Below are positions 1 through 64,000 of a DNA stretch of 64,000 bases, in pieces. Both the position numbers and the translations under genes were made by a program. Every line of letters begins with the position of its first letter. Within the stretch, counting starts at the first letter, position 1. The notes under the pieces are model-generated. The model was not told where the DNA came from. It ran no database searches and saw only the letters and a program-made list of their open reading frames with translations. This DNA is from Utricularia gibba (Eukaryota; Streptophyta; Magnoliopsida; Lamiales; Lentibulariaceae): positions 1,738,501-1,802,500 of the forward strand of contig NEEC01000014.1 in the NCBI GenBank assembly GCA_002189035.1, read 5' to 3'.

Positions 1-65
1 GAGCTAGAAAACACAACATTTGGAAGAGTATTTCTGAAACCCAAAAATAACTCATGTTTTTACAG

Positions 66-228
66 AGCCTTGAGCGATCTACTTCGGAAGCCCGAGGCTC
101 CAAGAGAAGCAGTCATAGGGCCTAGAGGATATGGGTCAGAACTGGTGAATTGGATGTGTGTGCATCTCTTGAAAGAAGCCAGTGCAGAGTATGCTGTTTT
201 CTTTGAGAAATGCTCCCTTGGCAAATAG
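66..228 (+). CDS. 3' terminal exon of an unrecognised gene (partial)
   Basis: A poly-T tract and CAG at 56-65 precede an open stretch that ends at TAG 226-228. It starts with the last base of a split codon and encodes 53 residues rich in Leu, Glu and Ala, with Trp-Met-Cys near the middle and a Cys-Ser-Leu-Gly-Lys end. Everything upstream lies outside the window, so family and function cannot be judged. The splice acceptor, reading phase and stop fit a final exon. I do not recognise the protein. Bases 1-65 look like the end of the preceding intron. Confidence 0.5.
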
Positions 229-975
229 AAACTACAATTGCCTTCGGGTCGTGGCGGCATTCATGAGGTACAAGGAGAATGCTTCAAGGGCGAAGCAAAA
301 GGCAAAATCTTGTAACTGTTGGGGACTGAGATCAGTCCGATTCTATTATATATTTGTTGTATTATGTGTATCCAACATATTACACTGAAAGTGAGGATTA
401 CGAAATGGCGATTGATAGATTGATACATGTAAGAAAAACAACAAAGAAATAGTCTTTCGACTTGGGTATAACTGCTTAAACCTGATGGGAAGACCACAGG
501 CCTGTGGTCTCTTTTTCGAGTGTTTTTTTTAAAGATTTGGGTCCCTTTTTCACTTTTGGCCGGCCGGCCGCCCTGTTGACAAAAGATGTTGGATTGGATC
601 AGCAGCTTGCTCTGCGTGTCTGCATCTTGACGAGGACAAGGAAATTCAAATGAAAAAGAACAATCAAGATCATCGGAAAGAAATCAAGATCGTGTTTTCA
701 GCTGGTGCGTCACTCTTTTTCGATCATGGTCTTCTAATTTTTCTTCTCTTTCTCTGCGTAACTGGAGGTGGGGTTATGGGATACTGATTTGTCCTTGTTT
801 CCATTGTTATTTTTGGGCATTGGGAGAACTGGGTGATCTTGAATTCGCATCTTCACACTTGTTTCTAGATGATCTTCTCGATCATGTCTCTGCGATGCAG
901 AACATTACAAGACATTCTTAAGGAGCTGGGTCGCAGATTTTGAGAGCATTGCTCATTGGCGCGAGTAGAAGAAAA
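229..975. other. intergenic: 3' UTR of the first gene and leader of the next
   Basis: No convincing coding exon is seen. The left part should hold the 3' UTR of the partial gene. The right part, from about 590, is a purine-rich leader that may contain a 5' UTR intron before the ATG at 976. Confidence 0.4.
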
Positions 976-3900
976 ATGGATAGCAAGGGAGTGGGTATTG
1001 TAGTTAAGATGATGAAAGGTGCAGCCTTTGCTATCAGGTTATGCTTTCGAAAAGTTTGTGATCATCCGCTCCTTGTGGGCATGCTATGTTTCTTGATTTA
1101 TCTGTACGTATCATTTCCACTCTTTTTCTCATGGTTGTTGGCCGTTTCCCCTGTCCTTGTGTGTACTGCCATTTTGCTTGGAGTACTTTTGAGTTATGGT
1201 GAACCGAATTTCCCTCAAGTACATGTCGAAGAGAGGAAAACTCATGACTCGGCTGCAGTGAAAATTGGGCTGACAAAGGATTCTTCTATCGGTGAGGAAA
1301 GTGAAGGGTTATATATAGAGAGACTTAGCAAGGAACCAATTATGCAATCCGATTATAGGTTTGGTGGTGATATTGGAGAGGAATATTCCAGTGATGCAGA
1401 TTTCGTGGCCAAGGAAAGGTCACAAGAAGTTGATTTCAGTGATATTGAAAGCATTGGTGCAAAAGTTGAGGTCGATGATCTACGGTGCAAAGATGGCGAT
1501 AGTGAGAGTGCAGCTTTGGACAATGATTATGGCTTTGTGAAGTTGAATGATGAGCCTGAGTCAGGTGATGAGAAATCTGAATGTGATTCGTTTGACTCCG
1601 AGAGAGTAAATGTTGATTCTCTTGATTCTCTTCCTCGATCCCCATGGAGAAGATTTGAAGAGGTGGGTGATGAAGAGATAGAAGTGCTCGTTGAGAAGCA
1701 TCAGAGAGAGGAAGAGGAAGAGGAGGAGGACGATGCGTATGACTCAGAGAGCGATCATGCTGAGGGGTCCTCTCCGGATGCTTCCATGGCTGACATTTTG
1801 CCGATGCTCGATGAGCTCCACCCCTTATTAGATGAAGAGACTCCTCAACCTATTGAGGTGGCTCATGGAGACTCTGATGCAGCATCAGAGAGATCATCGA
1901 AATTGAGCTCTACTGGTAACTCGGATGCAGAGATAGAAAATCACGAAGACTTGGAAGTTGCAGATGAAGAGAATGAAGATGTTCAAGGAGAAAATGAAGA
2001 GCAGACAAAATCTGCCATAACTTGGACAGAAGAGGACCAGAAGAATCTCATGGATCTTGGAAGTTCAGAGATTGAAAGGAATCAAAGGTTGGAGAATTTG
2101 ATCATGAGGAGGAGAGCCAGGAAAACTATCAGTATTCATGAAAGGAACTTGATAGACTTGGAGACATACAGTATTCCCTATGGGATTGCTCCCATTTCAA
2201 CAAAAAGACAAAATCCCTTTGATGTACCTAATGATCTTGTTGATAGTTCTGGTCTACCTCATGTACCTGGCTCAGCTCCTTCTGTCTTGTTAAATAGGCG
2301 GAATCCGTTCGACATTCCTTATGACTCAGGTGAGGAGAAGCCTAATCTTGGAGCAGATGATTTCCATGAGGAGTTTATGACACTTCATCCAAAGGATCCA
2401 GTTTTCAGAAGGCACGAGAGTTTTAATGTTGGTCCATCCATTTTTGCACTCAACAGGCAGGAAGCCAAGATGCGTCCTTATTTTGTTCCAGAGCGGACTT
2501 TTGGTGAAGATTCTTCTTCCTATTCTTCATTTCAGAGACAGTTGAGTGAAATTTCCGAGTCCAAGGTGAGCTCTATCCCTGAAACTGAGTCACCTGGTTC
2601 GGTTGAGGATATGGAAGAGAAAAGCCTTGAGGCAGAGGCAGAGGCAGAAGGGAAAGAAGTTACTGATGCACATATCATTTCTCTAGTTGCAGAGGATGAG
2701 ATCCCGGTAATGGATGCAGTCATTAAGGAGTTACCATCAACAGAACCGGTGCTTATTTCCCGACTTGGAGAAGTATCAGAAGATGTGCAAGGCCTCGAGA
2801 TGGCTGATGTTACTGAGCATGTTGGCCATGGAAGTCAGTCTTCATCTGCTTCTGATGATGAAGATTCATCAGAGGCAGCTCCATTTCAAGAGACGGTCAC
2901 TAAAGCATATCATGGTCAGCAAGATAATGTCATACAATCTATCGCGGTCTCAGAATCTGTTTTTATCCATTCAAGCTCTTCATCTATTTCAGAAGAAAGA
3001 GAGAGGGTCATTGATGAAAAAGAAAGTGGACCTGCAATTTTTGTGCAGGAAAGAGATGTTCCTGCTGAAGAGCGAGTTATTGATATCCAAGCTCCGGTAA
3101 ATATTGCAAGTGTATGTGCTGAAGATACTCAACAAAGAGAGCCAATTTATGATTCCAGCCCCCGAGAAGTCAGCAAGAGCTTGTCATCATCTTCAATGTC
3201 TTCTGATGTCCATCTGGAAGTGGATAATGGATTGCCTCCTGTATCAGTTAATGGAACATTGACGGTTGTTGAGAAGAGGAGTGAAGAGAACACTCAACAG
3301 GTAAAGGCAGAAGTTGATTGCAGGGATGAGGGGTACCCTGAGTCAAGAATTACAAATTCAGAAAATGAATCCAATCCGGCTATTCTTGGTGTCGTCATTC
3401 CAAGAGAGAGTGAAAACATGGGCAGTGCTTTTTCAGAGGTTGGTGACAGATCCAAAAGTGAAAGTATTTCTGCTCATATTAATCAGGCTATGCCCACTTC
3501 AATAGTTCAAACCGGATCATCTTTTGAAGCACCAGGAGAGGCAAGTCTCATGGATAATCATGAATCACGCATAGTTACTAACTCAATAACCGATAGTAAT
3601 GTTCAGAGTCTGGATGTTCAACTTGATAAGAAACCACCACTCTCTGAAAAAGATTGTGCAGAAGTTGGTGTCCAGCCATTTGAAAGGGAAGCGAGTGAAG
3701 ATGCCATCAAGTCACCAAATTCTGATGCAGATGTTTACCATGAAGCTTCAGAAAAGTTTGTCACTACACCTTCTGCCAAAGGAAATATCTCACTCTTTTA
3801 TGACAAGGCATTACTCGGACATAGATTTATTCATCTGAACGAACGTAAGGTTAGTTAATATTCTCATGAAAACCGAACATGTCGTTTCCATTTTCTTGGC

Positions 3901-4576
3901 ACGAAGTTGTAATGGATGCATATTCTTAACCTCTATGTGAGATTTTTTTTTTCACATTCCTGACCTATGAAATGCAGGCATCTTCCGAAGCTGTTCCATC
4001 AAATCAGAAATCTGATTTTCCCCTTATCCAAGAGCTTGATCAAGACCTCTCATTAAATGGCAACCCCCATTGAGTCCTGACTCCATTTCCTTTCCTTCAG
4101 CAGTCTCGGATATGACTAATTCTCATATGGATCTTCAGACAGCAGTCAATGACACAGATCGAATTACAGAAATTGATGGTCTGTTGTCTGAGCTTGACCA
4201 TGTTGGGGACTTCAGCATCAAACAACACATGCCAAGTTCAAGTGTATCTGAGAAACAGTGTGATACTATCGAGGGCTCACTCATTGCTGGGACGGCAACT
4301 TCAGAAGGTGCAAATTTACCAGTGGATCAAGAGTTAGATGGTGCTGACAAGGATAAAGGACTGAAACTGAAGCCTGATGTCAATCAAATAGAAGAGGTAG
4401 CTTCTTCCGAGGTGAAATCAGCCAGTCTCCCAGTATCCGCGGATTCTGACCAGGAAGTCAGAAGTCCAAAGGAATCACATTCAGCTTCAACGCCCTCTAA
4501 GGCAAATGGAAAAAGCTCTACTTCAATCTCAAGTAGCAGCTCCGATTCAAATTCAAGTGATTCGGACAACGATTGA
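976..4576 (+). CDS. large acidic membrane-anchored protein of unknown function; frame broken near 3' end
   Basis: Exon 1 is 976-3849 and exon 2 starts at 3978 after a CAG acceptor. The ATG at 976 opens 958 codons. Residues about 35-78 contain two adjacent hydrophobic segments, followed by a very long Glu/Asp/Ser-rich region. A conserved-looking core at about residues 375-540 has an Arg-Arg-Arg-Ala-Arg-Lys motif and two Asn-Pro-Phe-Asp repeats. This matches a plant-specific family I know only as uncharacterised transmembrane proteins (for example Arabidopsis At5g17910). In exon 2 the frame from exon 1 ends at TGA 4071-4073. A different frame is open from about 4040 to the stop at 4574-4576 and encodes an acidic Ser/Asp-rich tail. 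One extra base in the C5 run 4064-4068 would join them, giving about 1157 residues. I infer a sequence error or a recent 1-bp deletion. Confidence 0.75.
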
Positions 4577-5311
4577 GAATTCTACAACTATCCATATCCT
4601 CCATTCTGTTCTTCCTTATTTATTTTTGTTGAACTTTGTGTGTGCCATTTGTTCGAAAGGCAAGGTTTTGCGTCTTCAGGAATGCGTTTTCTTCTGAGTT
4701 CTTGAAGATGAGGTTTGGAAATTCTTTTTCTTCCCAGAGGAAAAGTCATCTCTTGGTCACATCAAGTTTTTGCTGTTACCCCGGACTTTGAGACCCTGTG
4801 TGCATTGCATTGCCGGAGGTTGGACATTTCTCTTGTGCATATGAATGAAACTGGACTCTTGCCTCTCTTTGTCACTACTCTGTTTTACAAAAGTAAGTTG
4901 AGTTTATAGCTCACAAACTAAAAAGCTCAAGTCTTCAAATCTGCAATCCCCAAGGGGGGGGTGGAAAAACATCGACAAGATTTCACCTTTCACTGGTTTT
5001 TCGACCATTTCTTTCCACACAAACTAGTGCAGAGCCCCTCTTCCTTCTGTTCTCCCGAAACGACGTCGTCCACATTCTCTTCCACGCTGCTCACCTTCCC
5101 GTAGTGCTGTTGGCTGCCGAGTGGGAAGTGGGGAGATGAAGTATCCAATAAATATCTGGAGCTGTCAACGTACCAGTGCGAGTACTCTATTCTTTTTTCT
5201 TTAATTTATTTATGTTTTAATTCGAAGCGAAAGAGAAAAAGAGGTTTGGCCCAGAGCAGAGACTGTAGACAGCCAACCGAGAGATATCCCTCGAGTTCAG
5301 CCTAGCTAAAA
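4577..5311. other. intergenic with 3' UTR and calmodulin promoter/leader
   Basis: No coding exon is supported. The first part is T-rich and fits the 3' UTR of the upstream gene. A G8 run lies at about 4954-4961. The part after about 5000 is the likely promoter and 5' UTR of calmodulin. Confidence 0.45.
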
Positions 5312-6248
5312 ATGGCGGATCAACTCACCGATGACCAGATCTCTGAGTTCAAGGAAGCATTCAGCCTTTTCGACAAGGATGGCGACGGTAGAATCCGACT
5401 TTTTTTCACTTTTGTTTGAATTTTCTCGTCAGATCTGACTGAGTGCATTTCAGTTTTTTTTTTTTTTTTGGATTGGGGGTGCTACCTTGTGTACTGGTCA
5501 TTTTGTTTTTGTTAATTCGTTCATAGATTTCAGAGTTTTCCCTGGAACTGAAAGGTGTCTGCCATTGTTTGTGTGAATTAGCAGCTAGGACTATTTGCAA
5601 ATGATTCTTATTGTCTTGCTAATGAAGTGCCTGCTTTGTATCCCTAGCCTTAGTTGTATTTTCTGTTACTAGGCAATGGATCATGTATTCAAAATTCTAT
5701 TTTTTGGATCGGTACAATTGTTTAAAATCGAAACACACCTGAACACTACAAACAGTAGGGATGAATGAATTCTTGGGATCATAAGTGGAAAAACCGACTT
5801 GTGTTTTTGAGATTGATGGATTGATTTTGGGATAAATATATGAAGCATCACTGACCCTGGACGTTTCTGGACAGGTTGCATCACCACCAAGGAACTTGGA
5901 ACAGTGATGAGGTCCTTGGGGCAGAATCCAACTGAGGCCGAGCTGCAGGATATGATCAATGAAGTGGATGCAGATGGCAATGGTACCATTGACTTCCCAG
6001 AATTTCTGAACCTCATGGCGAGGAAAATGAAGGATACTGACTCCGATGAGGAGCTAAAGGAGGCATTCCGTGTGTTTGACAAGGATCAAAATGGCTTCAT
6101 CTCGGCTGCTGAGCTGCGCCATGTCATGACAAACCTTGGAGAGAAGCTGACTGATGAGGAAGTGGATGAAATGATCAGGGAAGCAGATGTTGATGGTGAT
6201 GGGCAAATCAATTATGAAGAGTTTGTCAAGATCATGATGGCCAAGTGA
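5312..6248 (+). CDS. CAM: calmodulin
   Basis: Two exons, 5312-5387 and 5875-6248, encode a 149-residue protein, the standard length. The single intron splits the Gly codon in the first EF-hand loop, the usual place in plant calmodulin genes. Four EF-hand loops are visible at about residues 21-32, 57-68, 94-105 and 130-141, each with Asp at position 1 and Glu at position 12. Cys27 in the first loop is the plant hallmark. The C-terminus is Met-Met-Ala-Lys. Calmodulin is the cytosolic/nuclear calcium sensor that binds amphipathic helices in many targets. Two other genes here, the VQ protein and CIP111, belong to families with calmodulin-binding members. Confidence 0.98.
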
Positions 6249-6829
6249 GTTGAGATGGAGCCTTTTTTTCAGGGACTGAAACCTTTCTTGATGAGTTTTG
6301 CTCTTCTGGCCCCCTTGTTGTCCCATCTCAGGAACTGTAGAGTTTATGTTCTTGTGCTCTCTCTTATCAGTCTTATCATCAGTTTGGGAATGACATTCAT
6401 TATGCCGTTAACTCCATATTTCTTCACCATTTCTTGCTGGAATCAGGAACATGGTGCCTTGATCTCACCACTGTAGGGATGTCATTTTGGAGTCAAAAAA
6501 ATGTCGTTCAAGTAACATTTTCGCCAACCAAATATGGTTTTTACATAAGCTCAAGGGGCACGTTTGCTTTAGAGTTGCTTAAGTTTTTTGATTGTCGAGT
6601 CAATCATTTCAAATTTCAAACATAAACACGATGACAAATAAGGATTATTGCAGCAGATTCAAGCAACAGATAGTGTGATGCATTATGCCATCATTACACT
6701 TCCCAAACAGTATGCTAAAATTTGCATCTTAAGAAATGATAAAGAAGGATTATTGCCAAAAGTCTGAAACAAAACAAGTTCCTCAAACCACGAGGAAATA
6801 GTTGGAGCGGTTATTCTCTATGGGAGCAG
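6249..6829. other. convergent 3' UTRs of calmodulin and COX5C
   Basis: This stretch lies between two convergent genes. It holds T-rich 3' UTR sequence from calmodulin and, on the right, the 3' UTR of the minus-strand COX5C gene. No further gene is seen. Confidence 0.5.
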
Positions 6830-7024
6830 TTAATCCTCTGCCGCAACCACACTGACTTCACCCTTATCGTACATATCATAAAACTCCTTGGTTTTCCTCT
6901 GCAGATTCCAGTGGTACATCTTCCACACGCTTCCAGCAGCAATCCCCAGTGTTATACCAATGAGTATCTCCTTCACCACACTTGGACCTTTCAAAGTAGC
7001 ATGAGCAACTCTAGAGCCAGCCAT
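6830..7024 (-). CDS. COX5C: cytochrome c oxidase subunit 5C
   Basis: A single uninterrupted 64-codon frame encodes a small basic protein with one transmembrane helix at about residues 18-37. The Ala-His-Ala-Thr-Leu-Lys-Gly-Pro-Ser-Val-Val-Lys-Glu start and the Trp-Lys-Met-x-His-Trp-Asn motif after the helix are typical of plant COX5C. It is a nuclear-encoded subunit of mitochondrial complex IV. Length and start agree with the family. An intron in the leader is likely: a good minus-strand donor lies near 7679 and a plausible acceptor just upstream of the ATG. Leader introns that boost expression are described for plant COX5C genes. Confidence 0.95.
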   Translation of the reverse strand: MAGSRVAHATLKGPSVVKEILIGITLGIAAGSVWKMYHWNLQRKTKEFYDMYDKGEVSVVAAED

Positions 7025-8443
7025 TTTACTTCACAAGGAAACCAGAATGACATTTCCAAAAATCAACTCCATGATAATAAGTAAAAACTAGCCAATGAAC
7101 AATCAGTACAAGTAGAGAACTCAGCTTTCTAGCATGGATGCTACTGCCAAAATGATCCCACCAACGTATATTTCCTACATCTCGATTAGTTAAGCGTAAA
7201 GAGTAAAATCCAAGACCATTGATTGTCACTGCTCATCCCAAAATAACCTATTTATCTAGCCTCCTGAATTCATTAAATCATAACTAAACATCATGTCACA
7301 TGCTGCATATACCTTAACCCAAAAAAAAAAAAAAAAAAAAAACGCTGTAGAGGCAAATTTGACGATCAATTGTTCTCTGGATGAGTCCATCTCAATGGAA
7401 CATCCATTTCCTTGCATCCTTTACCCCCTTCTTACATACTAACCATTAGCTAACCCTATCAACCACTTTTGACCCAATAACCGGTGGCTTGTAGAGAAGA
7501 TATAAACGCGATCGAATGTAAACAAGGAGCAAGGATGCTACCCATCAGTCACAAATCTCATGTCTGAACTCGAATACAAAAAAAAAAAAAAAAAAAATCA
7601 AACCACCACATACCCCGACACAATTGCCTCCCTTGGCAAAACGTAATCGGAATAACTCGAAATGGAAGCGGTGTCGTACCTTCTCCTACAAAACGCAGAA
7701 ACCCAGCGGAATCTGGAGCAAGCCCTTTTCAATAAAAAACTGCGATGGCGATGACGACAATTTTGAGATCTGTAAAAGCCCTATTCGGACCACTAGCCTT
7801 TCGAATGGATTTTCCGATACTTTATAAATATTAAATATTTATAATTATTAATAAATTATTTCCGCTTTATGTTGGTGCTATTTTGATGGCATACTATCTG
7901 GCGATGGCGCCTGGCTTCATTTGGAACGGTCGGAAAAGTTGGCGGAGACAATTTCCCTCGCTCTTCCGATTGCTGTTTATCGTTCACTCTCACTCCGGTA
8001 AAGCATCTCTAAGGAAAGATTCGGTGGCCTGGCATTTCCATATTTAGCAGACATATGGGGAGGAAGATCAGTAATATTCGCTGGTCTAGGTATCTGATTT
8101 TGTACGCCTAGGTCCTGTTTCTGTGCCATTTTTCGTTCCGGCTTCCATGATGTCGGGTTTGAAGTTATGGGAATCATAATTTCCATTGAAGAAGTGTTGA
8201 GATGCACAATGAGAACTTTTGATTCTGGGGCATCCTCTGCTCATAGTTCCCATTTTCCCCGTTCGTGTGTTCTATTGGCGGTTATTTAAGCTGTAGTTGA
8301 AAGAAAAGATTGTTTTTCTGTTTAGGTAACACTACCTTGTTTGGAATATCTCAGCATAAAAACTGAAAGTATGAGAACCATAAATTTTGGGTAGAGCTCT
8401 TAACATGATGATCTTCAGTCACTTGGCTTGACCACTTCCACAT
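7025..8443. other. COX5C leader and upstream sequence, poly-A tracts
   Basis: About 7030-7679 is the probable COX5C leader intron, and the untranslated first exon lies to its right (about 7680-7760). Two long A runs (about 7321-7342 and 7579-7597) and an AT-rich stretch near 7825-7860 are visible. From about 7870 to 8440 I find no gene. The N-terminal half of the GH51 pseudogene that follows is not detectable here. Confidence 0.4.
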
Positions 8444-10160
8444 CTTGCAGAGGATTTGGGGGCATTACCTGTATGGTTGTCCACTGGTACTCCGTTTTTT
8501 TTTTTTTTTTTGACATTTTTCTGTATACCCTTTCTTCAACAGCGTGTTGTATTTTTCAGTTTTCTGTGTTCAGTTGTATTTTTACTTCTTTTTAATTTTC
8601 AACTGTTCTCAGGAATCGCCCATGGGGAAAAAATTGATACTACTCTTACCTCACCTGTTGTACAGGTTAGATCAACTACCTTAACTAAACCTCCATTAAT
8701 TATTATCATTTCCTACAAAATTCTCAATTATGAATTTTGTGCATTCTACTTGTCAAACTTTCGGAGGCTTTGCATGGTATTGACCTCTGTAGGGGTCCTG
8801 GTACTGCAAAGTGACCTCTTTCCGAGCGACCATGCAACACCATGGACCCTTTGACCTGCATCATGTCGCAGTTAGTAACGAAGATTGTCCCTTCCTGCAT
8901 TACAAGGGTACGCCGTAGAATAGTTTTTCAGTTCTCAAGTGAGTTGAATAGAAGACATATAACTCCTGCCATCTCCTTACTCCGTGTAATTAATGCAAAA
9001 AGTTCTATCATGCTGTAAAAGAAACATATCTGGATATCAAAATTATTACAGCCTATGACGGTTCTTCAAAACCTCTAGCGTCCAGCCCATCTTTATGATT
9101 ACCACGTAATCGCGAACTTTGGAAATCTTTCAGCTGTCCCAATTACTTTTTTTGTCTCAATTTTTAACCCTACTGCATTTTCTATGATTACAGAGGTTTT
9201 GCAATTCAACTAGAATGTTTAATGCTGCCATATTTTTTATGCAAGCAATTTCACAGTTCTAGCTGCTCTTGCTGAAGCTGCTTTCCTGATTGGTTTGAAA
9301 GAAATAGCTAACTATATTCCGTTTCAATTAACAAAACCTCCTTTCTAAAAATCTGGTGGCTTTTAGATAACCATCATGTGCATGTCTTTTTCGCAGTCAT
9401 GCTGTGATGCCAGCCAGCTCTGTTTGTAAATGGAAACGACCAACGGTATGTTTGTCCAGGAGTCTTATCGAACCTTTGTTTCTTCAGGTTCTCATCTGAA
9501 TAACGAAGCACAGGTCTTTCCTTTGTTCAGATGCTCTCCACCTTTGTTTTCAACTCATTCTAGGCATATGGGATCCCGATTTATTGGATGCAGCACTTCT
9601 TAATCAAATCAAACGGTGCCATGCTTCTCAGTTCTCGCCTTGAATTCAACCCTTCAAAAAAGCTCATTGTTTCTGCCATAACTTTGAAAAGCTCCGTTGC
9701 GGAATAACATCTTAAAATCAACGCCCGCTTCTAGATTTTCCAGAAAAGGAGCCCCTTCTTCACATTCAGCAACTCATGTTACATGAATCATCATGCAGGT
9801 GGTGAACTATGGTTCTAATACAGTGAAGCTCCAGGTATCCATCCCATGTTTGCATGAAAACACTACAGAAGCCTTCACGGTTACAAGGACTGTACTGGAA
9901 TCCTACGATGTGATGGATGAGAATTCTTTTTCCCACTCCAGCAAGTTGAGCATTTTCTTATTTTCTTTTCTTTTTTTTGTGTTTTTTGCTGGGCTGACGT
10001 TCGATTTTTTTTTTTTTTCTTACAGGTAGTACCAGTGCAGTCAGTTATCGAAAATCTAGTCATGAAATGGAGTTTTTAGTTTCTTCATATTCACTAACTT
10101 CATTTGCCTTGGTGCCTTCAGACGAGGTGAAGATAATTGGGTCCTGGTGTATTCAGCAGC
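8444..10160 (+). pseudogene. decayed GH51 alpha-L-arabinofuranosidase copy
   Basis: The segment matches, in order and orientation, exons 8-11 and 13-17 of the intact gene downstream. Matching blocks are about 8444-8489 (exon 8), 8613-8665 (exon 9, identical length of 53 bases), 8764-8907 (exon 10, one base short), 8986-9105 (exon 11), 9257-9307 (second half of exon 13), 9397-9445 (exon 14), 9560-9706 (exon 15), 9799-9940 (exon 16) and 10060-10160 (exon 17). The first seven exons, exon 12 and the half of exon 13 with the nucleophile Glu are not found. The acceptors before the exon 8- and exon 10-like blocks read AT and CG where AG is needed, and stops and frameshifts occur. This is a 5'-truncated, non-functional tandem copy. 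Confidence 0.85.
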
Positions 10161-10823
10161 AGCAGATTAGAAGTACTCGTTTTGTTTTAACTAATCAGCA
10201 TTGAGTTGTGCCCATCCCCATTCCCATTGGCTTAACCTAATAAATGGCATCCAACTGGTATATTATTGGTTTTTAGGTCGGCCCCTTGCTTTTTCTTAAG
10301 GCTTGAGACCATTTGAAGGCACAATCATAATGTCATTGAAATAATATTGTCAATTAGTCTGCGCCATATGAAAGATCAACACGTTTGTCTCTTCCAGATC
10401 ACATCTTTTTGGAATCTGCGTCAGACCCATGTTCTCTGTAGCGCAGAAAACTCCAAAACCAGTAAAATGCTTGCTGGCTGGCTATATTTGTTTGCATCTC
10501 CTTGAGTGGATGAATTTGTGGGAAATGTGCAGTGTCCGTGATTCTTTTTTAAGTTGGGATGTGAATAATCCGTCATTCGATTTTCAATGCTTCTGCTTCT
10601 TTCATGAAAAACCTCAATAATTACGCACACCCATATGAGAAGGATTCTTTTTCACTAAAGTATGTGTCTGCATCGAGAACTTGTGAATGAAGGCCATGTG
10701 AAGATGGCACATTTCTAATTGTGATGTTGTTTTGTTGCCTTTTTTGAGCAGATCTGTGACTCATACGTTTCCTATTAAATAAGAGATGGAACACTGAAAT
10801 CAACTGGTGTTGTGAAGGAAGCA
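10161..10823. other. spacer and leader of the intact GH51 gene
   Basis: No coding exon is supported. A TTTTTTGAGCAG-type acceptor near 10750 suggests that the leader of the downstream gene contains an intron. Confidence 0.35.
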
Positions 10824-13800
10824 ATGGAGCGCTTCCTCACCTTCCATCTTCTGTTCTTCATTCTTCTCGGCATTGGATTTCAGTCTTTAGTTATTAATGG
10901 CCAAGCAAAAGACCAGATTTTTGCACTTTCCGTCGATGGCTCTGGAACATCGAAAAGGATATCAGACAAAATGTTTGGTGTGTTCTTTGAGGTGAGTATT
11001 TTTACTTTTTACATGGCTTTGAACTTCATATTGTTGTGAAGTCTTTCAATGGAGAATTTGCATTGTGTATTATGTGAAAGCCTCTAACAGTTCAAACAAT
11101 GGGTGTTGCCATCGCAGGAGATCAACCATGCTGGAGCTGGAGGCTTATGGGCTGAGCTTGTGAGCAACAGAGGTAAGTAATCCTGGGATTTCTTTTGCTG
11201 GGGAATTTGAATCTCATTACACACTCGTGCAGGTTTCGAATCTGGTGGTCATGTCGTTCCCACAACTATCGAACCATGGTCTGTAATCGGTGATCATACA
11301 ACTATAGATGTATCCTTAGAACTTTCTTCATGCTTTGTGAAAAATAAGGTTGCATTGAAAATGGAGGTCCTTTGCGACCAGAATGCTTGCCCTCCAGGGG
11401 GAGTTGGAATATATAATCCTGGTTACTGGGGAATGGTAGGTAGAAAGAAATGCATACACTTTTTTCTTAACTCATCAATGTCATTGAACTGAGACCTTGT
11501 TCTACAGAACATTGAACAAGGCAAGAGCTACAATTTGGTGTTTTACACTCGCTCTTTGGGACCCGTACAAGTAACTGCATCGCTCACAAGTTCAGATGGC
11601 TCAGAGACTCTTGCCACCACCACCACCAGCATAAAGTATGCATACATGTGACCTTTTGTTTTTACAGATGCAACATGCGAACTTTTGTGAAAGCATATCA
11701 ACTTGCAGACTTGATGATCCTCCTGAATGGAGAAAGGTAGAGCTGGAACTAAAAGCTCTTGAAAGTAATCCAAACTCAAGACTTCAACTGACGACAACGG
11801 AAAAAGGAATTATATTTTTTGATCAAGTTTCGTTGATGCCAGCCGATACTCACAACGTGAGCTTCTTCAGATTTTTTTGGCCTGCTGCCAATGGAAGCCA
11901 ATCCTTTATGATTTCATTTCGATATTTAAGGGTCATGGGTTTCGCAAAGATCTATTTGACATGGTGCAAGACTTGAAACCAGCTTTCCTCAGATTCCCTG
12001 GTAATGTTAGCTTTGTAATGCAAAGCATTGCCCTGATAATTATACGCACCCTTAAAGCTTGCAGGTGGTAGTTTTGTGGAAGGGGAGTACTTGAGAAATG
12101 CGGTTCGTTGGAAGGAAACAATAGGCCCTTGGGAGGAGCGATCTGGCCATTTTGGCGATGTTTGGGGATACTGGACAGATGATGGACTTGGTCATTACGA
12201 ACTTCTGCTGGTAAAAAAAAAAAAAAAAATCTTGCTCTATTAAACATGAAGTTAAAATCACATTGGCTGAGCTACTTGATCCACCTTCCACAGCTCGCAG
12301 AAGATTTCGGCGCATTGCCGGTTTGGGTTTTCAACAATGGTATTATTCTCTCTCGAAACTATTTATTTCACTTAAACTATAACCTTTCTAATTGCATGAT
12401 TCACAGGTTTCAGCTTCAATGATAAAGTCGACAAGACTCTCATCCAGCCCTTCATTCAGGTACTAACTTGACTAATTAACCACTTGCTTCATTTTTCTGC
12501 ATTGTCATGTTACATATCCTATACCAGGAAGCTCTGGATGGCATTGAGTTCACCCGTGGTAGTCGTACATCCAAGTGGGGCTCGGTTCGTGCTTCTATGG
12601 GACACCCAGAACCCTTCGACCTGAGATATGTTGCAGTGGGAAACGAAGAATGTGGCCTGCTTGATTACTCAGGTACAGATTACATGTTGCTGAAAGAAAC
12701 ATCAGTTTTCAGTCTTTTGGTAAAATCTTGATGTTACAGGAAACTTCAACAAGTTCTATTCAGCAATAAAAGAAGCGTATCCAGATATCAAAATAATATC
12801 CAACTGTGATGGTTCCACCAGTCCACTCAATCATACAGCTGATCTTTACGATTATCATGTAAGAAGAAAGTTGGGTCTCATGCACCAGGTTGCAAGTTAA
12901 CTGATCATGTTGCATTTTTCCTGTTGGCAGATTTATACAGATGCGACAACGATGTTCAATCAAGCTCATCATTTTGATGGAAAGTCCGGTGCCAGTCCAA
13001 AGGTTCTTCCAAAACTCACTTGGATACAGAACAAAGAGTGCAGTATAATCAGTAGCTAAATCATGCAGGCTTTTGTGAGTGAATACGCAGTGTGGCAATC
13101 TGATGCTGCTCATGGAACCCTTTTAGCATCACTGGGTGAAGCCGGTTTTCTCATCGGACTCGAAACGAACTGGTGAAGCTTTCATCCAGAGTTTCCTTTC
13201 ACTGCTCTCCCGTTTCAACATTACCTGCAATTCCAGTCTCTTCCTTGCAGCCAAGCCATTGAAATGGCAAGCTATGCTCCTCTTTTTGTGAACGTCAATA
13301 ATAGGAGGTATTTTCATCTCCCATCTCGTTTCACTACGCAATGGAATCTCAAGCTGCTAACTTGAATTTCAACTGTGTGGGTAGATGGAATCCGGATGCC
13401 ATAAACTTCAACTCATACCAGTCATATGGAACACCGAGTTACTGGATGCAACAATTCTTCATTGACTCAAATGGCGCATTGCTTCTCTACTCTTCCGTTG
13501 ATTCCTCCCCCTCAAACAATCTCATTGCTTCTGCTATCACATGGAAAGACTCCGCAGGCACAGAGAACCTCAAAATCAAGGTATAAAATGCTGTGGTTTT
13601 GGCCTTCAGAACCGTCCCTGACGCTTAAAAAGGACTTCCAAATTTGATTCCTTCAGGTGGTGAACTTCGGATCTGATACCGTGAAACTCAGTCTATCCCT
13701 CCGTGGCCTGAAGGGCGTTGAATCATTCAATGTAACAAAAACAGTTTTGACATCAGGAAATGTGATGGATGAGAACTCATTCCAAACACCCAAAAAGGTA

Positions 13801-14012
13801 CTGAAGACCAGTAACATAATCTTGAAGTCATTGTTGGCACTAACTTTCCCAGGAAACTCATCGTCTCCCCGGTTTTCCGGCAGGTGGCTCCGGTGAAGAC
13901 GATCCTCGGTCTAGCCGGACTGAAACTGGAGGCTGCTCTCTCCCCACATTCCTTCACTTCCTTCGACTATGTCCCCACTACCAGAAAGCCCAAGATCCTT
14001 GGCAAAGCCTAA
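10824..14012 (+). CDS. ASD1: alpha-L-arabinofuranosidase, GH51 family (ASD1-like)
   Basis: Seventeen exons join in phase: 10824-10991, 11118-11172, 11233-11435, 11508-11635, 11709-11856, 11931-12000, 12065-12210, 12294-12339, 12407-12459, 12528-12672, 12740-12858, 12931-13002, 13069-13172, 13251-13307, 13385-13580, 13657-13797 and 13884-14012. They give 659 residues, typical of plant GH51. A hydrophobic signal peptide occupies about residues 3-27. The Gly-Asn-Glu-Glu motif in exon 10 carries the acid/base Glu, and Val-Ser-Glu-Tyr-Ala-Val in exon 13 carries the nucleophile. The enzyme removes terminal arabinose from arabinoxylan and arabinan in the cell wall. The exon 5 acceptor at 11708 was chosen because it keeps the phase and the family pattern. 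A decayed copy lies just upstream. Confidence 0.93.
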
Positions 14013-15362
14013 GTCCTTGGCAGTCATCAAGAATCACCAAAACACTGAATTCTATTCAATGGTTTCACATTGGGAATATTGGATCGGGTCAACCCAATCC
14101 AAAGCTACTATAAAACATTGGAACCGGTCAAAACCGGGTTTTTATCAAAATTTTTCATTGATGGTGAAATGGGGTGAACCAACCGTGCGTGGGTAAAGAA
14201 GAATCACCAAAACACTAACTTTATATTCTATGTTTTCACATTGAGAACATTGGCTCGTGTCAACCCGATCCAAAACTAGAATGAAAACAATTGAAAACCG
14301 GTCAACAGTGGGCGTGAACCGGGGTGGGTCTGTCTCAGAGGACAGGTAGAGCAAGTTAGATGTGTTTGGCGTTGAAGGCTTCTTCCCCATCACATTATTG
14401 GATTTCAATCGCCACCATTCCTAGTGTTGACTTAACCGATGCATTTAAGAAGGAAGAGGTGAATATTTCCTTGTAGCCCTCACTAGAAAAAGCATAGGCT
14501 ACAGCAATTTAATTCATTTCTTTAGAACTAAACATTGAGAAGGGCATGAACAAGGAACTGCTTAAACCACCAAGTCAAACACAATTAATAGCTTTCCCTG
14601 TGGGGGAAGTCATTATTGTATGGATTCCATGTGGAAGCTTTGATCTTTGGCAAGGTACAACCTTTGTTTATTGACCAGATGAATTGAACTGTATGTTGAA
14701 TCTGTCGTGGTTTCCAGGGCATGTACTGAACGATTCTGCATTGGTATTATACTGTAACCGAACCGTTGAATAAAAATTGAATCTTTAACTGATCAGAAGG
14801 AAGCTGACTTCAATAAAATAGTTCCCAGTTGTGAGAGGGGGTGGGGCTTTTTAGAATGAGTGTGCTTTTTCCCCATGAATGCTAGCGATAATTCTCATTC
14901 AAGGTTTTCCAAACCAGGGGAGAAATTGACGAACAGCAGAGGCTGTTGAGGCAGCACGCATCTGGGATTGTAACTGAAACCGAAATTAAGAAATCTGATG
15001 GTATGATGTCTGAGTGGTTCATTTGGCCAAGATTGAAGCTTTGTTTGCAAATTGTACGAGGATTAGCGTTTTTTAAGGGACATTTGTTTGTTGTGACTAC
15101 GACAACGTTTTTCACCGGCCCCGGTCCCCACACACCACCAAACTAGAACGCTATCGCCATATTTTCCCCCCCTTCCCGAGGGGTTTTTCTCCACAGACGT
15201 CAATGCGCTTGTTGCCCGCTTCACACAAACCCCTGTGGGGCGTTACTCACAAGTAGAAGAAACAGAAAGTTGGGGTTTTTCTTGTTGTTTCACTTTTATT
15301 GGTTTCTGGCTTGATCTATTATGAATCGCCCAAACTTTACTTGATGAAGCCGGGTATACGCT
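14013..15362. other. intergenic with 170-bp tandem repeat
   Basis: This is the 3' flank of the GH51 gene, a two-unit tandem repeat described separately, and the promoter and leader of the RING gene. No further coding sequence is recognised. Confidence 0.45.
14029..14335 (+). repeat. imperfect tandem duplication, period about 170 bp
   Basis: Two copies start with the same motif (AAGAATCACCAAAACACT) at 14029 and 14199. They share further blocks in the same order: TTTCACATTG, GTCAACCC-ATCCAAA, AACCGGTCAA and GTGAACC. The copies differ at many positions, so the duplication is old. It begins 17 bases after the GH51 stop codon and probably lies in its 3' UTR. Confidence 0.75.
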
Positions 15363-17000
15363 ATGGCCACCTTCTTTTCATACCCTTTTACCAGAATGTC
15401 CAATCAACACGAAGAACCCAGAATTCGGGGGTTTCCCACTGATGATGATTATGCTGATTTGGAAGCACAAATCGCGGGGGACTGCTTCAATTCGAGGCCC
15501 TTTTTGTTTCTTGACATGATGTGGAACTTGGCTTTCATAGTGGTTTCTGTTTTCGTCCTCTCAGCCACGCTCCATGAACGGCCGTCGACCCCGTTAAGAC
15601 TGTGGATTTGTGGGTACGCTTTACAGTGCCTCCTGCATGTGGGGTTTGTTTGGGATGAGTATCAAAGGCGAACCCTTGGTCGCGATTTTAATTCTGCCAG
15701 TTCCCAAGATTGCGACTTTTTCAGGGTTTTTTATGTCGGCAACGGCAGGTATTTCTCATAATCCTACACTAAATTGGTGCTTTCATGCTTTCGAAATGGG
15801 GCTCTAGCATTTTGTTTCTAGATCAAATATGATAGCTTTTTCTTAACCAGATTTGTGGATATTGCACTTTTCTAAGAAATAATCGGTATCAACCGTGTGA
15901 CTGTAAGATTTTAGTGAAGAAGAAAATGAAGTCCTCTCAAATATTTGGACCAAGTTTAGTAAAGTCGGTTGCTTTTCGAATTAGATGTCTTTGAGTCTGT
16001 GTTTACAATGAGGCATCACAATTTGGTGACGCTTCAAGAAGTGATTCATGTACTGCTTTCAGATATGAGTTGAGGCTGAATGAGGGGAAGCCCGAGGAAA
16101 CTTCTCTCGTTATCTTTGTTCATAAAAAAAAAAACGTAATCTGGAGATCTGATGTTCTTATTCAGCAGCTAACTCTTGCTCTTTTCCCAGTGTCATCAAG
16201 AAGTTTGAGTTGATCAACACGATCATGTCGTCAATTTGGTGGGTATTTGGATTCTACTGGATAGTAATGGGAGGCCAGCCACTCCTCCAAGATTCTCCTC
16301 GCCTTTACTGGTATGCAATAGGTTTCTCAGGCACCTCGCTACTCAAGGATTCTTGCACATATGCATATGCAGCATTGCTTGTGTCTTTAGCTTGCTGCTA
16401 TTCTTCTTCCCATTTGATCATAAAGATGTTCTTCCTATTCATGAATGAGGCTTGTCTGCCATTGCAGGTTGTCCGTGATATTTTTGGCATTTGATGTCTT
16501 TTTCATGATCTTCAGCATTGTGATGGCATTCTTTATGTTCTTGTTGCTGTTCTGTTGTTTCCCGATGCTTGTCGCAATTGCCTACGCAATGACAGTCAGG
16601 AATGGTGCTTCAGACAGTGATGTGAGATCACTTCCTAGGTTTCTTTATACACCGCAGAGATCTTCAGAAACAGTTGAAGATGGCAACAAACAACAACTTT
16701 TAAGAGCATTCTCCAGTGACAAGACAGAGCTTGTTGTTCAACCAGAGGACTCCGTTGAGTTTCTGCTTACTTCTCCTATTACTCGATTTTTCTATTTTCG
16801 AATGGCCGAGTTGCCTGACAGTTCGGTTTTGTATACAGGAATGCTGCATATGTCTTTACAAGTATGTTGATGGAGCAGAGCTATGTACGCTTCCCTGCAA
16901 GCACCATTTTCACCATGAATGCATCACCAGATGGCTCCGCATAAACGCGACTTGTCCTCTTTGCAAATTCAACATCCTTAAAGGTGACACCTTGGTCTGA
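15363..17000 (+). CDS. membrane RING-H2 E3 ubiquitin ligase (At1g12760/At1g63170 type)
   Basis: Four exons, 15363-15748, 16191-16310, 16468-16753 and 16839-17000, encode 317 residues. Hydrophobic helices lie at about residues 48-68, 78-96, 140-155 and 170-200. A C-terminal RING-H2 finger follows with spacing C-x2-C-x14-C-x-H-x2-H-x2-C-x10-C-x2-C and the [11 protein letters not shown] signature. The exon 3/exon 4 junction restores the first zinc ligands. The family recruits E2 enzymes to ubiquitinate unknown membrane or cytosolic targets. A second ATG at 15396 could be the start, and I cannot decide between the two. Introns and phases agree throughout. Confidence 0.9.
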
Positions 17001-17375
17001 CCAGCGGGTGTTCGAAACCTTTTTTGTTTCCTTCACAAGGCCCTTGTATGGAGGAGAGGCATATGCTTTCTTGGCTGTTAACTGTACAGAAGAAAACAGG
17101 GAAAGCTCCATGAAGTCTAACGACTATTGTAGAGATAGGTTAGTTGGAACTTGATTTTGAGTTTCAGCTCAAGTGGTTATTGGAACAGCCAATTCAGGCA
17201 TTAGTTGATGCTACATATCAAGAGCTAGCAGCATTTTCTGTTGTACATTCATCCATCCATTTAGGCAACTTTCAACAAAATACTAGCATCAGCATCCTTG
17301 TTTTTGTACTCATTTTGCGATCAAAAGCATAAACTGACTATAGAAGCAAGCAACAAGTGAAGTTGAGAGGTTCAA
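17001..17375. other. convergent 3' UTRs
   Basis: This is the 3' flank of the RING gene and of the minus-strand PSRP5 gene. No coding sequence is recognised. Confidence 0.45.
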
Positions 17376-18096
17376 TCAAACATTCTTGTTCTTTTTCATC
17401 TTTGAAGGTGGCCATCTTCCCTTCTTCCTCAGATGGCGCTTCCTAAGGAGTCTCTTTCTCCTAAGCCTTATCTTCTTGGCTATTTTCATTCGCATTTTCT
17501 GCTCGAGGTTCAGCTCAAGTGTTGAAGCCAATGGGAGGTTCTGAAGAGAAGCATTTTCCTTATCGGTGTCAGACGAGACTTTCACGGACTCCGGCTCGGC
17601 GGAGTCTGTTCCATCTACTTCTGATGATGCCTTGACAATTACAGCACCTCGAGAGGGCGAAAAACTGCTTCTAACTGAGGATTTTGGAATCGAACAAGCT
17701 GAGTTGAGCAACCTGAAAGCTAACAACAAAATAAGATCAATAGAAGTAGAGGTATTTGAGATTAAAAAACACACTACAACACACCACATTCGTCTCTAAA
17801 AACCCAAAAACTAAACATGTGTTGTTCCATCTCCCAGCCTCCTGTAAACATTTCTGCATTATTGACTGGAAACCCAAATCAGGAAACTGCAACACGAGCT
17901 CCACAATGGCAAACAACTATTGAAAACCATGCCACAAACAACCCATCATAGATGCGACATCCACCAACAAAATTAAGCCTCGGAGAGAAGCAAGTTACAT
18001 TGAAAAAAGCTTACAAGGCTGAGTAGCGGCGAGCCCAGAAACAGAAGATGAAGCAGGAGAAATCAAGGAGAAGGAAGATGAAAACAAAAGTGCCAT
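17376..18096 (-). CDS. PSRP5: plastid-specific 50S ribosomal protein 5
   Basis: Two exons, 18015-18096 and 17376-17719 (minus), encode 141 residues. The N-terminus is Ser-rich and hydroxylated like a chloroplast transit peptide. An acidic stretch follows, then a strongly basic C-terminus with Met-Arg-Met-Lys-Ile-Ala-Lys-Lys-Ile-Arg-Leu-Arg-Arg and Trp-Pro-Pro-Ser-Lys-Met-Lys-Lys. These are hallmarks of PSRP5 of the chloroplast large subunit. The acceptor TAG before 17719 is the one that keeps phase 1. TGGGCC/GGCCCA elements at 18280-18285 and 18342-18347 lie upstream of the start. Such site II elements are common in promoters of ribosomal and other growth-linked genes. Confidence 0.92.
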
Positions 18097-19486
18097 CCCT
18101 CCAGAGCAGCGTCCCGTCCGTTGATCCACAGATAAGCAAGCCGCAGCCTTGTATACGGATCTTCGATTGGATAACACAGCAGGCTCATCGTTAAATTGAG
18201 CTTCGGCCGGAAGGCCCAGCCAGCCCGTCCCAACACGAAAAAGCACGCCCCAGTACAGTTCGTAAGATCGAACCATAAATGGGCCTCCGGGCTTAGGCTC
18301 GTACCGTCCCTATCATCTGACCCAATCCGGCTCTGCAGTCAGGCCCAATAACAAACGGTACGAATTGGAAACCACTCCCCAGTTGACTCCGCCCCATTCT
18401 TTTTCAATGTGAGATTTTTATTCATTTTTAAATAACATTTTACATATAAATAAAATATTAAAAATATAAAATAATAACTTATCAAACTATAATTACTCGA
18501 TTCATTCCATAATCACATCATGGTAATGTTCATACCCATATATGTTATTTATGTATATAATATATGGTATTTATAACACCGTTTTCTAGTAGTTTCTTTT
18601 ACTTTTGGACCACGTCTCCTACCGCCACTAAATGTTCAGTTGAAGCAGGTGGAGAGGTGCTACCTCCATGAACATTTATGGATATTCGGAAAATTGACTA
18701 TCTTTTTTTTAATGTGTCTGAAAATATGCAAATAAAATTTTAAATTAATGTGTGACAGAAATTAAGGGTAGTTAATTTTCTAAATAACTCTCATAAATAC
18801 TCTACGCTTTTTTAATGGCAAAATTAAATATATATATATAAATATATAACATACTTGAAAATAATAATAATAATAGAGGTGAGTTGATGATAAGGATGAA
18901 GGCGATTGTGATAAGACGCGGGCGGTGATGATGGATTCCATTAGGTGGCGACGACTTGGACGAAGTCAATGCCACGTCACTGCCCACTTGACCCAGCAAC
19001 GCTAATGCTATTTTATTATTATTATTATTATTTGTTAATACAAACCACATCGACAACAGAAAGTAATCTAGAAAAAGAATATTCCCCACTCCCCCGAGCG
19101 TTGTTCGTAGGTCGTCGTTAGGTATTATCTTGATTATTTAAATAATTATAAAATAGGTTTATTTTGAACGGAAGGTCAATGAAATTAAAATTTAGGTCCC
19201 CGGCAGGATACCTTCCCCCATAGCTACCTACCTTTACCCATGTCACTTCGTTTTAGGTACAATTTAAATTTATCTCGAAATAAAATAATTTTAATTTAGA
19301 ATTTAAAATAATAACTGCAGTTAGTGTGTGGAGAATCTGAAATCAGGGCAATGTGAGCATCCATCGTAAAACAAGTCGAAGCTGAGTTAAACTGGGTGAA
19401 GAGAAAGTAGTGGGCCCCATCAATATTTACAGTGTTCCTTTTTTACCCCTAAGTGTAGGGATACAGTTACTGCCAAACAGACAAAA
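18097..19486. other. AT-rich intergenic region
   Basis: The left end is the PSRP5 promoter with site II motifs. From about 18410 the sequence is very AT-rich, with short TAA/ATA simple repeats near 18825-18875 and 19010-19030. The right end is the 3' flank of the VQ gene. I see no gene and no clear transposon termini. Confidence 0.4.
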
Positions 19487-20161
19487 TCACGTCGCTCTCC
19501 AGGACTCCAAGGTGGGAAAGCTGCAGAATGAGTCAACGTCAAGCGCCGTCGTGCACAGACCGCTGCCGACGCCGTCCATGGCCGGCGAACTCTGCAGAAC
19601 CTGCGGTATTTCTGCTGCTCCCAGGAAAGGGGACACCTCATGAAGGGCAACCGCCGACGTGTCGAGCGTCGCCATAACACTCTGCGCCTCCGGCCTCATC
19701 AACGTCGTGACCTGACCGTTAATTCCGGTGATCTGCTGCACCATCTGCCGGAAATTCGCTGGATCCGCCGCGAAAAACGTCGTCATCGCCCTCTTCGTCG
19801 ACCGCGGCTTCCGTTTCGACACCCTACCCGTGGGCAGCGTGGGAACACCACGTCTGCTGGCCACGGAGGTTTCGTTTTCCGACCCACCGGAGGCAGTGGG
19901 CGTCGAAGACCCCCCAACCTTGTTACCCGTGGTGGTTGTCGTCGTAGTAACAGAGCCCTCCATCAACATCGCCATCATCTCCTGCGACGTGAAGAAATCC
20001 GCGGTGTCCTTGGCAGCAAATGAACTCTGTAGTGCTCTGGCGAGGGAATCCGTTTCCTTGGAGAACAAATCTGAGATATTCAAAGTATCGGCGAATGCCG
20101 GGAGGCGGTACGGCGGTGCGCCGCCCCAGTTGTAAGGCAAGAGATTATCGGAGGAAGCCAT
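19487..20161 (-). CDS. VQ-motif protein (VQ15/CAMBP25-like)
   Basis: This intronless gene encodes 224 residues. The VQ motif Phe-Arg-Gln-Met-Val-Gln-Gln-Ile-Thr-Gly is at residues 137-146, right after Ala-Asp-Pro-Ala-Asn. It is preceded by a basic stretch rich in Lys/Arg (about 113-124) that could act as a nuclear signal. The start Met-Ala-Ser-Ser and the SRR...KRK..RPSKR-like block resemble Arabidopsis CAMBP25 (VQ15), a nuclear calmodulin-binding protein linked to osmotic stress. VQ proteins usually bind WRKY factors. A run of seven Thr at 72-78 is a low-complexity feature. The subgroup assignment is inference from the flanks of the motif. Confidence 0.88.
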   Translation of the reverse strand: MASSDNLLPYNWGGAPPYRLPAFADTLNISDLFSKETDSLARALQSSFAAKDTADFFTSQEMMAMLMEGSVTTTTTTTGNKVGGSSTPTASGGSENETSVASRRGVPTLPTGRVSKRKPRSTKRAMTTFFAADPANFRQMVQQITGINGQVTTLMRPEAQSVMATLDTSAVALHEVSPFLGAAEIPQVLQSSPAMDGVGSGLCTTALDVDSFCSFPTLESWRAT

Positions 20162-21996
20162 TATCTCCAGAGACTATTCGCAGGGCGAGGACGGGGAACA
20201 ACGCAAGAGGATCTGCAGAGGAATTACGGAAAGGAATTGGGAATGAAAGGAGCAGCTGAAATGCGTACCTAAATAATTAGGGCGGTGTGGAGAGAGGCGA
20301 GTTGGCTCTGTACGGACCACAGGAGGGGGGTGATGGCATTATGACGTCATCCTGACCGAAGAAGCGGCAGTCCATGGTTTCACTGTTGAGCCGGCTCAGC
20401 ATTACATCGGCTGACTAACGTAGCCATCTAAATCCATCAACACATTTTTAATTTATAATTTGAATTGAATTAAATTTGGTAAATTCATTTTTACTAGCCG
20501 CAATTAAGTAGTCAGTCCAATTACAAGCTGAAAGGAAATCAAGACAGTTTTCTTCTTCGCAGCAGTCACTCCTCGATAGTAACGGAAGCGAGCTGCGATT
20601 CTTGAGATCGATAAGTAATGGAGATTGAGCTACTGTGAGCAGTACTGTCATCTGGTATTTCCGATTCAGTTGGTGAAAGCGGAAACGAAAATTGCAGAGG
20701 TTTGCGACACTGAAATTGCTGCAGGAAACTGATTGTTTGCTGTTTGGCCACTGAACCAACCGATTGTTCGATTCTACGATCGATGGATTGTTCTCCAGGT
20801 TTTTTCGCAAGGTTTCAAGGTCTGATCTCGCTTTCTTGCTACTTCCTCAGCATGCTATTGCGTCTGCTTGACTCTTTGATTGTTTTCTTGCTTAATCTGT
20901 GAAGGATTCAACAGATAATGATTCATTGGAAAATGACAGAGAAGCAAGAACCAGTACTTCGATCATCCGCCTGAAGTGTTTTTCATTGGCGCCCAATGAA
21001 AAAGTGATTGCAGAAAAAAGAGCGATTGCGCAAGGATGACGCTACCCTGACGCAAATGTCTCTCGATAATCGAGGGATTCCCGTCCCCAACGACAGGCAG
21101 AGCAGTGCAGCTGGACTTATCCGGCTCGGCTCGGCTCGGCTCGGCTCGGCTCGGCTCGGCTCGGCTCGGCTCAGCTTTCACAACGACTTCTCAGTCCTCA
21201 CGTACGATTTTGGAAAACCAAAAAGGGGGAAAAGGTAGTATTGTTATTCTTTGGATGGCTTTGTCCTTATTTACCTAATTTACAACATGACACATGTTGA
21301 TGTTAAGGCTGCAGATTATGAGGAGAGGAACCACGCACGGTAAATGGTTGACGGTGGAGAACGCGGTTTTCCTTTGACCGCTGTGCGAAAGCCAGCCTCA
21401 CATCGTGGGCACCGTCCGCCTACGCGCTCCCAGTATCCTCTTTTCCCTTACCCCTTCCAACTTCGAACAAACTACAATATTCTCCCCTACTTTAAATATA
21501 AGAAATACGCACTTAATCCAATGCACACACTGGGGCGGTCTATTTCGTAATTTGTCTTTCTGGTAGACCTCAAACTTGTCTTCTTCAAAAAGAACATGCA
21601 ATATGATGGTGGAGGCACTTACGTTATATGGTATGGAAAAAGGAGCATGGGGGTTGGAGGGAGAAAGGCAAGCCCAAGTCCCATCATGTCATAGAGCTGA
21701 GGAAGAGAGAAGATGCGGGCTGTGGAGCGACACGCAGGCTGCTCTCTTTAAAGCAGATTCTAGAATGCAAAGATGCTTGATGCCCAAATGGACTCCCTGC
21801 AGAGTCGGCGGGTAATTAGCGTCTATCGCAGGGAAGATGCTTGGGGAATGAACCAGAAGTGCGCCAAGAAAGATCTGATACCGCGTTTGGAAGCATTGAC
21901 AAGAGAAGAATCACGCAGAATCCAACATAAGGTGCCAGACAAAATAGAGATGTCTCCAAGAAACTTCAAAGGGGTGTGGAGGAAGGAAAATGTGGC
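20162..21996. other. intergenic: VQ promoter, pentanucleotide repeat, 3' flank of NAC-alpha
   Basis: Short open frames occur on both strands (for example about 20448-20810 minus and 21576-22000 plus), but none has a recognisable domain or splice context. The CGGCT repeat at 21122-21171 is listed separately. I see no gene that can be supported. Confidence 0.35.
21122..21171 (+). repeat. (CGGCT)10 perfect pentanucleotide microsatellite
   Basis: Ten exact copies of CGGCT stand in tandem, then the pattern breaks to CAGCT. It is GC-rich in an otherwise AT-rich intergenic stretch. No coding context is evident. Confidence 0.95.
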
Positions 21997-23350
21997 CTAG
22001 TTGGTGAGCTCCATGATCGCAGAAACGATATCTCCTTGTGCATCCTTGAGAGCCTTCACAGCCCTGGCTCTAGATACCCCAGCCTGGGTCATGACCAGTT
22101 CGATGTCCTTTGGTTCCACACCCGTCTCGTCTACCTCCTCGTCATCCTGTGGCAGAGCTGCCGGTTCAGTCTTGGGCATGAAATTGCTGAGGTTGGGAGC
22201 CTTGAACTGCTCGGCTGCTTGAGTCTGGAGTTGAGAGCTCAAATCCTCGATCTTGGCCTCGCCGAATATCACATAGGTGTCTGAATTGGGACTCTTGAAA
22301 ACGTCAGGCTTTGATATGACGAAGAGGATCTGAAATTCCAGGGTCGGAATTAACTCGGCAGGATGTTGAAAACTGAAGATTTTACGAGTGAGGAGGAAAG
22401 GGAACTGACGTTTTTGCTTTTCTTGACGGTGACTCTGCTCACCCCGGTGATTGGTTTCATTCCTAGCTTCAGCATTGCCTTGCGGCTCTTCTTCTCACTT
22501 CGGCTCTGCTTGGACCTGCCGCTAGCATCTTGTCCTACGGCAAAAACAGGTGACCCGACATTTAGTTTCCAGTCAGCACACACTCTCAAACTGGGCTTAC
22601 TCCAAAATCGATAAAATCATCGTTTTCAAAGAGATTATTGATTGGTTTAGTACGGGAATACCTTCAGCATCAACATCATCACCTTCATCATCCTCATCAT
22701 CGTCATCATCTTCGTCGTCATCATCCTCGATCACAGGCTCATCCTTCTACAAAAGATTCTTAAAAATTATAACTTTACAAAATGCGGGACTGATTCTGTT
22801 GCTCACTTAACATCATCGTCAGTCCTACGGCCAGAAACGACAGACATACTGACTGACACCGGTGAAGTCAAGACCTAGAAAAAAATGTGTCCATGTACGG
22901 CAACACACGCTCTAAAAATTGAAGTATCTTCGGCTAGTGAATACATTAATCACAAAACAGGTGTATCAAGCTCCATAAATCAGCTCAAGGTGCAAGGCTG
23001 CAGGTTTCAACGAAAACGGGTACGTTGCTCAGCTCTGGGCTGTTATTCACAACTCTAAGTAACAAAAATACTTGAAACCTCATCAAAATGAACCCAGAAT
23101 GCACTTATTCACAACCCTAGCCAACTTTTTACCCCCGAAAAATCTACGCCTATTAGAACGAAGAAAACAGGACTCCGGTAAGGCACAAGTTCAAATATTG
23201 GTATCCGCGCAAGCAGTCGAAACATGTATAAAAACTGCCGCGAATTGAATTCCCACCGACAAAGAAATACCCAAGAAAGAGATAAATGGTTACATCAATT
23301 TTCTGCTGCTCGAGATGCGCCGCCAAGAGCTCCTCTTGTGACTGAGTCAT
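21997..23350 (-). CDS. NACA: nascent polypeptide-associated complex subunit alpha-like protein
   Basis: Four exons on the minus strand, 23294-23350, 22662-22746, 22410-22534 and 21997-22329, encode 199 residues. An acidic Asp/Glu run in exon 2 is followed by the NAC domain (about residues 53-118), which includes [10 protein letters not shown]. A C-terminal UBA-like segment ends in [10 protein letters not shown]. The protein binds nascent chains at the ribosome exit with the beta subunit and limits mistargeting to the ER. All phases agree. GGCCCA and AGCCCA elements at 23496-23501 and 23511-23516 lie about 150 bases upstream of the start. Confidence 0.96.
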
Positions 23351-24688
23351 AGTCGATACACGAAGTCAGAGACGAACCCCGGAGCTGCAAATTCCGATTT
23401 CCACAAAATGGAAGCAAACGGTTTCAAGGGTTCCTCTTTTACGCCTCTCGAAAGAAAACCCTCGCTTCTATCCGTAACCCCAATCTTACGTTTCAGGCCC
23501 AATTATCCCGAGCCCAAAAGCCTTTAACAGGCCACACATTAAAAAAACAAATGTAATAATAAAAATACTCCTTTTATTATCTTTAATAAATAATTGCATT
23601 AAATTGGTCGTGGATACCGCATCTGTGTACAAAAAGGGAACTAACAAAAACCCCAATTTACCAAATAATATTCCAATACTAAGTAATTAGATCGAAGCTG
23701 AAATATTATTTTTTTTTTCATTTATTAATTTTCTCTTTTAGATATCTCCGAGTCGTATGTTTGAATAATACAGACCTAGATTCTCAGTGAGTTACTTAGT
23801 CATGGGAATCATTGATTATCCCCTAGATAATCCGTGGGCCCCACTTAACCACAATCTTTTTCTATATTATTTATTATAATCACAATTTTTGGAGTAAAAA
23901 ATTTCGTAAAAATTTTGTATTTTCATATTATTGTTTTAACTACGCGGATTGAACGGGTACGAAATTGTATTTTTAAAATCCGATTCCAATAACGGGGATT
24001 GATTCAATCTAAAATACATTTAAATTTAAACCCGTCAAATTGTAATTTAATTTAACTTGTATTTTATAATAAAAATACTAATTTATTCGTTGAAATTCAT
24101 GACTACATGACGTATTTTCGAAAGTTCATATGTAAAAACAAAATAAGATTCAAATGACTTATGAAACATGGATTAATCAAGTGACTTATTTGAAAGCATG
24201 GTTTGGAAGAGGGGTTATTATGAGTTGGGGAATCATAATAACTTTCCTTAATGTGTTTTGCCCGTTTTGCAATTAAATCTGGGTGGCTTTTTAAATTGTG
24301 AAAATCAATTATGAGATTACAAGAAAAAAATGTCACCTACTATGTCTAACTAACTTTTGAATCCCACTTTCTTGTCATTCTCATTAATGCAAAAACCTTG
24401 TACGAGATGAACTCATGAACACATCAAGGAATGCAGCATCATGGCTGTGGCGCTCATACAGCCCCCGAGCCGCCGTGGAACTTGCTGGAGATGCTATGAA
24501 CATGGGTGTTGTGGATTTCGATCTTGTGTTTCTCTGTGTGTGAATTTCATGAGGGAGTTCGAGGAGAAGAAGTCTGAATCGGTAGGCATTTAACACAGAA
24601 TCTTAACAAGGAGAGGGGAGTCAAACGCAACATGATGGTTAATAATGCAAATAGAATCATCTTCTACATCAACATACATGTTTCTTAA
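23351..24688. other. AT-rich intergenic region
   Basis: The left part is the NAC-alpha promoter. About 23540-24350 is AT-rich without a supported gene. The right part is the 3' flank of the C2H2 gene. Confidence 0.4.
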
Positions 24689-25231
24689 TCATAGCCTCAG
24701 TGATAAATCCAGGTTTGAATCATCACTGTTATCATGCTGATCATCTAACGTGGCCTGGATCAGGGGGGCAGTCGAAAAGGGGCTGCCATTGGCTCCAAAA
24801 GCATAGCTTGGAGGCTGAGTGGTGCCATTGGGTCCGAAGGGATAGCTTGGAGGGTGCGGGCGCATGTAGGATGAGCGAGGAGCAGTCCAGCGAGGGCCAT
24901 TGTAGGCTGAGAATGGGCGTGGCTGAACTCCAAAGCCAGGCTGATGATAAGGAAAAGTGTTTCTTGGTATGAACCTGGGCATGAACTCATGAGATCTGCT
25001 GAAATAACCAAGGAAAGGCACTGGATTGCCTGGAACTGGATATGTTGAAGAGGAGCCTGAGGAGTAAGTAAAGTTCACTTGCTGTGAAGTATTGGCACCT
25101 TTGTCAACAGCCCTCTCGAGTTTGTGTGCATTTTGATGGCCTCCTAATGCTTGCTTGTTGGTGAACTTCCTTTCACAGTACTTGCAACCGTATTCTCGAT
25201 CTTGTTCATTGTTTTCTTCTCCGGGGTTCAT
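24689..25231 (-). CDS. single C2H2 zinc-finger repressor with EAR motif
   Basis: The frame encodes 180 residues. One C2H2 finger spans residues 16-36 (Cys16, Cys19, His32, His36) with the plant signature Gln-Ala-Leu-Gly-Gly-His. The middle is rich in Pro, Tyr and Phe. The C-terminus is Leu-Asp-Leu-Ser-Leu-Arg-Leu, an EAR repression motif that recruits TOPLESS-type co-repressors. This matches the C1-1i class of plant nuclear regulators (ZFP/KNUCKLES/GIS-like), which act in development. Position in the class cannot be set from the finger alone. The gene appears intronless. The ATG at 25231 was taken because the frame closes shortly upstream. Confidence 0.88.
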   Translation of the reverse strand: MNPGEENNEQDREYGCKYCERKFTNKQALGGHQNAHKLERAVDKGANTSQQVNFTYSSGSSSTYPVPGNPVPFLGYFSRSHEFMPRFIPRNTFPYHQPGFGVQPRPFSAYNGPRWTAPRSSYMRPHPPSYPFGPNGTTQPPSYAFGANGSPFSTAPLIQATLDDQHDNSDDSNLDLSLRL

Positions 25232-26095
25232 GGCAAAGAGGCTTCCCTTTCCTTGGATTTCTATGGGGTAGGTGACTAACTTCTTGTTCTCCCTGTGGAT
25301 TATATAGAAGCAGAATGAGAAGTTAATTACTGCAGGTGGGAATACCCAACATTAACAAAAAATCAACTCGTGTTCAGCAAAGTAATAATGCTTGATTGAG
25401 TAGATACAGATTTCACAAATACAGTCTCATGAGTCAGAATAACGCTGTAAAAATGTGGTTTATAATCGAATCGATAGAGGTATCCTTTAAAGTTGGGAGG
25501 GGGGGTATAAGATCATGTGGATTAAACAACATAATCTGCTCCAAATTCCCTGCATCTCTTGTTTGGAGGTGACCAATGGCGTGACTTGTCTGAATGCTTT
25601 CTACTTACTGTTTTTTCCTCTGGAGGAAGTCATCTGTGTAGTAAACGACCCTCCTTTTCAACTGCAGATTAACGACATCCATAAAGCAAATCACTTACTG
25701 TTTTCTTAAATGCTGACGCGCTCTGTTAATGATTCCAAATGTATTGAGATTTCAACTGAATGTCGGATACAGAAAAAGTTACCCTGCTGTAAAGTATCAC
25801 ACTATCCAGAACTACGACAAAGATAGGAGAACATGAATTGTAACACCAGGAACAAATCATATAAACAACCAAGTATCCATATAGTACATGTAAGGAAAGG
25901 AGTCTCACAATTTATCTATACCAATCACGTTTGCAAGTGTATTCGCAATGATGAGAAATAGAGGAAAGAAAAGATCCTTATCTCCGGCCGTATCATTGTT
26001 CTTCAATGATGAAGAGTTTGTGTACTTCAATAGACTCTTATCTTGTCTTTTTCCTTTAGAAGAAACTCGTATGATTCTCCAGATGAGAATCGCAC
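25232..26095. other. intergenic: C2H2 promoter and kinase-PP2C 3' flank
   Basis: No coding sequence is supported here. The left half is the promoter of the C2H2 gene and the right half is the probable 3' UTR of the kinase-PP2C gene. Confidence 0.4.
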
Positions 26096-29000
26096 CTAGT
26101 AAATTCTTTCTGCAGATGAGACGGGCCGGAGGAAGACAACAATAACAGTAACATTATCTTTGCTGCCTCTTTCAATGGCTTCAGTTGCTAATCTCTTGGA
26201 GCACATTGCTGGCACTTTCACAGTGTCCTTGACTATGCTTACGACATCTCTCTCACTCATGACATCCCACAGCCCATCGCTTGCCATCACCTGATATTAC
26301 GGGCATTCGCATTATCAGAATTTTGCAAAAAAATTCAAAGGAAGAGTTTTGGTGAATGAAGCAAGGTATTTGGATACGGGGACACATAACAAGCATGCAA
26401 GGACATACGCAGCAAGAACATTATCTAGGAGATTCGCTAATTGTATCCCAAGAGGTGGAATGGAAATTTACAATGTATTCATCTTCCTCTGTCAGGACAG
26501 TTTCGGAAATCTCAGGTTCAGCAGTTACATAAGGCTTCAGATCATCATCACCAATCGATCGTGTTACCTATGCAGTCGAAAACAAGGAAGAGTAAATGCA
26601 TGCCAAAACTATGATGGTTCTGTTCCTCAAGTTTAGCAGACATGATCCGACATTTTAATCAGTGGGAATTACCTGGAGTGCAGGAATGCCAATTCTCCAT
26701 GTGTCAAACTGCCATTTGACCTCGCCCCCTTCATTTATCACCCTTTCTCTCTCATCTATACAACTTGTGACATGATCCTACCAACAAGAAGGTTAAAAAT
26801 CACAAAAACACACAATATATTAAGAAGGATTGATATAATGCAGAAGGTAACAATGGTGATGAGTTATATCCAACCAAAAACAAAACTATATCTTCTCACT
26901 CTGCTTAAAGTGTAAGGATTCCCATTTCGGCAGATAACAGTTCTGCAGTCTCCAGCGTTAGCAACATAGAGATTATCTTTAACTATCAAAGCGGTGATTG
27001 CAGTACATCCAGGATGATAGTCCTTCTGAATAAGACCTTTAAATTTCCTTATTGAAGATAACTCATCTCTAAAGGCAATATCTGTCTGAATGAATGCTTC
27101 TTTCAGCGCTTGAGGTGGACTGCAAAATCCAATCACTCCAAGCATTCCGTTAGTTGCTCATTTAGTGAATCTTCATTTGACGTACAGCAGTAATTTGAAA
27201 TGTCTCACCTCCCACTGCAAATCAATTTTTTCAAGAATCCAGGTAGAGCACCAGCTGAAAATTCAGCAGCTGCAGCACCTGCATGCATTGCTTGTTGGAT
27301 GTTTACATTCTAACAACACAACATCGACAACAACTGTTGACCGCTGCTGTGAAAAACTGCTGACTTAAATTCATTAACACGGAAAGTAACTCTTGGAGGT
27401 AACTCAATATCCTCTTACCTCGATGTCCATCAAAGACTCCGAAAAGATGAATATCCACCTGATTGTTTATGTTAGGTATCATACAGTGGGTGTCCTCCAT
27501 GTTTTCTCTTCTCCCACAAGTTGAGAAGGAGCCCCAAGACAGTACTGGACAATAAACAGCAGTAATGCCTGCAGGAGGATGGGTGGAATTTACATGCTCG
27601 AAGTAATTACAAGGTGTCTTTGAGAATTCTTGACCACAAGTAAACCAGTTCACAGGTTCTTGATAATTGTGGAAAGTGTCCGCTCCTACATCATGAAATG
27701 GTGTCACAGATTTAGCTAGATTATCTTCAGTGTTGTTGGTAACTGGACACTGCTCCAACAGCATTGCGAGTTCGCCAATTATATCACCAAAATGGGGTCT
27801 CTTCTCAGGATCAGCATCCCAACATCGCTGTATTAAGGAAATTAAATTGGCAGGTGCACCCAACTCGGGACCAGCAAGAACAGGACGTAATCCTTCAGAA
27901 GCCACAGCAGCGGTTAATTTTTGTTCAGTGTAATTCATTTCCAACACAGTATGAGCCTGCATTAGTGTTTACGTGAAAAGATAAGCGCGTTAGAACCAAA
28001 TTCTGAAATTCTAATGACAAAGCGCATATATTATTCCAGACACATGCTTTTTCAACCATTTGTTTACTTTGAGAACTAGTAAGAAATGAAATACAAAGGA
28101 AAATAGAAAATAACCTCTGTCTCTGCTCTCAGGTCAGTATATGGGACTACACCAGTAAGAAGCTCGCTGAATCAAAGACATATTAAAAATGTTATTTACG
28201 AATGTGAAGCATACGGAAAACATTGGAGCTAGTTCAGTTCTAACTTGACTGTCACGCCAAAGCTATAGACATCTGATTTTTCAGTATGAACCTCTTTCCT
28301 CAGTACTTCAGGTGGCATGTAAATAAGCGTGCCAACCATATTTTTCTTATGAAAACCACCAGTTGGTTTTCCCGCAGGTTTCCAATTGTGAGCTGACATT
28401 TGAAGAAGGTCATTCTTGTAGGCAGCCAGACCAAAGTCAGCCAGTTGCGGAGTACAGTTTTTGGTGAGCTGGATTGCGTGAATCAGTAACTATCACATAA
28501 CGAAAAGGCATGCATCCAAAAAATACAGAATGTTTGCAATCAAAGTAGCGAAAAAGGATTTCTGACATTACAAGAATATTTGAGGGTTTGATATCTCTAT
28601 GTACAATACCAAGGGAGTGAAGATACTCTAAAGCTTTTGCTGCAAAAAGAAAGAAAGAGACAGGGAAATGAAAATCTATTCCATAGAAGTTCTAGATCTT
28701 GTTATGGTTCGATTCATATCAATACCTATATGGGAGGCGATTTTGATCACCTTATCCACAGTTAAAATAGATTCATCCACATGCAGTATCTGCGAGAGGC
28801 TTCCTTCTTCACACAATTCATAGAAAAACATGTAGTTTGGAGGCCTTGCATTTGCTGCCAACAACTTCAATATCCCTGGATGATCCAACTTGCTTCCTCA
28901 TCCATAAGCCACAAACACAAAACCAATGTAACCAGGAAACACAAAGTGCTGCTGCTTTTGAGCAATATCAAAGATAGATTCTGAAAATCGGTTGCATAAT

Positions 29001-29357
29001 CACATTCAAATTTTAAGATAACAACTCACCACAGCAAATTCAACTCCTTGTGGAACTTATCGAGGTCATCCGATGTAGATAAAACAGGCTTCTTGGCAGC
29101 CACTTTTTTCCCATCAAGAGTAGCCTCATACACCACACTCTCTGCGCCTGAAATAATATACATTAATCTAAGGAATACAATCCATCCAACAGGAATCGTA
29201 AAGATTTGTGCTCATCGATCCGTGTACCTCTTGCGATTGGTGAAAGAAGAGAGTATGAAGAAGCAGGGAGATGCAAAGGGATTTTCGAGCTACAGCAGCA
29301 TCCCCTGACGCAACAATTTGGCTCCATTATCTTCAACTCCATTTTCCTCAAATCCAC
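26096..29357 (-). CDS. protein kinase and PP2C phosphatase fusion protein (At2g40860 type)
   Basis: Twelve minus-strand exons join in phase: 29228-29357, 29030-29147, 28726-28892, 28572-28639, 28245-28468, 28115-28166, 27419-27956, 27209-27278, 26900-27119, 26673-26777, 26472-26567 and 26096-26290. They encode 660 residues. The kinase half (about 36-300) shows Val-Ala-Ala-Lys-Lys, His-Arg-Asp-Ile-Lys-Pro-Ser-Asn, Ala-Asp-Phe-Gly and Pro-Pro-Glu, so it looks catalytically complete, though the Gly loop is degenerate. The PP2C half (about 380-660) has Met-Glu-Asp, Phe-Asp-Gly-His-Arg-Gly, Ala-Gly-Asp-Cys-Arg, Ala-Ser-Asp-Gly-Leu-Trp-Asp and Asp-Asn-Val-Thr-Val. Exon 7 carries the end of the kinase and the start of the phosphatase, so this is one protein. 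Its cellular role is unknown to me. Its start lies 258 bases from the divergent cystatin start. Confidence 0.94.
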
Positions 29358-29615
29358 ACAGCCCGAGAACTTGGAGTATCAGTTTGACTTCCAACGCCAA
29401 TCCTCCATCTCAGGCAGGACACAGGAATAAATAAATAACAGAAAAAGAAGAATAAATCGTATTTGGGCCTGGGCTTTCCTAGATTATTGGGCCTGATTAC
29501 CTCTTTAGCGGGACTATTCTCTCCTGGTGGAGCTTCTAGATTTTCGGACGCGAAAGACGGGGGTGAGAGGGCGTTATATGTACGAAGACATTGCACGTTG
29601 GTTGTGGAATTGAAG
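29358..29615. promoter_or_regulatory. compact divergent promoter with site II (TGGGCY) elements
   Basis: Only 258 bases separate the start codons of the minus-strand kinase-PP2C gene and the plus-strand cystatin gene. The interval contains TGGGCC at 29464-29469 and 29488-29493 and TGGGCT at 29470-29475. Site II elements are bound by TCP factors in growth-linked plant genes. Shared control of the pair is inference. Confidence 0.55.
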
Positions 29616-30556
29616 ATGAAGAACAATTCGATTCTCTGTTTTTTCCTGTTCTTGTCTGTGTTTAGTTTGATTTGCGATGTGGGATTCTGCTTTTTTCCTT
29701 GGCGTCAGGGAAAACTGAGGGCATTTGGGGGGCTGCAAAATAAGCTCCCAAGTAACGGAGATGTCGACGGTATTGGGCGATTCGCTATTGAAGAACACAA
29801 CAAAAACACGGTTTTCCTTCGTTTCCCCTCCTATTTTTGCATTGGTTCATGTTAATTGTTTCTATACGATCGTGAAAGTTTTTGTCTTTTGTTGCCTATA
29901 CATCGTTGGAGGATCTGGAATCAGCATATAATTTGTCATTGTTTATATGAGGAATTGCGTCTTCGGGGGCCCATGTCCAAATGATTTTTAACAGATCCAG
30001 ACAAAAAGTCAACTTTATTCTTTCAAGTTGATCTGAACATGTACATATTCTTTACGGTCTATTTTATGATCTTCGTTTTAAGGAGGATACGGTGGCAGCT
30101 CTGCATAAATGGAGTGCATATCTCTCAGGGCAGATTACAAGCTTCATTTTTTCTGATTCGTTTGTGTGTCTTTTAAACAGAATGCAATGCTCCAGTTCAC
30201 AAGGGTTGTAAAGGCAGAAGAGCAAGTGGTATCTGGGAAGATATATTATCTTACTCTGGAAGCTCTCCAAAACGGCAAAACGGAGACATATGAAGCGTCG
30301 GTGTGGGTGAAGCCATGGTTGAACTTCAAGCAGCTCCAGGGTTTTAAGAAACTCCAAGGTATGTGTATTATTATCTCTTCTCTCTTATTGACTACCGGGC
30401 AGGTTATCTCGAGAACGTAGAAACCTTTGTATGGTTTTGGTCTTGGACTTAGGGTTGTCACATTGACATGAATGATCTGCAAGTTTCTGAGAATCGCATG
30501 CATTGCTTTTTAGTTGATCATCAGCCTGTAAAACCCGTCTGAATGCAGGTGTTTAA
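29616..30556 (+). CDS. cysteine proteinase inhibitor (phytocystatin), secreted
   Basis: Exons 29616-29810, 30181-30358 and 30549-30556 encode 126 residues. A hydrophobic signal peptide covers about residues 4-25. A Gly-Gly pair lies at about 39-40, followed by the plant signature Gly-Arg-Phe-Ala-Ile-Glu-Glu-His-Asn. The reactive loop Gln-Val-Val-Ser-Gly and the second hairpin Pro-Trp come next. Together these form the wedge that blocks papain-like proteases. The last coding exon is only eight bases (Gly-Val-stop). If that intron is kept, the frame instead runs to a stop at 30418-30420 with a different tail. Both ends are possible. It is divergent from the kinase-PP2C gene. Confidence 0.92.
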
Positions 30557-30961
30557 AGATCCCGGGAGGCTTTGAACTGTACCAACGAAGACTGAATGAT
30601 ACTTACCAGTTACCACTAGTATATAGACAGAACTCCGCTATGTTGACAAATCCCAGTGTGTATGTTATGTTACCATGAAACTGATGTGTAAATCTTAGCA
30701 GCTCGGGCATGTTGTTGAACTCCAATATGCATTTGTGCTAGCATATTTCTCACCTTTGAACCACTTAGGACCAAAAAGTTTGATCTAGGCACCAAACTAT
30801 GGTTGGCTATGAAATTAATAAATGCTTAACGGGCATAAAAACATCAGTGTATTGTTATCCTTGCCGGTAAAGTTACATGACACTTCACTAAATTAGCTGT
30901 TTTTCTTTCAACTCTGTGCTTACACTACACTGGTTCACCTTGAAGCCTGAACTACTCACTC
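30557..30961. other. convergent 3' flanks of cystatin and bZIP gene
   Basis: No coding sequence is seen. The interval holds the 3' UTRs of the two convergent genes. Confidence 0.45.
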
Positions 30962-33405
30962 TCAAGTAGTCACGAAGTTGGGGGCAGATCCTTTGAATGG
31001 AAGCACGCAGGAGTAAGTGACATACTTGATGCTGTCGACCAACACGACAACGAAGATTCGTGAGAGGCTCTTGGCTCCCATCACACCATCCATCTCGGAG
31101 TCGCCAGACTCCCGAGGATCAAACAGAACCGAGACTACCATCGATGTTGAATTGGTGTGTCCATGGAAGCCATCTTTCTCTGAACTCTTGTTCCCTGCAT
31201 GTTCTGTTGTAACATTTTGTGAGGATTCTTGGAATGGAAAGGTTTGGAGAAACCTCCGGTTCCACCCCTTGCTCAGATGTGTAGAATTCTGGTTCTCGTT
31301 TTCTGTAATGTTTTGTTTAGCTGTTGCTGGAACTATGGCGGTGGAGACATCAAACTGGAAAACTTCAGTGCACATCCCTGCTGCCAACATAGGACCTGGA
31401 TGTGAAGAGAGGATGTACGGCTTTAACAAGAACTTGACAATGGAACCAATGATAACATCTTAGAGCAACATAGGGCAGGATAGAAACATGTGAAAGTAAA
31501 CTTGATTACCAGCAAGGCCTTCACGGAACCATTGCTGAAGAGCACCATCAGTTCCAGACGGCTTTTTCTCACCCTTGCCTTCTGAACCTGAACCAAGAGC
31601 CCTCAGATGTGAATGCATCCCCATGCCTGGTAGAGCTACAGCAGATGCAAGATCGCCATGGACTGCCAACCCAGTTTCACTATCAACCTTCAGGTTAGAT
31701 GCCATAGCTTTCTCACTTGCTAAAACAGAATGGATAATCAAGTTTCCATCTATCTTAACAAGCTTATCATTTCGTGGAACATACAATGAAGCTGCCAAAG
31801 GCTCGCTCCTATTGTTCAAACCTTCGAATCCTGTACCCTGGTTGCTCTTACTTGTTTCATTATGATAAACACCACCTCTACCGCTATCCACATAATTGCT
31901 GTCATAATCTGTGTCGTTAAACATCAACACTCTCCTGTTATGTTTTTCATCGACTCCTCCTTTGAGGTAATTTTCTTGAACTACTAATGAGGCCCTCTCG
32001 TCTCCATATCTTACATTAACCAAGGGAACCAAGCATCCAAATAACATTGTGAACAACAACAAACCAAACATACTTACACCAGCAACCTTCTTCGTCTTAG
32101 GGCCCTCACTTTTCGTACTTTCAATCTTCTTAGTTTCAACAGTACTTTCAACCTTTTTAGGCTCAGGTTTCTTACTTTCTACCTTCTTAGTTTCAGCCTT
32201 CTTACAGTCAACCTTCTTAGTTTCAGCCTTCTTTGGTGCTTGTGCTGGCTGCTGAGGTTTTAACCTTGGGATGGGCACTAACGGCACATGAGATCCCTGT
32301 GGTTTAACCATATAAGGTGGCGCATATGGCATCCATGGATAAACCATGGCCAGGTGCGGCGGGTACACTCCAGGAGGCGAGGGTGCCAGAGGAGGAGGAG
32401 GAGGAAGAGAAACTGCCGGAGCAGCAACACCACCACTGCTCATTTGTTGCCGCAAAGCTACATTTTCAGCCATAAAGTATGAAATCTTTGAGTTCAAGTC
32501 TTGAATTGTTGTATGCATGTTCCTTACCTTATCTTCCAATTCCTCCACGTAATGCTTTTTCCTCTGCCTAGACAACTGGGCACTCTCTCGATTCCTCATT
32601 AACCTTGCCTTCCGTTTCTCCTCCTCTTCATTCATACATCCAGTACTATTTCCAACATCGCCACCTATAGATTTCCTACACTTACTACTCCAAGCCTCTG
32701 AGTCCGTGTTAAGATTGCCTTCGTCATCGTTTTTCCTTTTCAACGAAGAATGGCTCCCATTGCAGTTATCCGACACCACTATCTTCTGATCAACCACTCC
32801 TGTCAAAATCGAACTTTTACTATAATTTGGGGGATAGCTTACAGATCTAGCTGGCGAGCCATTCGAACCCTCTGAGACATTGTTCACTGAATTCTTAGAC
32901 ACTTGAGAATTCGGGGAGAGGGAAATCGGTTCCTTCACATCACTAGCATGGTCACCAGAGCTACCGGGGTTCGAACCGTTTGATTCCGGTGAAAGCGTGT
33001 TCAGATACTCGGATACCATATTAGACTCTTCCACTGCCGAAACCCCGGAACCATCCCCCTTTGATCACCAAAGACCTCGTAAACTCCACCAATATGCTGT
33101 GTCTCCGAAGACGTCGATTTGAATACAGCCAGCAGCTGGTCCGAGCTCAGAGTCGAATCATGGAAATTACAAACCCCCTCAGCCTGTAAATCTGACTGGT
33201 ACTGCCGATCGGGAGAAAAGAGATCCCCCAATTCATCGGACATAGGAAGAGAGAGACCATCGAAGGAGAAATCAAAATCAAGGTCATCCAAAACGACGCC
33301 GTTTATCAAATCATTCGAAGGGCTGCCACCACTAGTCCAGACGGAATCCAACGGCGGAATAGCGAGACCCGATTCCCACTCCGGTGGGTCAACCACCGCT
33401 TCCAT
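30962..33405 (-). CDS. BZIP17: membrane-tethered bZIP factor (bZIP17/bZIP28 type); 1-bp frame break
   Basis: Exon 1 is 31510-33405 and exon 2 is 30962-31458 (minus). The N-terminal 120 residues are acidic and activation-like. The bZIP basic region Asn-Arg-Glu-Ser-Ala-Gln-Leu-Ser-Arg lies at about residue 270, followed by a leucine zipper, a Pro-rich segment, a Lys-rich repeat and one transmembrane helix near 440-460. On the luminal side Arg-Arg-Val-Leu is a good site-1 protease site. Such factors sit in the ER membrane, move to the Golgi in salt or ER stress, are cleaved and enter the nucleus. The start frame and main frame differ by one base at the C5 run 33055-33059 (G5 on the coding strand). 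With six bases the product would be about 797 residues. As written it stops after about 134. Confidence 0.9.
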
Positions 33406-34492
33406 TGATTCACTTTGATCCCTGCGAACGAAATTGGCCGGTAATTGCGACTGAGTTGGAACCAGTCTCCGGCTTGCTTCTCAAAACATTTTTCCAAGAC
33501 GGGTTCATTTCACGCGCTACCCATCGATCATCCAGAAGCTTCCTTCCACGCTTTGACATTTCTTCTCTCTTTGAATGGGCCCAAACATCCGGATACCAAC
33601 CCAAACCCAATATTTTAAATTCGGTTGAAATTCAGATAAAATTTAAAAAAAAAAACAAAAAAAAGACAATATTTTTAGGAACAACAACAAAAAAAAAGCT
33701 TAGGACGTCCAAATACAGTTTTTGTCTGGGCACAGACGACATAGCAATAGTATCAAAATCACAATTATCATTAGATTTTACTTGAGCTAGAATTATGCAT
33801 CAAATAATTACTTGATTGGGTTACCCCATTGTAATAAGTCCAAAAAATTTAATTGAAATTTTACGAGTTCAAAACCTGAATTTGTTTCGAATTTAGAAGA
33901 TTTGATACAAACCCGAAGTAATGTTTTAAAATAGGATATTAAAACTCAATAGGTCCTCCACTCAGTTTAGTTTAAGTTTGAATCAATCGATGTGTTGGGG
34001 CAACATGAGTTAAGATGTGAAGAGCGAAACAGTTTCAGATGCAGAGGGGTGAAGTGTATGCAAAGGGTGATGCCAAGAATCTACAGTCAAAACACCATGG
34101 GAACTGAAGAAGAAGGTCCATGAACTCCACTATCGCAACAGCCCAAAATGGTTGGTGCAACATCAGGTAGAATTGCCATTTGTTACAGAGAAAGCACAGA
34201 GAATGAAGGGCATATACCAGGAGAAACTTAACTCATGCTTCTTCCAGTTGCGTTTATCTGCTGCTGATATGGAGGAGAAGCGAGCTGAGGTGAAGGGGTT
34301 GACTGCTGAGTTTCACAGCTTTAGTTGATCCCATTGTTGAAGCAATGAACCATGGTGATGTGGGAAGGCAAAAGCTTAGATTCGTTGAGATGGATTCCAA
34401 ATGGCGATTTGAACTGATTCCCAAGAAAATGTGTCTGTGTGGAACGAGCTTTCACTTCACCGTGATTATGAGACAAGCGAAAGTGGCTTTTG
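33406..34492. other. intergenic with bZIP promoter and a possible coding remnant
   Basis: The left part is the bZIP leader and promoter, with TGGGCC near 33577 and A-rich tracts. The region 33780-34000 is AT-rich. A coding-like remnant at 34071-34425 is listed separately. Confidence 0.4.
34071..34425 (+). pseudogene. possible remnant of an unrecognised coding sequence
   Basis: An open stretch without its own plausible start runs from 34071 to TGA 34326-34328. It encodes about 85 charged, coiled-coil-like residues (Lys/Glu rich with Met-Glu-Glu-Lys-Arg-Ala-Glu-Val-Lys). Removing one base near 34323 continues it as Val-Asp-Pro-Ile-Val-Glu-Ala-Met and on to a Lys-Trp-Arg-Phe-Glu-Leu stretch ending near 34425. 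This looks like a broken gene fragment rather than chance, but I do not recognise the family. Confidence 0.35.
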
Positions 34493-35365
34493 TCATCGTA
34501 AACTCAAATCACCGGCTGTTGGGAAGAGGGTAAGAGCTTTTCTTGGAGTTGCGGAATCCAGATCCTCCACGAACGCCGGTGGAAGCAGAGGGGTGCCGTT
34601 CCCATTATGCGCCGGTGTAGACAGTCTCTGGATTTGTGCTTGTGATTGTGTTAAAAATGGATGCTCAAATTGTCCATCTCGGGGAGAGCTTCCAAACTGA
34701 CGAAACTGGAGAGGCGCCGGCGCCATACTTATCTGAGGAGGGTGCTGCTGGTGCGGGGGAGCCGGCACAAACGGCAAGTAATGGTCGGAGTTTCCACGGC
34801 CGGGGTGCAGAAAATGCGGTGGAACCGGAGAGCTGGCGAACAAATGGTCCGTTGCAGGGTCCATCCCCACAGCGGCGAGGGCTGCCGAAGGGCTCCCGGC
34901 ACCACCGGCGCTGCTGATGCCGCCGTTGGAAACCCCCTGCATCCGTTTCAAATAAAGCCGGTACTTCTGCAAGTGACTGGCGACATTTTCTCTGGTGAGC
35001 CCATCAACGCTCATGAGTTGCATAATGGTTTTAGGGACAGCATTCTTGATACCCAGATGAGCCACCGCATCTACAAATCTCTTGTGAAGCTGAGGGGTCC
35101 AAACAAGGCGAGGCCGCTTCAGGGTCCTGGCCTGCTCGTCGGACCCAGAACCCCCACTTGGTCCTCCTCCCCCATCAGGGGACTCAAACTCTGCCGACGA
35201 GTTAGGCTGAGGCAAACGCGGCGGCGGCGCGTGATGGGGTGTCGGAATGTTGAAAGCTAATGCTATATCAGGAGTTATTAGGGATTGGGACAAAGGTATA
35301 AGATCCTCCGGCGACGGCAACTCATCTTCCCAGTTGGAAAACCAATTGGAATCCGCTTCTCTCAT
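34493..35365 (-). CDS. MYBC1: GARP/MYB-like transcription factor, MYBC1 type
   Basis: This intronless gene of 290 residues starts at the ATG at 35365 (Met-Arg-Glu-Ala-Asp). An upstream in-frame ATG at 35395 is less likely. The N-terminus contains [10 protein letters not shown], as in Arabidopsis MYBC1 (At2g40970). The single GARP domain at about residues 82-143 contains [11 protein letters not shown] and Ser-His-Leu-Gln-Lys-Tyr-Arg. This domain is shared with LUX ARRHYTHMO, but the N- and C-termini favour MYBC1, a factor linked to freezing tolerance. A Gly/Pro-rich linker precedes the domain and a Pro/His-rich tail follows. Confidence 0.9.
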
Positions 35366-37438
35366 CTTTTTCTCAGCCCCACCTGAATATACCACAGCGG
35401 CGCGATAAAATCACCCAACAAAAAACAAACTCTTTTGCTGCTCCAACACAACCAACCCCTCCTCCAGTATCCTACAAAATCATCGTCTCCGTGACTCCAA
35501 AAGACTCAAAACAGAGAAAACCCATAACATCCACAGCTGTTGTCGGTCTCAATCAAGAAGACGAAGGATACCTAGATGCGGGTGCAGAAAAAGAGACATG
35601 GTTTTTCGTGGAAGCAGGGAGAAAGAAGGGAGGGGTGATCGAGGTGGATCTCATTTTCTCCTTCCTCTTTACTCCTTTTCAGCTCATCCCAAAAAAACAC
35701 AACATCAAAGGGGGAGCCGGCTCCTTAAACCAAAAGCCATCATTGAATGAAGGAACTCTTATCGTATTCGTACAACTGTGTTTGTGTGTCTTTAGTTCTC
35801 CGGTATAGTTAAAGATTCTCACTTTCCCCGAGATTTAGCTGCCCTTTTTCTTTTCTCCTTCTTCTCACATTTTCCACAAAAGCCTCCCCCACCAAAAACG
35901 TTTTACCTAATTGACACACAAACCTGATGCTCCAGAATCATTCCACACACACTAATTCCATAGTCAGCCCATGATTACCTGGTTCATCTTCCAGATCCCA
36001 TCTTAAATTTCAGAATCAGCGCAAGAGCCCCCCCTCCCCTTATCCCCTTCCACTCGGCACCAGCCACTCAGTCACGGTATTTGACAACACGTGATGCACA
36101 TTTTGTCCCCCCCGATTCCACTGGAGCAGTCCGGATCACAACCACATCATGCTGAGTGAAGCATTTTCAAGAAAATGATGAGCTGTTGTGTCTCATCTCC
36201 ATGACCCAATAAGCCTACCCTCCTACTTGTCTTCTTTCCAAATCAACATTTGATTTCGCATATCCGTAGGCCTGCGGGCAAAATCGAAAGGGGGGGATGT
36301 CGTTCGAGGGCTGGTACCCCCCATCAGGTACCGCCATGCGCTGGGACCTCTCTACACAAGTGGATTGTTGGTTCAAAAACCGCGGTCAGTAATTGTCTCC
36401 ACCGCCACTCGGATCGGAGTAGCTTCTGTAGGGGCAGAGAGAGAATCAGGGTGCCAGGATACGTACGGTACATCACTAGTCACTCACTCTTGTTACCGGG
36501 AGGGTAAATACTTATTATTACACACGGTGATTTACCCTGATTTTGATTTAATTACCAAATCATGCCAACACACACACATACACATGTTGCAGCCAGGAGA
36601 CATCATTAGGATACCCCGGTAAAAACTAGTATTTACCTGCCAAGTGCCAACCCAACCACACCCGCAGTCAAATCAGAGGTTGGGTAAAATGGTTAATTTA
36701 CAATTTAACTGTTGTGTGGTTCGGTTAGCGGTTCCTGGTCCCACCCAGGTACTCCAACTAAAACCGATTAAATGTTATATTTTGTTATTAGTTTTTAAAA
36801 TTGCAATTTGCAAAGCAAGTAGTAGAGGCTAGAAATGCTATCCATGGAATTTTTAGATATAAGGGTTATTTTAGAATGTTTTTTTTTAATCTAAAGTGCG
36901 CAGAGTGATTTTTAAATTTTAACTGTCTCCATGCGAAAAAAAAAGAATGATTTATACCTGGGAAATTACACAGCCTCTGACTTGAAGTGCGATTCCGATA
37001 CCATCCTTAACCAGACATTTCACAACCCCATTTCCCTGGTTGGAGGACGGTCAAAATATTCTCTCCGACACGGACACGGACGTTGATCCCTGGTCCCTCG
37101 ACACGTTTTCCACCATCTCCATCAGGTTGAAAAATAAATGGAGCCCTCAGGTTTTCACCCTCCACTCTTTCACAACAGGGACATGTGGATCTTCACTCTT
37201 GTCTTCTGGGAAAGTGGAGTGGCATGGACATGGTGCTTTCGAGGGCGGTTCACCGGGGGGACGTTGCTCTCCATGTCAGTGATCGTGCCAGATCCTTGTT
37301 TAAGCTTAATGGAGAATTGGCTTCATGGGGAGGCTGGTTGCAGGATCAGATGGAGGAGGGACAGGGCACTGGACTGCGCTCTTGTCCTGCTTGTTCACGT
37401 ACAACGAGGAGATTTAGTATGAGTTATAGTACAGGGAG
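35366..37438. other. long intergenic region, MYBC1 promoter to CIP111 3' flank
   Basis: The left part (to about 35850) is the leader and promoter of MYBC1. The middle contains pyrimidine-rich and GC-mixed sequence without a supported gene. Between about 37040 and 37440 several plus-strand frames are open in GC-richer sequence, but no domain is recognised. The right end is the 3' flank of CIP111. Confidence 0.35.
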
Positions 37439-40400
37439 TCACGAACCAATGCTTGGGACATGAAAGGCGTACCAGAAAGATGTACGACCCAATGAAGGAG
37501 AAAGTTCAGCGCCTGACGAATCATTGGTGGGATTTGAATGAACGAACCTCTGAAACCTGGAAGACAGCGTCTCGTACATACGAGCATCAGTGGGTTGTAC
37601 TTGCTGAATTCCAGCTTTCAGGTGTTCCATTTTGATCTCAGAAGCAGATAGATTCTCCTGATTGACGAACCAAAAGAAAAAGCAAAATAAATTGGAGAGG
37701 GTGACCGAGATTATGGATTTACTTGTTTTGAAACTCACTTCCAGTGCTCTCAAGGCTGCTTGGCCGCAAATGTGGGAAATATCAGCACCAGTACAGCCTT
37801 CTGTTAAATGAGATAGCTCATGGATGGATACATCCGAATTACATGGCATCCTGCGTAAATGGATGCGGAATATGTCTTCACGATCTCTTCTGTTTGGCAG
37901 CCCCACGTAAAGAAGTCGATCGAAACGTCCTATCACATTTGCGCATAGTTAGCCACGGAGCTGCTGAAGTTGTGAAGCTGAAAGGAAGGGTTGAGGTTTT
38001 GCTGCGTCAACTGAAAGCAGTGAAGATGTTACCTGGTCTTAGTAGCGCAGGATCTATCTTGTCTGGTCTATTGGTGGCGGCAATGACAGTAACACTGCCT
38101 CTTTCCTGCAAACCTGTCAAGGGTTTTTGGACATGATACATTAGAACAAGAAGGTAAACACACACCAAGATAAATTTGAAAATCAAGAGGAGACATCTTT
38201 TTTGTGAACTTACCATCCATCTCAACAAGAAGCTGAGTTATAACACGATCTCCAACCGAAACTCCATCATCATCCTTTCCCCTTGTTATAGCAAGACCAT
38301 CAATTTCATCAAAAAATATTATCGAAGGAGCATTCACCCTTGCCTTTGTGAATAAAGAACGGACAGCCTTTTCAGATTCACCAACCCATTTGCTGAATAG
38401 TTCAGGGCCCTTGACAGCAAGGAAATTCAGGCGTGCTTCAGAAGCTACAGCACGGGCCAAAAGTGTTTTACTGCATCCTGGGGGACCAAAGAGTAATATT
38501 CCCTTGGGTGGACGGGTTCCGATACGCTCAAAAGCATCCTTGTGTTTCTGAGGCCATTGCACAGCTTCCATCAACTGTGCCTTCACCTCCAATTGACCAC
38601 CAACATCTTCCCAGTTGACCTTAGGAACTTCAAGAATGACCTACTAGCACAAGCAAGTTATAAGAAAGACATTCCATTAAAGCTAATGATAGCAAAACGC
38701 TTCAGAATTTACTCTTATCTACTACACCAGAATAATGTTTACATACTAATCACGGTAGATGATGTACCTCCCTCATGGCACTGGCCCGTATTCTGAATTG
38801 GGCATTTTCAAAGTCTCCTGAATTAATTTTTAAGTTGTCATCCTTGCCGCACTGACAATGAAGTTCGCCATTACTCTTAGTCTCTGAAGTACTTCTAATT
38901 ACTGAACTACATGAATCAGACAACTCCACCCCCATATTGCTCGCCACAACATCTTCTGTTGCTTGAAAGCCATTGAGGTTTTCTTTAGATGATAAATTAT
39001 TCGTCGAACTCCATTTACTAAAAGCTGAAACATATCCACAAGCTGAAAATTTGCACACTGAATGACCACCTGAGGAAGATGATTCAACATATTTCCGAAG
39101 ACGGGTGAAGGCTGCTTCATTGCAGAGAGCAGCCAAATCAGCTCCTACAAAACCATGTGTAGACATGGCAATATCCTGAATGTCCTTATCTGAAAGAGAA
39201 TGATCCATTTCATCGAGGATTGAAACTAATATCTGGTAACGCTGTTCAGGAGATGGGACACCTGCACATCAGTCACATCAAGTTTCATCAAGAATGCATG
39301 TTCCTTCCAAGGATAATGATTTTTAGGCAACTCATAATCACATTGAAAAAGAACAGACATACAACACCTAAGCAAGACAAACTCTGAATTTATGGACGTT
39401 GAAAAGATGTTAAGCATGATAATCACTTAAAGTTCGCAGCATATTCATGGTAACATAAACATTCTGTTAAATAACATGGGAAAACAAATGCCCAGCTCCC
39501 CACTAACCATCTTCCGTCATTTTCACTTTTTGCAGAAGGGTTATTGATGGGCCGTGAAATGTAACAAGATGATGAGATCACTTTACCTATTTCTATTTCA
39601 CGATCAAGCCTTCCCGGACGTCTAAATGCTGGCTCAATGCTATCAGGCCGGTTTGTCGCAGCAATAATTAATACCCCATCAGTTCTACTAACTCCATCCA
39701 TCAACATTAAGAGGGTGGCAACCATTCTCCGAGATAGGTCATCACCACCATCTCTACGGGCAGGTGCAATAGCATCTAACTCATCTATGAAAACCTACAT
39801 GTTCGCACATATACAATCCCTAAACCCCCCTATGGAAGAAACAATTGCATAATTCTCATCCTAGCATACTATCACTTACCACTGCAGGTGAAGACTTTCC
39901 AGCTCTATCAAACACCTCACGCAATGCCTGCTCTGTTTCCCCATGGTACTGGCTAATAATTCCAGGACCATTAATCGTGAATAACTCAATACCAGCATCA
40001 AGAGCACAAGCGTGAGCTAAAGTTGTCTTCCCTGTTCCTGGTGGCCCATGAAGAAGCACTCCCTTTGTAGGTCTTAATCCAAATCTTAAGCATAACAAAG
40101 GAATGAAATTCATTTATATCACCAGAGCTTATAGTGCACTATTCTAGATGATTATTATACATGAAATTCGTCAAGGATTGATTCAGTAAGAAGAAACTGA
40201 AATGTGTAAAATGACCTATTCAATATTTATGATTTTGATACTCCTAACGGCATGCATAACAAACATTAGGCACGTTTTGATGATAAAGTTAAAAAGTGTA
40301 AATCAGAAGAATACGAGTTTTAAAACATTTGGTAAAAGTGTATAGCTGTGAACCTGTCGGCCCTAGCTGATGAGACAATTATGCCCTTTAAAATGGAAAT

Positions 40401-42064
40401 TTCCTTGGAAAGACCACCCAACTTTCGAAATTTCCATGATATGTTACTCTCTGATTCAGATTCTCGGGATGCAAAAGAAAATCCTGAAGAAGTCATATCC
40501 CTGGGGTGACTTGAATGAAGAAAACGAACTTTAGTATCACGATTTACAAAGAATAGAGATGTGGGGTTTCCTGATTGAGAGTCTGAAATGTCATGCTTCT
40601 TATGAATGCCATTCAAAATTTTACTATTTGAGGAGCATTCTTTAACATCCACAACCTGGAAAAGGCATGGTCCTGAGAGCAGCTGAATTGTAACAAAATT
40701 TCCCAACAGCAAATGTTGATACATTAACCACAGTAATGCACAGCGTTCTAGAAGTTCCGTAGTTGAATCATCGCCCAATATATGATCAAACGGTAGCACG
40801 CTATCAGAATGAGAGGCTACTTTTTGCTCCTCCATTTTGATTTTAGCCAATGAGCAAAGAGGAAATAGGCAGAGTTCTTTGCAATCTTCCAAAAAAATAC
40901 TACTAGCAGGACTAGGAGGCTGATTAATCAATTTCTCAGTTGAACTGTGGACCTTAATGGGTTGTAGTAAAACAACTCTTCCCAAAGGTGGACACCCCAT
41001 TCGGTTGTAAAGTTCAGCAGACAAGCAAACCCCATTCTTTAAATCCTGCACACAGTGAATCTCTGACCTTTAGGACAAGGTTATGAAAGCACAGGGTATT
41101 TCCAGAAGCAGAACGTGTTCCAAAAGCACACCATGCGACATCAGGGTTTTCTTTTTTTTTTTTTTTTCTGTCATAGAATCCAGAAATAAATATTGACCTG
41201 GAATAGCTAAAAATTCCCCTTGAACTAAATTTATTTTCAGATGATTCAACAAATAAGCTACATGATACCTTACAAGATGGGCTCACAGTAGCCATGACAA
41301 AGAAATTTCCTGCTGCATCTGCCCTTATACCCTTGGATTCAAATCCAAATTTTGCAGCACATTCATCTGAAAAGGAACTCAAAGAGAATCCGCTTGAACC
41401 TTTGTCCAAAGAAGGAAGCGAAACCTGCCATTATGGTATACCTTAGGATGAAATGGATTTGTTAATACTTATGATAGAACGCATGCAAAAGTGTTGAATA
41501 TGGTTACGGAATAGGAGACAGAGTTGCTCCAAAAAGAAATGGAGCACATAAAAAAAAAAAAACACATCGTATTCAGGCACTAATGCAAAATTACTTCTGC
41601 CTACCACAGTAATAAGAGTTTTTCAGAAAATTTGACAATTTTCTTTAAAGAGCTCCCTTGAACATTTAGATTTCCGAACTTGCAGGAAAGCATTAGGGGT
41701 GCCAAAAGCTGTTGGAGAGAAAGTAAGGAAAAGATTACCCGAAACATAAACAAGCGCATACCGAAACTAGGGAACCATAGGGAATGGAATAGGAAACCAT
41801 GGTCGCCTCCGAAAGCCAAACATTGCAGCCCTTGGAGTCCGATACCTTGGCTTCCGCGATTTTTCCCACGAAAGCATCTCCTGTGATGAGCGATGGGAAT
41901 CTTTCAGAAACTCCATCAACTATAGACGATAACTCCTCCTTGCTCGGAAATGACGACGAAATAACCGCCGACGAAACTTCGGAATTCACAGATTGACAAT
42001 CGAAGTTATCAGAATGCGAGGGTTTTGTAGGCGTTATCGACTTCTTCTTCTTCGCAGAAGGCAT
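37439..42064 (-). CDS. CIP111: calmodulin-interacting protein 111, AFG2/Drg1-type AAA ATPase
   Basis: Ten minus-strand exons join in phase: 41762-42064, 41269-41424, 40354-41045, 39880-40084, 39587-39794, 39261-38768, 38640-38214, 38113-38033, 37929-37739 and 37657-37439. They give 991 residues. A Lys-rich start is followed by a Cdc48-like N-domain. AAA domain 1 has Gly-Pro-Pro-Gly-Thr-Gly-Lys-Thr near residue 396 and Phe-Ile-Asp-Glu-Leu-Asp near 454. AAA domain 2 has Gly-Pro-Pro-Gly-Cys-Ser-Lys-Thr near 740 and Phe-Phe-Asp-Glu-Ile-Asp. The Cys-Ser P-loop is typical of the AFG2/SPATA5 family, which acts in 60S ribosome maturation in yeast. Arabidopsis CIP111 binds calmodulin in vitro. The start lies 254 bases downstream of the cyclin stop on the same strand. 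Confidence 0.94.
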
Positions 42065-42318
42065 GTCGTTACGGTGGAGCGTACACGGAAGTTTCTTTGC
42101 ACACAGGTTTATCATTTTATACCCTAGCTTGGCCGTTACTGTGTGTACCTGGGCCTAGCCCAATCACGGTGTGCATTCTTTATTTGGGCCAAAAGTGGAA
42201 AACAAAAAAATGGGCCTAATTGTTAAAATTCTAGACGATAAAAGCATACAATGAGCCCAATATCCAAACAAATCAAACAAAAAAAAAAAAAAAAAACAGT
42301 ACGCGGCAGTAGTTTGTT
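42065..42318. promoter_or_regulatory. short spacer with site II elements between cyclin B and CIP111
   Basis: The interval must hold both the 3' end of the cyclin gene and the promoter of CIP111. TGGGCC occurs at 42150-42155, 42185-42190 and 42211-42216, and AGCCCA at 42157-42162. An A-rich run lies at about 42279-42297. Confidence 0.5.
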
Positions 42319-44725
42319 TTAACTGGCGGGTGAAAGTGTTTTTGCCGGCGGCAAGAGCGCCACCGCCTCACGTTCCGGCGAAGAATATTTCCGGAGAATG
42401 CCTCTTAGCTTTGGATCCTCTACCGCAAAATGGTGGAAGGATACCATCAACTTCGCAGAATCGCTGTTCAACAAAAGGACAAAGAATCAGAAACAAGCGA
42501 ATGATTTTTAGCGTCTGATACCCAGAAAAATAAAGTTTGTTCTCTCACGTAAGTTGCTCTTCTGAGAATCCGGTATGAGCTTTTAGCGTTGCTGTCCAGT
42601 AGGGTTCTTCCTCCACCGTGCAACGAGCGGCGTAGACTGCCGAGGCGGCAATCATGGAAGGAGAGTAGATAAGGATCTCGTAGTTCATCATTCCAAGCTC
42701 TGCAAGGAAATATGCCATGTTCTCCACCTGTTTGACAAAATGCAAGAAAAAAATACCTTCGGTGAGAAGTTGGGCTTTGAATGATGATTCCCGATACACG
42801 CCACTTACATTCGGTCCTGACATGGATGCCTTGATGAAGCGAACAAGGAAAACGTAAGGAGTAGGGACCGTTAACTTCCATTCTAGCTCGGCCAGTATCA
42901 TTTTCTCCATAGCCAGAACCTGCTGGTTTGTGTAAGTTCTGTCTGAAATGCAGACAAGGTCATTCACCTGCAGATCACACGACACATGTATAAAATTCCA
43001 TGACGATGAAGATGCCTTGTGTTCAGTGTAAAGTGATGAACCTCAGGAGCCCAAATTTCTTCATATTTGGAGGCTAGAAGAAGCGCACCCAAGCCCACCA
43101 ACTGAAGTTCTCTTTTTGTGGTGGGTTTAGCAGCAAGGTATCGGTCGACGATGTTGAATGTAAGATAAAGAGCTTCCTTAGAGAGCTCGAATTTGTGGTG
43201 AACTTGTACCAACCAGTCTATCAGGATTGCTCGCATCTTCCTATTTATTTCAGGTTGAGAACTCATGTAATCATGTACAGTGCCTTCATTCTGCATCACA
43301 AGGGAGGAGTGTGCTTGTTCATGATTTCTCACAAAAGCGCAGTGACCAATATGTAAGCTAATTGCATTATACATTGTGAATACCTCAGATGATTTGTAGT
43401 ACCGGTACATATCCTCAACATATTCCACTGTGGCTAAGTCATTCTCCACATCTGCAGCATCAATATCCACTACTTGATCTTTGAGTTCACTTCTCTGACT
43501 ACAAGCAGCCTGAAGAACAAAATTCCATTTAAGTGATTAGCAACAGAATCAAAGCCCTTCCTTAGGAATGACCATTTTACCAAACCTTGCTTCTTGCTGT
43601 GAGTGCTGCACTGAAAGCTTGAGTCTTGGTTTTTGATGATTTCTCTTTGATGGGGCGTTTCTCCTTTACTACCACTTCCTTAGAAACCGGACTGATTACA
43701 ATTATCTCATTAGGTTTTGGTTGATCTGCAGTCTCTTTATTCTGAGTCTGCTTACGGACTACGCCTCTCTTCTTTGGCAAATCTCTATCATTTGGTACAA
43801 CTCTCTTGCTTTCAACTGCTACTGCCTGAATATTAGCCTGTAACTGAGCGCAGTATCTCCTGAAAATGAAGGGTAGATGAATGAATGAACGAATCAACAC
43901 AACCTTTTCCAGTTCACCTAAAATAAAGACAAAAACTTTAAGTACCTTGTAGCAGGTCGAGAAACCTGAGGAACTTGTTTGCCATCGACTCCACGAACCC
44001 TAACCACATTTCCTATGTCTCCCAGTGCAGGGCGACTCTTCTTTTCGACTCCAGCCTTCTTCATTTTGTTGGTAACTCCTGGTACTGCGTCTCCTGTGAA
44101 TCATTTCGAGACATTAAGCATTATAAAGTAGCCAGTTGTAAGACCATAGAGCTTGAACACTGAAAGGCCATAGTCCATAATCAAATCAGAAGCCAAGAAG
44201 AAACTGGGAGAATTACTTTTCGAATGAAACAAGATGGGACTATAAACTTTTGACCAGACACGCATCATGCAGTGTAAACGATCACGAGACAGAAAGAAAC
44301 AACTGAAGCAACAAGAAACACCAACAGCCATCAAAATGGGCAAAACTTTTTCTCATCGGGAAGATCCTTGAGTAAAGAAACACCTCATAAGCATTAGACT
44401 ACAGTAATTACATTGATAAAGGTTACATCTTTCAGAGAGCACCGCGGAACAAGAAAACTGAAGACAGCGATGCACAAGTTCGAGGCAAAATAATCAAAAA
44501 TCCCAACACCCCACAATGGAAAAACGGTGAAAACGTCAAGGAAATAAAACAAATATTATTTTTAAGAAGATCCCAGGCGGACAATATCAAGAACAAACGA
44601 TCAGAGCGAAACTTCATTGCGCCCATGTTCGATCTCTAAGAATCAAAATAACTGATATGCGAAAATCGTATGATGAACCACTAAACACCTCCGTAATTCT
44701 TCTGGGCAATGCTCCTTGTCGCCAT
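42319..44725 (-). CDS. CYCB1: mitotic B-type cyclin (CYCB1 type)
   Basis: Eight minus-strand exons, 44689-44725, 43946-44093, 43586-43859, 43384-43509, 43042-43290, 42809-42967, 42549-42727 and 42319-42463, encode 438 residues. The destruction box Arg-Pro-Ala-Leu-Gly-Asp-Ile-Gly-Asn is at about 33-41. The cyclin box contains Met-Arg-Ala-Ile-Leu-Ile-Asp-Trp-Leu-Val and Lys-Tyr-Glu-Glu-Ile. The C-terminal cyclin fold ends near Ser-Ser-Pro-Glu-Arg. It partners CDKA/CDKB at the G2/M transition and is destroyed by the APC/C. The 37-base first exon was found from its ATG, donor and phase. MSA-like elements lie upstream. Linkage with SCAB1, as for Arabidopsis CYCB1;4 at At2g26760, suggests orthology. 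Confidence 0.93.
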
Positions 44726-44828
44726 TCAGAAGAGCGTGAAAACTTTGCAGAATCTCTCGGATGAACTCTTTTTCTCGTCTTTTGAAGGAAAAGAGAGTAG
44801 AAATCCGACTTTCAAAATTTCCAGAGTG

Positions 44829-44838
44829 TCAACGGTCA
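44829..44838 (+). promoter_or_regulatory. MSA-like element (AACGG core) in cyclin B promoter
   Basis: TCAACGGTCA lies about 104 bases upstream of the cyclin ATG. It has the AACGG core and the YYA flank of the mitosis-specific activator element bound by MYB3R factors. Confidence 0.5.
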
Positions 44839-44901
44839 TATTTTTGTTGCCGTTCGATTGCCTTAAATTCGACGGCGATTAGGAGCCCCCCACTTTTATT
44901 T

Positions 44902-44912
44902 TTACCGTTGGA
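44902..44912 (-). promoter_or_regulatory. MSA element, near-perfect, in cyclin B promoter
   Basis: On the minus strand the sequence reads TCCAACGGTAA, matching ten of eleven positions of the MSA consensus YCYAACGGYYA. It lies about 177 bases upstream of the cyclin ATG in the gene's own orientation. Confidence 0.6.
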
Positions 44913-45770
44913 TAAAGACTACTTTATCAACTTACTATTTTCAACTATTTTATTTGAGTCACATTTGACTCCCAAGGTATTTGGTGTTTGTCATAATATC
45001 TAAACTTATTCCTCGTTATTGAAAATTCTTTCCATTAATATAGTTAATACTTACTATTTTACATATCGTACATATTTAATATCAAATTTTGTAAAATTAA
45101 TTTTCAAAATTTATATATAGAGTAATTTTTATTTTTATTATTTTATAATTTGACAAAATTGATACCCAAAATCAATAAGATAATGATGAATTCTTTATGG
45201 TGATGTCACTTGATAAAATAAAGTGAAATATCATCTGATTTACTAATTAGGATAAAATATTAAATTATTTTAATGAGTGATAATTTGAAAATAGTTATCA
45301 TTATTAAATAGTTACTCATTACTAATTAGTATAATTTAAAATAAATGATTATGGAAACAAAAAATTGGGTAGGATCCTATGGAAGTGGTGCACGGTACGA
45401 CATGCGCTTGTCTAGTAATCTGTGGACACGTGGATTACATGGGGGAGAACAAAATCGTCTACAAATTCATGGCGTTGATCGGTGTCATCAGCCCTTCTCG
45501 GCCGGGGAGACCTTATTGCCCGCCAAGTCGAGCATGATCGATCTTTTCTAGGAATTGGGAATTTAGGGTTCCACTGATTTTGTTGCTGTTTAAAATTGCG
45601 ACTGCAAGTGCTGCTATTAAAGTCTATTACACGGGAAATCCCGTAGAAGTTGAATCGGAGGGTTTTTTTCTTGGAGTCCTAGGGTTCGTTCTGAGCTCCC
45701 ATTTCTTTACCAAGAGACACTTGCGCCGGATTCCGTTTCTTACTGGAAATTTACTTTCCGTTAAGTACGA
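44913..45770. other. AT-rich spacer between divergent cyclin B and SPT6 genes
   Basis: About 44980-45350 is very AT-rich. The part from about 45360 to 45770 is more mixed and should hold the SPT6 promoter and leader. No coding gene is recognised. Confidence 0.4.
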
Positions 45771-48700
45771 ATGGCTGGTGGGAAGGGCATGATGTCTGAT
45801 GACGAAGGTATACGTTTTTCACATAGATGGCTAGTGGCGGAAAAAAATGTAAGATTTTGACGTAGGAAACAAACGTTTCGCCGCATTGATTTTTCACAGA
45901 TGACGTTGGTATTGACGACGAGGAGAGGGATGAGGAACCCATTGGAGATCAAGTTGGGAATCTGGACGATGAGGAGGAGGATGAAGAGGGTAAAACACAA
46001 ACCAATATTTTATGAGTAGCTTTTAGGGGGGCGCCATCCTTGATTTTTGTTTTCTTGATTCTTGTTTTTTCATTGTCCAATTCCCATGTGATTTTCTGGG
46101 GCTGTTGCAGAAGTCATTTACCGAAAGATTACCGTGGATAGTTGAGAAAAGGGATGAGCTTTACGTTCTTTTATGTCTAATATCTCACTGAAGCCTTTCA
46201 TGTAATTTTGGTCATTTTTTAACATTATCGTACGTGTTAATGACGATCAAGCTTCTGCGTGTTTGAGTAACTATTGCCATTTTCAAACTGAAACTTTTGC
46301 AAACAGCTTATCATTTTGGCACGAAGTCTAATTAAATTCCTTGTTTGACACATATACTTCAGATTGTTCCAGAGCATTGTATTCTTACAAAAAACTTGTA
46401 TTCTTATTATGGTACCATTTTGTTGATCTCAAAATAAAATGCTCTCAATGTTTACGTGAATGACTGCACCTTTCTATGTTTTTTTTTTTTTTTTCCGCTG
46501 AGCAGAAGGACAAGACGAGTATGAGAAAGATGGGTTTATAGTGGATGACGTGGATGAAGAAGAGGAGGTGGAAGAGCGTGTTGATAGTGACGAGAGGCAT
46601 AAGAAAAAAGGAAGAAAAAGAGGTTTGTAATTTTTATGATGGCCAGTTATCAAGGTAAAGCGTACATTCATAACTTCACCATAATTTATTTTCAACTGTT
46701 ATAGGGAGTCAGAGAGGAATTATGTGCTGGATGAGGATGATTATGAGCTTCTCCAGGAAAGCAACATTTCTGTTCCTCGACCCAAACTTGTGAGTGTTGA
46801 TGTCATGCACACCACCTCCGCCTCTTGCTTTGGCTCTCACTGCTCGTTGCTGTTGTTAGGAAAGTAAGAAGTTCAAAAGGCTTAAGAAAGCTCGTGGAAA
46901 TGCCGAGGGAGAGCCCTCTGGATTTTCAGATGATGAAGAATTTGATGTGAATGGGACGGGTGGACACACTGCTGAGGAGAAGGTTAAGCGTAGCTTGTTT
47001 GGTGATGATGATGGTTAGTAATGTGGAGAAATATTTTCTTTTTGTGTCTCTTTGTTTCTTTAATTTATTTGTATTCTGTAATTCCTGCAGGACAACCACT
47101 CGAGGATATAGCAGAAGAGGATGAACCAGTGGAAGATGAAGACATTGGTGATGAAGATGACATGGCCGATTTTATTGTTGAAGAAGAAGATGTAGATGAA
47201 CATGGAGCTCCTATGAGGTGCGGGATGTGGAAATTGTGAATTATATTCATATGTCACACATCATTGTAATTTTGAAATCACATCCATGTGCAGGAGGAGA
47301 AAACCCAAAAAGAGCAGGCAACATCCTGGAGTTTCTTCATCTGCACTCCAGGAGGCACATGAAATATTTGGTGATGTCGATGACCTCCTGAGGCTGAGAA
47401 AGTTGGAGGTTAGGGATAGTTATAGTGAAAGAGGTACAAGAACCCTCGAAGATCAGTTTGATCCTAGTGTACTTTCGGAGAAGTACATGACTGGAAAGGA
47501 TGGAGAAATTCGGGAAATTGATGCTCCTGAAAGAATGCAGGTTTACACATCTTTTTTTCGTGACTATATTTAGTCGATTTTTCTTATTTTTCTTCTTGAT
47601 AGATATCTGAGGAAAGCACCGGGGATCCTCCAAAAGACGAGAAAAGTATACAAATGGAGACAGATTGGATACATTATCAGCTTATTAATGGTTTGGTGCC
47701 ACTGTTTGGGAAGGTTGCTTCATTGAATGAGGAAGCCCATGGTGAATTGAAACGTGATATCGCAAGATGCTTGGAATTAATGCATGTTGAGAAATTAGAT
47801 GTATGTATTTTCTCGATAGTGCCACTTAATTTGGCCGGTAACCACTGATGTTATGATGTTTAATATACTCAAAATATATCACAGGTTCCATTCATTGGCA
47901 TGTATCGGAAAGAGCAGATCTTGAACCTACTGAAGGCTTCAAATGACTCTACAGATAATGATTCCAAAGAAAACCCTACTGTGAAGTGGCACAAGGTGAG
48001 AATTTGAAATTCCTTGATTATTTCATTTTGGCCCCTGGAATTGTATTTCTTTTAGTTTTCTTCTTTTTTTTTTCAGTCCATCCTTAGATATCTCATAATT
48101 AAATGCCTTGTGTTGCAGAGCCTTTGGACAATCAAAGATTTGGATGAAAAGTGGCTTCTACTTGAAAAAAGAAAAAGTGCCCTTCTGGTATACTGTAGTA
48201 AGCGTTTTGAGGAAGAAAGTCGAAGAGTGTATGATGAGACACGTCTCAATTTAAATCGACAAATATATGATTCAATCGTGACTTCACTTAAAGCTGCTAA
48301 TTCTGAAAGGGAGGTTGATGATGTGGATTTGAAATTTAATTTGCATTTCCCTCCTGGCGAAGTTGTCCTTGATGAGGGGCAATACAAAAGGCCAAAGAGG
48401 ACATCTCGTTATAGCATATGCAATAAAGGTGGCCTGTGGGAGGTTGGGAGCAAATTTTGTTACAGTGCAGAAACATTTGGGAAGCTCGCATCTTTGGAAA
48501 AAGTGGTGAGTATAATTGATTCTTCCAATGCTCTCATACTATGTTGAATTCACCTGTTTGCCACTATCAGAGAACAGAGGAATTGGAGGATCCTAAAGAA
48601 ACACCTGAAGAGATGGCTTCTAATTTTACAAGCGAGATGTTTCAAACTCCTGAAGCTGTGTTGAAAGGCACAAGGCACATGGTATTGTTTCAACTTTTAT

Positions 48701-51700
48701 TCTGCTAGTTTTTATGATTTGGGTGGGTTGGATCTGTGCATCATCTCAACCTTCATAATCCAGGCTGCTGTGGAGATCAGTTGTGAACCACGTGTCCGCA
48801 AGCATGTACGCAGCATCTTTATGGATGAGGCTGCTGTAACTACTATGCCTACTTCCAGTGGAAATACAGCGATTGATTCTTTCCATCAGTTTTCTGGAGT
48901 AAAATGGCTAAAGAACAAGCCACTTTATGCATTTCAAGATGCACAGTGGCTTATGATTCAGAAAGCTGAAGAGGAGAAACTCTTGCAAGTTACCATAAGT
49001 CTTCCAGAGAGAGTTCTTGATAAGTTGTTAAGCGATGCAAAAGATTATTATCTAAGTGATGGTGTCAGTAAATCTGCTCAGTTGTGGAATGAACAGAGGA
49101 AACAGATAATTGAGGATGCGTTTTACAATTTTCTGTTTCCTTCAATGGAAAAAGAGGCAAGATTGTTGTTGAATAGTAAAGCTAAAACCTGGTTACTCTG
49201 GAAATATGGAAAATTATTGTGGGAAAAGGTGTCTGTTGCACCATATCTGCCCAAAGGAATTGATGCTAATTCAGATGAGGAAGTGGCTGCAAGGGTTATG
49301 GCTTGCTGTTGGGGCCCGGGAAAGCCATCCACAACCTTTGTAATGTTGGATTCATCTGGAGAAGTTTTAGATGTGCTGCATGCTGGGTCACTCAACCTCC
49401 GTGGTCGAAGTGTTAATGAACAGCAAAGTAAGAAAAATGATCAGCAGCGTGTTCAAAAATTTATGATGGATCACCAGCCACATATTGTAGTTCTGGGAGC
49501 AGCAAATTTATATTGTCCAAAGCTAAAGGAGGATATTTATGAGGTATTAATAGTTAAAATATTCTGAGATTACTCCTTCATTCAATGCCCATTCAATTTT
49601 TGATAATATTTTTCACGTATTGATTTGACCTTCACCTAAGTGGGTATTTTGTGATGGATTTCACATGATGGGGATTACTTAAAGTTTTCTAACAACAAAA
49701 AATAACCTTCGCATTTTCTATGATTTCGGATTTTTTGGATCCATATGACCAGCTCATATTGTATGGAGAATACTTAGCATGTTCTTATTGCACAGATTAT
49801 TTTCAAGATGGTGGAAGATAACCCCAGAGATGTTGGGCATGAGATGGATAACTTGAATGTTGTTTACGGTGATGAATCTCTTCCACATCTTTATGAAAAT
49901 TCCCGTATATCAGTTGATCAACTCCCTTCACAAGAAGGTATGTCTTGAATGAAATGTGGATATTGTATATGAGAATGTCATTGAAACAATCCTTCGGCGT
50001 TATATGTTGATTGCTTGCCTGCTCAGTTCCTGGATGCTGTTTTTTTTATGCCGAGCTTTTTCATGCATTCTCTTCTTATTTCAGGCATTATTAGGCGTGC
50101 TGTTGCTCTTGGACGATACCTTCAAAATCCATTGGCTATGGCTGCCACTTTGTGCGGACCAGGAAGAGAGATATTGTCTTGGAAACTTCATCCTTTAGAG
50201 AACTTCCTCACTCCTGATGAGAAGTATGGAATGGTTGAACAAGTCCTGGTGGACATTACCAATCAAGTGGGTCTTGATTTGAATTTGGCATCTAGCCATG
50301 AATGGTTGTTTGCACCTTTGCAATTCATTTCTGGCCTCGGACCTAGAAAAGCCGCATCTCTGCAAAGGTCACTCATTAGGACTGGACCAATTTTTAAAAG
50401 GTCCGATTTGATGTTTACACATGGTCTTGGTAAAAATATTTTTATCAATGCTGCTGGATTCTTGAGAGTTCGGCCTAGTGGCTTGGCTTCCATCAGTACG
50501 CAGTTCATGGATTTGTTGGATGACACCCGGATACATCCACAATCTTACCAAGATGCAGTAGACTTCGCCAAGGATATTTTGCAGGAGCATGGTGATTATA
50601 GCAATGATGATCTAGGAATGGCTGTTGAATATGTCAGGGATAAGCCTAATTTATTAAGAGCCATTGATGTTCACGAGTATGCTGTGCAGAAGGGTAAAAT
50701 TCACTTAAGAGAGACCTTAAATGATATAAGGGTAGAGTTGATTGAGGGATTTCAAGAGAGACGAAAACCGTATGAGGAACTAAATCAGGATGATGAGTTC
50801 TTCATGATATCTGGTGAGGCGAAAGATTCACTTACCGAAGGTAGAGTAGTACAAGCTACAGTTCGAAAAGTGGACCCTCAAAAAGCAATATGTGTTCTTG
50901 AATCCGGATTGGATGGTATCCTGCATAAGGAAGATTATAGTAGTGATTGGAGGGATTCTAATGATTTAACAGATAAACTGCATCCAGGTGATGTTTTGAC
51001 CTGTAGGGTTAAATCAATTCTCAAGCATCGCTATCAAGTGAATTTGACTTATAGAGACAGTGAACGGGGTGGTAACCGTTTTGAGAACCACCAGAATATG
51101 GATCCTTTCTATGATGAAAGCCACACGCCTTTAGATACAGAACAGGAGAAATCTCGTAAAGAGAAGGAACTTGCAAAAAAAAGGTTTAAGCCAAGGATGA
51201 TTGTCCATCCCCGTTTCCAGAATATAACTGCTGACGAAGCAGTTGAGGTAAATTTTATTTCGTATCCCAGAATGTGAATCACGCTCTTCATGTTTGGAAG
51301 AAGCCCTTCATGGCTGTGTTTTTCTTAGAATATATTACTTGGGCGCTGGCATAACACTTTTTACCATTTTTGCCATCAATGATCTTGATTACATTCTGTA
51401 ATGTAACATTATGCTTTAATGTCTTTTTGTGTCAGTTCTTGTTGGACAAGGATCCTGGTGAAAGTGTTATCCGGCCTAGTTCCCATGGGCCTCTGTTTCT
51501 TACCATTACACTGAAAATCTTTGATGGCGTTTTTGCTCACAAGGATATAACTGAAAGTGGAAAAGAACACAAGGACATAACAAGCCTTCTCCGAATAGGC
51601 AAAAAATTGAAAATTGGAGAGGACACTTTTGAAGATCTTGATGAGGTACTCAATTAGCTTCAGCATGTTGTGAGATATTTTATGCTTGACGCAGACACGC

Positions 51701-52709
51701 TCATTTGAGTCTGCTTGATCATTCAGGTAATGGACAGATATGTGGATCCCCTTGTTGGTCATTTGAAGACGATGCTAAACTATCGGAAGTTTCGCAAGGG
51801 TTCTAAAACAGAAGTTGATGAGCTCCTGAGATCTGAGAAGGCTGAGAACCCCTCCAGGATCGTGTATTGCTTTGGAGTATCCCATGAGCATCCTGGGACA
51901 TTTATCCTTACCTATATCCGAAGCTCTAATCCACATCATGAGTACATAGGCTTATATCCTAAGGGATTCAAGTACCGGAAACGGGTTTTTGAGGACATAG
52001 ACCGGCTAGTAGCATATTTTCAGAGGCATATCGATGATCCACTTGATTCTGCACCATCAATCCGATCAGTTGCTGCCATGGTACCTATGCGGAGTCCTGC
52101 AACTGGGGGATCATCTGGATTTGGTGGTGGATGGGGTGGCTCATCCAACAATGATGGTTGGAGGGGACGCCAAAGTATGGATAGAGACAGGGGTTCTGGT
52201 ATGCACACAGATGCTGTTACTTGATTTTTCACGTTACTATTTTACCTGTTTTCCCCTGATGGAACCGATTCTTTGCAACTCAAATGAAGGTTCTCAGCCT
52301 TCCACCGAATTTGGATTTCTTTGCAGGGAGAAATGAAGGGTCTCGACCATATGGAGGGCGTGGACGCGGCCGTGGCCGTGATTCCTACGGTGGTGGAAGG
52401 GGAGACTGGCAGGAATCCAGATTCGGGTCACACTCACAGAAGTGGGGTTCTAAGGATAGCGACAACGGCGGGGGAACGGGCTGGAGTTCTGGTGGAAGTA
52501 GCGGCGGGAAGGCAGCCGCCGATGGTGGTGGTGGAAGTTGGGGGGGTGATTGGGGTGGGGGAGCCGACGGTGGAAAGGTTGCTGCCGATAGTGGCGGCGG
52601 TGGTGGTAGTTGGGGTGATTGGGGGAATAATGGAGCTGACCGTCCTGATAACGGTGGTGCTAAAGACGGCGGCTCTTCCGGCTGGGGCACTGACGCTGGA
52701 CGGTGGTGA
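45771..52709 (+). CDS. SPT6L: transcription elongation factor SPT6-like with GW/WG tail
   Basis: Seventeen exons encode about 1601 residues: 45771-45807, 45900-45989, 46506-46622, 46713-46789, 46860-47013, 47091-47217, 47294-47540, 47603-47800, 47885-47995, 48119-48505, 48571-48681, 48764-49543, 49796-49937, 50085-51247, 51436-51645, 51727-52198 and 52327-52709. The N-terminus is very acidic with a Lys/Arg patch. A YqgF-like fold (about 725-850), helix-hairpin-helix, S1 domain (about 1108-1180) and tandem SH2 region (about 1250-1460) follow. The last 125 residues are Gly-rich with several Gly-Trp/Trp-Gly pairs. SPT6 is a histone chaperone that travels with Pol II. The exon 3/4 junction is uncertain: the stronger acceptor at 46704 does not keep the frame unless the A6 run 46604-46609 has one more base. 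Confidence 0.94.
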
Positions 52710-53204
52710 TCGTTCACCGGTGCCGGAAAATGTAGTCATTAGCAATGTTGTTCTTGATACGAGTTATGTAATGCGCCTTCGTCATTCCAAATCTTGGGAT
52801 AATATTTTATTTTGAACATAATTTCCTCATTAATCACAAAAACGGTGAAGTTTTTTAAAATTCTTTTATTAACATAATGAAATTAAAAACTTTAAATTAC
52901 GAGAATTCCGCCAATCAACAAACGGCTACCAAAAGCGGGTTTCCGCTAACACGATTTTAGGCGCGCCAAAAACCTGCCCTGCCGGAAGCAAAGGAACCTC
53001 AAGAACACAAGAGACATGAACCAGCATCTGCTCATCCCAACAATGCAAAAGCATCACAAAATGCGCAAGCTGAACAAGCATTGTTAGATGAGAAGAAATG
53101 TGCCGGTCCTCAAATCACGGCATCGTCGCCGGGGCCGGCAAGGATGACCTGAAGTTTCAATCTCATTCAGGAGCCAGATGAATAGAGATGCAACTAGGTG
53201 TGTG
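52710..53204. other. convergent 3' flanks of SPT6L and SCAB1
   Basis: No coding sequence is supported in this interval, which holds the 3' UTRs of two convergent genes. Confidence 0.45.
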
Positions 53205-55616
53205 TCAAGTGTGAAACTGAAGGTGTTGGGGAAAGAGAAGCAGCTTGCTTACATTGCCATCAGAAGCTTGCTTTCTTGCCAGAATCAGGGCTCCGTTTCT
53301 TTCTTGCTCAGACTCGAAGACGAGTACGAAGCTTTGATCTTTTCGAGCTTGCCAGAAGAGTGACTTAGCAGCGTAGTTCCCCCTCCTCTGAATCCGCATA
53401 GCTGACAACAGAGAAGGCATAAGCATAACAGGACTTGGCAGCAGATGAGTGAAAAGGATGAAGCATAACTATGAAGCATAACTTGAACCATAGAACACAT
53501 CCCAGAGCAGCTGATACCTGCATTGAGTGAGAGTATGACTCGCTGGCCTTGGTGATCCACCCTCTGCTAAGCTTTATCTTTGTTTTTCCAATGTGAAACA
53601 AGTGTGCTGAATTTGATGAATAGTTCCGTCCATTCATTTGAGAGATAGTCACCTGTGATATGGCAGAAACTCGGATATGCTCATGGAAAAACTAGAAAGC
53701 TTGTTCAAGGAATCCTTACACTGAAGTCAGTGTTTGATCTTCTCTCCAAATAACTTCCCAAATCCAAGGCTGCAAGTAACCAAGCCAAAATATGATCCAC
53801 TGTTTTGCTCCACCAAACTGAATACATGAAGCCCCATAGAAGAACAAGCATAAAAAAGATTAACCTTGAACTATGGGCCCTGAGGTAGTAAGCGTAAACT
53901 TAAGGCTGTTGGTTGAGATATCAACTTGCAGAACTCGGCCAACATCAAATGGCTCGGGAGCATAAGCGCACTTGTTTGCATCTGGGATTCGTGAAAGAGT
54001 AAAAATTGAACTAAAGATGCATAAGCAAAAGAAAGAACGGTTATGTCCATACCCCAGATAGGTTCCCTTCTGCTACAATGAGATAACAAACGAAACCATT
54101 GGAATGAACATCTGGAGAGCTCAATAGGTGCATCTGAATGCAGCTGAATTCTTAAAATTGAGCCTAATGTCAAGGAGCCAATTAGCTCATAAACCGGGAT
54201 TATACTTCCGCCAAACTTCTTGCACATCTCCAGCTATTCAAATGCAAATGGATAATTTGGATCAGATGAATTTTATGCTGTAGGAAGTCCGTTAAAAGTT
54301 ATGTCTGAGTTGATGACAAGTAGACCTGAAAATGAAGATTAAGAGAAGCTGTGCACTTCTCCTTTATTTGATGCCTCATATCCCTCAACTCATGTTCCAT
54401 ATCAGCAACCTGTAATAGAAAATAACTTGGGTTTGAAGACACCAATCTGAAGACAAAGTAACCATAGTTAAAAAAATTTAATCGCATACCTTCCAGGGCT
54501 GATGCTTTAACTTAATTTTTCTGGCTTCTTGAACCTCTTGAATCAGTTCCTCAAGTTCCTAGGGTGAAAGAAGGTGCTTAAGTGTTTTGTAAAATACCCT
54601 TTCAGAACCAGATAACATGCCTACTTGCTTTTTCCCCGAGCACTGGCTGCGTTCTTGTTCCACAAGAGCCTCACCAATTTTTAGCACAACTGCTCTTGCA
54701 CTCTCAATCTCAGCACAAGCAAAAGACTTTTCTTGATTCACCAATTTTTTAGCATCCTCCGAAGCCTGTTGAATTTCACAAGAAAAGTATATGTTTAAAG
54801 GTAATACAATCTGCACAGTTGAAACTTATGTACGATTGCATATCTGACAAATCAATCATGTGAAGTTCAGCATCAACGTGCTTTAAATTTAGAGACTGTA
54901 GATCTGAACAAAAAATGAATATGTATCCAACCTGTTTAAGCAAATTCACTTGTTTTTTGACTTCAAACTTCTCATGAACCAGCTCCCCTTCCTTCTGGGC
55001 CAATTTCACAGCCAGAGCCTCAACCTGATGAACTTGGAGTAGAAATTAAAGCCGTTGTGTCCAAAGTCAATTAGCTCACTGTGAAGTAAAGAATGGGGCT
55101 CCTACCATTGAAATAGCTTTGTCCACATCGTTTCTGGTATGGCACGGAAACTTTCCTTTCAAGCATTCCAGCACATCCCTAAGTTTCTTCAGGTGCAAAT
55201 ATCCATCAAAGGATGATACCTTCTTGAGTTTGACCTTGCAGGATTCAGAGATAGAAAACACTAAGATTTTCACACATTGCAGCACCTCCCTTATCAAGAT
55301 AAAGAGCTTTAAGTGCTCCAACAACAGAAGACAATAGCAGCACCAAAGCTACCTCCTCAGATAGCTTCGCTGTAGAAGCCAAATTCTTCTCGAATTGACT
55401 TGCCAGGTCACGAACAGACAAACGCTTATGTTGACCCGCTAGCTGATTTGCTTCGTGTTCAACTACTTCCATAACCGTCGGGCCTCTGCAGTCTCCATTA
55501 TTCTCCTCCAACACTTCATTATCAGGTCCTAACTTATACTTGGGGAAATGGTTTGATTCAAAGTTCACATCAAAAGACACAGTCGAACGACTGCCTTCCG
55601 GACTACCCCTCGTCAT
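53205..55616 (-). CDS. SCAB1: SCAB1-like actin-binding protein; 1-bp frame break in last exon
   Basis: Eleven minus-strand exons, 55353-55616, 55106-55234, 54932-55024, 54625-54765, 54490-54558, 54326-54409, 54053-54233, 53865-53981, 53720-53769, 53518-53652 and 53205-53401, encode about 486 residues if the last exon is mended. The N-terminal actin-binding part contains Lys-Arg-Leu-Ser-Val-Arg-Asp-Leu-Ala. A long coiled coil with Ala-Glu-Ile-Glu-Ser-Ala-Arg-Ala follows, then a fused Ig-PH domain with Tyr-Ala-Pro-Glu-Pro-Phe-Asp-Val-Gly. In Arabidopsis SCAB1 bundles and stabilises actin filaments during stomatal closure. In the last exon the frame changes at the C5 run 53379-53383 (G5 on the coding strand). 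One more base would restore the conserved Arg-Gly-Gly-Gly-Asn and the rest of the PH fold. As written, the protein ends in an unrelated Ser-rich tail at 53285. Confidence 0.9.
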
Positions 55617-57065
55617 TGGCCTGAACTTGATATCTATCAAGTTATCACAGTTCATCCAACCAGTACGCAAAGTTCAGTGACTTCAGTACAAGTAACAACA
55701 ATAGAAATATTGAAAAAAAGAGCATTCCAAACGATAAACCTCAATATATGTAAGTAAATCTGCAATGCACCTCTATCACCAAAACAGGTAAACGAAATTA
55801 GAAAAGTCAACTCAACGATAAAAAAATCTGATTTTTATGTCTTCCCACAAAAGCAAATCCCTGAGCACTGAAGAAGAAGAATACAAAACAAAACCTTTCT
55901 TTCCAGGTCCTCAGTTAGGAGAAAAAAGCATGAACTGGGTAAAGCAGTAAGATTGGTGCAAAGGAAATGCAGAAAACTTCAATAGAAAAAAAAAATGATG
56001 AGATGGGTAAAATTCATGGTGAGGCCAAGTTCTCCCATCATGAACGAAATGCAGTAGGCCCCCGGATGAAAGTGACAACAGAGGGAACTGTGCTATGTTG
56101 TGTTTCTTCTTTATAAAAAAATCAAACAGAAAAAGAAAAGCCTCGCTGCCTCCGCCACACCGTTTCACACTTTCACCACCCCGTGTGTGTTTCTCCTCCC
56201 CTGTTTTTCATCTTCCTTGTCACACACCAGTTTTGGCATGTGGTTGTTGACAAATTTCTTGGCTTTTTGCATCACTCAGCCTTTGGCTGCTGGGAAAATT
56301 ACCAAAGACAGGATTTTTAGATTCATCCTCCTCATTGATTGCCATGAAGAAATCCTACCAGGAATAATTTTGTTACCCGTTTAGGAAGTGTGATGCCAAA
56401 TCTCAAAAATTGAATCTTGCTCTTGTAAACAACCGAATAAGTGTTTTACAAAACAACAAAAGAACCCATGATCAATAAACATCATTAAAAACTACTACAG
56501 TGTCACAACCATTACCCCTGTTTTCATGCAGAGGTAATCATACTTGAACATAATTGAACTCTAACCAATTTGAAATACAATTAATCTCAAATAGTATGGC
56601 ATGTCCCCCCATGTCGACCTAATTTTAAAAATTAAATAAATTCAAATTCATGCTTTTAGTTTTGCAACTTGAAGATGGAATTAATTGTCTAAGATAATGT
56701 TCTTGTGGCTGCAGAGTTTATCCATGGAGATGCTGTTGTAAGTTGGGCGAGGAGAGCGTCCTGCTGTCCAGGAAGGATGGAGATTGGGTAGGGACTGTAG
56801 CGTGCAATCTGGAGTTGAAGGGCAGTTAGAGGAAGAGAAGGTGGTGGGGGGAGGGGGTAAAGGAATTAAATGATCGATGACAAAACGAAGCAGAAGAAGA
56901 GAGAAAAAAAAAAAAAAAAAAAGCGAAAGAAAAGGGAAGGGGATCGGGGGCAGTTCACATGGCGTTGGTCCAATGCAAGGAACCCGGGCTTCACCATGTG
57001 CGCAAGCTGACATCTTGATCCACTCCCTCCCTTCTTCAGCCTCTCAAGCGCATCCCTCTTCCCTC
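55617..57065. other. SCAB1 leader/promoter and upstream region of the small gene
   Basis: The first part is the 5' leader of SCAB1, possibly with an intron. From about 56390 to 57065 no coding sequence is supported. An A18 run lies near 56905-56922. Confidence 0.4.
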
Positions 57066-57072
57066 TATATAT
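57066..57072 (+). promoter_or_regulatory. TATA-like box of the small gene
   Basis: TATATAT in a pyrimidine-rich context lies 60 bases upstream of the ATG at 57132. The spacing fits a TATA box with a short leader. Confidence 0.4.
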
Positions 57073-57131
57073 CTCTCCTCCTCCAGTCGCATTGTTTGGC
57101 AGGAATCTGGCACCTCGCACCAGCAGCAAAA

Positions 57132-57462
57132 ATGGCGTCCTTGCCTTCCAGTGGAGTGGCTCCTTCTAATTCCAACTGGGTTCGCACAATCACCTCTCCC
57201 TTCAGGAAGGCACGCAATTTGTGCACTCCCGGCAAAGACAAGAAGCCCCAACAGGGTAATTAGCAATCACCCACACCCCCACCCTCCTTCTGTTAGTACA
57301 ACTGCGAGCAGAGCCGATACTGAAGTTTAATTTGCAGGGAGGGAGGAAGAAGCCGCCATAGATCTTCATGGTGAGGTGATGAACTGCGGGTATGAGGACG
57401 TACAGGTGATGTGGTCCATTCTGGACAAGTCCAGATCCACAGCCTGCACTTTCACTCCTTGA
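57132..57462 (+). CDS. small plant protein of unknown function, 82 residues
   Basis: Two exons, 57132-57255 and 57338-57462, join in phase. The N-terminal half is basic with Ser and Pro (Thr-Ser-Pro-Phe-Arg-Lys-Ala-Arg) and lacks a clear signal peptide. The C-terminal half is acidic and ends with Gly-Tyr-Glu-Asp-Val-Gln-Val-Met-Trp-Ser-Ile-Leu-Asp-Lys-Ser. I believe this C-terminal block is conserved in short plant proteins of unknown function, but I cannot name the family. Clean GT-AG borders, the phase match and a TATA-like box upstream support a real gene. Confidence 0.75.
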
Positions 57463-59412
57463 GCAGCCAATGCTTCCCCTTTTTGGTCTGTAAATACCAA
57501 GTCTCAGTCTCAGTCTCAGTGGGCTGCTTGTACAGCCGGGTTCCCCCGTCTCTGTGTGTTTCTTCAACCCTGGGTCGGTCCATGGCTTTCGATGCATCTG
57601 GGGATTCCAAAACCAGCTCCAGCAGCAGTAATACATCTCTAGTTTTGCACACCGTGGAGTGTCCCTGTGCTCGAAACGAGTGAGGATCATGGTGGGTGTG
57701 GTTGTTGTACTTTTCACTCTCATACTCCACTACATAAACATCCGCTTTTCTTGTCCCTGCGATATATTTATTTTTATAACAAAAAATTAAAATTTTATAC
57801 AATTATATTTATATTGTATTGAATTTTATTAATTCATTGTAAAAATATTTTAATTCAAAATTAGGAGTATAGTATAAAAAGGGTTGAATTAAATATTGTA
57901 TTTGTAAAAAAAAATCCTAAATTGGAAAGGCTAACCACGTGGATATAATTAATTTTTTTTTAAAAAAAGTATAAAATATTAACTACTTAATTAATTTAAT
58001 TAGAATCTTAATTCTCCCCATCGGATAACGTTAATATTTTTAACAAGAGACCAGACAGATCCACCAAGGTAGCACATGCCTGAGACTCGCATGGAACTTC
58101 ATCTGGAATATTCTTGTATCATACAATATTTAATTAAATGAAATATCGAATAAATATTATGAATTAAAAGTGGATCTAAAACATTATTTTTATCATCCTA
58201 AGTGCAAATGACAATAATAAACGCATCAAATTGTAAGTAAAAACAATAAAATTTAACATTGGGCATACATGATTCATTGGCCCGGCCCACCTTTTGGGCC
58301 TGAAATTGAGCCCATACTATATATGGGCTTCAATGGTTTTGTCCCGGCCCATGTAATTATAACGGTCGTTGGTCAACTGGGAGGTTTGAACCTACCTTTG
58401 CGGGGGACACTTAGACGTTCGTTAATAACTAGATCGGCATTAATTAACATTAAATAATCACATAAATTTATTACCAAAGACAAAAAAACCAATATTTTTT
58501 AAAAGCAGAATAAAAAAATTGATTGGTTCAATTTTTAGCCTTTAATATTAAAGAATTATTATTAGACTATTGTCGCTGGCTTTTTATACGGAATTAAATT
58601 AATCATGTAAAAATAAAATATTGAATTTGCTTATGTATATAAAAATTATGATAAACTTCCAGAGCATATGCTAGAATAATTTTATATACGCTCCCCTTAT
58701 ATTATATTTTGATATAATCCGATCTACTTTATTCCAAAAATAAAAAAAAATAAAAAAAAGAATGCCATGAATTTCACGTGTTCACAACACGAGTATATTT
58801 TGGTAGGGTGCATTGTGGTCCACTTTTGATAAGATTGGAGACTTTGTAAGAAGGTGTAGATAAGAGCAATTATTGGAGGAGGAACTGTAGTTTTGTTCAA
58901 AGGGCAGGAGATGAGAGTCAAACACAGCGTGGGGCTGGCTCCAAAAACCACAAAACGACTCAGTCTTTTTCTTTTTTCTGTGGGTAGGTTGTTGGGGTAG
59001 GGTGGGGGTGGGGGAGACTTGGTCAAAATCCACACCTACACTAACAGAAGAAAAACTGAACTCTCTCTGTGGAAAGGGAACAGATCTTAGGAAATGAACA
59101 TGTGGGAATATGGAAACTAGGACAAGTCAGTGTACTTTTCACTCTTCATTGATGTGGAAACTTAGACAAGCTTAAATAGAATTTGTCTTGTAAAGGATTG
59201 CATCAGTGGAAGGAAGCTTACATGACAGTTCATGCTCTATCTACTGTGTAAAAAAAAAAAAACTCAGTACATGTTATTGTTTACAAGCTATTGGAGGGGA
59301 AAAATGTCAGCTAAAGTGGTTTGTATCAGCTGAAAAATGGGAGAAAGTGTATTCAGAGGAGATATGGAATCCATAAGCTCCTTATTTGTGTGTGTGTGTG
59401 TGTGACATTGCA
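57463..59412. other. AT-rich intergenic region
   Basis: From about 57750 to 58750 the sequence is strongly AT-rich. A cluster of GGCCCA/TGGGCC-type motifs lies at about 58277-58352. A short GT repeat lies at about 59388-59404. No coding gene is supported. Confidence 0.4.
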
Positions 59413-61509
59413 TTACCGCCTTGTGTTAGACCATTGTTTTCTATGCATCCCAGGTTTAGTGTACTGGTTCCTTTGAGCAAGGCCCTGCTTTGGGAGATCA
59501 CGTAATTCGACAACTTGAATCGTTCGTTGCTTCTTAGCTGTTGAATAAGAGAAAAAAATTGTGCTGTGAGAAGGGTGATTCATGTGAGAAGAATGTAGAT
59601 GAGCTAACCGTTCTCTGCTTCTTGATATCGCTCCTGAAGCTTCCTCTTGGCAGCCTCCAGCTTCCTTCCAACTGAACCCTCATCGCAGGAAGCTGGCTTC
59701 TGTTGAAGATAAAATGCCTTTATATTTGTAAGTGAAGTGCAACAAGAGATGGTTCTCTTTAAGCATACATACCTCGAGCCTAGGCATCGGTTTCTGAGAT
59801 GCTCCACTCTTGTGTTCTTTCTCTGAATTCCTTCCATTGTTCAAATTTGGCCGAACGGGATCGGATTCCTTGAGCCAACTGGGTCGCTTCTTCAGTGTGG
59901 CTTCAACGTTTCTCTTCTGTTCTGCTTTTGGATCCTTTGGTAAAGCATGTGAGAAGTTGTTTGTGTTCACAGGCCCTTTCTGCGTGTAACTCTGCTTTGA
60001 AGTGCTTTCTCTTGTAATGGCTAAGTTGCCATTCTGATGAGGATCTAAAGCAGCATCAACAGCATGAATATCAATCAACATGTTTCAAACCAACAAGAAC
60101 GTAGCTCAAGATCAGAAAAAAGACTCACTTCCGTCGTCATCCATCCCATCAAAGAACTAAACAGAAAAAAAAAAAAGATCAATTCAGTGTACAGGATGAT
60201 GCATTACAAGTGAAAAAAATGCAACTAGGAGAGTATAATGTATGTACCCTGGAGAGCTCCATTGAACTGGGAGTGGTGAAGAAGGCTCCTTCGTCCATTG
60301 GAGGAGATGGAAGGCCTTCCTCATCTTCGACTGCAGAAGTCTTAACAGATTCTGTCGCAACTTCTTCTGCTGCAAGCAGTGGGAAGATCACCAAACACTC
60401 AATTCAGAACAGTACAAACAACTGAAGAACATAGATGAAAAAAACTGCAACTTTTTAGTAGGAGTACCTGCAATGGATGCTGTGGTACTGACCCAAGAAT
60501 CAACCATTACTTTCCAATCCCTGCGAATGGAGAAACAATCAGCAACACAATTAAATCAACTTCTTTATCATGAAACTTTTTATGGAAACTGTATCCCTCT
60601 AAACAATCATGAACCAAGAGTTTGCAAATTATCATCAGCCCCAAGTTCTAAACTTCATCAATGTCAACAGGCTATTCCATCTAAAGACTAGACTCAAAAG
60701 GGAAAATGAATGAAAAATATATAGAGGGAAGAGTGGCACTCGACTAATGTTCTTGCAAGACTTCGGATTTCCTTCGATCTATGTTTCCGAAGAGAGTTAA
60801 CAGACTTTCCAATCTCCGTACCCTGAACAATTAAGTGGCAAAGTTAGAGTGATTTTTTGAACTGCAAAAAGAAAAGGAATTCAAGATGAAACCTTGAGAG
60901 TCTCCACATTGAAAGCCATCAACCGAAGCCTCCTCAGAGACTCAAACAACAGTGAATCAGACTGTCCAAAAAAGGACATGTGAATCAGATTGAGACAAAC
61001 AAAAATCTCAAAACTTTAAAAAGTAAACAAACCTGTTCCTGATGGTTGTCAAGAATCTCTTTGATCCTCAAAACCTCCCCATGAAACTGATACTCTTCCT
61101 CGATCACATCAGTTAGAGCTTCAGCATCTCCATAGCTGAAATTGCTAATCTGATTCACTTTCGTCGCCATCTCTCTGTGATCTTCATTCTCATCTCTGCT
61201 ACAACTATTGACCTTGCTTTCCTTGGAATCTTTGCTACCCCCTGCTTCAACCACGCTCTTGGATTTGTCTTCACTTGGATTCAAACAATCGGTGTTGGGT
61301 AAAGCTAACTCAATTCGATCACAACCAAAACACTTAGTGGCCTTGCAAGAGAAGAGCAGTTCCGCAATCCTGTCCCTTTTCATTCTGAAATCGTAGGGAC
61401 AATCTGCGGCAGCTACAATTATCGCATGCTCGATTATCACAAAGATATCGCAGTTCGCCGTCCGAAAGTAAGACCTCCATTTGTCAAGACTGTCGAAATT
61501 GTTTGCCAT
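59413..61509 (-). CDS. MED26: Mediator subunit 26 (MED26, TFIIS N-domain)
   Basis: Nine minus-strand exons, 61033-61509, 60893-60961, 60740-60822, 60468-60520, 60248-60369, 60129-60156, 59773-60044, 59609-59699 and 59413-59537, encode 439 residues. The N-terminus has Trp-Arg-x-Tyr-Phe and Arg-Ile-Ala-Glu-Leu-Leu-Phe, as in plant MED26. Exons 2-4 form the TFIIS N-terminal (LW) domain with Arg-Lys-His-Arg-Ser-Lys-Glu-Ile-Arg. The middle has Glu-Gly-Leu-Pro-Ser-Pro-Pro-Met-Asp-Glu-Gly-Ala-Phe-Phe. The C-terminus has Lys-Lys-Gln-Arg-Thr-Ile-Gln-Val. MED26 links the Mediator complex to elongation factors at Pol II promoters in the nucleus. Exon 6 is only 28 bases. All phases agree. Confidence 0.93.

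Positions 61510-64000
<2,491 letters not shown>

Follow-up and report, generated by a model that had tools for sequence, protein, structure and literature searches.

Genome assemblies made from long reads only (PacBio CLR or nanopore) retain mostly homopolymer indels, and before short-read polishing their one-base deletions in runs cause frameshifts in otherwise intact genes genome-wide, as described in a paper on bacteria (PMC8812927). The Utricularia gibba genome was assembled by HGAP with a contig N50 of 3.4 Mb, and the last step of HGAP is Quiver polishing (PMC5793159). A second comparable system is that of the pseudogenes produced by fractionation after whole-genome duplication, in which frame-broken copies likewise occur with intact homeologs. 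The frame breaks analysed here are of a narrower kind: the lesions are one-base deletions only and they also affect single-copy and housekeeping genes. We conclude that the assembled consensus very probably suffers from a systematic loss of single bases, an error deduced from the sequences themselves, and that the four broken genes described below are most likely intact in the plant.

The window, that is the whole stretch of 64,000 nucleotides that was analysed, is plant nuclear DNA (G000:C98:1738501-1802500) from an assembly of 100,091,633 bases in 516 contigs. The COX1 gene on the mitochondrial contig C515 carries LLLLCCSALVEVG, with contiguous cysteines. This trait, reported in Utricularia and in some Genlisea (PMC3141634), marks the plant as a bladderwort or a close relative, and the assembly is probably the PacBio one of Utricularia gibba. 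In this COX1 (C515:183547-185854; L075, L076) profile positions 210 and 211 are separated by some 960 bases, probably an intron. Contigs C1 (8,500,000 bases), C2 (6,192,500), C409 (2,492,500) and C515 (267,500) all have lengths that are multiples of 2,500, too many for chance, which suggests that they were trimmed in fixed steps. A 5-base unit, CGGCT, is repeated eleven times almost perfectly at 21122-21176 of the window.

Direct reading of the runs and frames showed that four window genes lose their frame, three at a C5/G5 run and one at an A6 run. At each of the four sites, called A to D, the sequence is one base short and the reading frame is restored by one added base. The genes and sites are the following:

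922..4573, forward strand: gene of a large, unnamed plant membrane protein with open frames; an intron separates exon 1 (ending near 3855) from exon 2 (beginning near 3979)
4064..4068, forward strand: site A, frame break at a C5 run (CCCCC), one base short, in the second exon of the membrane protein gene
30965..33405, reverse strand: bZIP17-like transcription factor gene in two exons (PF00170), with an open homeolog
33055..33059, reverse strand: site B, frame break at a G5 run (C5 on the forward strand), in the first exon of the bZIP17-like gene
53208..55673, reverse strand: SCAB1-like actin-binding protein gene (PF16711, PF16712, PF16709, PF17684; PDB 4dix/8y47), with homeologs on C409 and C213
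53379..53383, reverse strand: site C, frame break at a G5 run (C5 on the forward strand), where the last exon of the SCAB1-like gene begins
46502..52812 (exons recognised), forward strand: SPT6-like transcription elongation factor gene (PF14632, PF14635, PF21710)
46604..46609, forward strand: site D, frame break at an A6 run (AAAAAA), in the SPT6 acidic region

These observations bear out the sequence-only reading, which had claimed three genes broken at C5 runs (found at 4064, 33055 and 53379), one further break at an A6 run and the need for one added base in every case. It gave no position for the A6 run, which is most probably the one at 46604 on the forward strand, in SPT6. The apparent breaks near 42992 (cyclin B) and near 41030 (CIP111-like) are ordinary introns by inspection and were not counted.

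Homology backs the one-base-short reading at three of the four window sites, and Pfam names SCAB1, bZIP and SPT6 independently. At site B, located inside an exon, the frames join as ...VFGDQRG / DGSGVSAVEE..., and the bZIP17 homeolog (C409:1052033-1054569) is open at the same place within a 697-codon frame. This homeolog also has a C5 at the site, so the lost base may belong to the C run or to the adjoining A/T run. At site C the junction is LCGFRGG / NYAAKSLFWQARK, and the solved SCAB1 sequences (4dix/8y47) read MQLCGVRGGGNAA across it. The SCAB-PH profile is matched at positions 1-50 and 58-101 on the two sides of the break, the gap comprising exactly the residues given by the missing-base reading. 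SCAB1 homeologs were found on C409 and C213. The C409 homeolog, open at the same place, reads GGA GGA GGC AAC, and the base lost at site C is therefore either the last G of the run or the adjoining C. At site D the frames join as ...DERHKKK / ...RESERNYVLDEDDYELL, and positions 10-47 and 48-85 of the SPT6_acidic profile abut across it (47/48). Site A also lies inside an exon, with the junction ...LSLNGNP / PLSPDSISF.... Its protein had no match in the Pfam profile search, and its distant relatives on C451 and C2 have diverged too far at this point to inform on the break.

Sites C and D could be unbroken if the 3' splice site lay further downstream, by 14 nt in SCAB1 and by 8 nt in SPT6. By direct reading an AG at these positions does give the in-frame junctions SMQ / RRGNYAAKSLFW (SCAB1) and KKKGRKR / ERNYVLDEDD (SPT6). 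Such acceptors would drop conserved residues, whereas the usual acceptors with one added base restore the conserved residues LCGxRGGGN and RESERNY and give gapless matches to the Pfam profiles. Moreover, the C409 homeolog of SCAB1 is in the ordinary frame, and a shifted acceptor leaves sites A and B, both within exons, as well as the intronless families described below, unexplained. We thus regard this explanation of sites C and D as unlikely.

The window has a collinear counterpart at C409:1.006-1.076 Mb, for the most part 70-85% identical, which carries the open copies of bZIP17 and SCAB1. The sequence-only reading had taken the three genes broken at C5 runs to be single-copy. This does not hold for bZIP17, which has a homeolog on C409, nor for SCAB1, with homeologs on C409 and C213. 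The block (C409:1006001-1076000; L026-L032) stems from whole-genome duplication, and some genes have been lost or have decayed on one side. On C409 the gene of site A is a relic reduced to its 3' end, the calmodulin-like copy contains stops and the zinc-finger copy is devoid of a normal 3' end. Two further one-base breaks were found in this block, in the VQ gene (G3) and in the zinc-finger gene (G2).

The deletions might instead be real: in a deletion-prone genome rich in duplicated genes, slippage of the polymerase in C/G runs would have inactivated one copy of several genes. Since bZIP17 and SCAB1 have homeologs, the loss of one copy could be tolerated. The zinc-finger copy without a normal 3' end indicates that some decay is real, and slippage likewise favours homopolymers. 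Utricularia genomes are thought to be deletion-prone, which would favour deletions too. Against this, the coding constraint persists beyond the breaks: downstream of the break, dN/dS is 0.33 for bZIP17 and 0.15 for SCAB1. Real deletions would also have to strike SPT6, a single-copy gene for which an N-terminal query of the genome returned self-matches only.

Decay is expected to yield breaks in both directions together with stops and longer indels, and consensus error to yield one-sided breaks. Breaks were therefore counted in the window, in the homeologous block of C409 and in PPR, GRAS, HSP70 and UGT genes elsewhere in the same genome, searching for pieces of a family in different frames. 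The search is symmetric, extra bases being detected as easily as missing ones. A total of 29 clean one-base breaks were resolved: 4 in the window, 2 in the C409 VQ and zinc-finger genes, 6 in PPR, 12 in GRAS, 3 in HSP70 and 2 in UGT genes. All 29 need an added base and none needs a removed one. The chance of finding 29 out of 29 in one direction is 2 to the power -29 if indels are unbiased, and about 0.0002 with a 3:1 bias towards real deletions. The breaks are not confined to one locus: one-base breaks were found on 15 other contigs and in four surveyed gene families.

PPR genes are mostly intronless. Reading of the 20 shortest-frame genes among the roughly 69 found gave 6 clean one-base breaks, distributed over 5 genes and each mended by one added base. 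Introns account for the apparent breaks of loci L046 and L048, which were left out of the count. GRAS genes, which are GC-rich, nearly all lack introns. Of the 35 full-length genes, 25 keep an open frame throughout the domain; the other 10 carry 12 clean breaks, all of which need one added base. The runs at these breaks are called as C5, C6, C4, C6, C2, G3, C6, C6, G4, G6, G4 and one short run. The conserved Gly-Gly-Pro-Pro codons that follow VHIID are the break point in four of these genes (C375, C142, C2 and C1), and in a fifth (C244) the break is close by; two close relatives of the DELLA-like copies (C451, C375) are open at this place. The apparent breaks of L072 and L074 are introns and were not counted; L070 and L073 are also left out of the count. 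L073 (C414:3443952-3445017) has an in-frame stop and an offset of opposite sign and is possibly a true pseudogene.

For cytosolic-type HSP70, 4 genes are open and 3 are broken (G3, C3 and G5), each of the latter needing one added base; the apparent breaks between HSP70 pieces lying far apart are due to introns and were left out. The 31-kb contig C241 (12834-18511) and C304:2235549-2238296 carry the same HSP70 region, with identical scores and the same frame break. The assembly thus contains a redundant copy, and the break on C241 was not counted besides that on C304. The 2 broken UGT genes (G5 and G2) each need one added base. The break rate of the GRAS genes, 12 in 35 genes or about 39 kb, is similar to that of the window, 4 in about 14 kb of coding sequence; that of the PPR genes, with 6 breaks found in the 20 shortest-frame genes of about 69, is lower.

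If these deletions were real, 3 of the 7 cytosolic HSP70 genes and 10 of the 35 GRAS genes would be dead. Real decay would in addition bring stops, insertions and longer indels, whereas every resolved break is a single-base deletion in an otherwise open frame. The several kinds of lesion and the relaxed constraint that mark pseudogenes were not found at the breaks, the frames being otherwise open and dN/dS beyond the breaks 0.15-0.33. We therefore judge real deletions to be quite unlikely as the general explanation. The survey is the genome-wide count of indels that the sequence-only reading had proposed, carried out on family samples, and its result, deletions throughout with an enrichment in C/G runs, agrees with that reading.

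The dependence on runs is marked but partial. As called, C/G runs of at least 5 account for 12 of the 29 breaks and those of at least 4 for 15, the others being at shorter runs or A runs; C/G runs of at least 5 occupy only 0.8% of the coding sequence listed for the window and 1.4% of the GRAS snippets. Breaks at runs of five, as had been claimed, are indeed what is seen at sites A to C. Five is however not a special length: C/G runs called as five account for 7 of the 29 breaks, and runs of 2 to 7 are hit. The listed exons of the window contain about 22 C/G runs of 5 or more, of which 3 are broken, so that runs of five are a hot spot and not a rule. Since 13 of the 29 breaks coincide with runs of fewer than 4 bases, homopolymers are only part of the story. 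These short runs, and an excess that falls mainly on C/G, distinguish the breaks from the residual errors of PacBio CLR or nanopore assemblies, the technology used here being itself deduced, as PacBio long reads.

Breaks placed mostly at slippery runs in conserved genes could also be bridged in the cell, through slippage during transcription or through programmed ribosomal frameshifting. The sites, though, differ in base, in run length (2-7) and in gene family, with no common context, and homeologs and paralogs of the same genes require no frameshift. A slippery site conserved in relatives was not found for bZIP17 and SCAB1, whose homeologs are in one frame at the site. We consider such decoding exceedingly improbable. 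That the run lengths are real, many one-base frameshifts in conserved genes being tolerated by the plant or decoded through slippage or shifted splice sites, has a very low probability as well.

Systematic under-calling of homopolymers, the explanation first proposed for this window, is thus supported by the one-sidedness of all 29 breaks, by their enrichment in C/G runs and by their recurrence in conserved housekeeping and regulatory families. Intact paralogs or homeologs and coding constraint beyond the breaks accompany these one-sided deletions. The supported reading is wider than the original one, covering single-base deletions throughout the assembly, worst in C/G runs, and involves no biological novelty. 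At each of sites A to D the assembled consensus would have lost one base of a gene that is intact in the plant. The same kind of deletion would occur assembly-wide, concentrated in C or G runs, as would be expected of the errors left in an assembly of error-prone long reads polished with those same reads only.

Users of this assembly should not take a one-base frame break as evidence that a gene is a pseudogene or has been lost. From the GRAS sample, about 1 break per 3 kb of GC-rich coding sequence is to be expected. With such breaks, too many genes would be scored as lost or shortened, and this in a plant whose gene losses are themselves a subject of interest.
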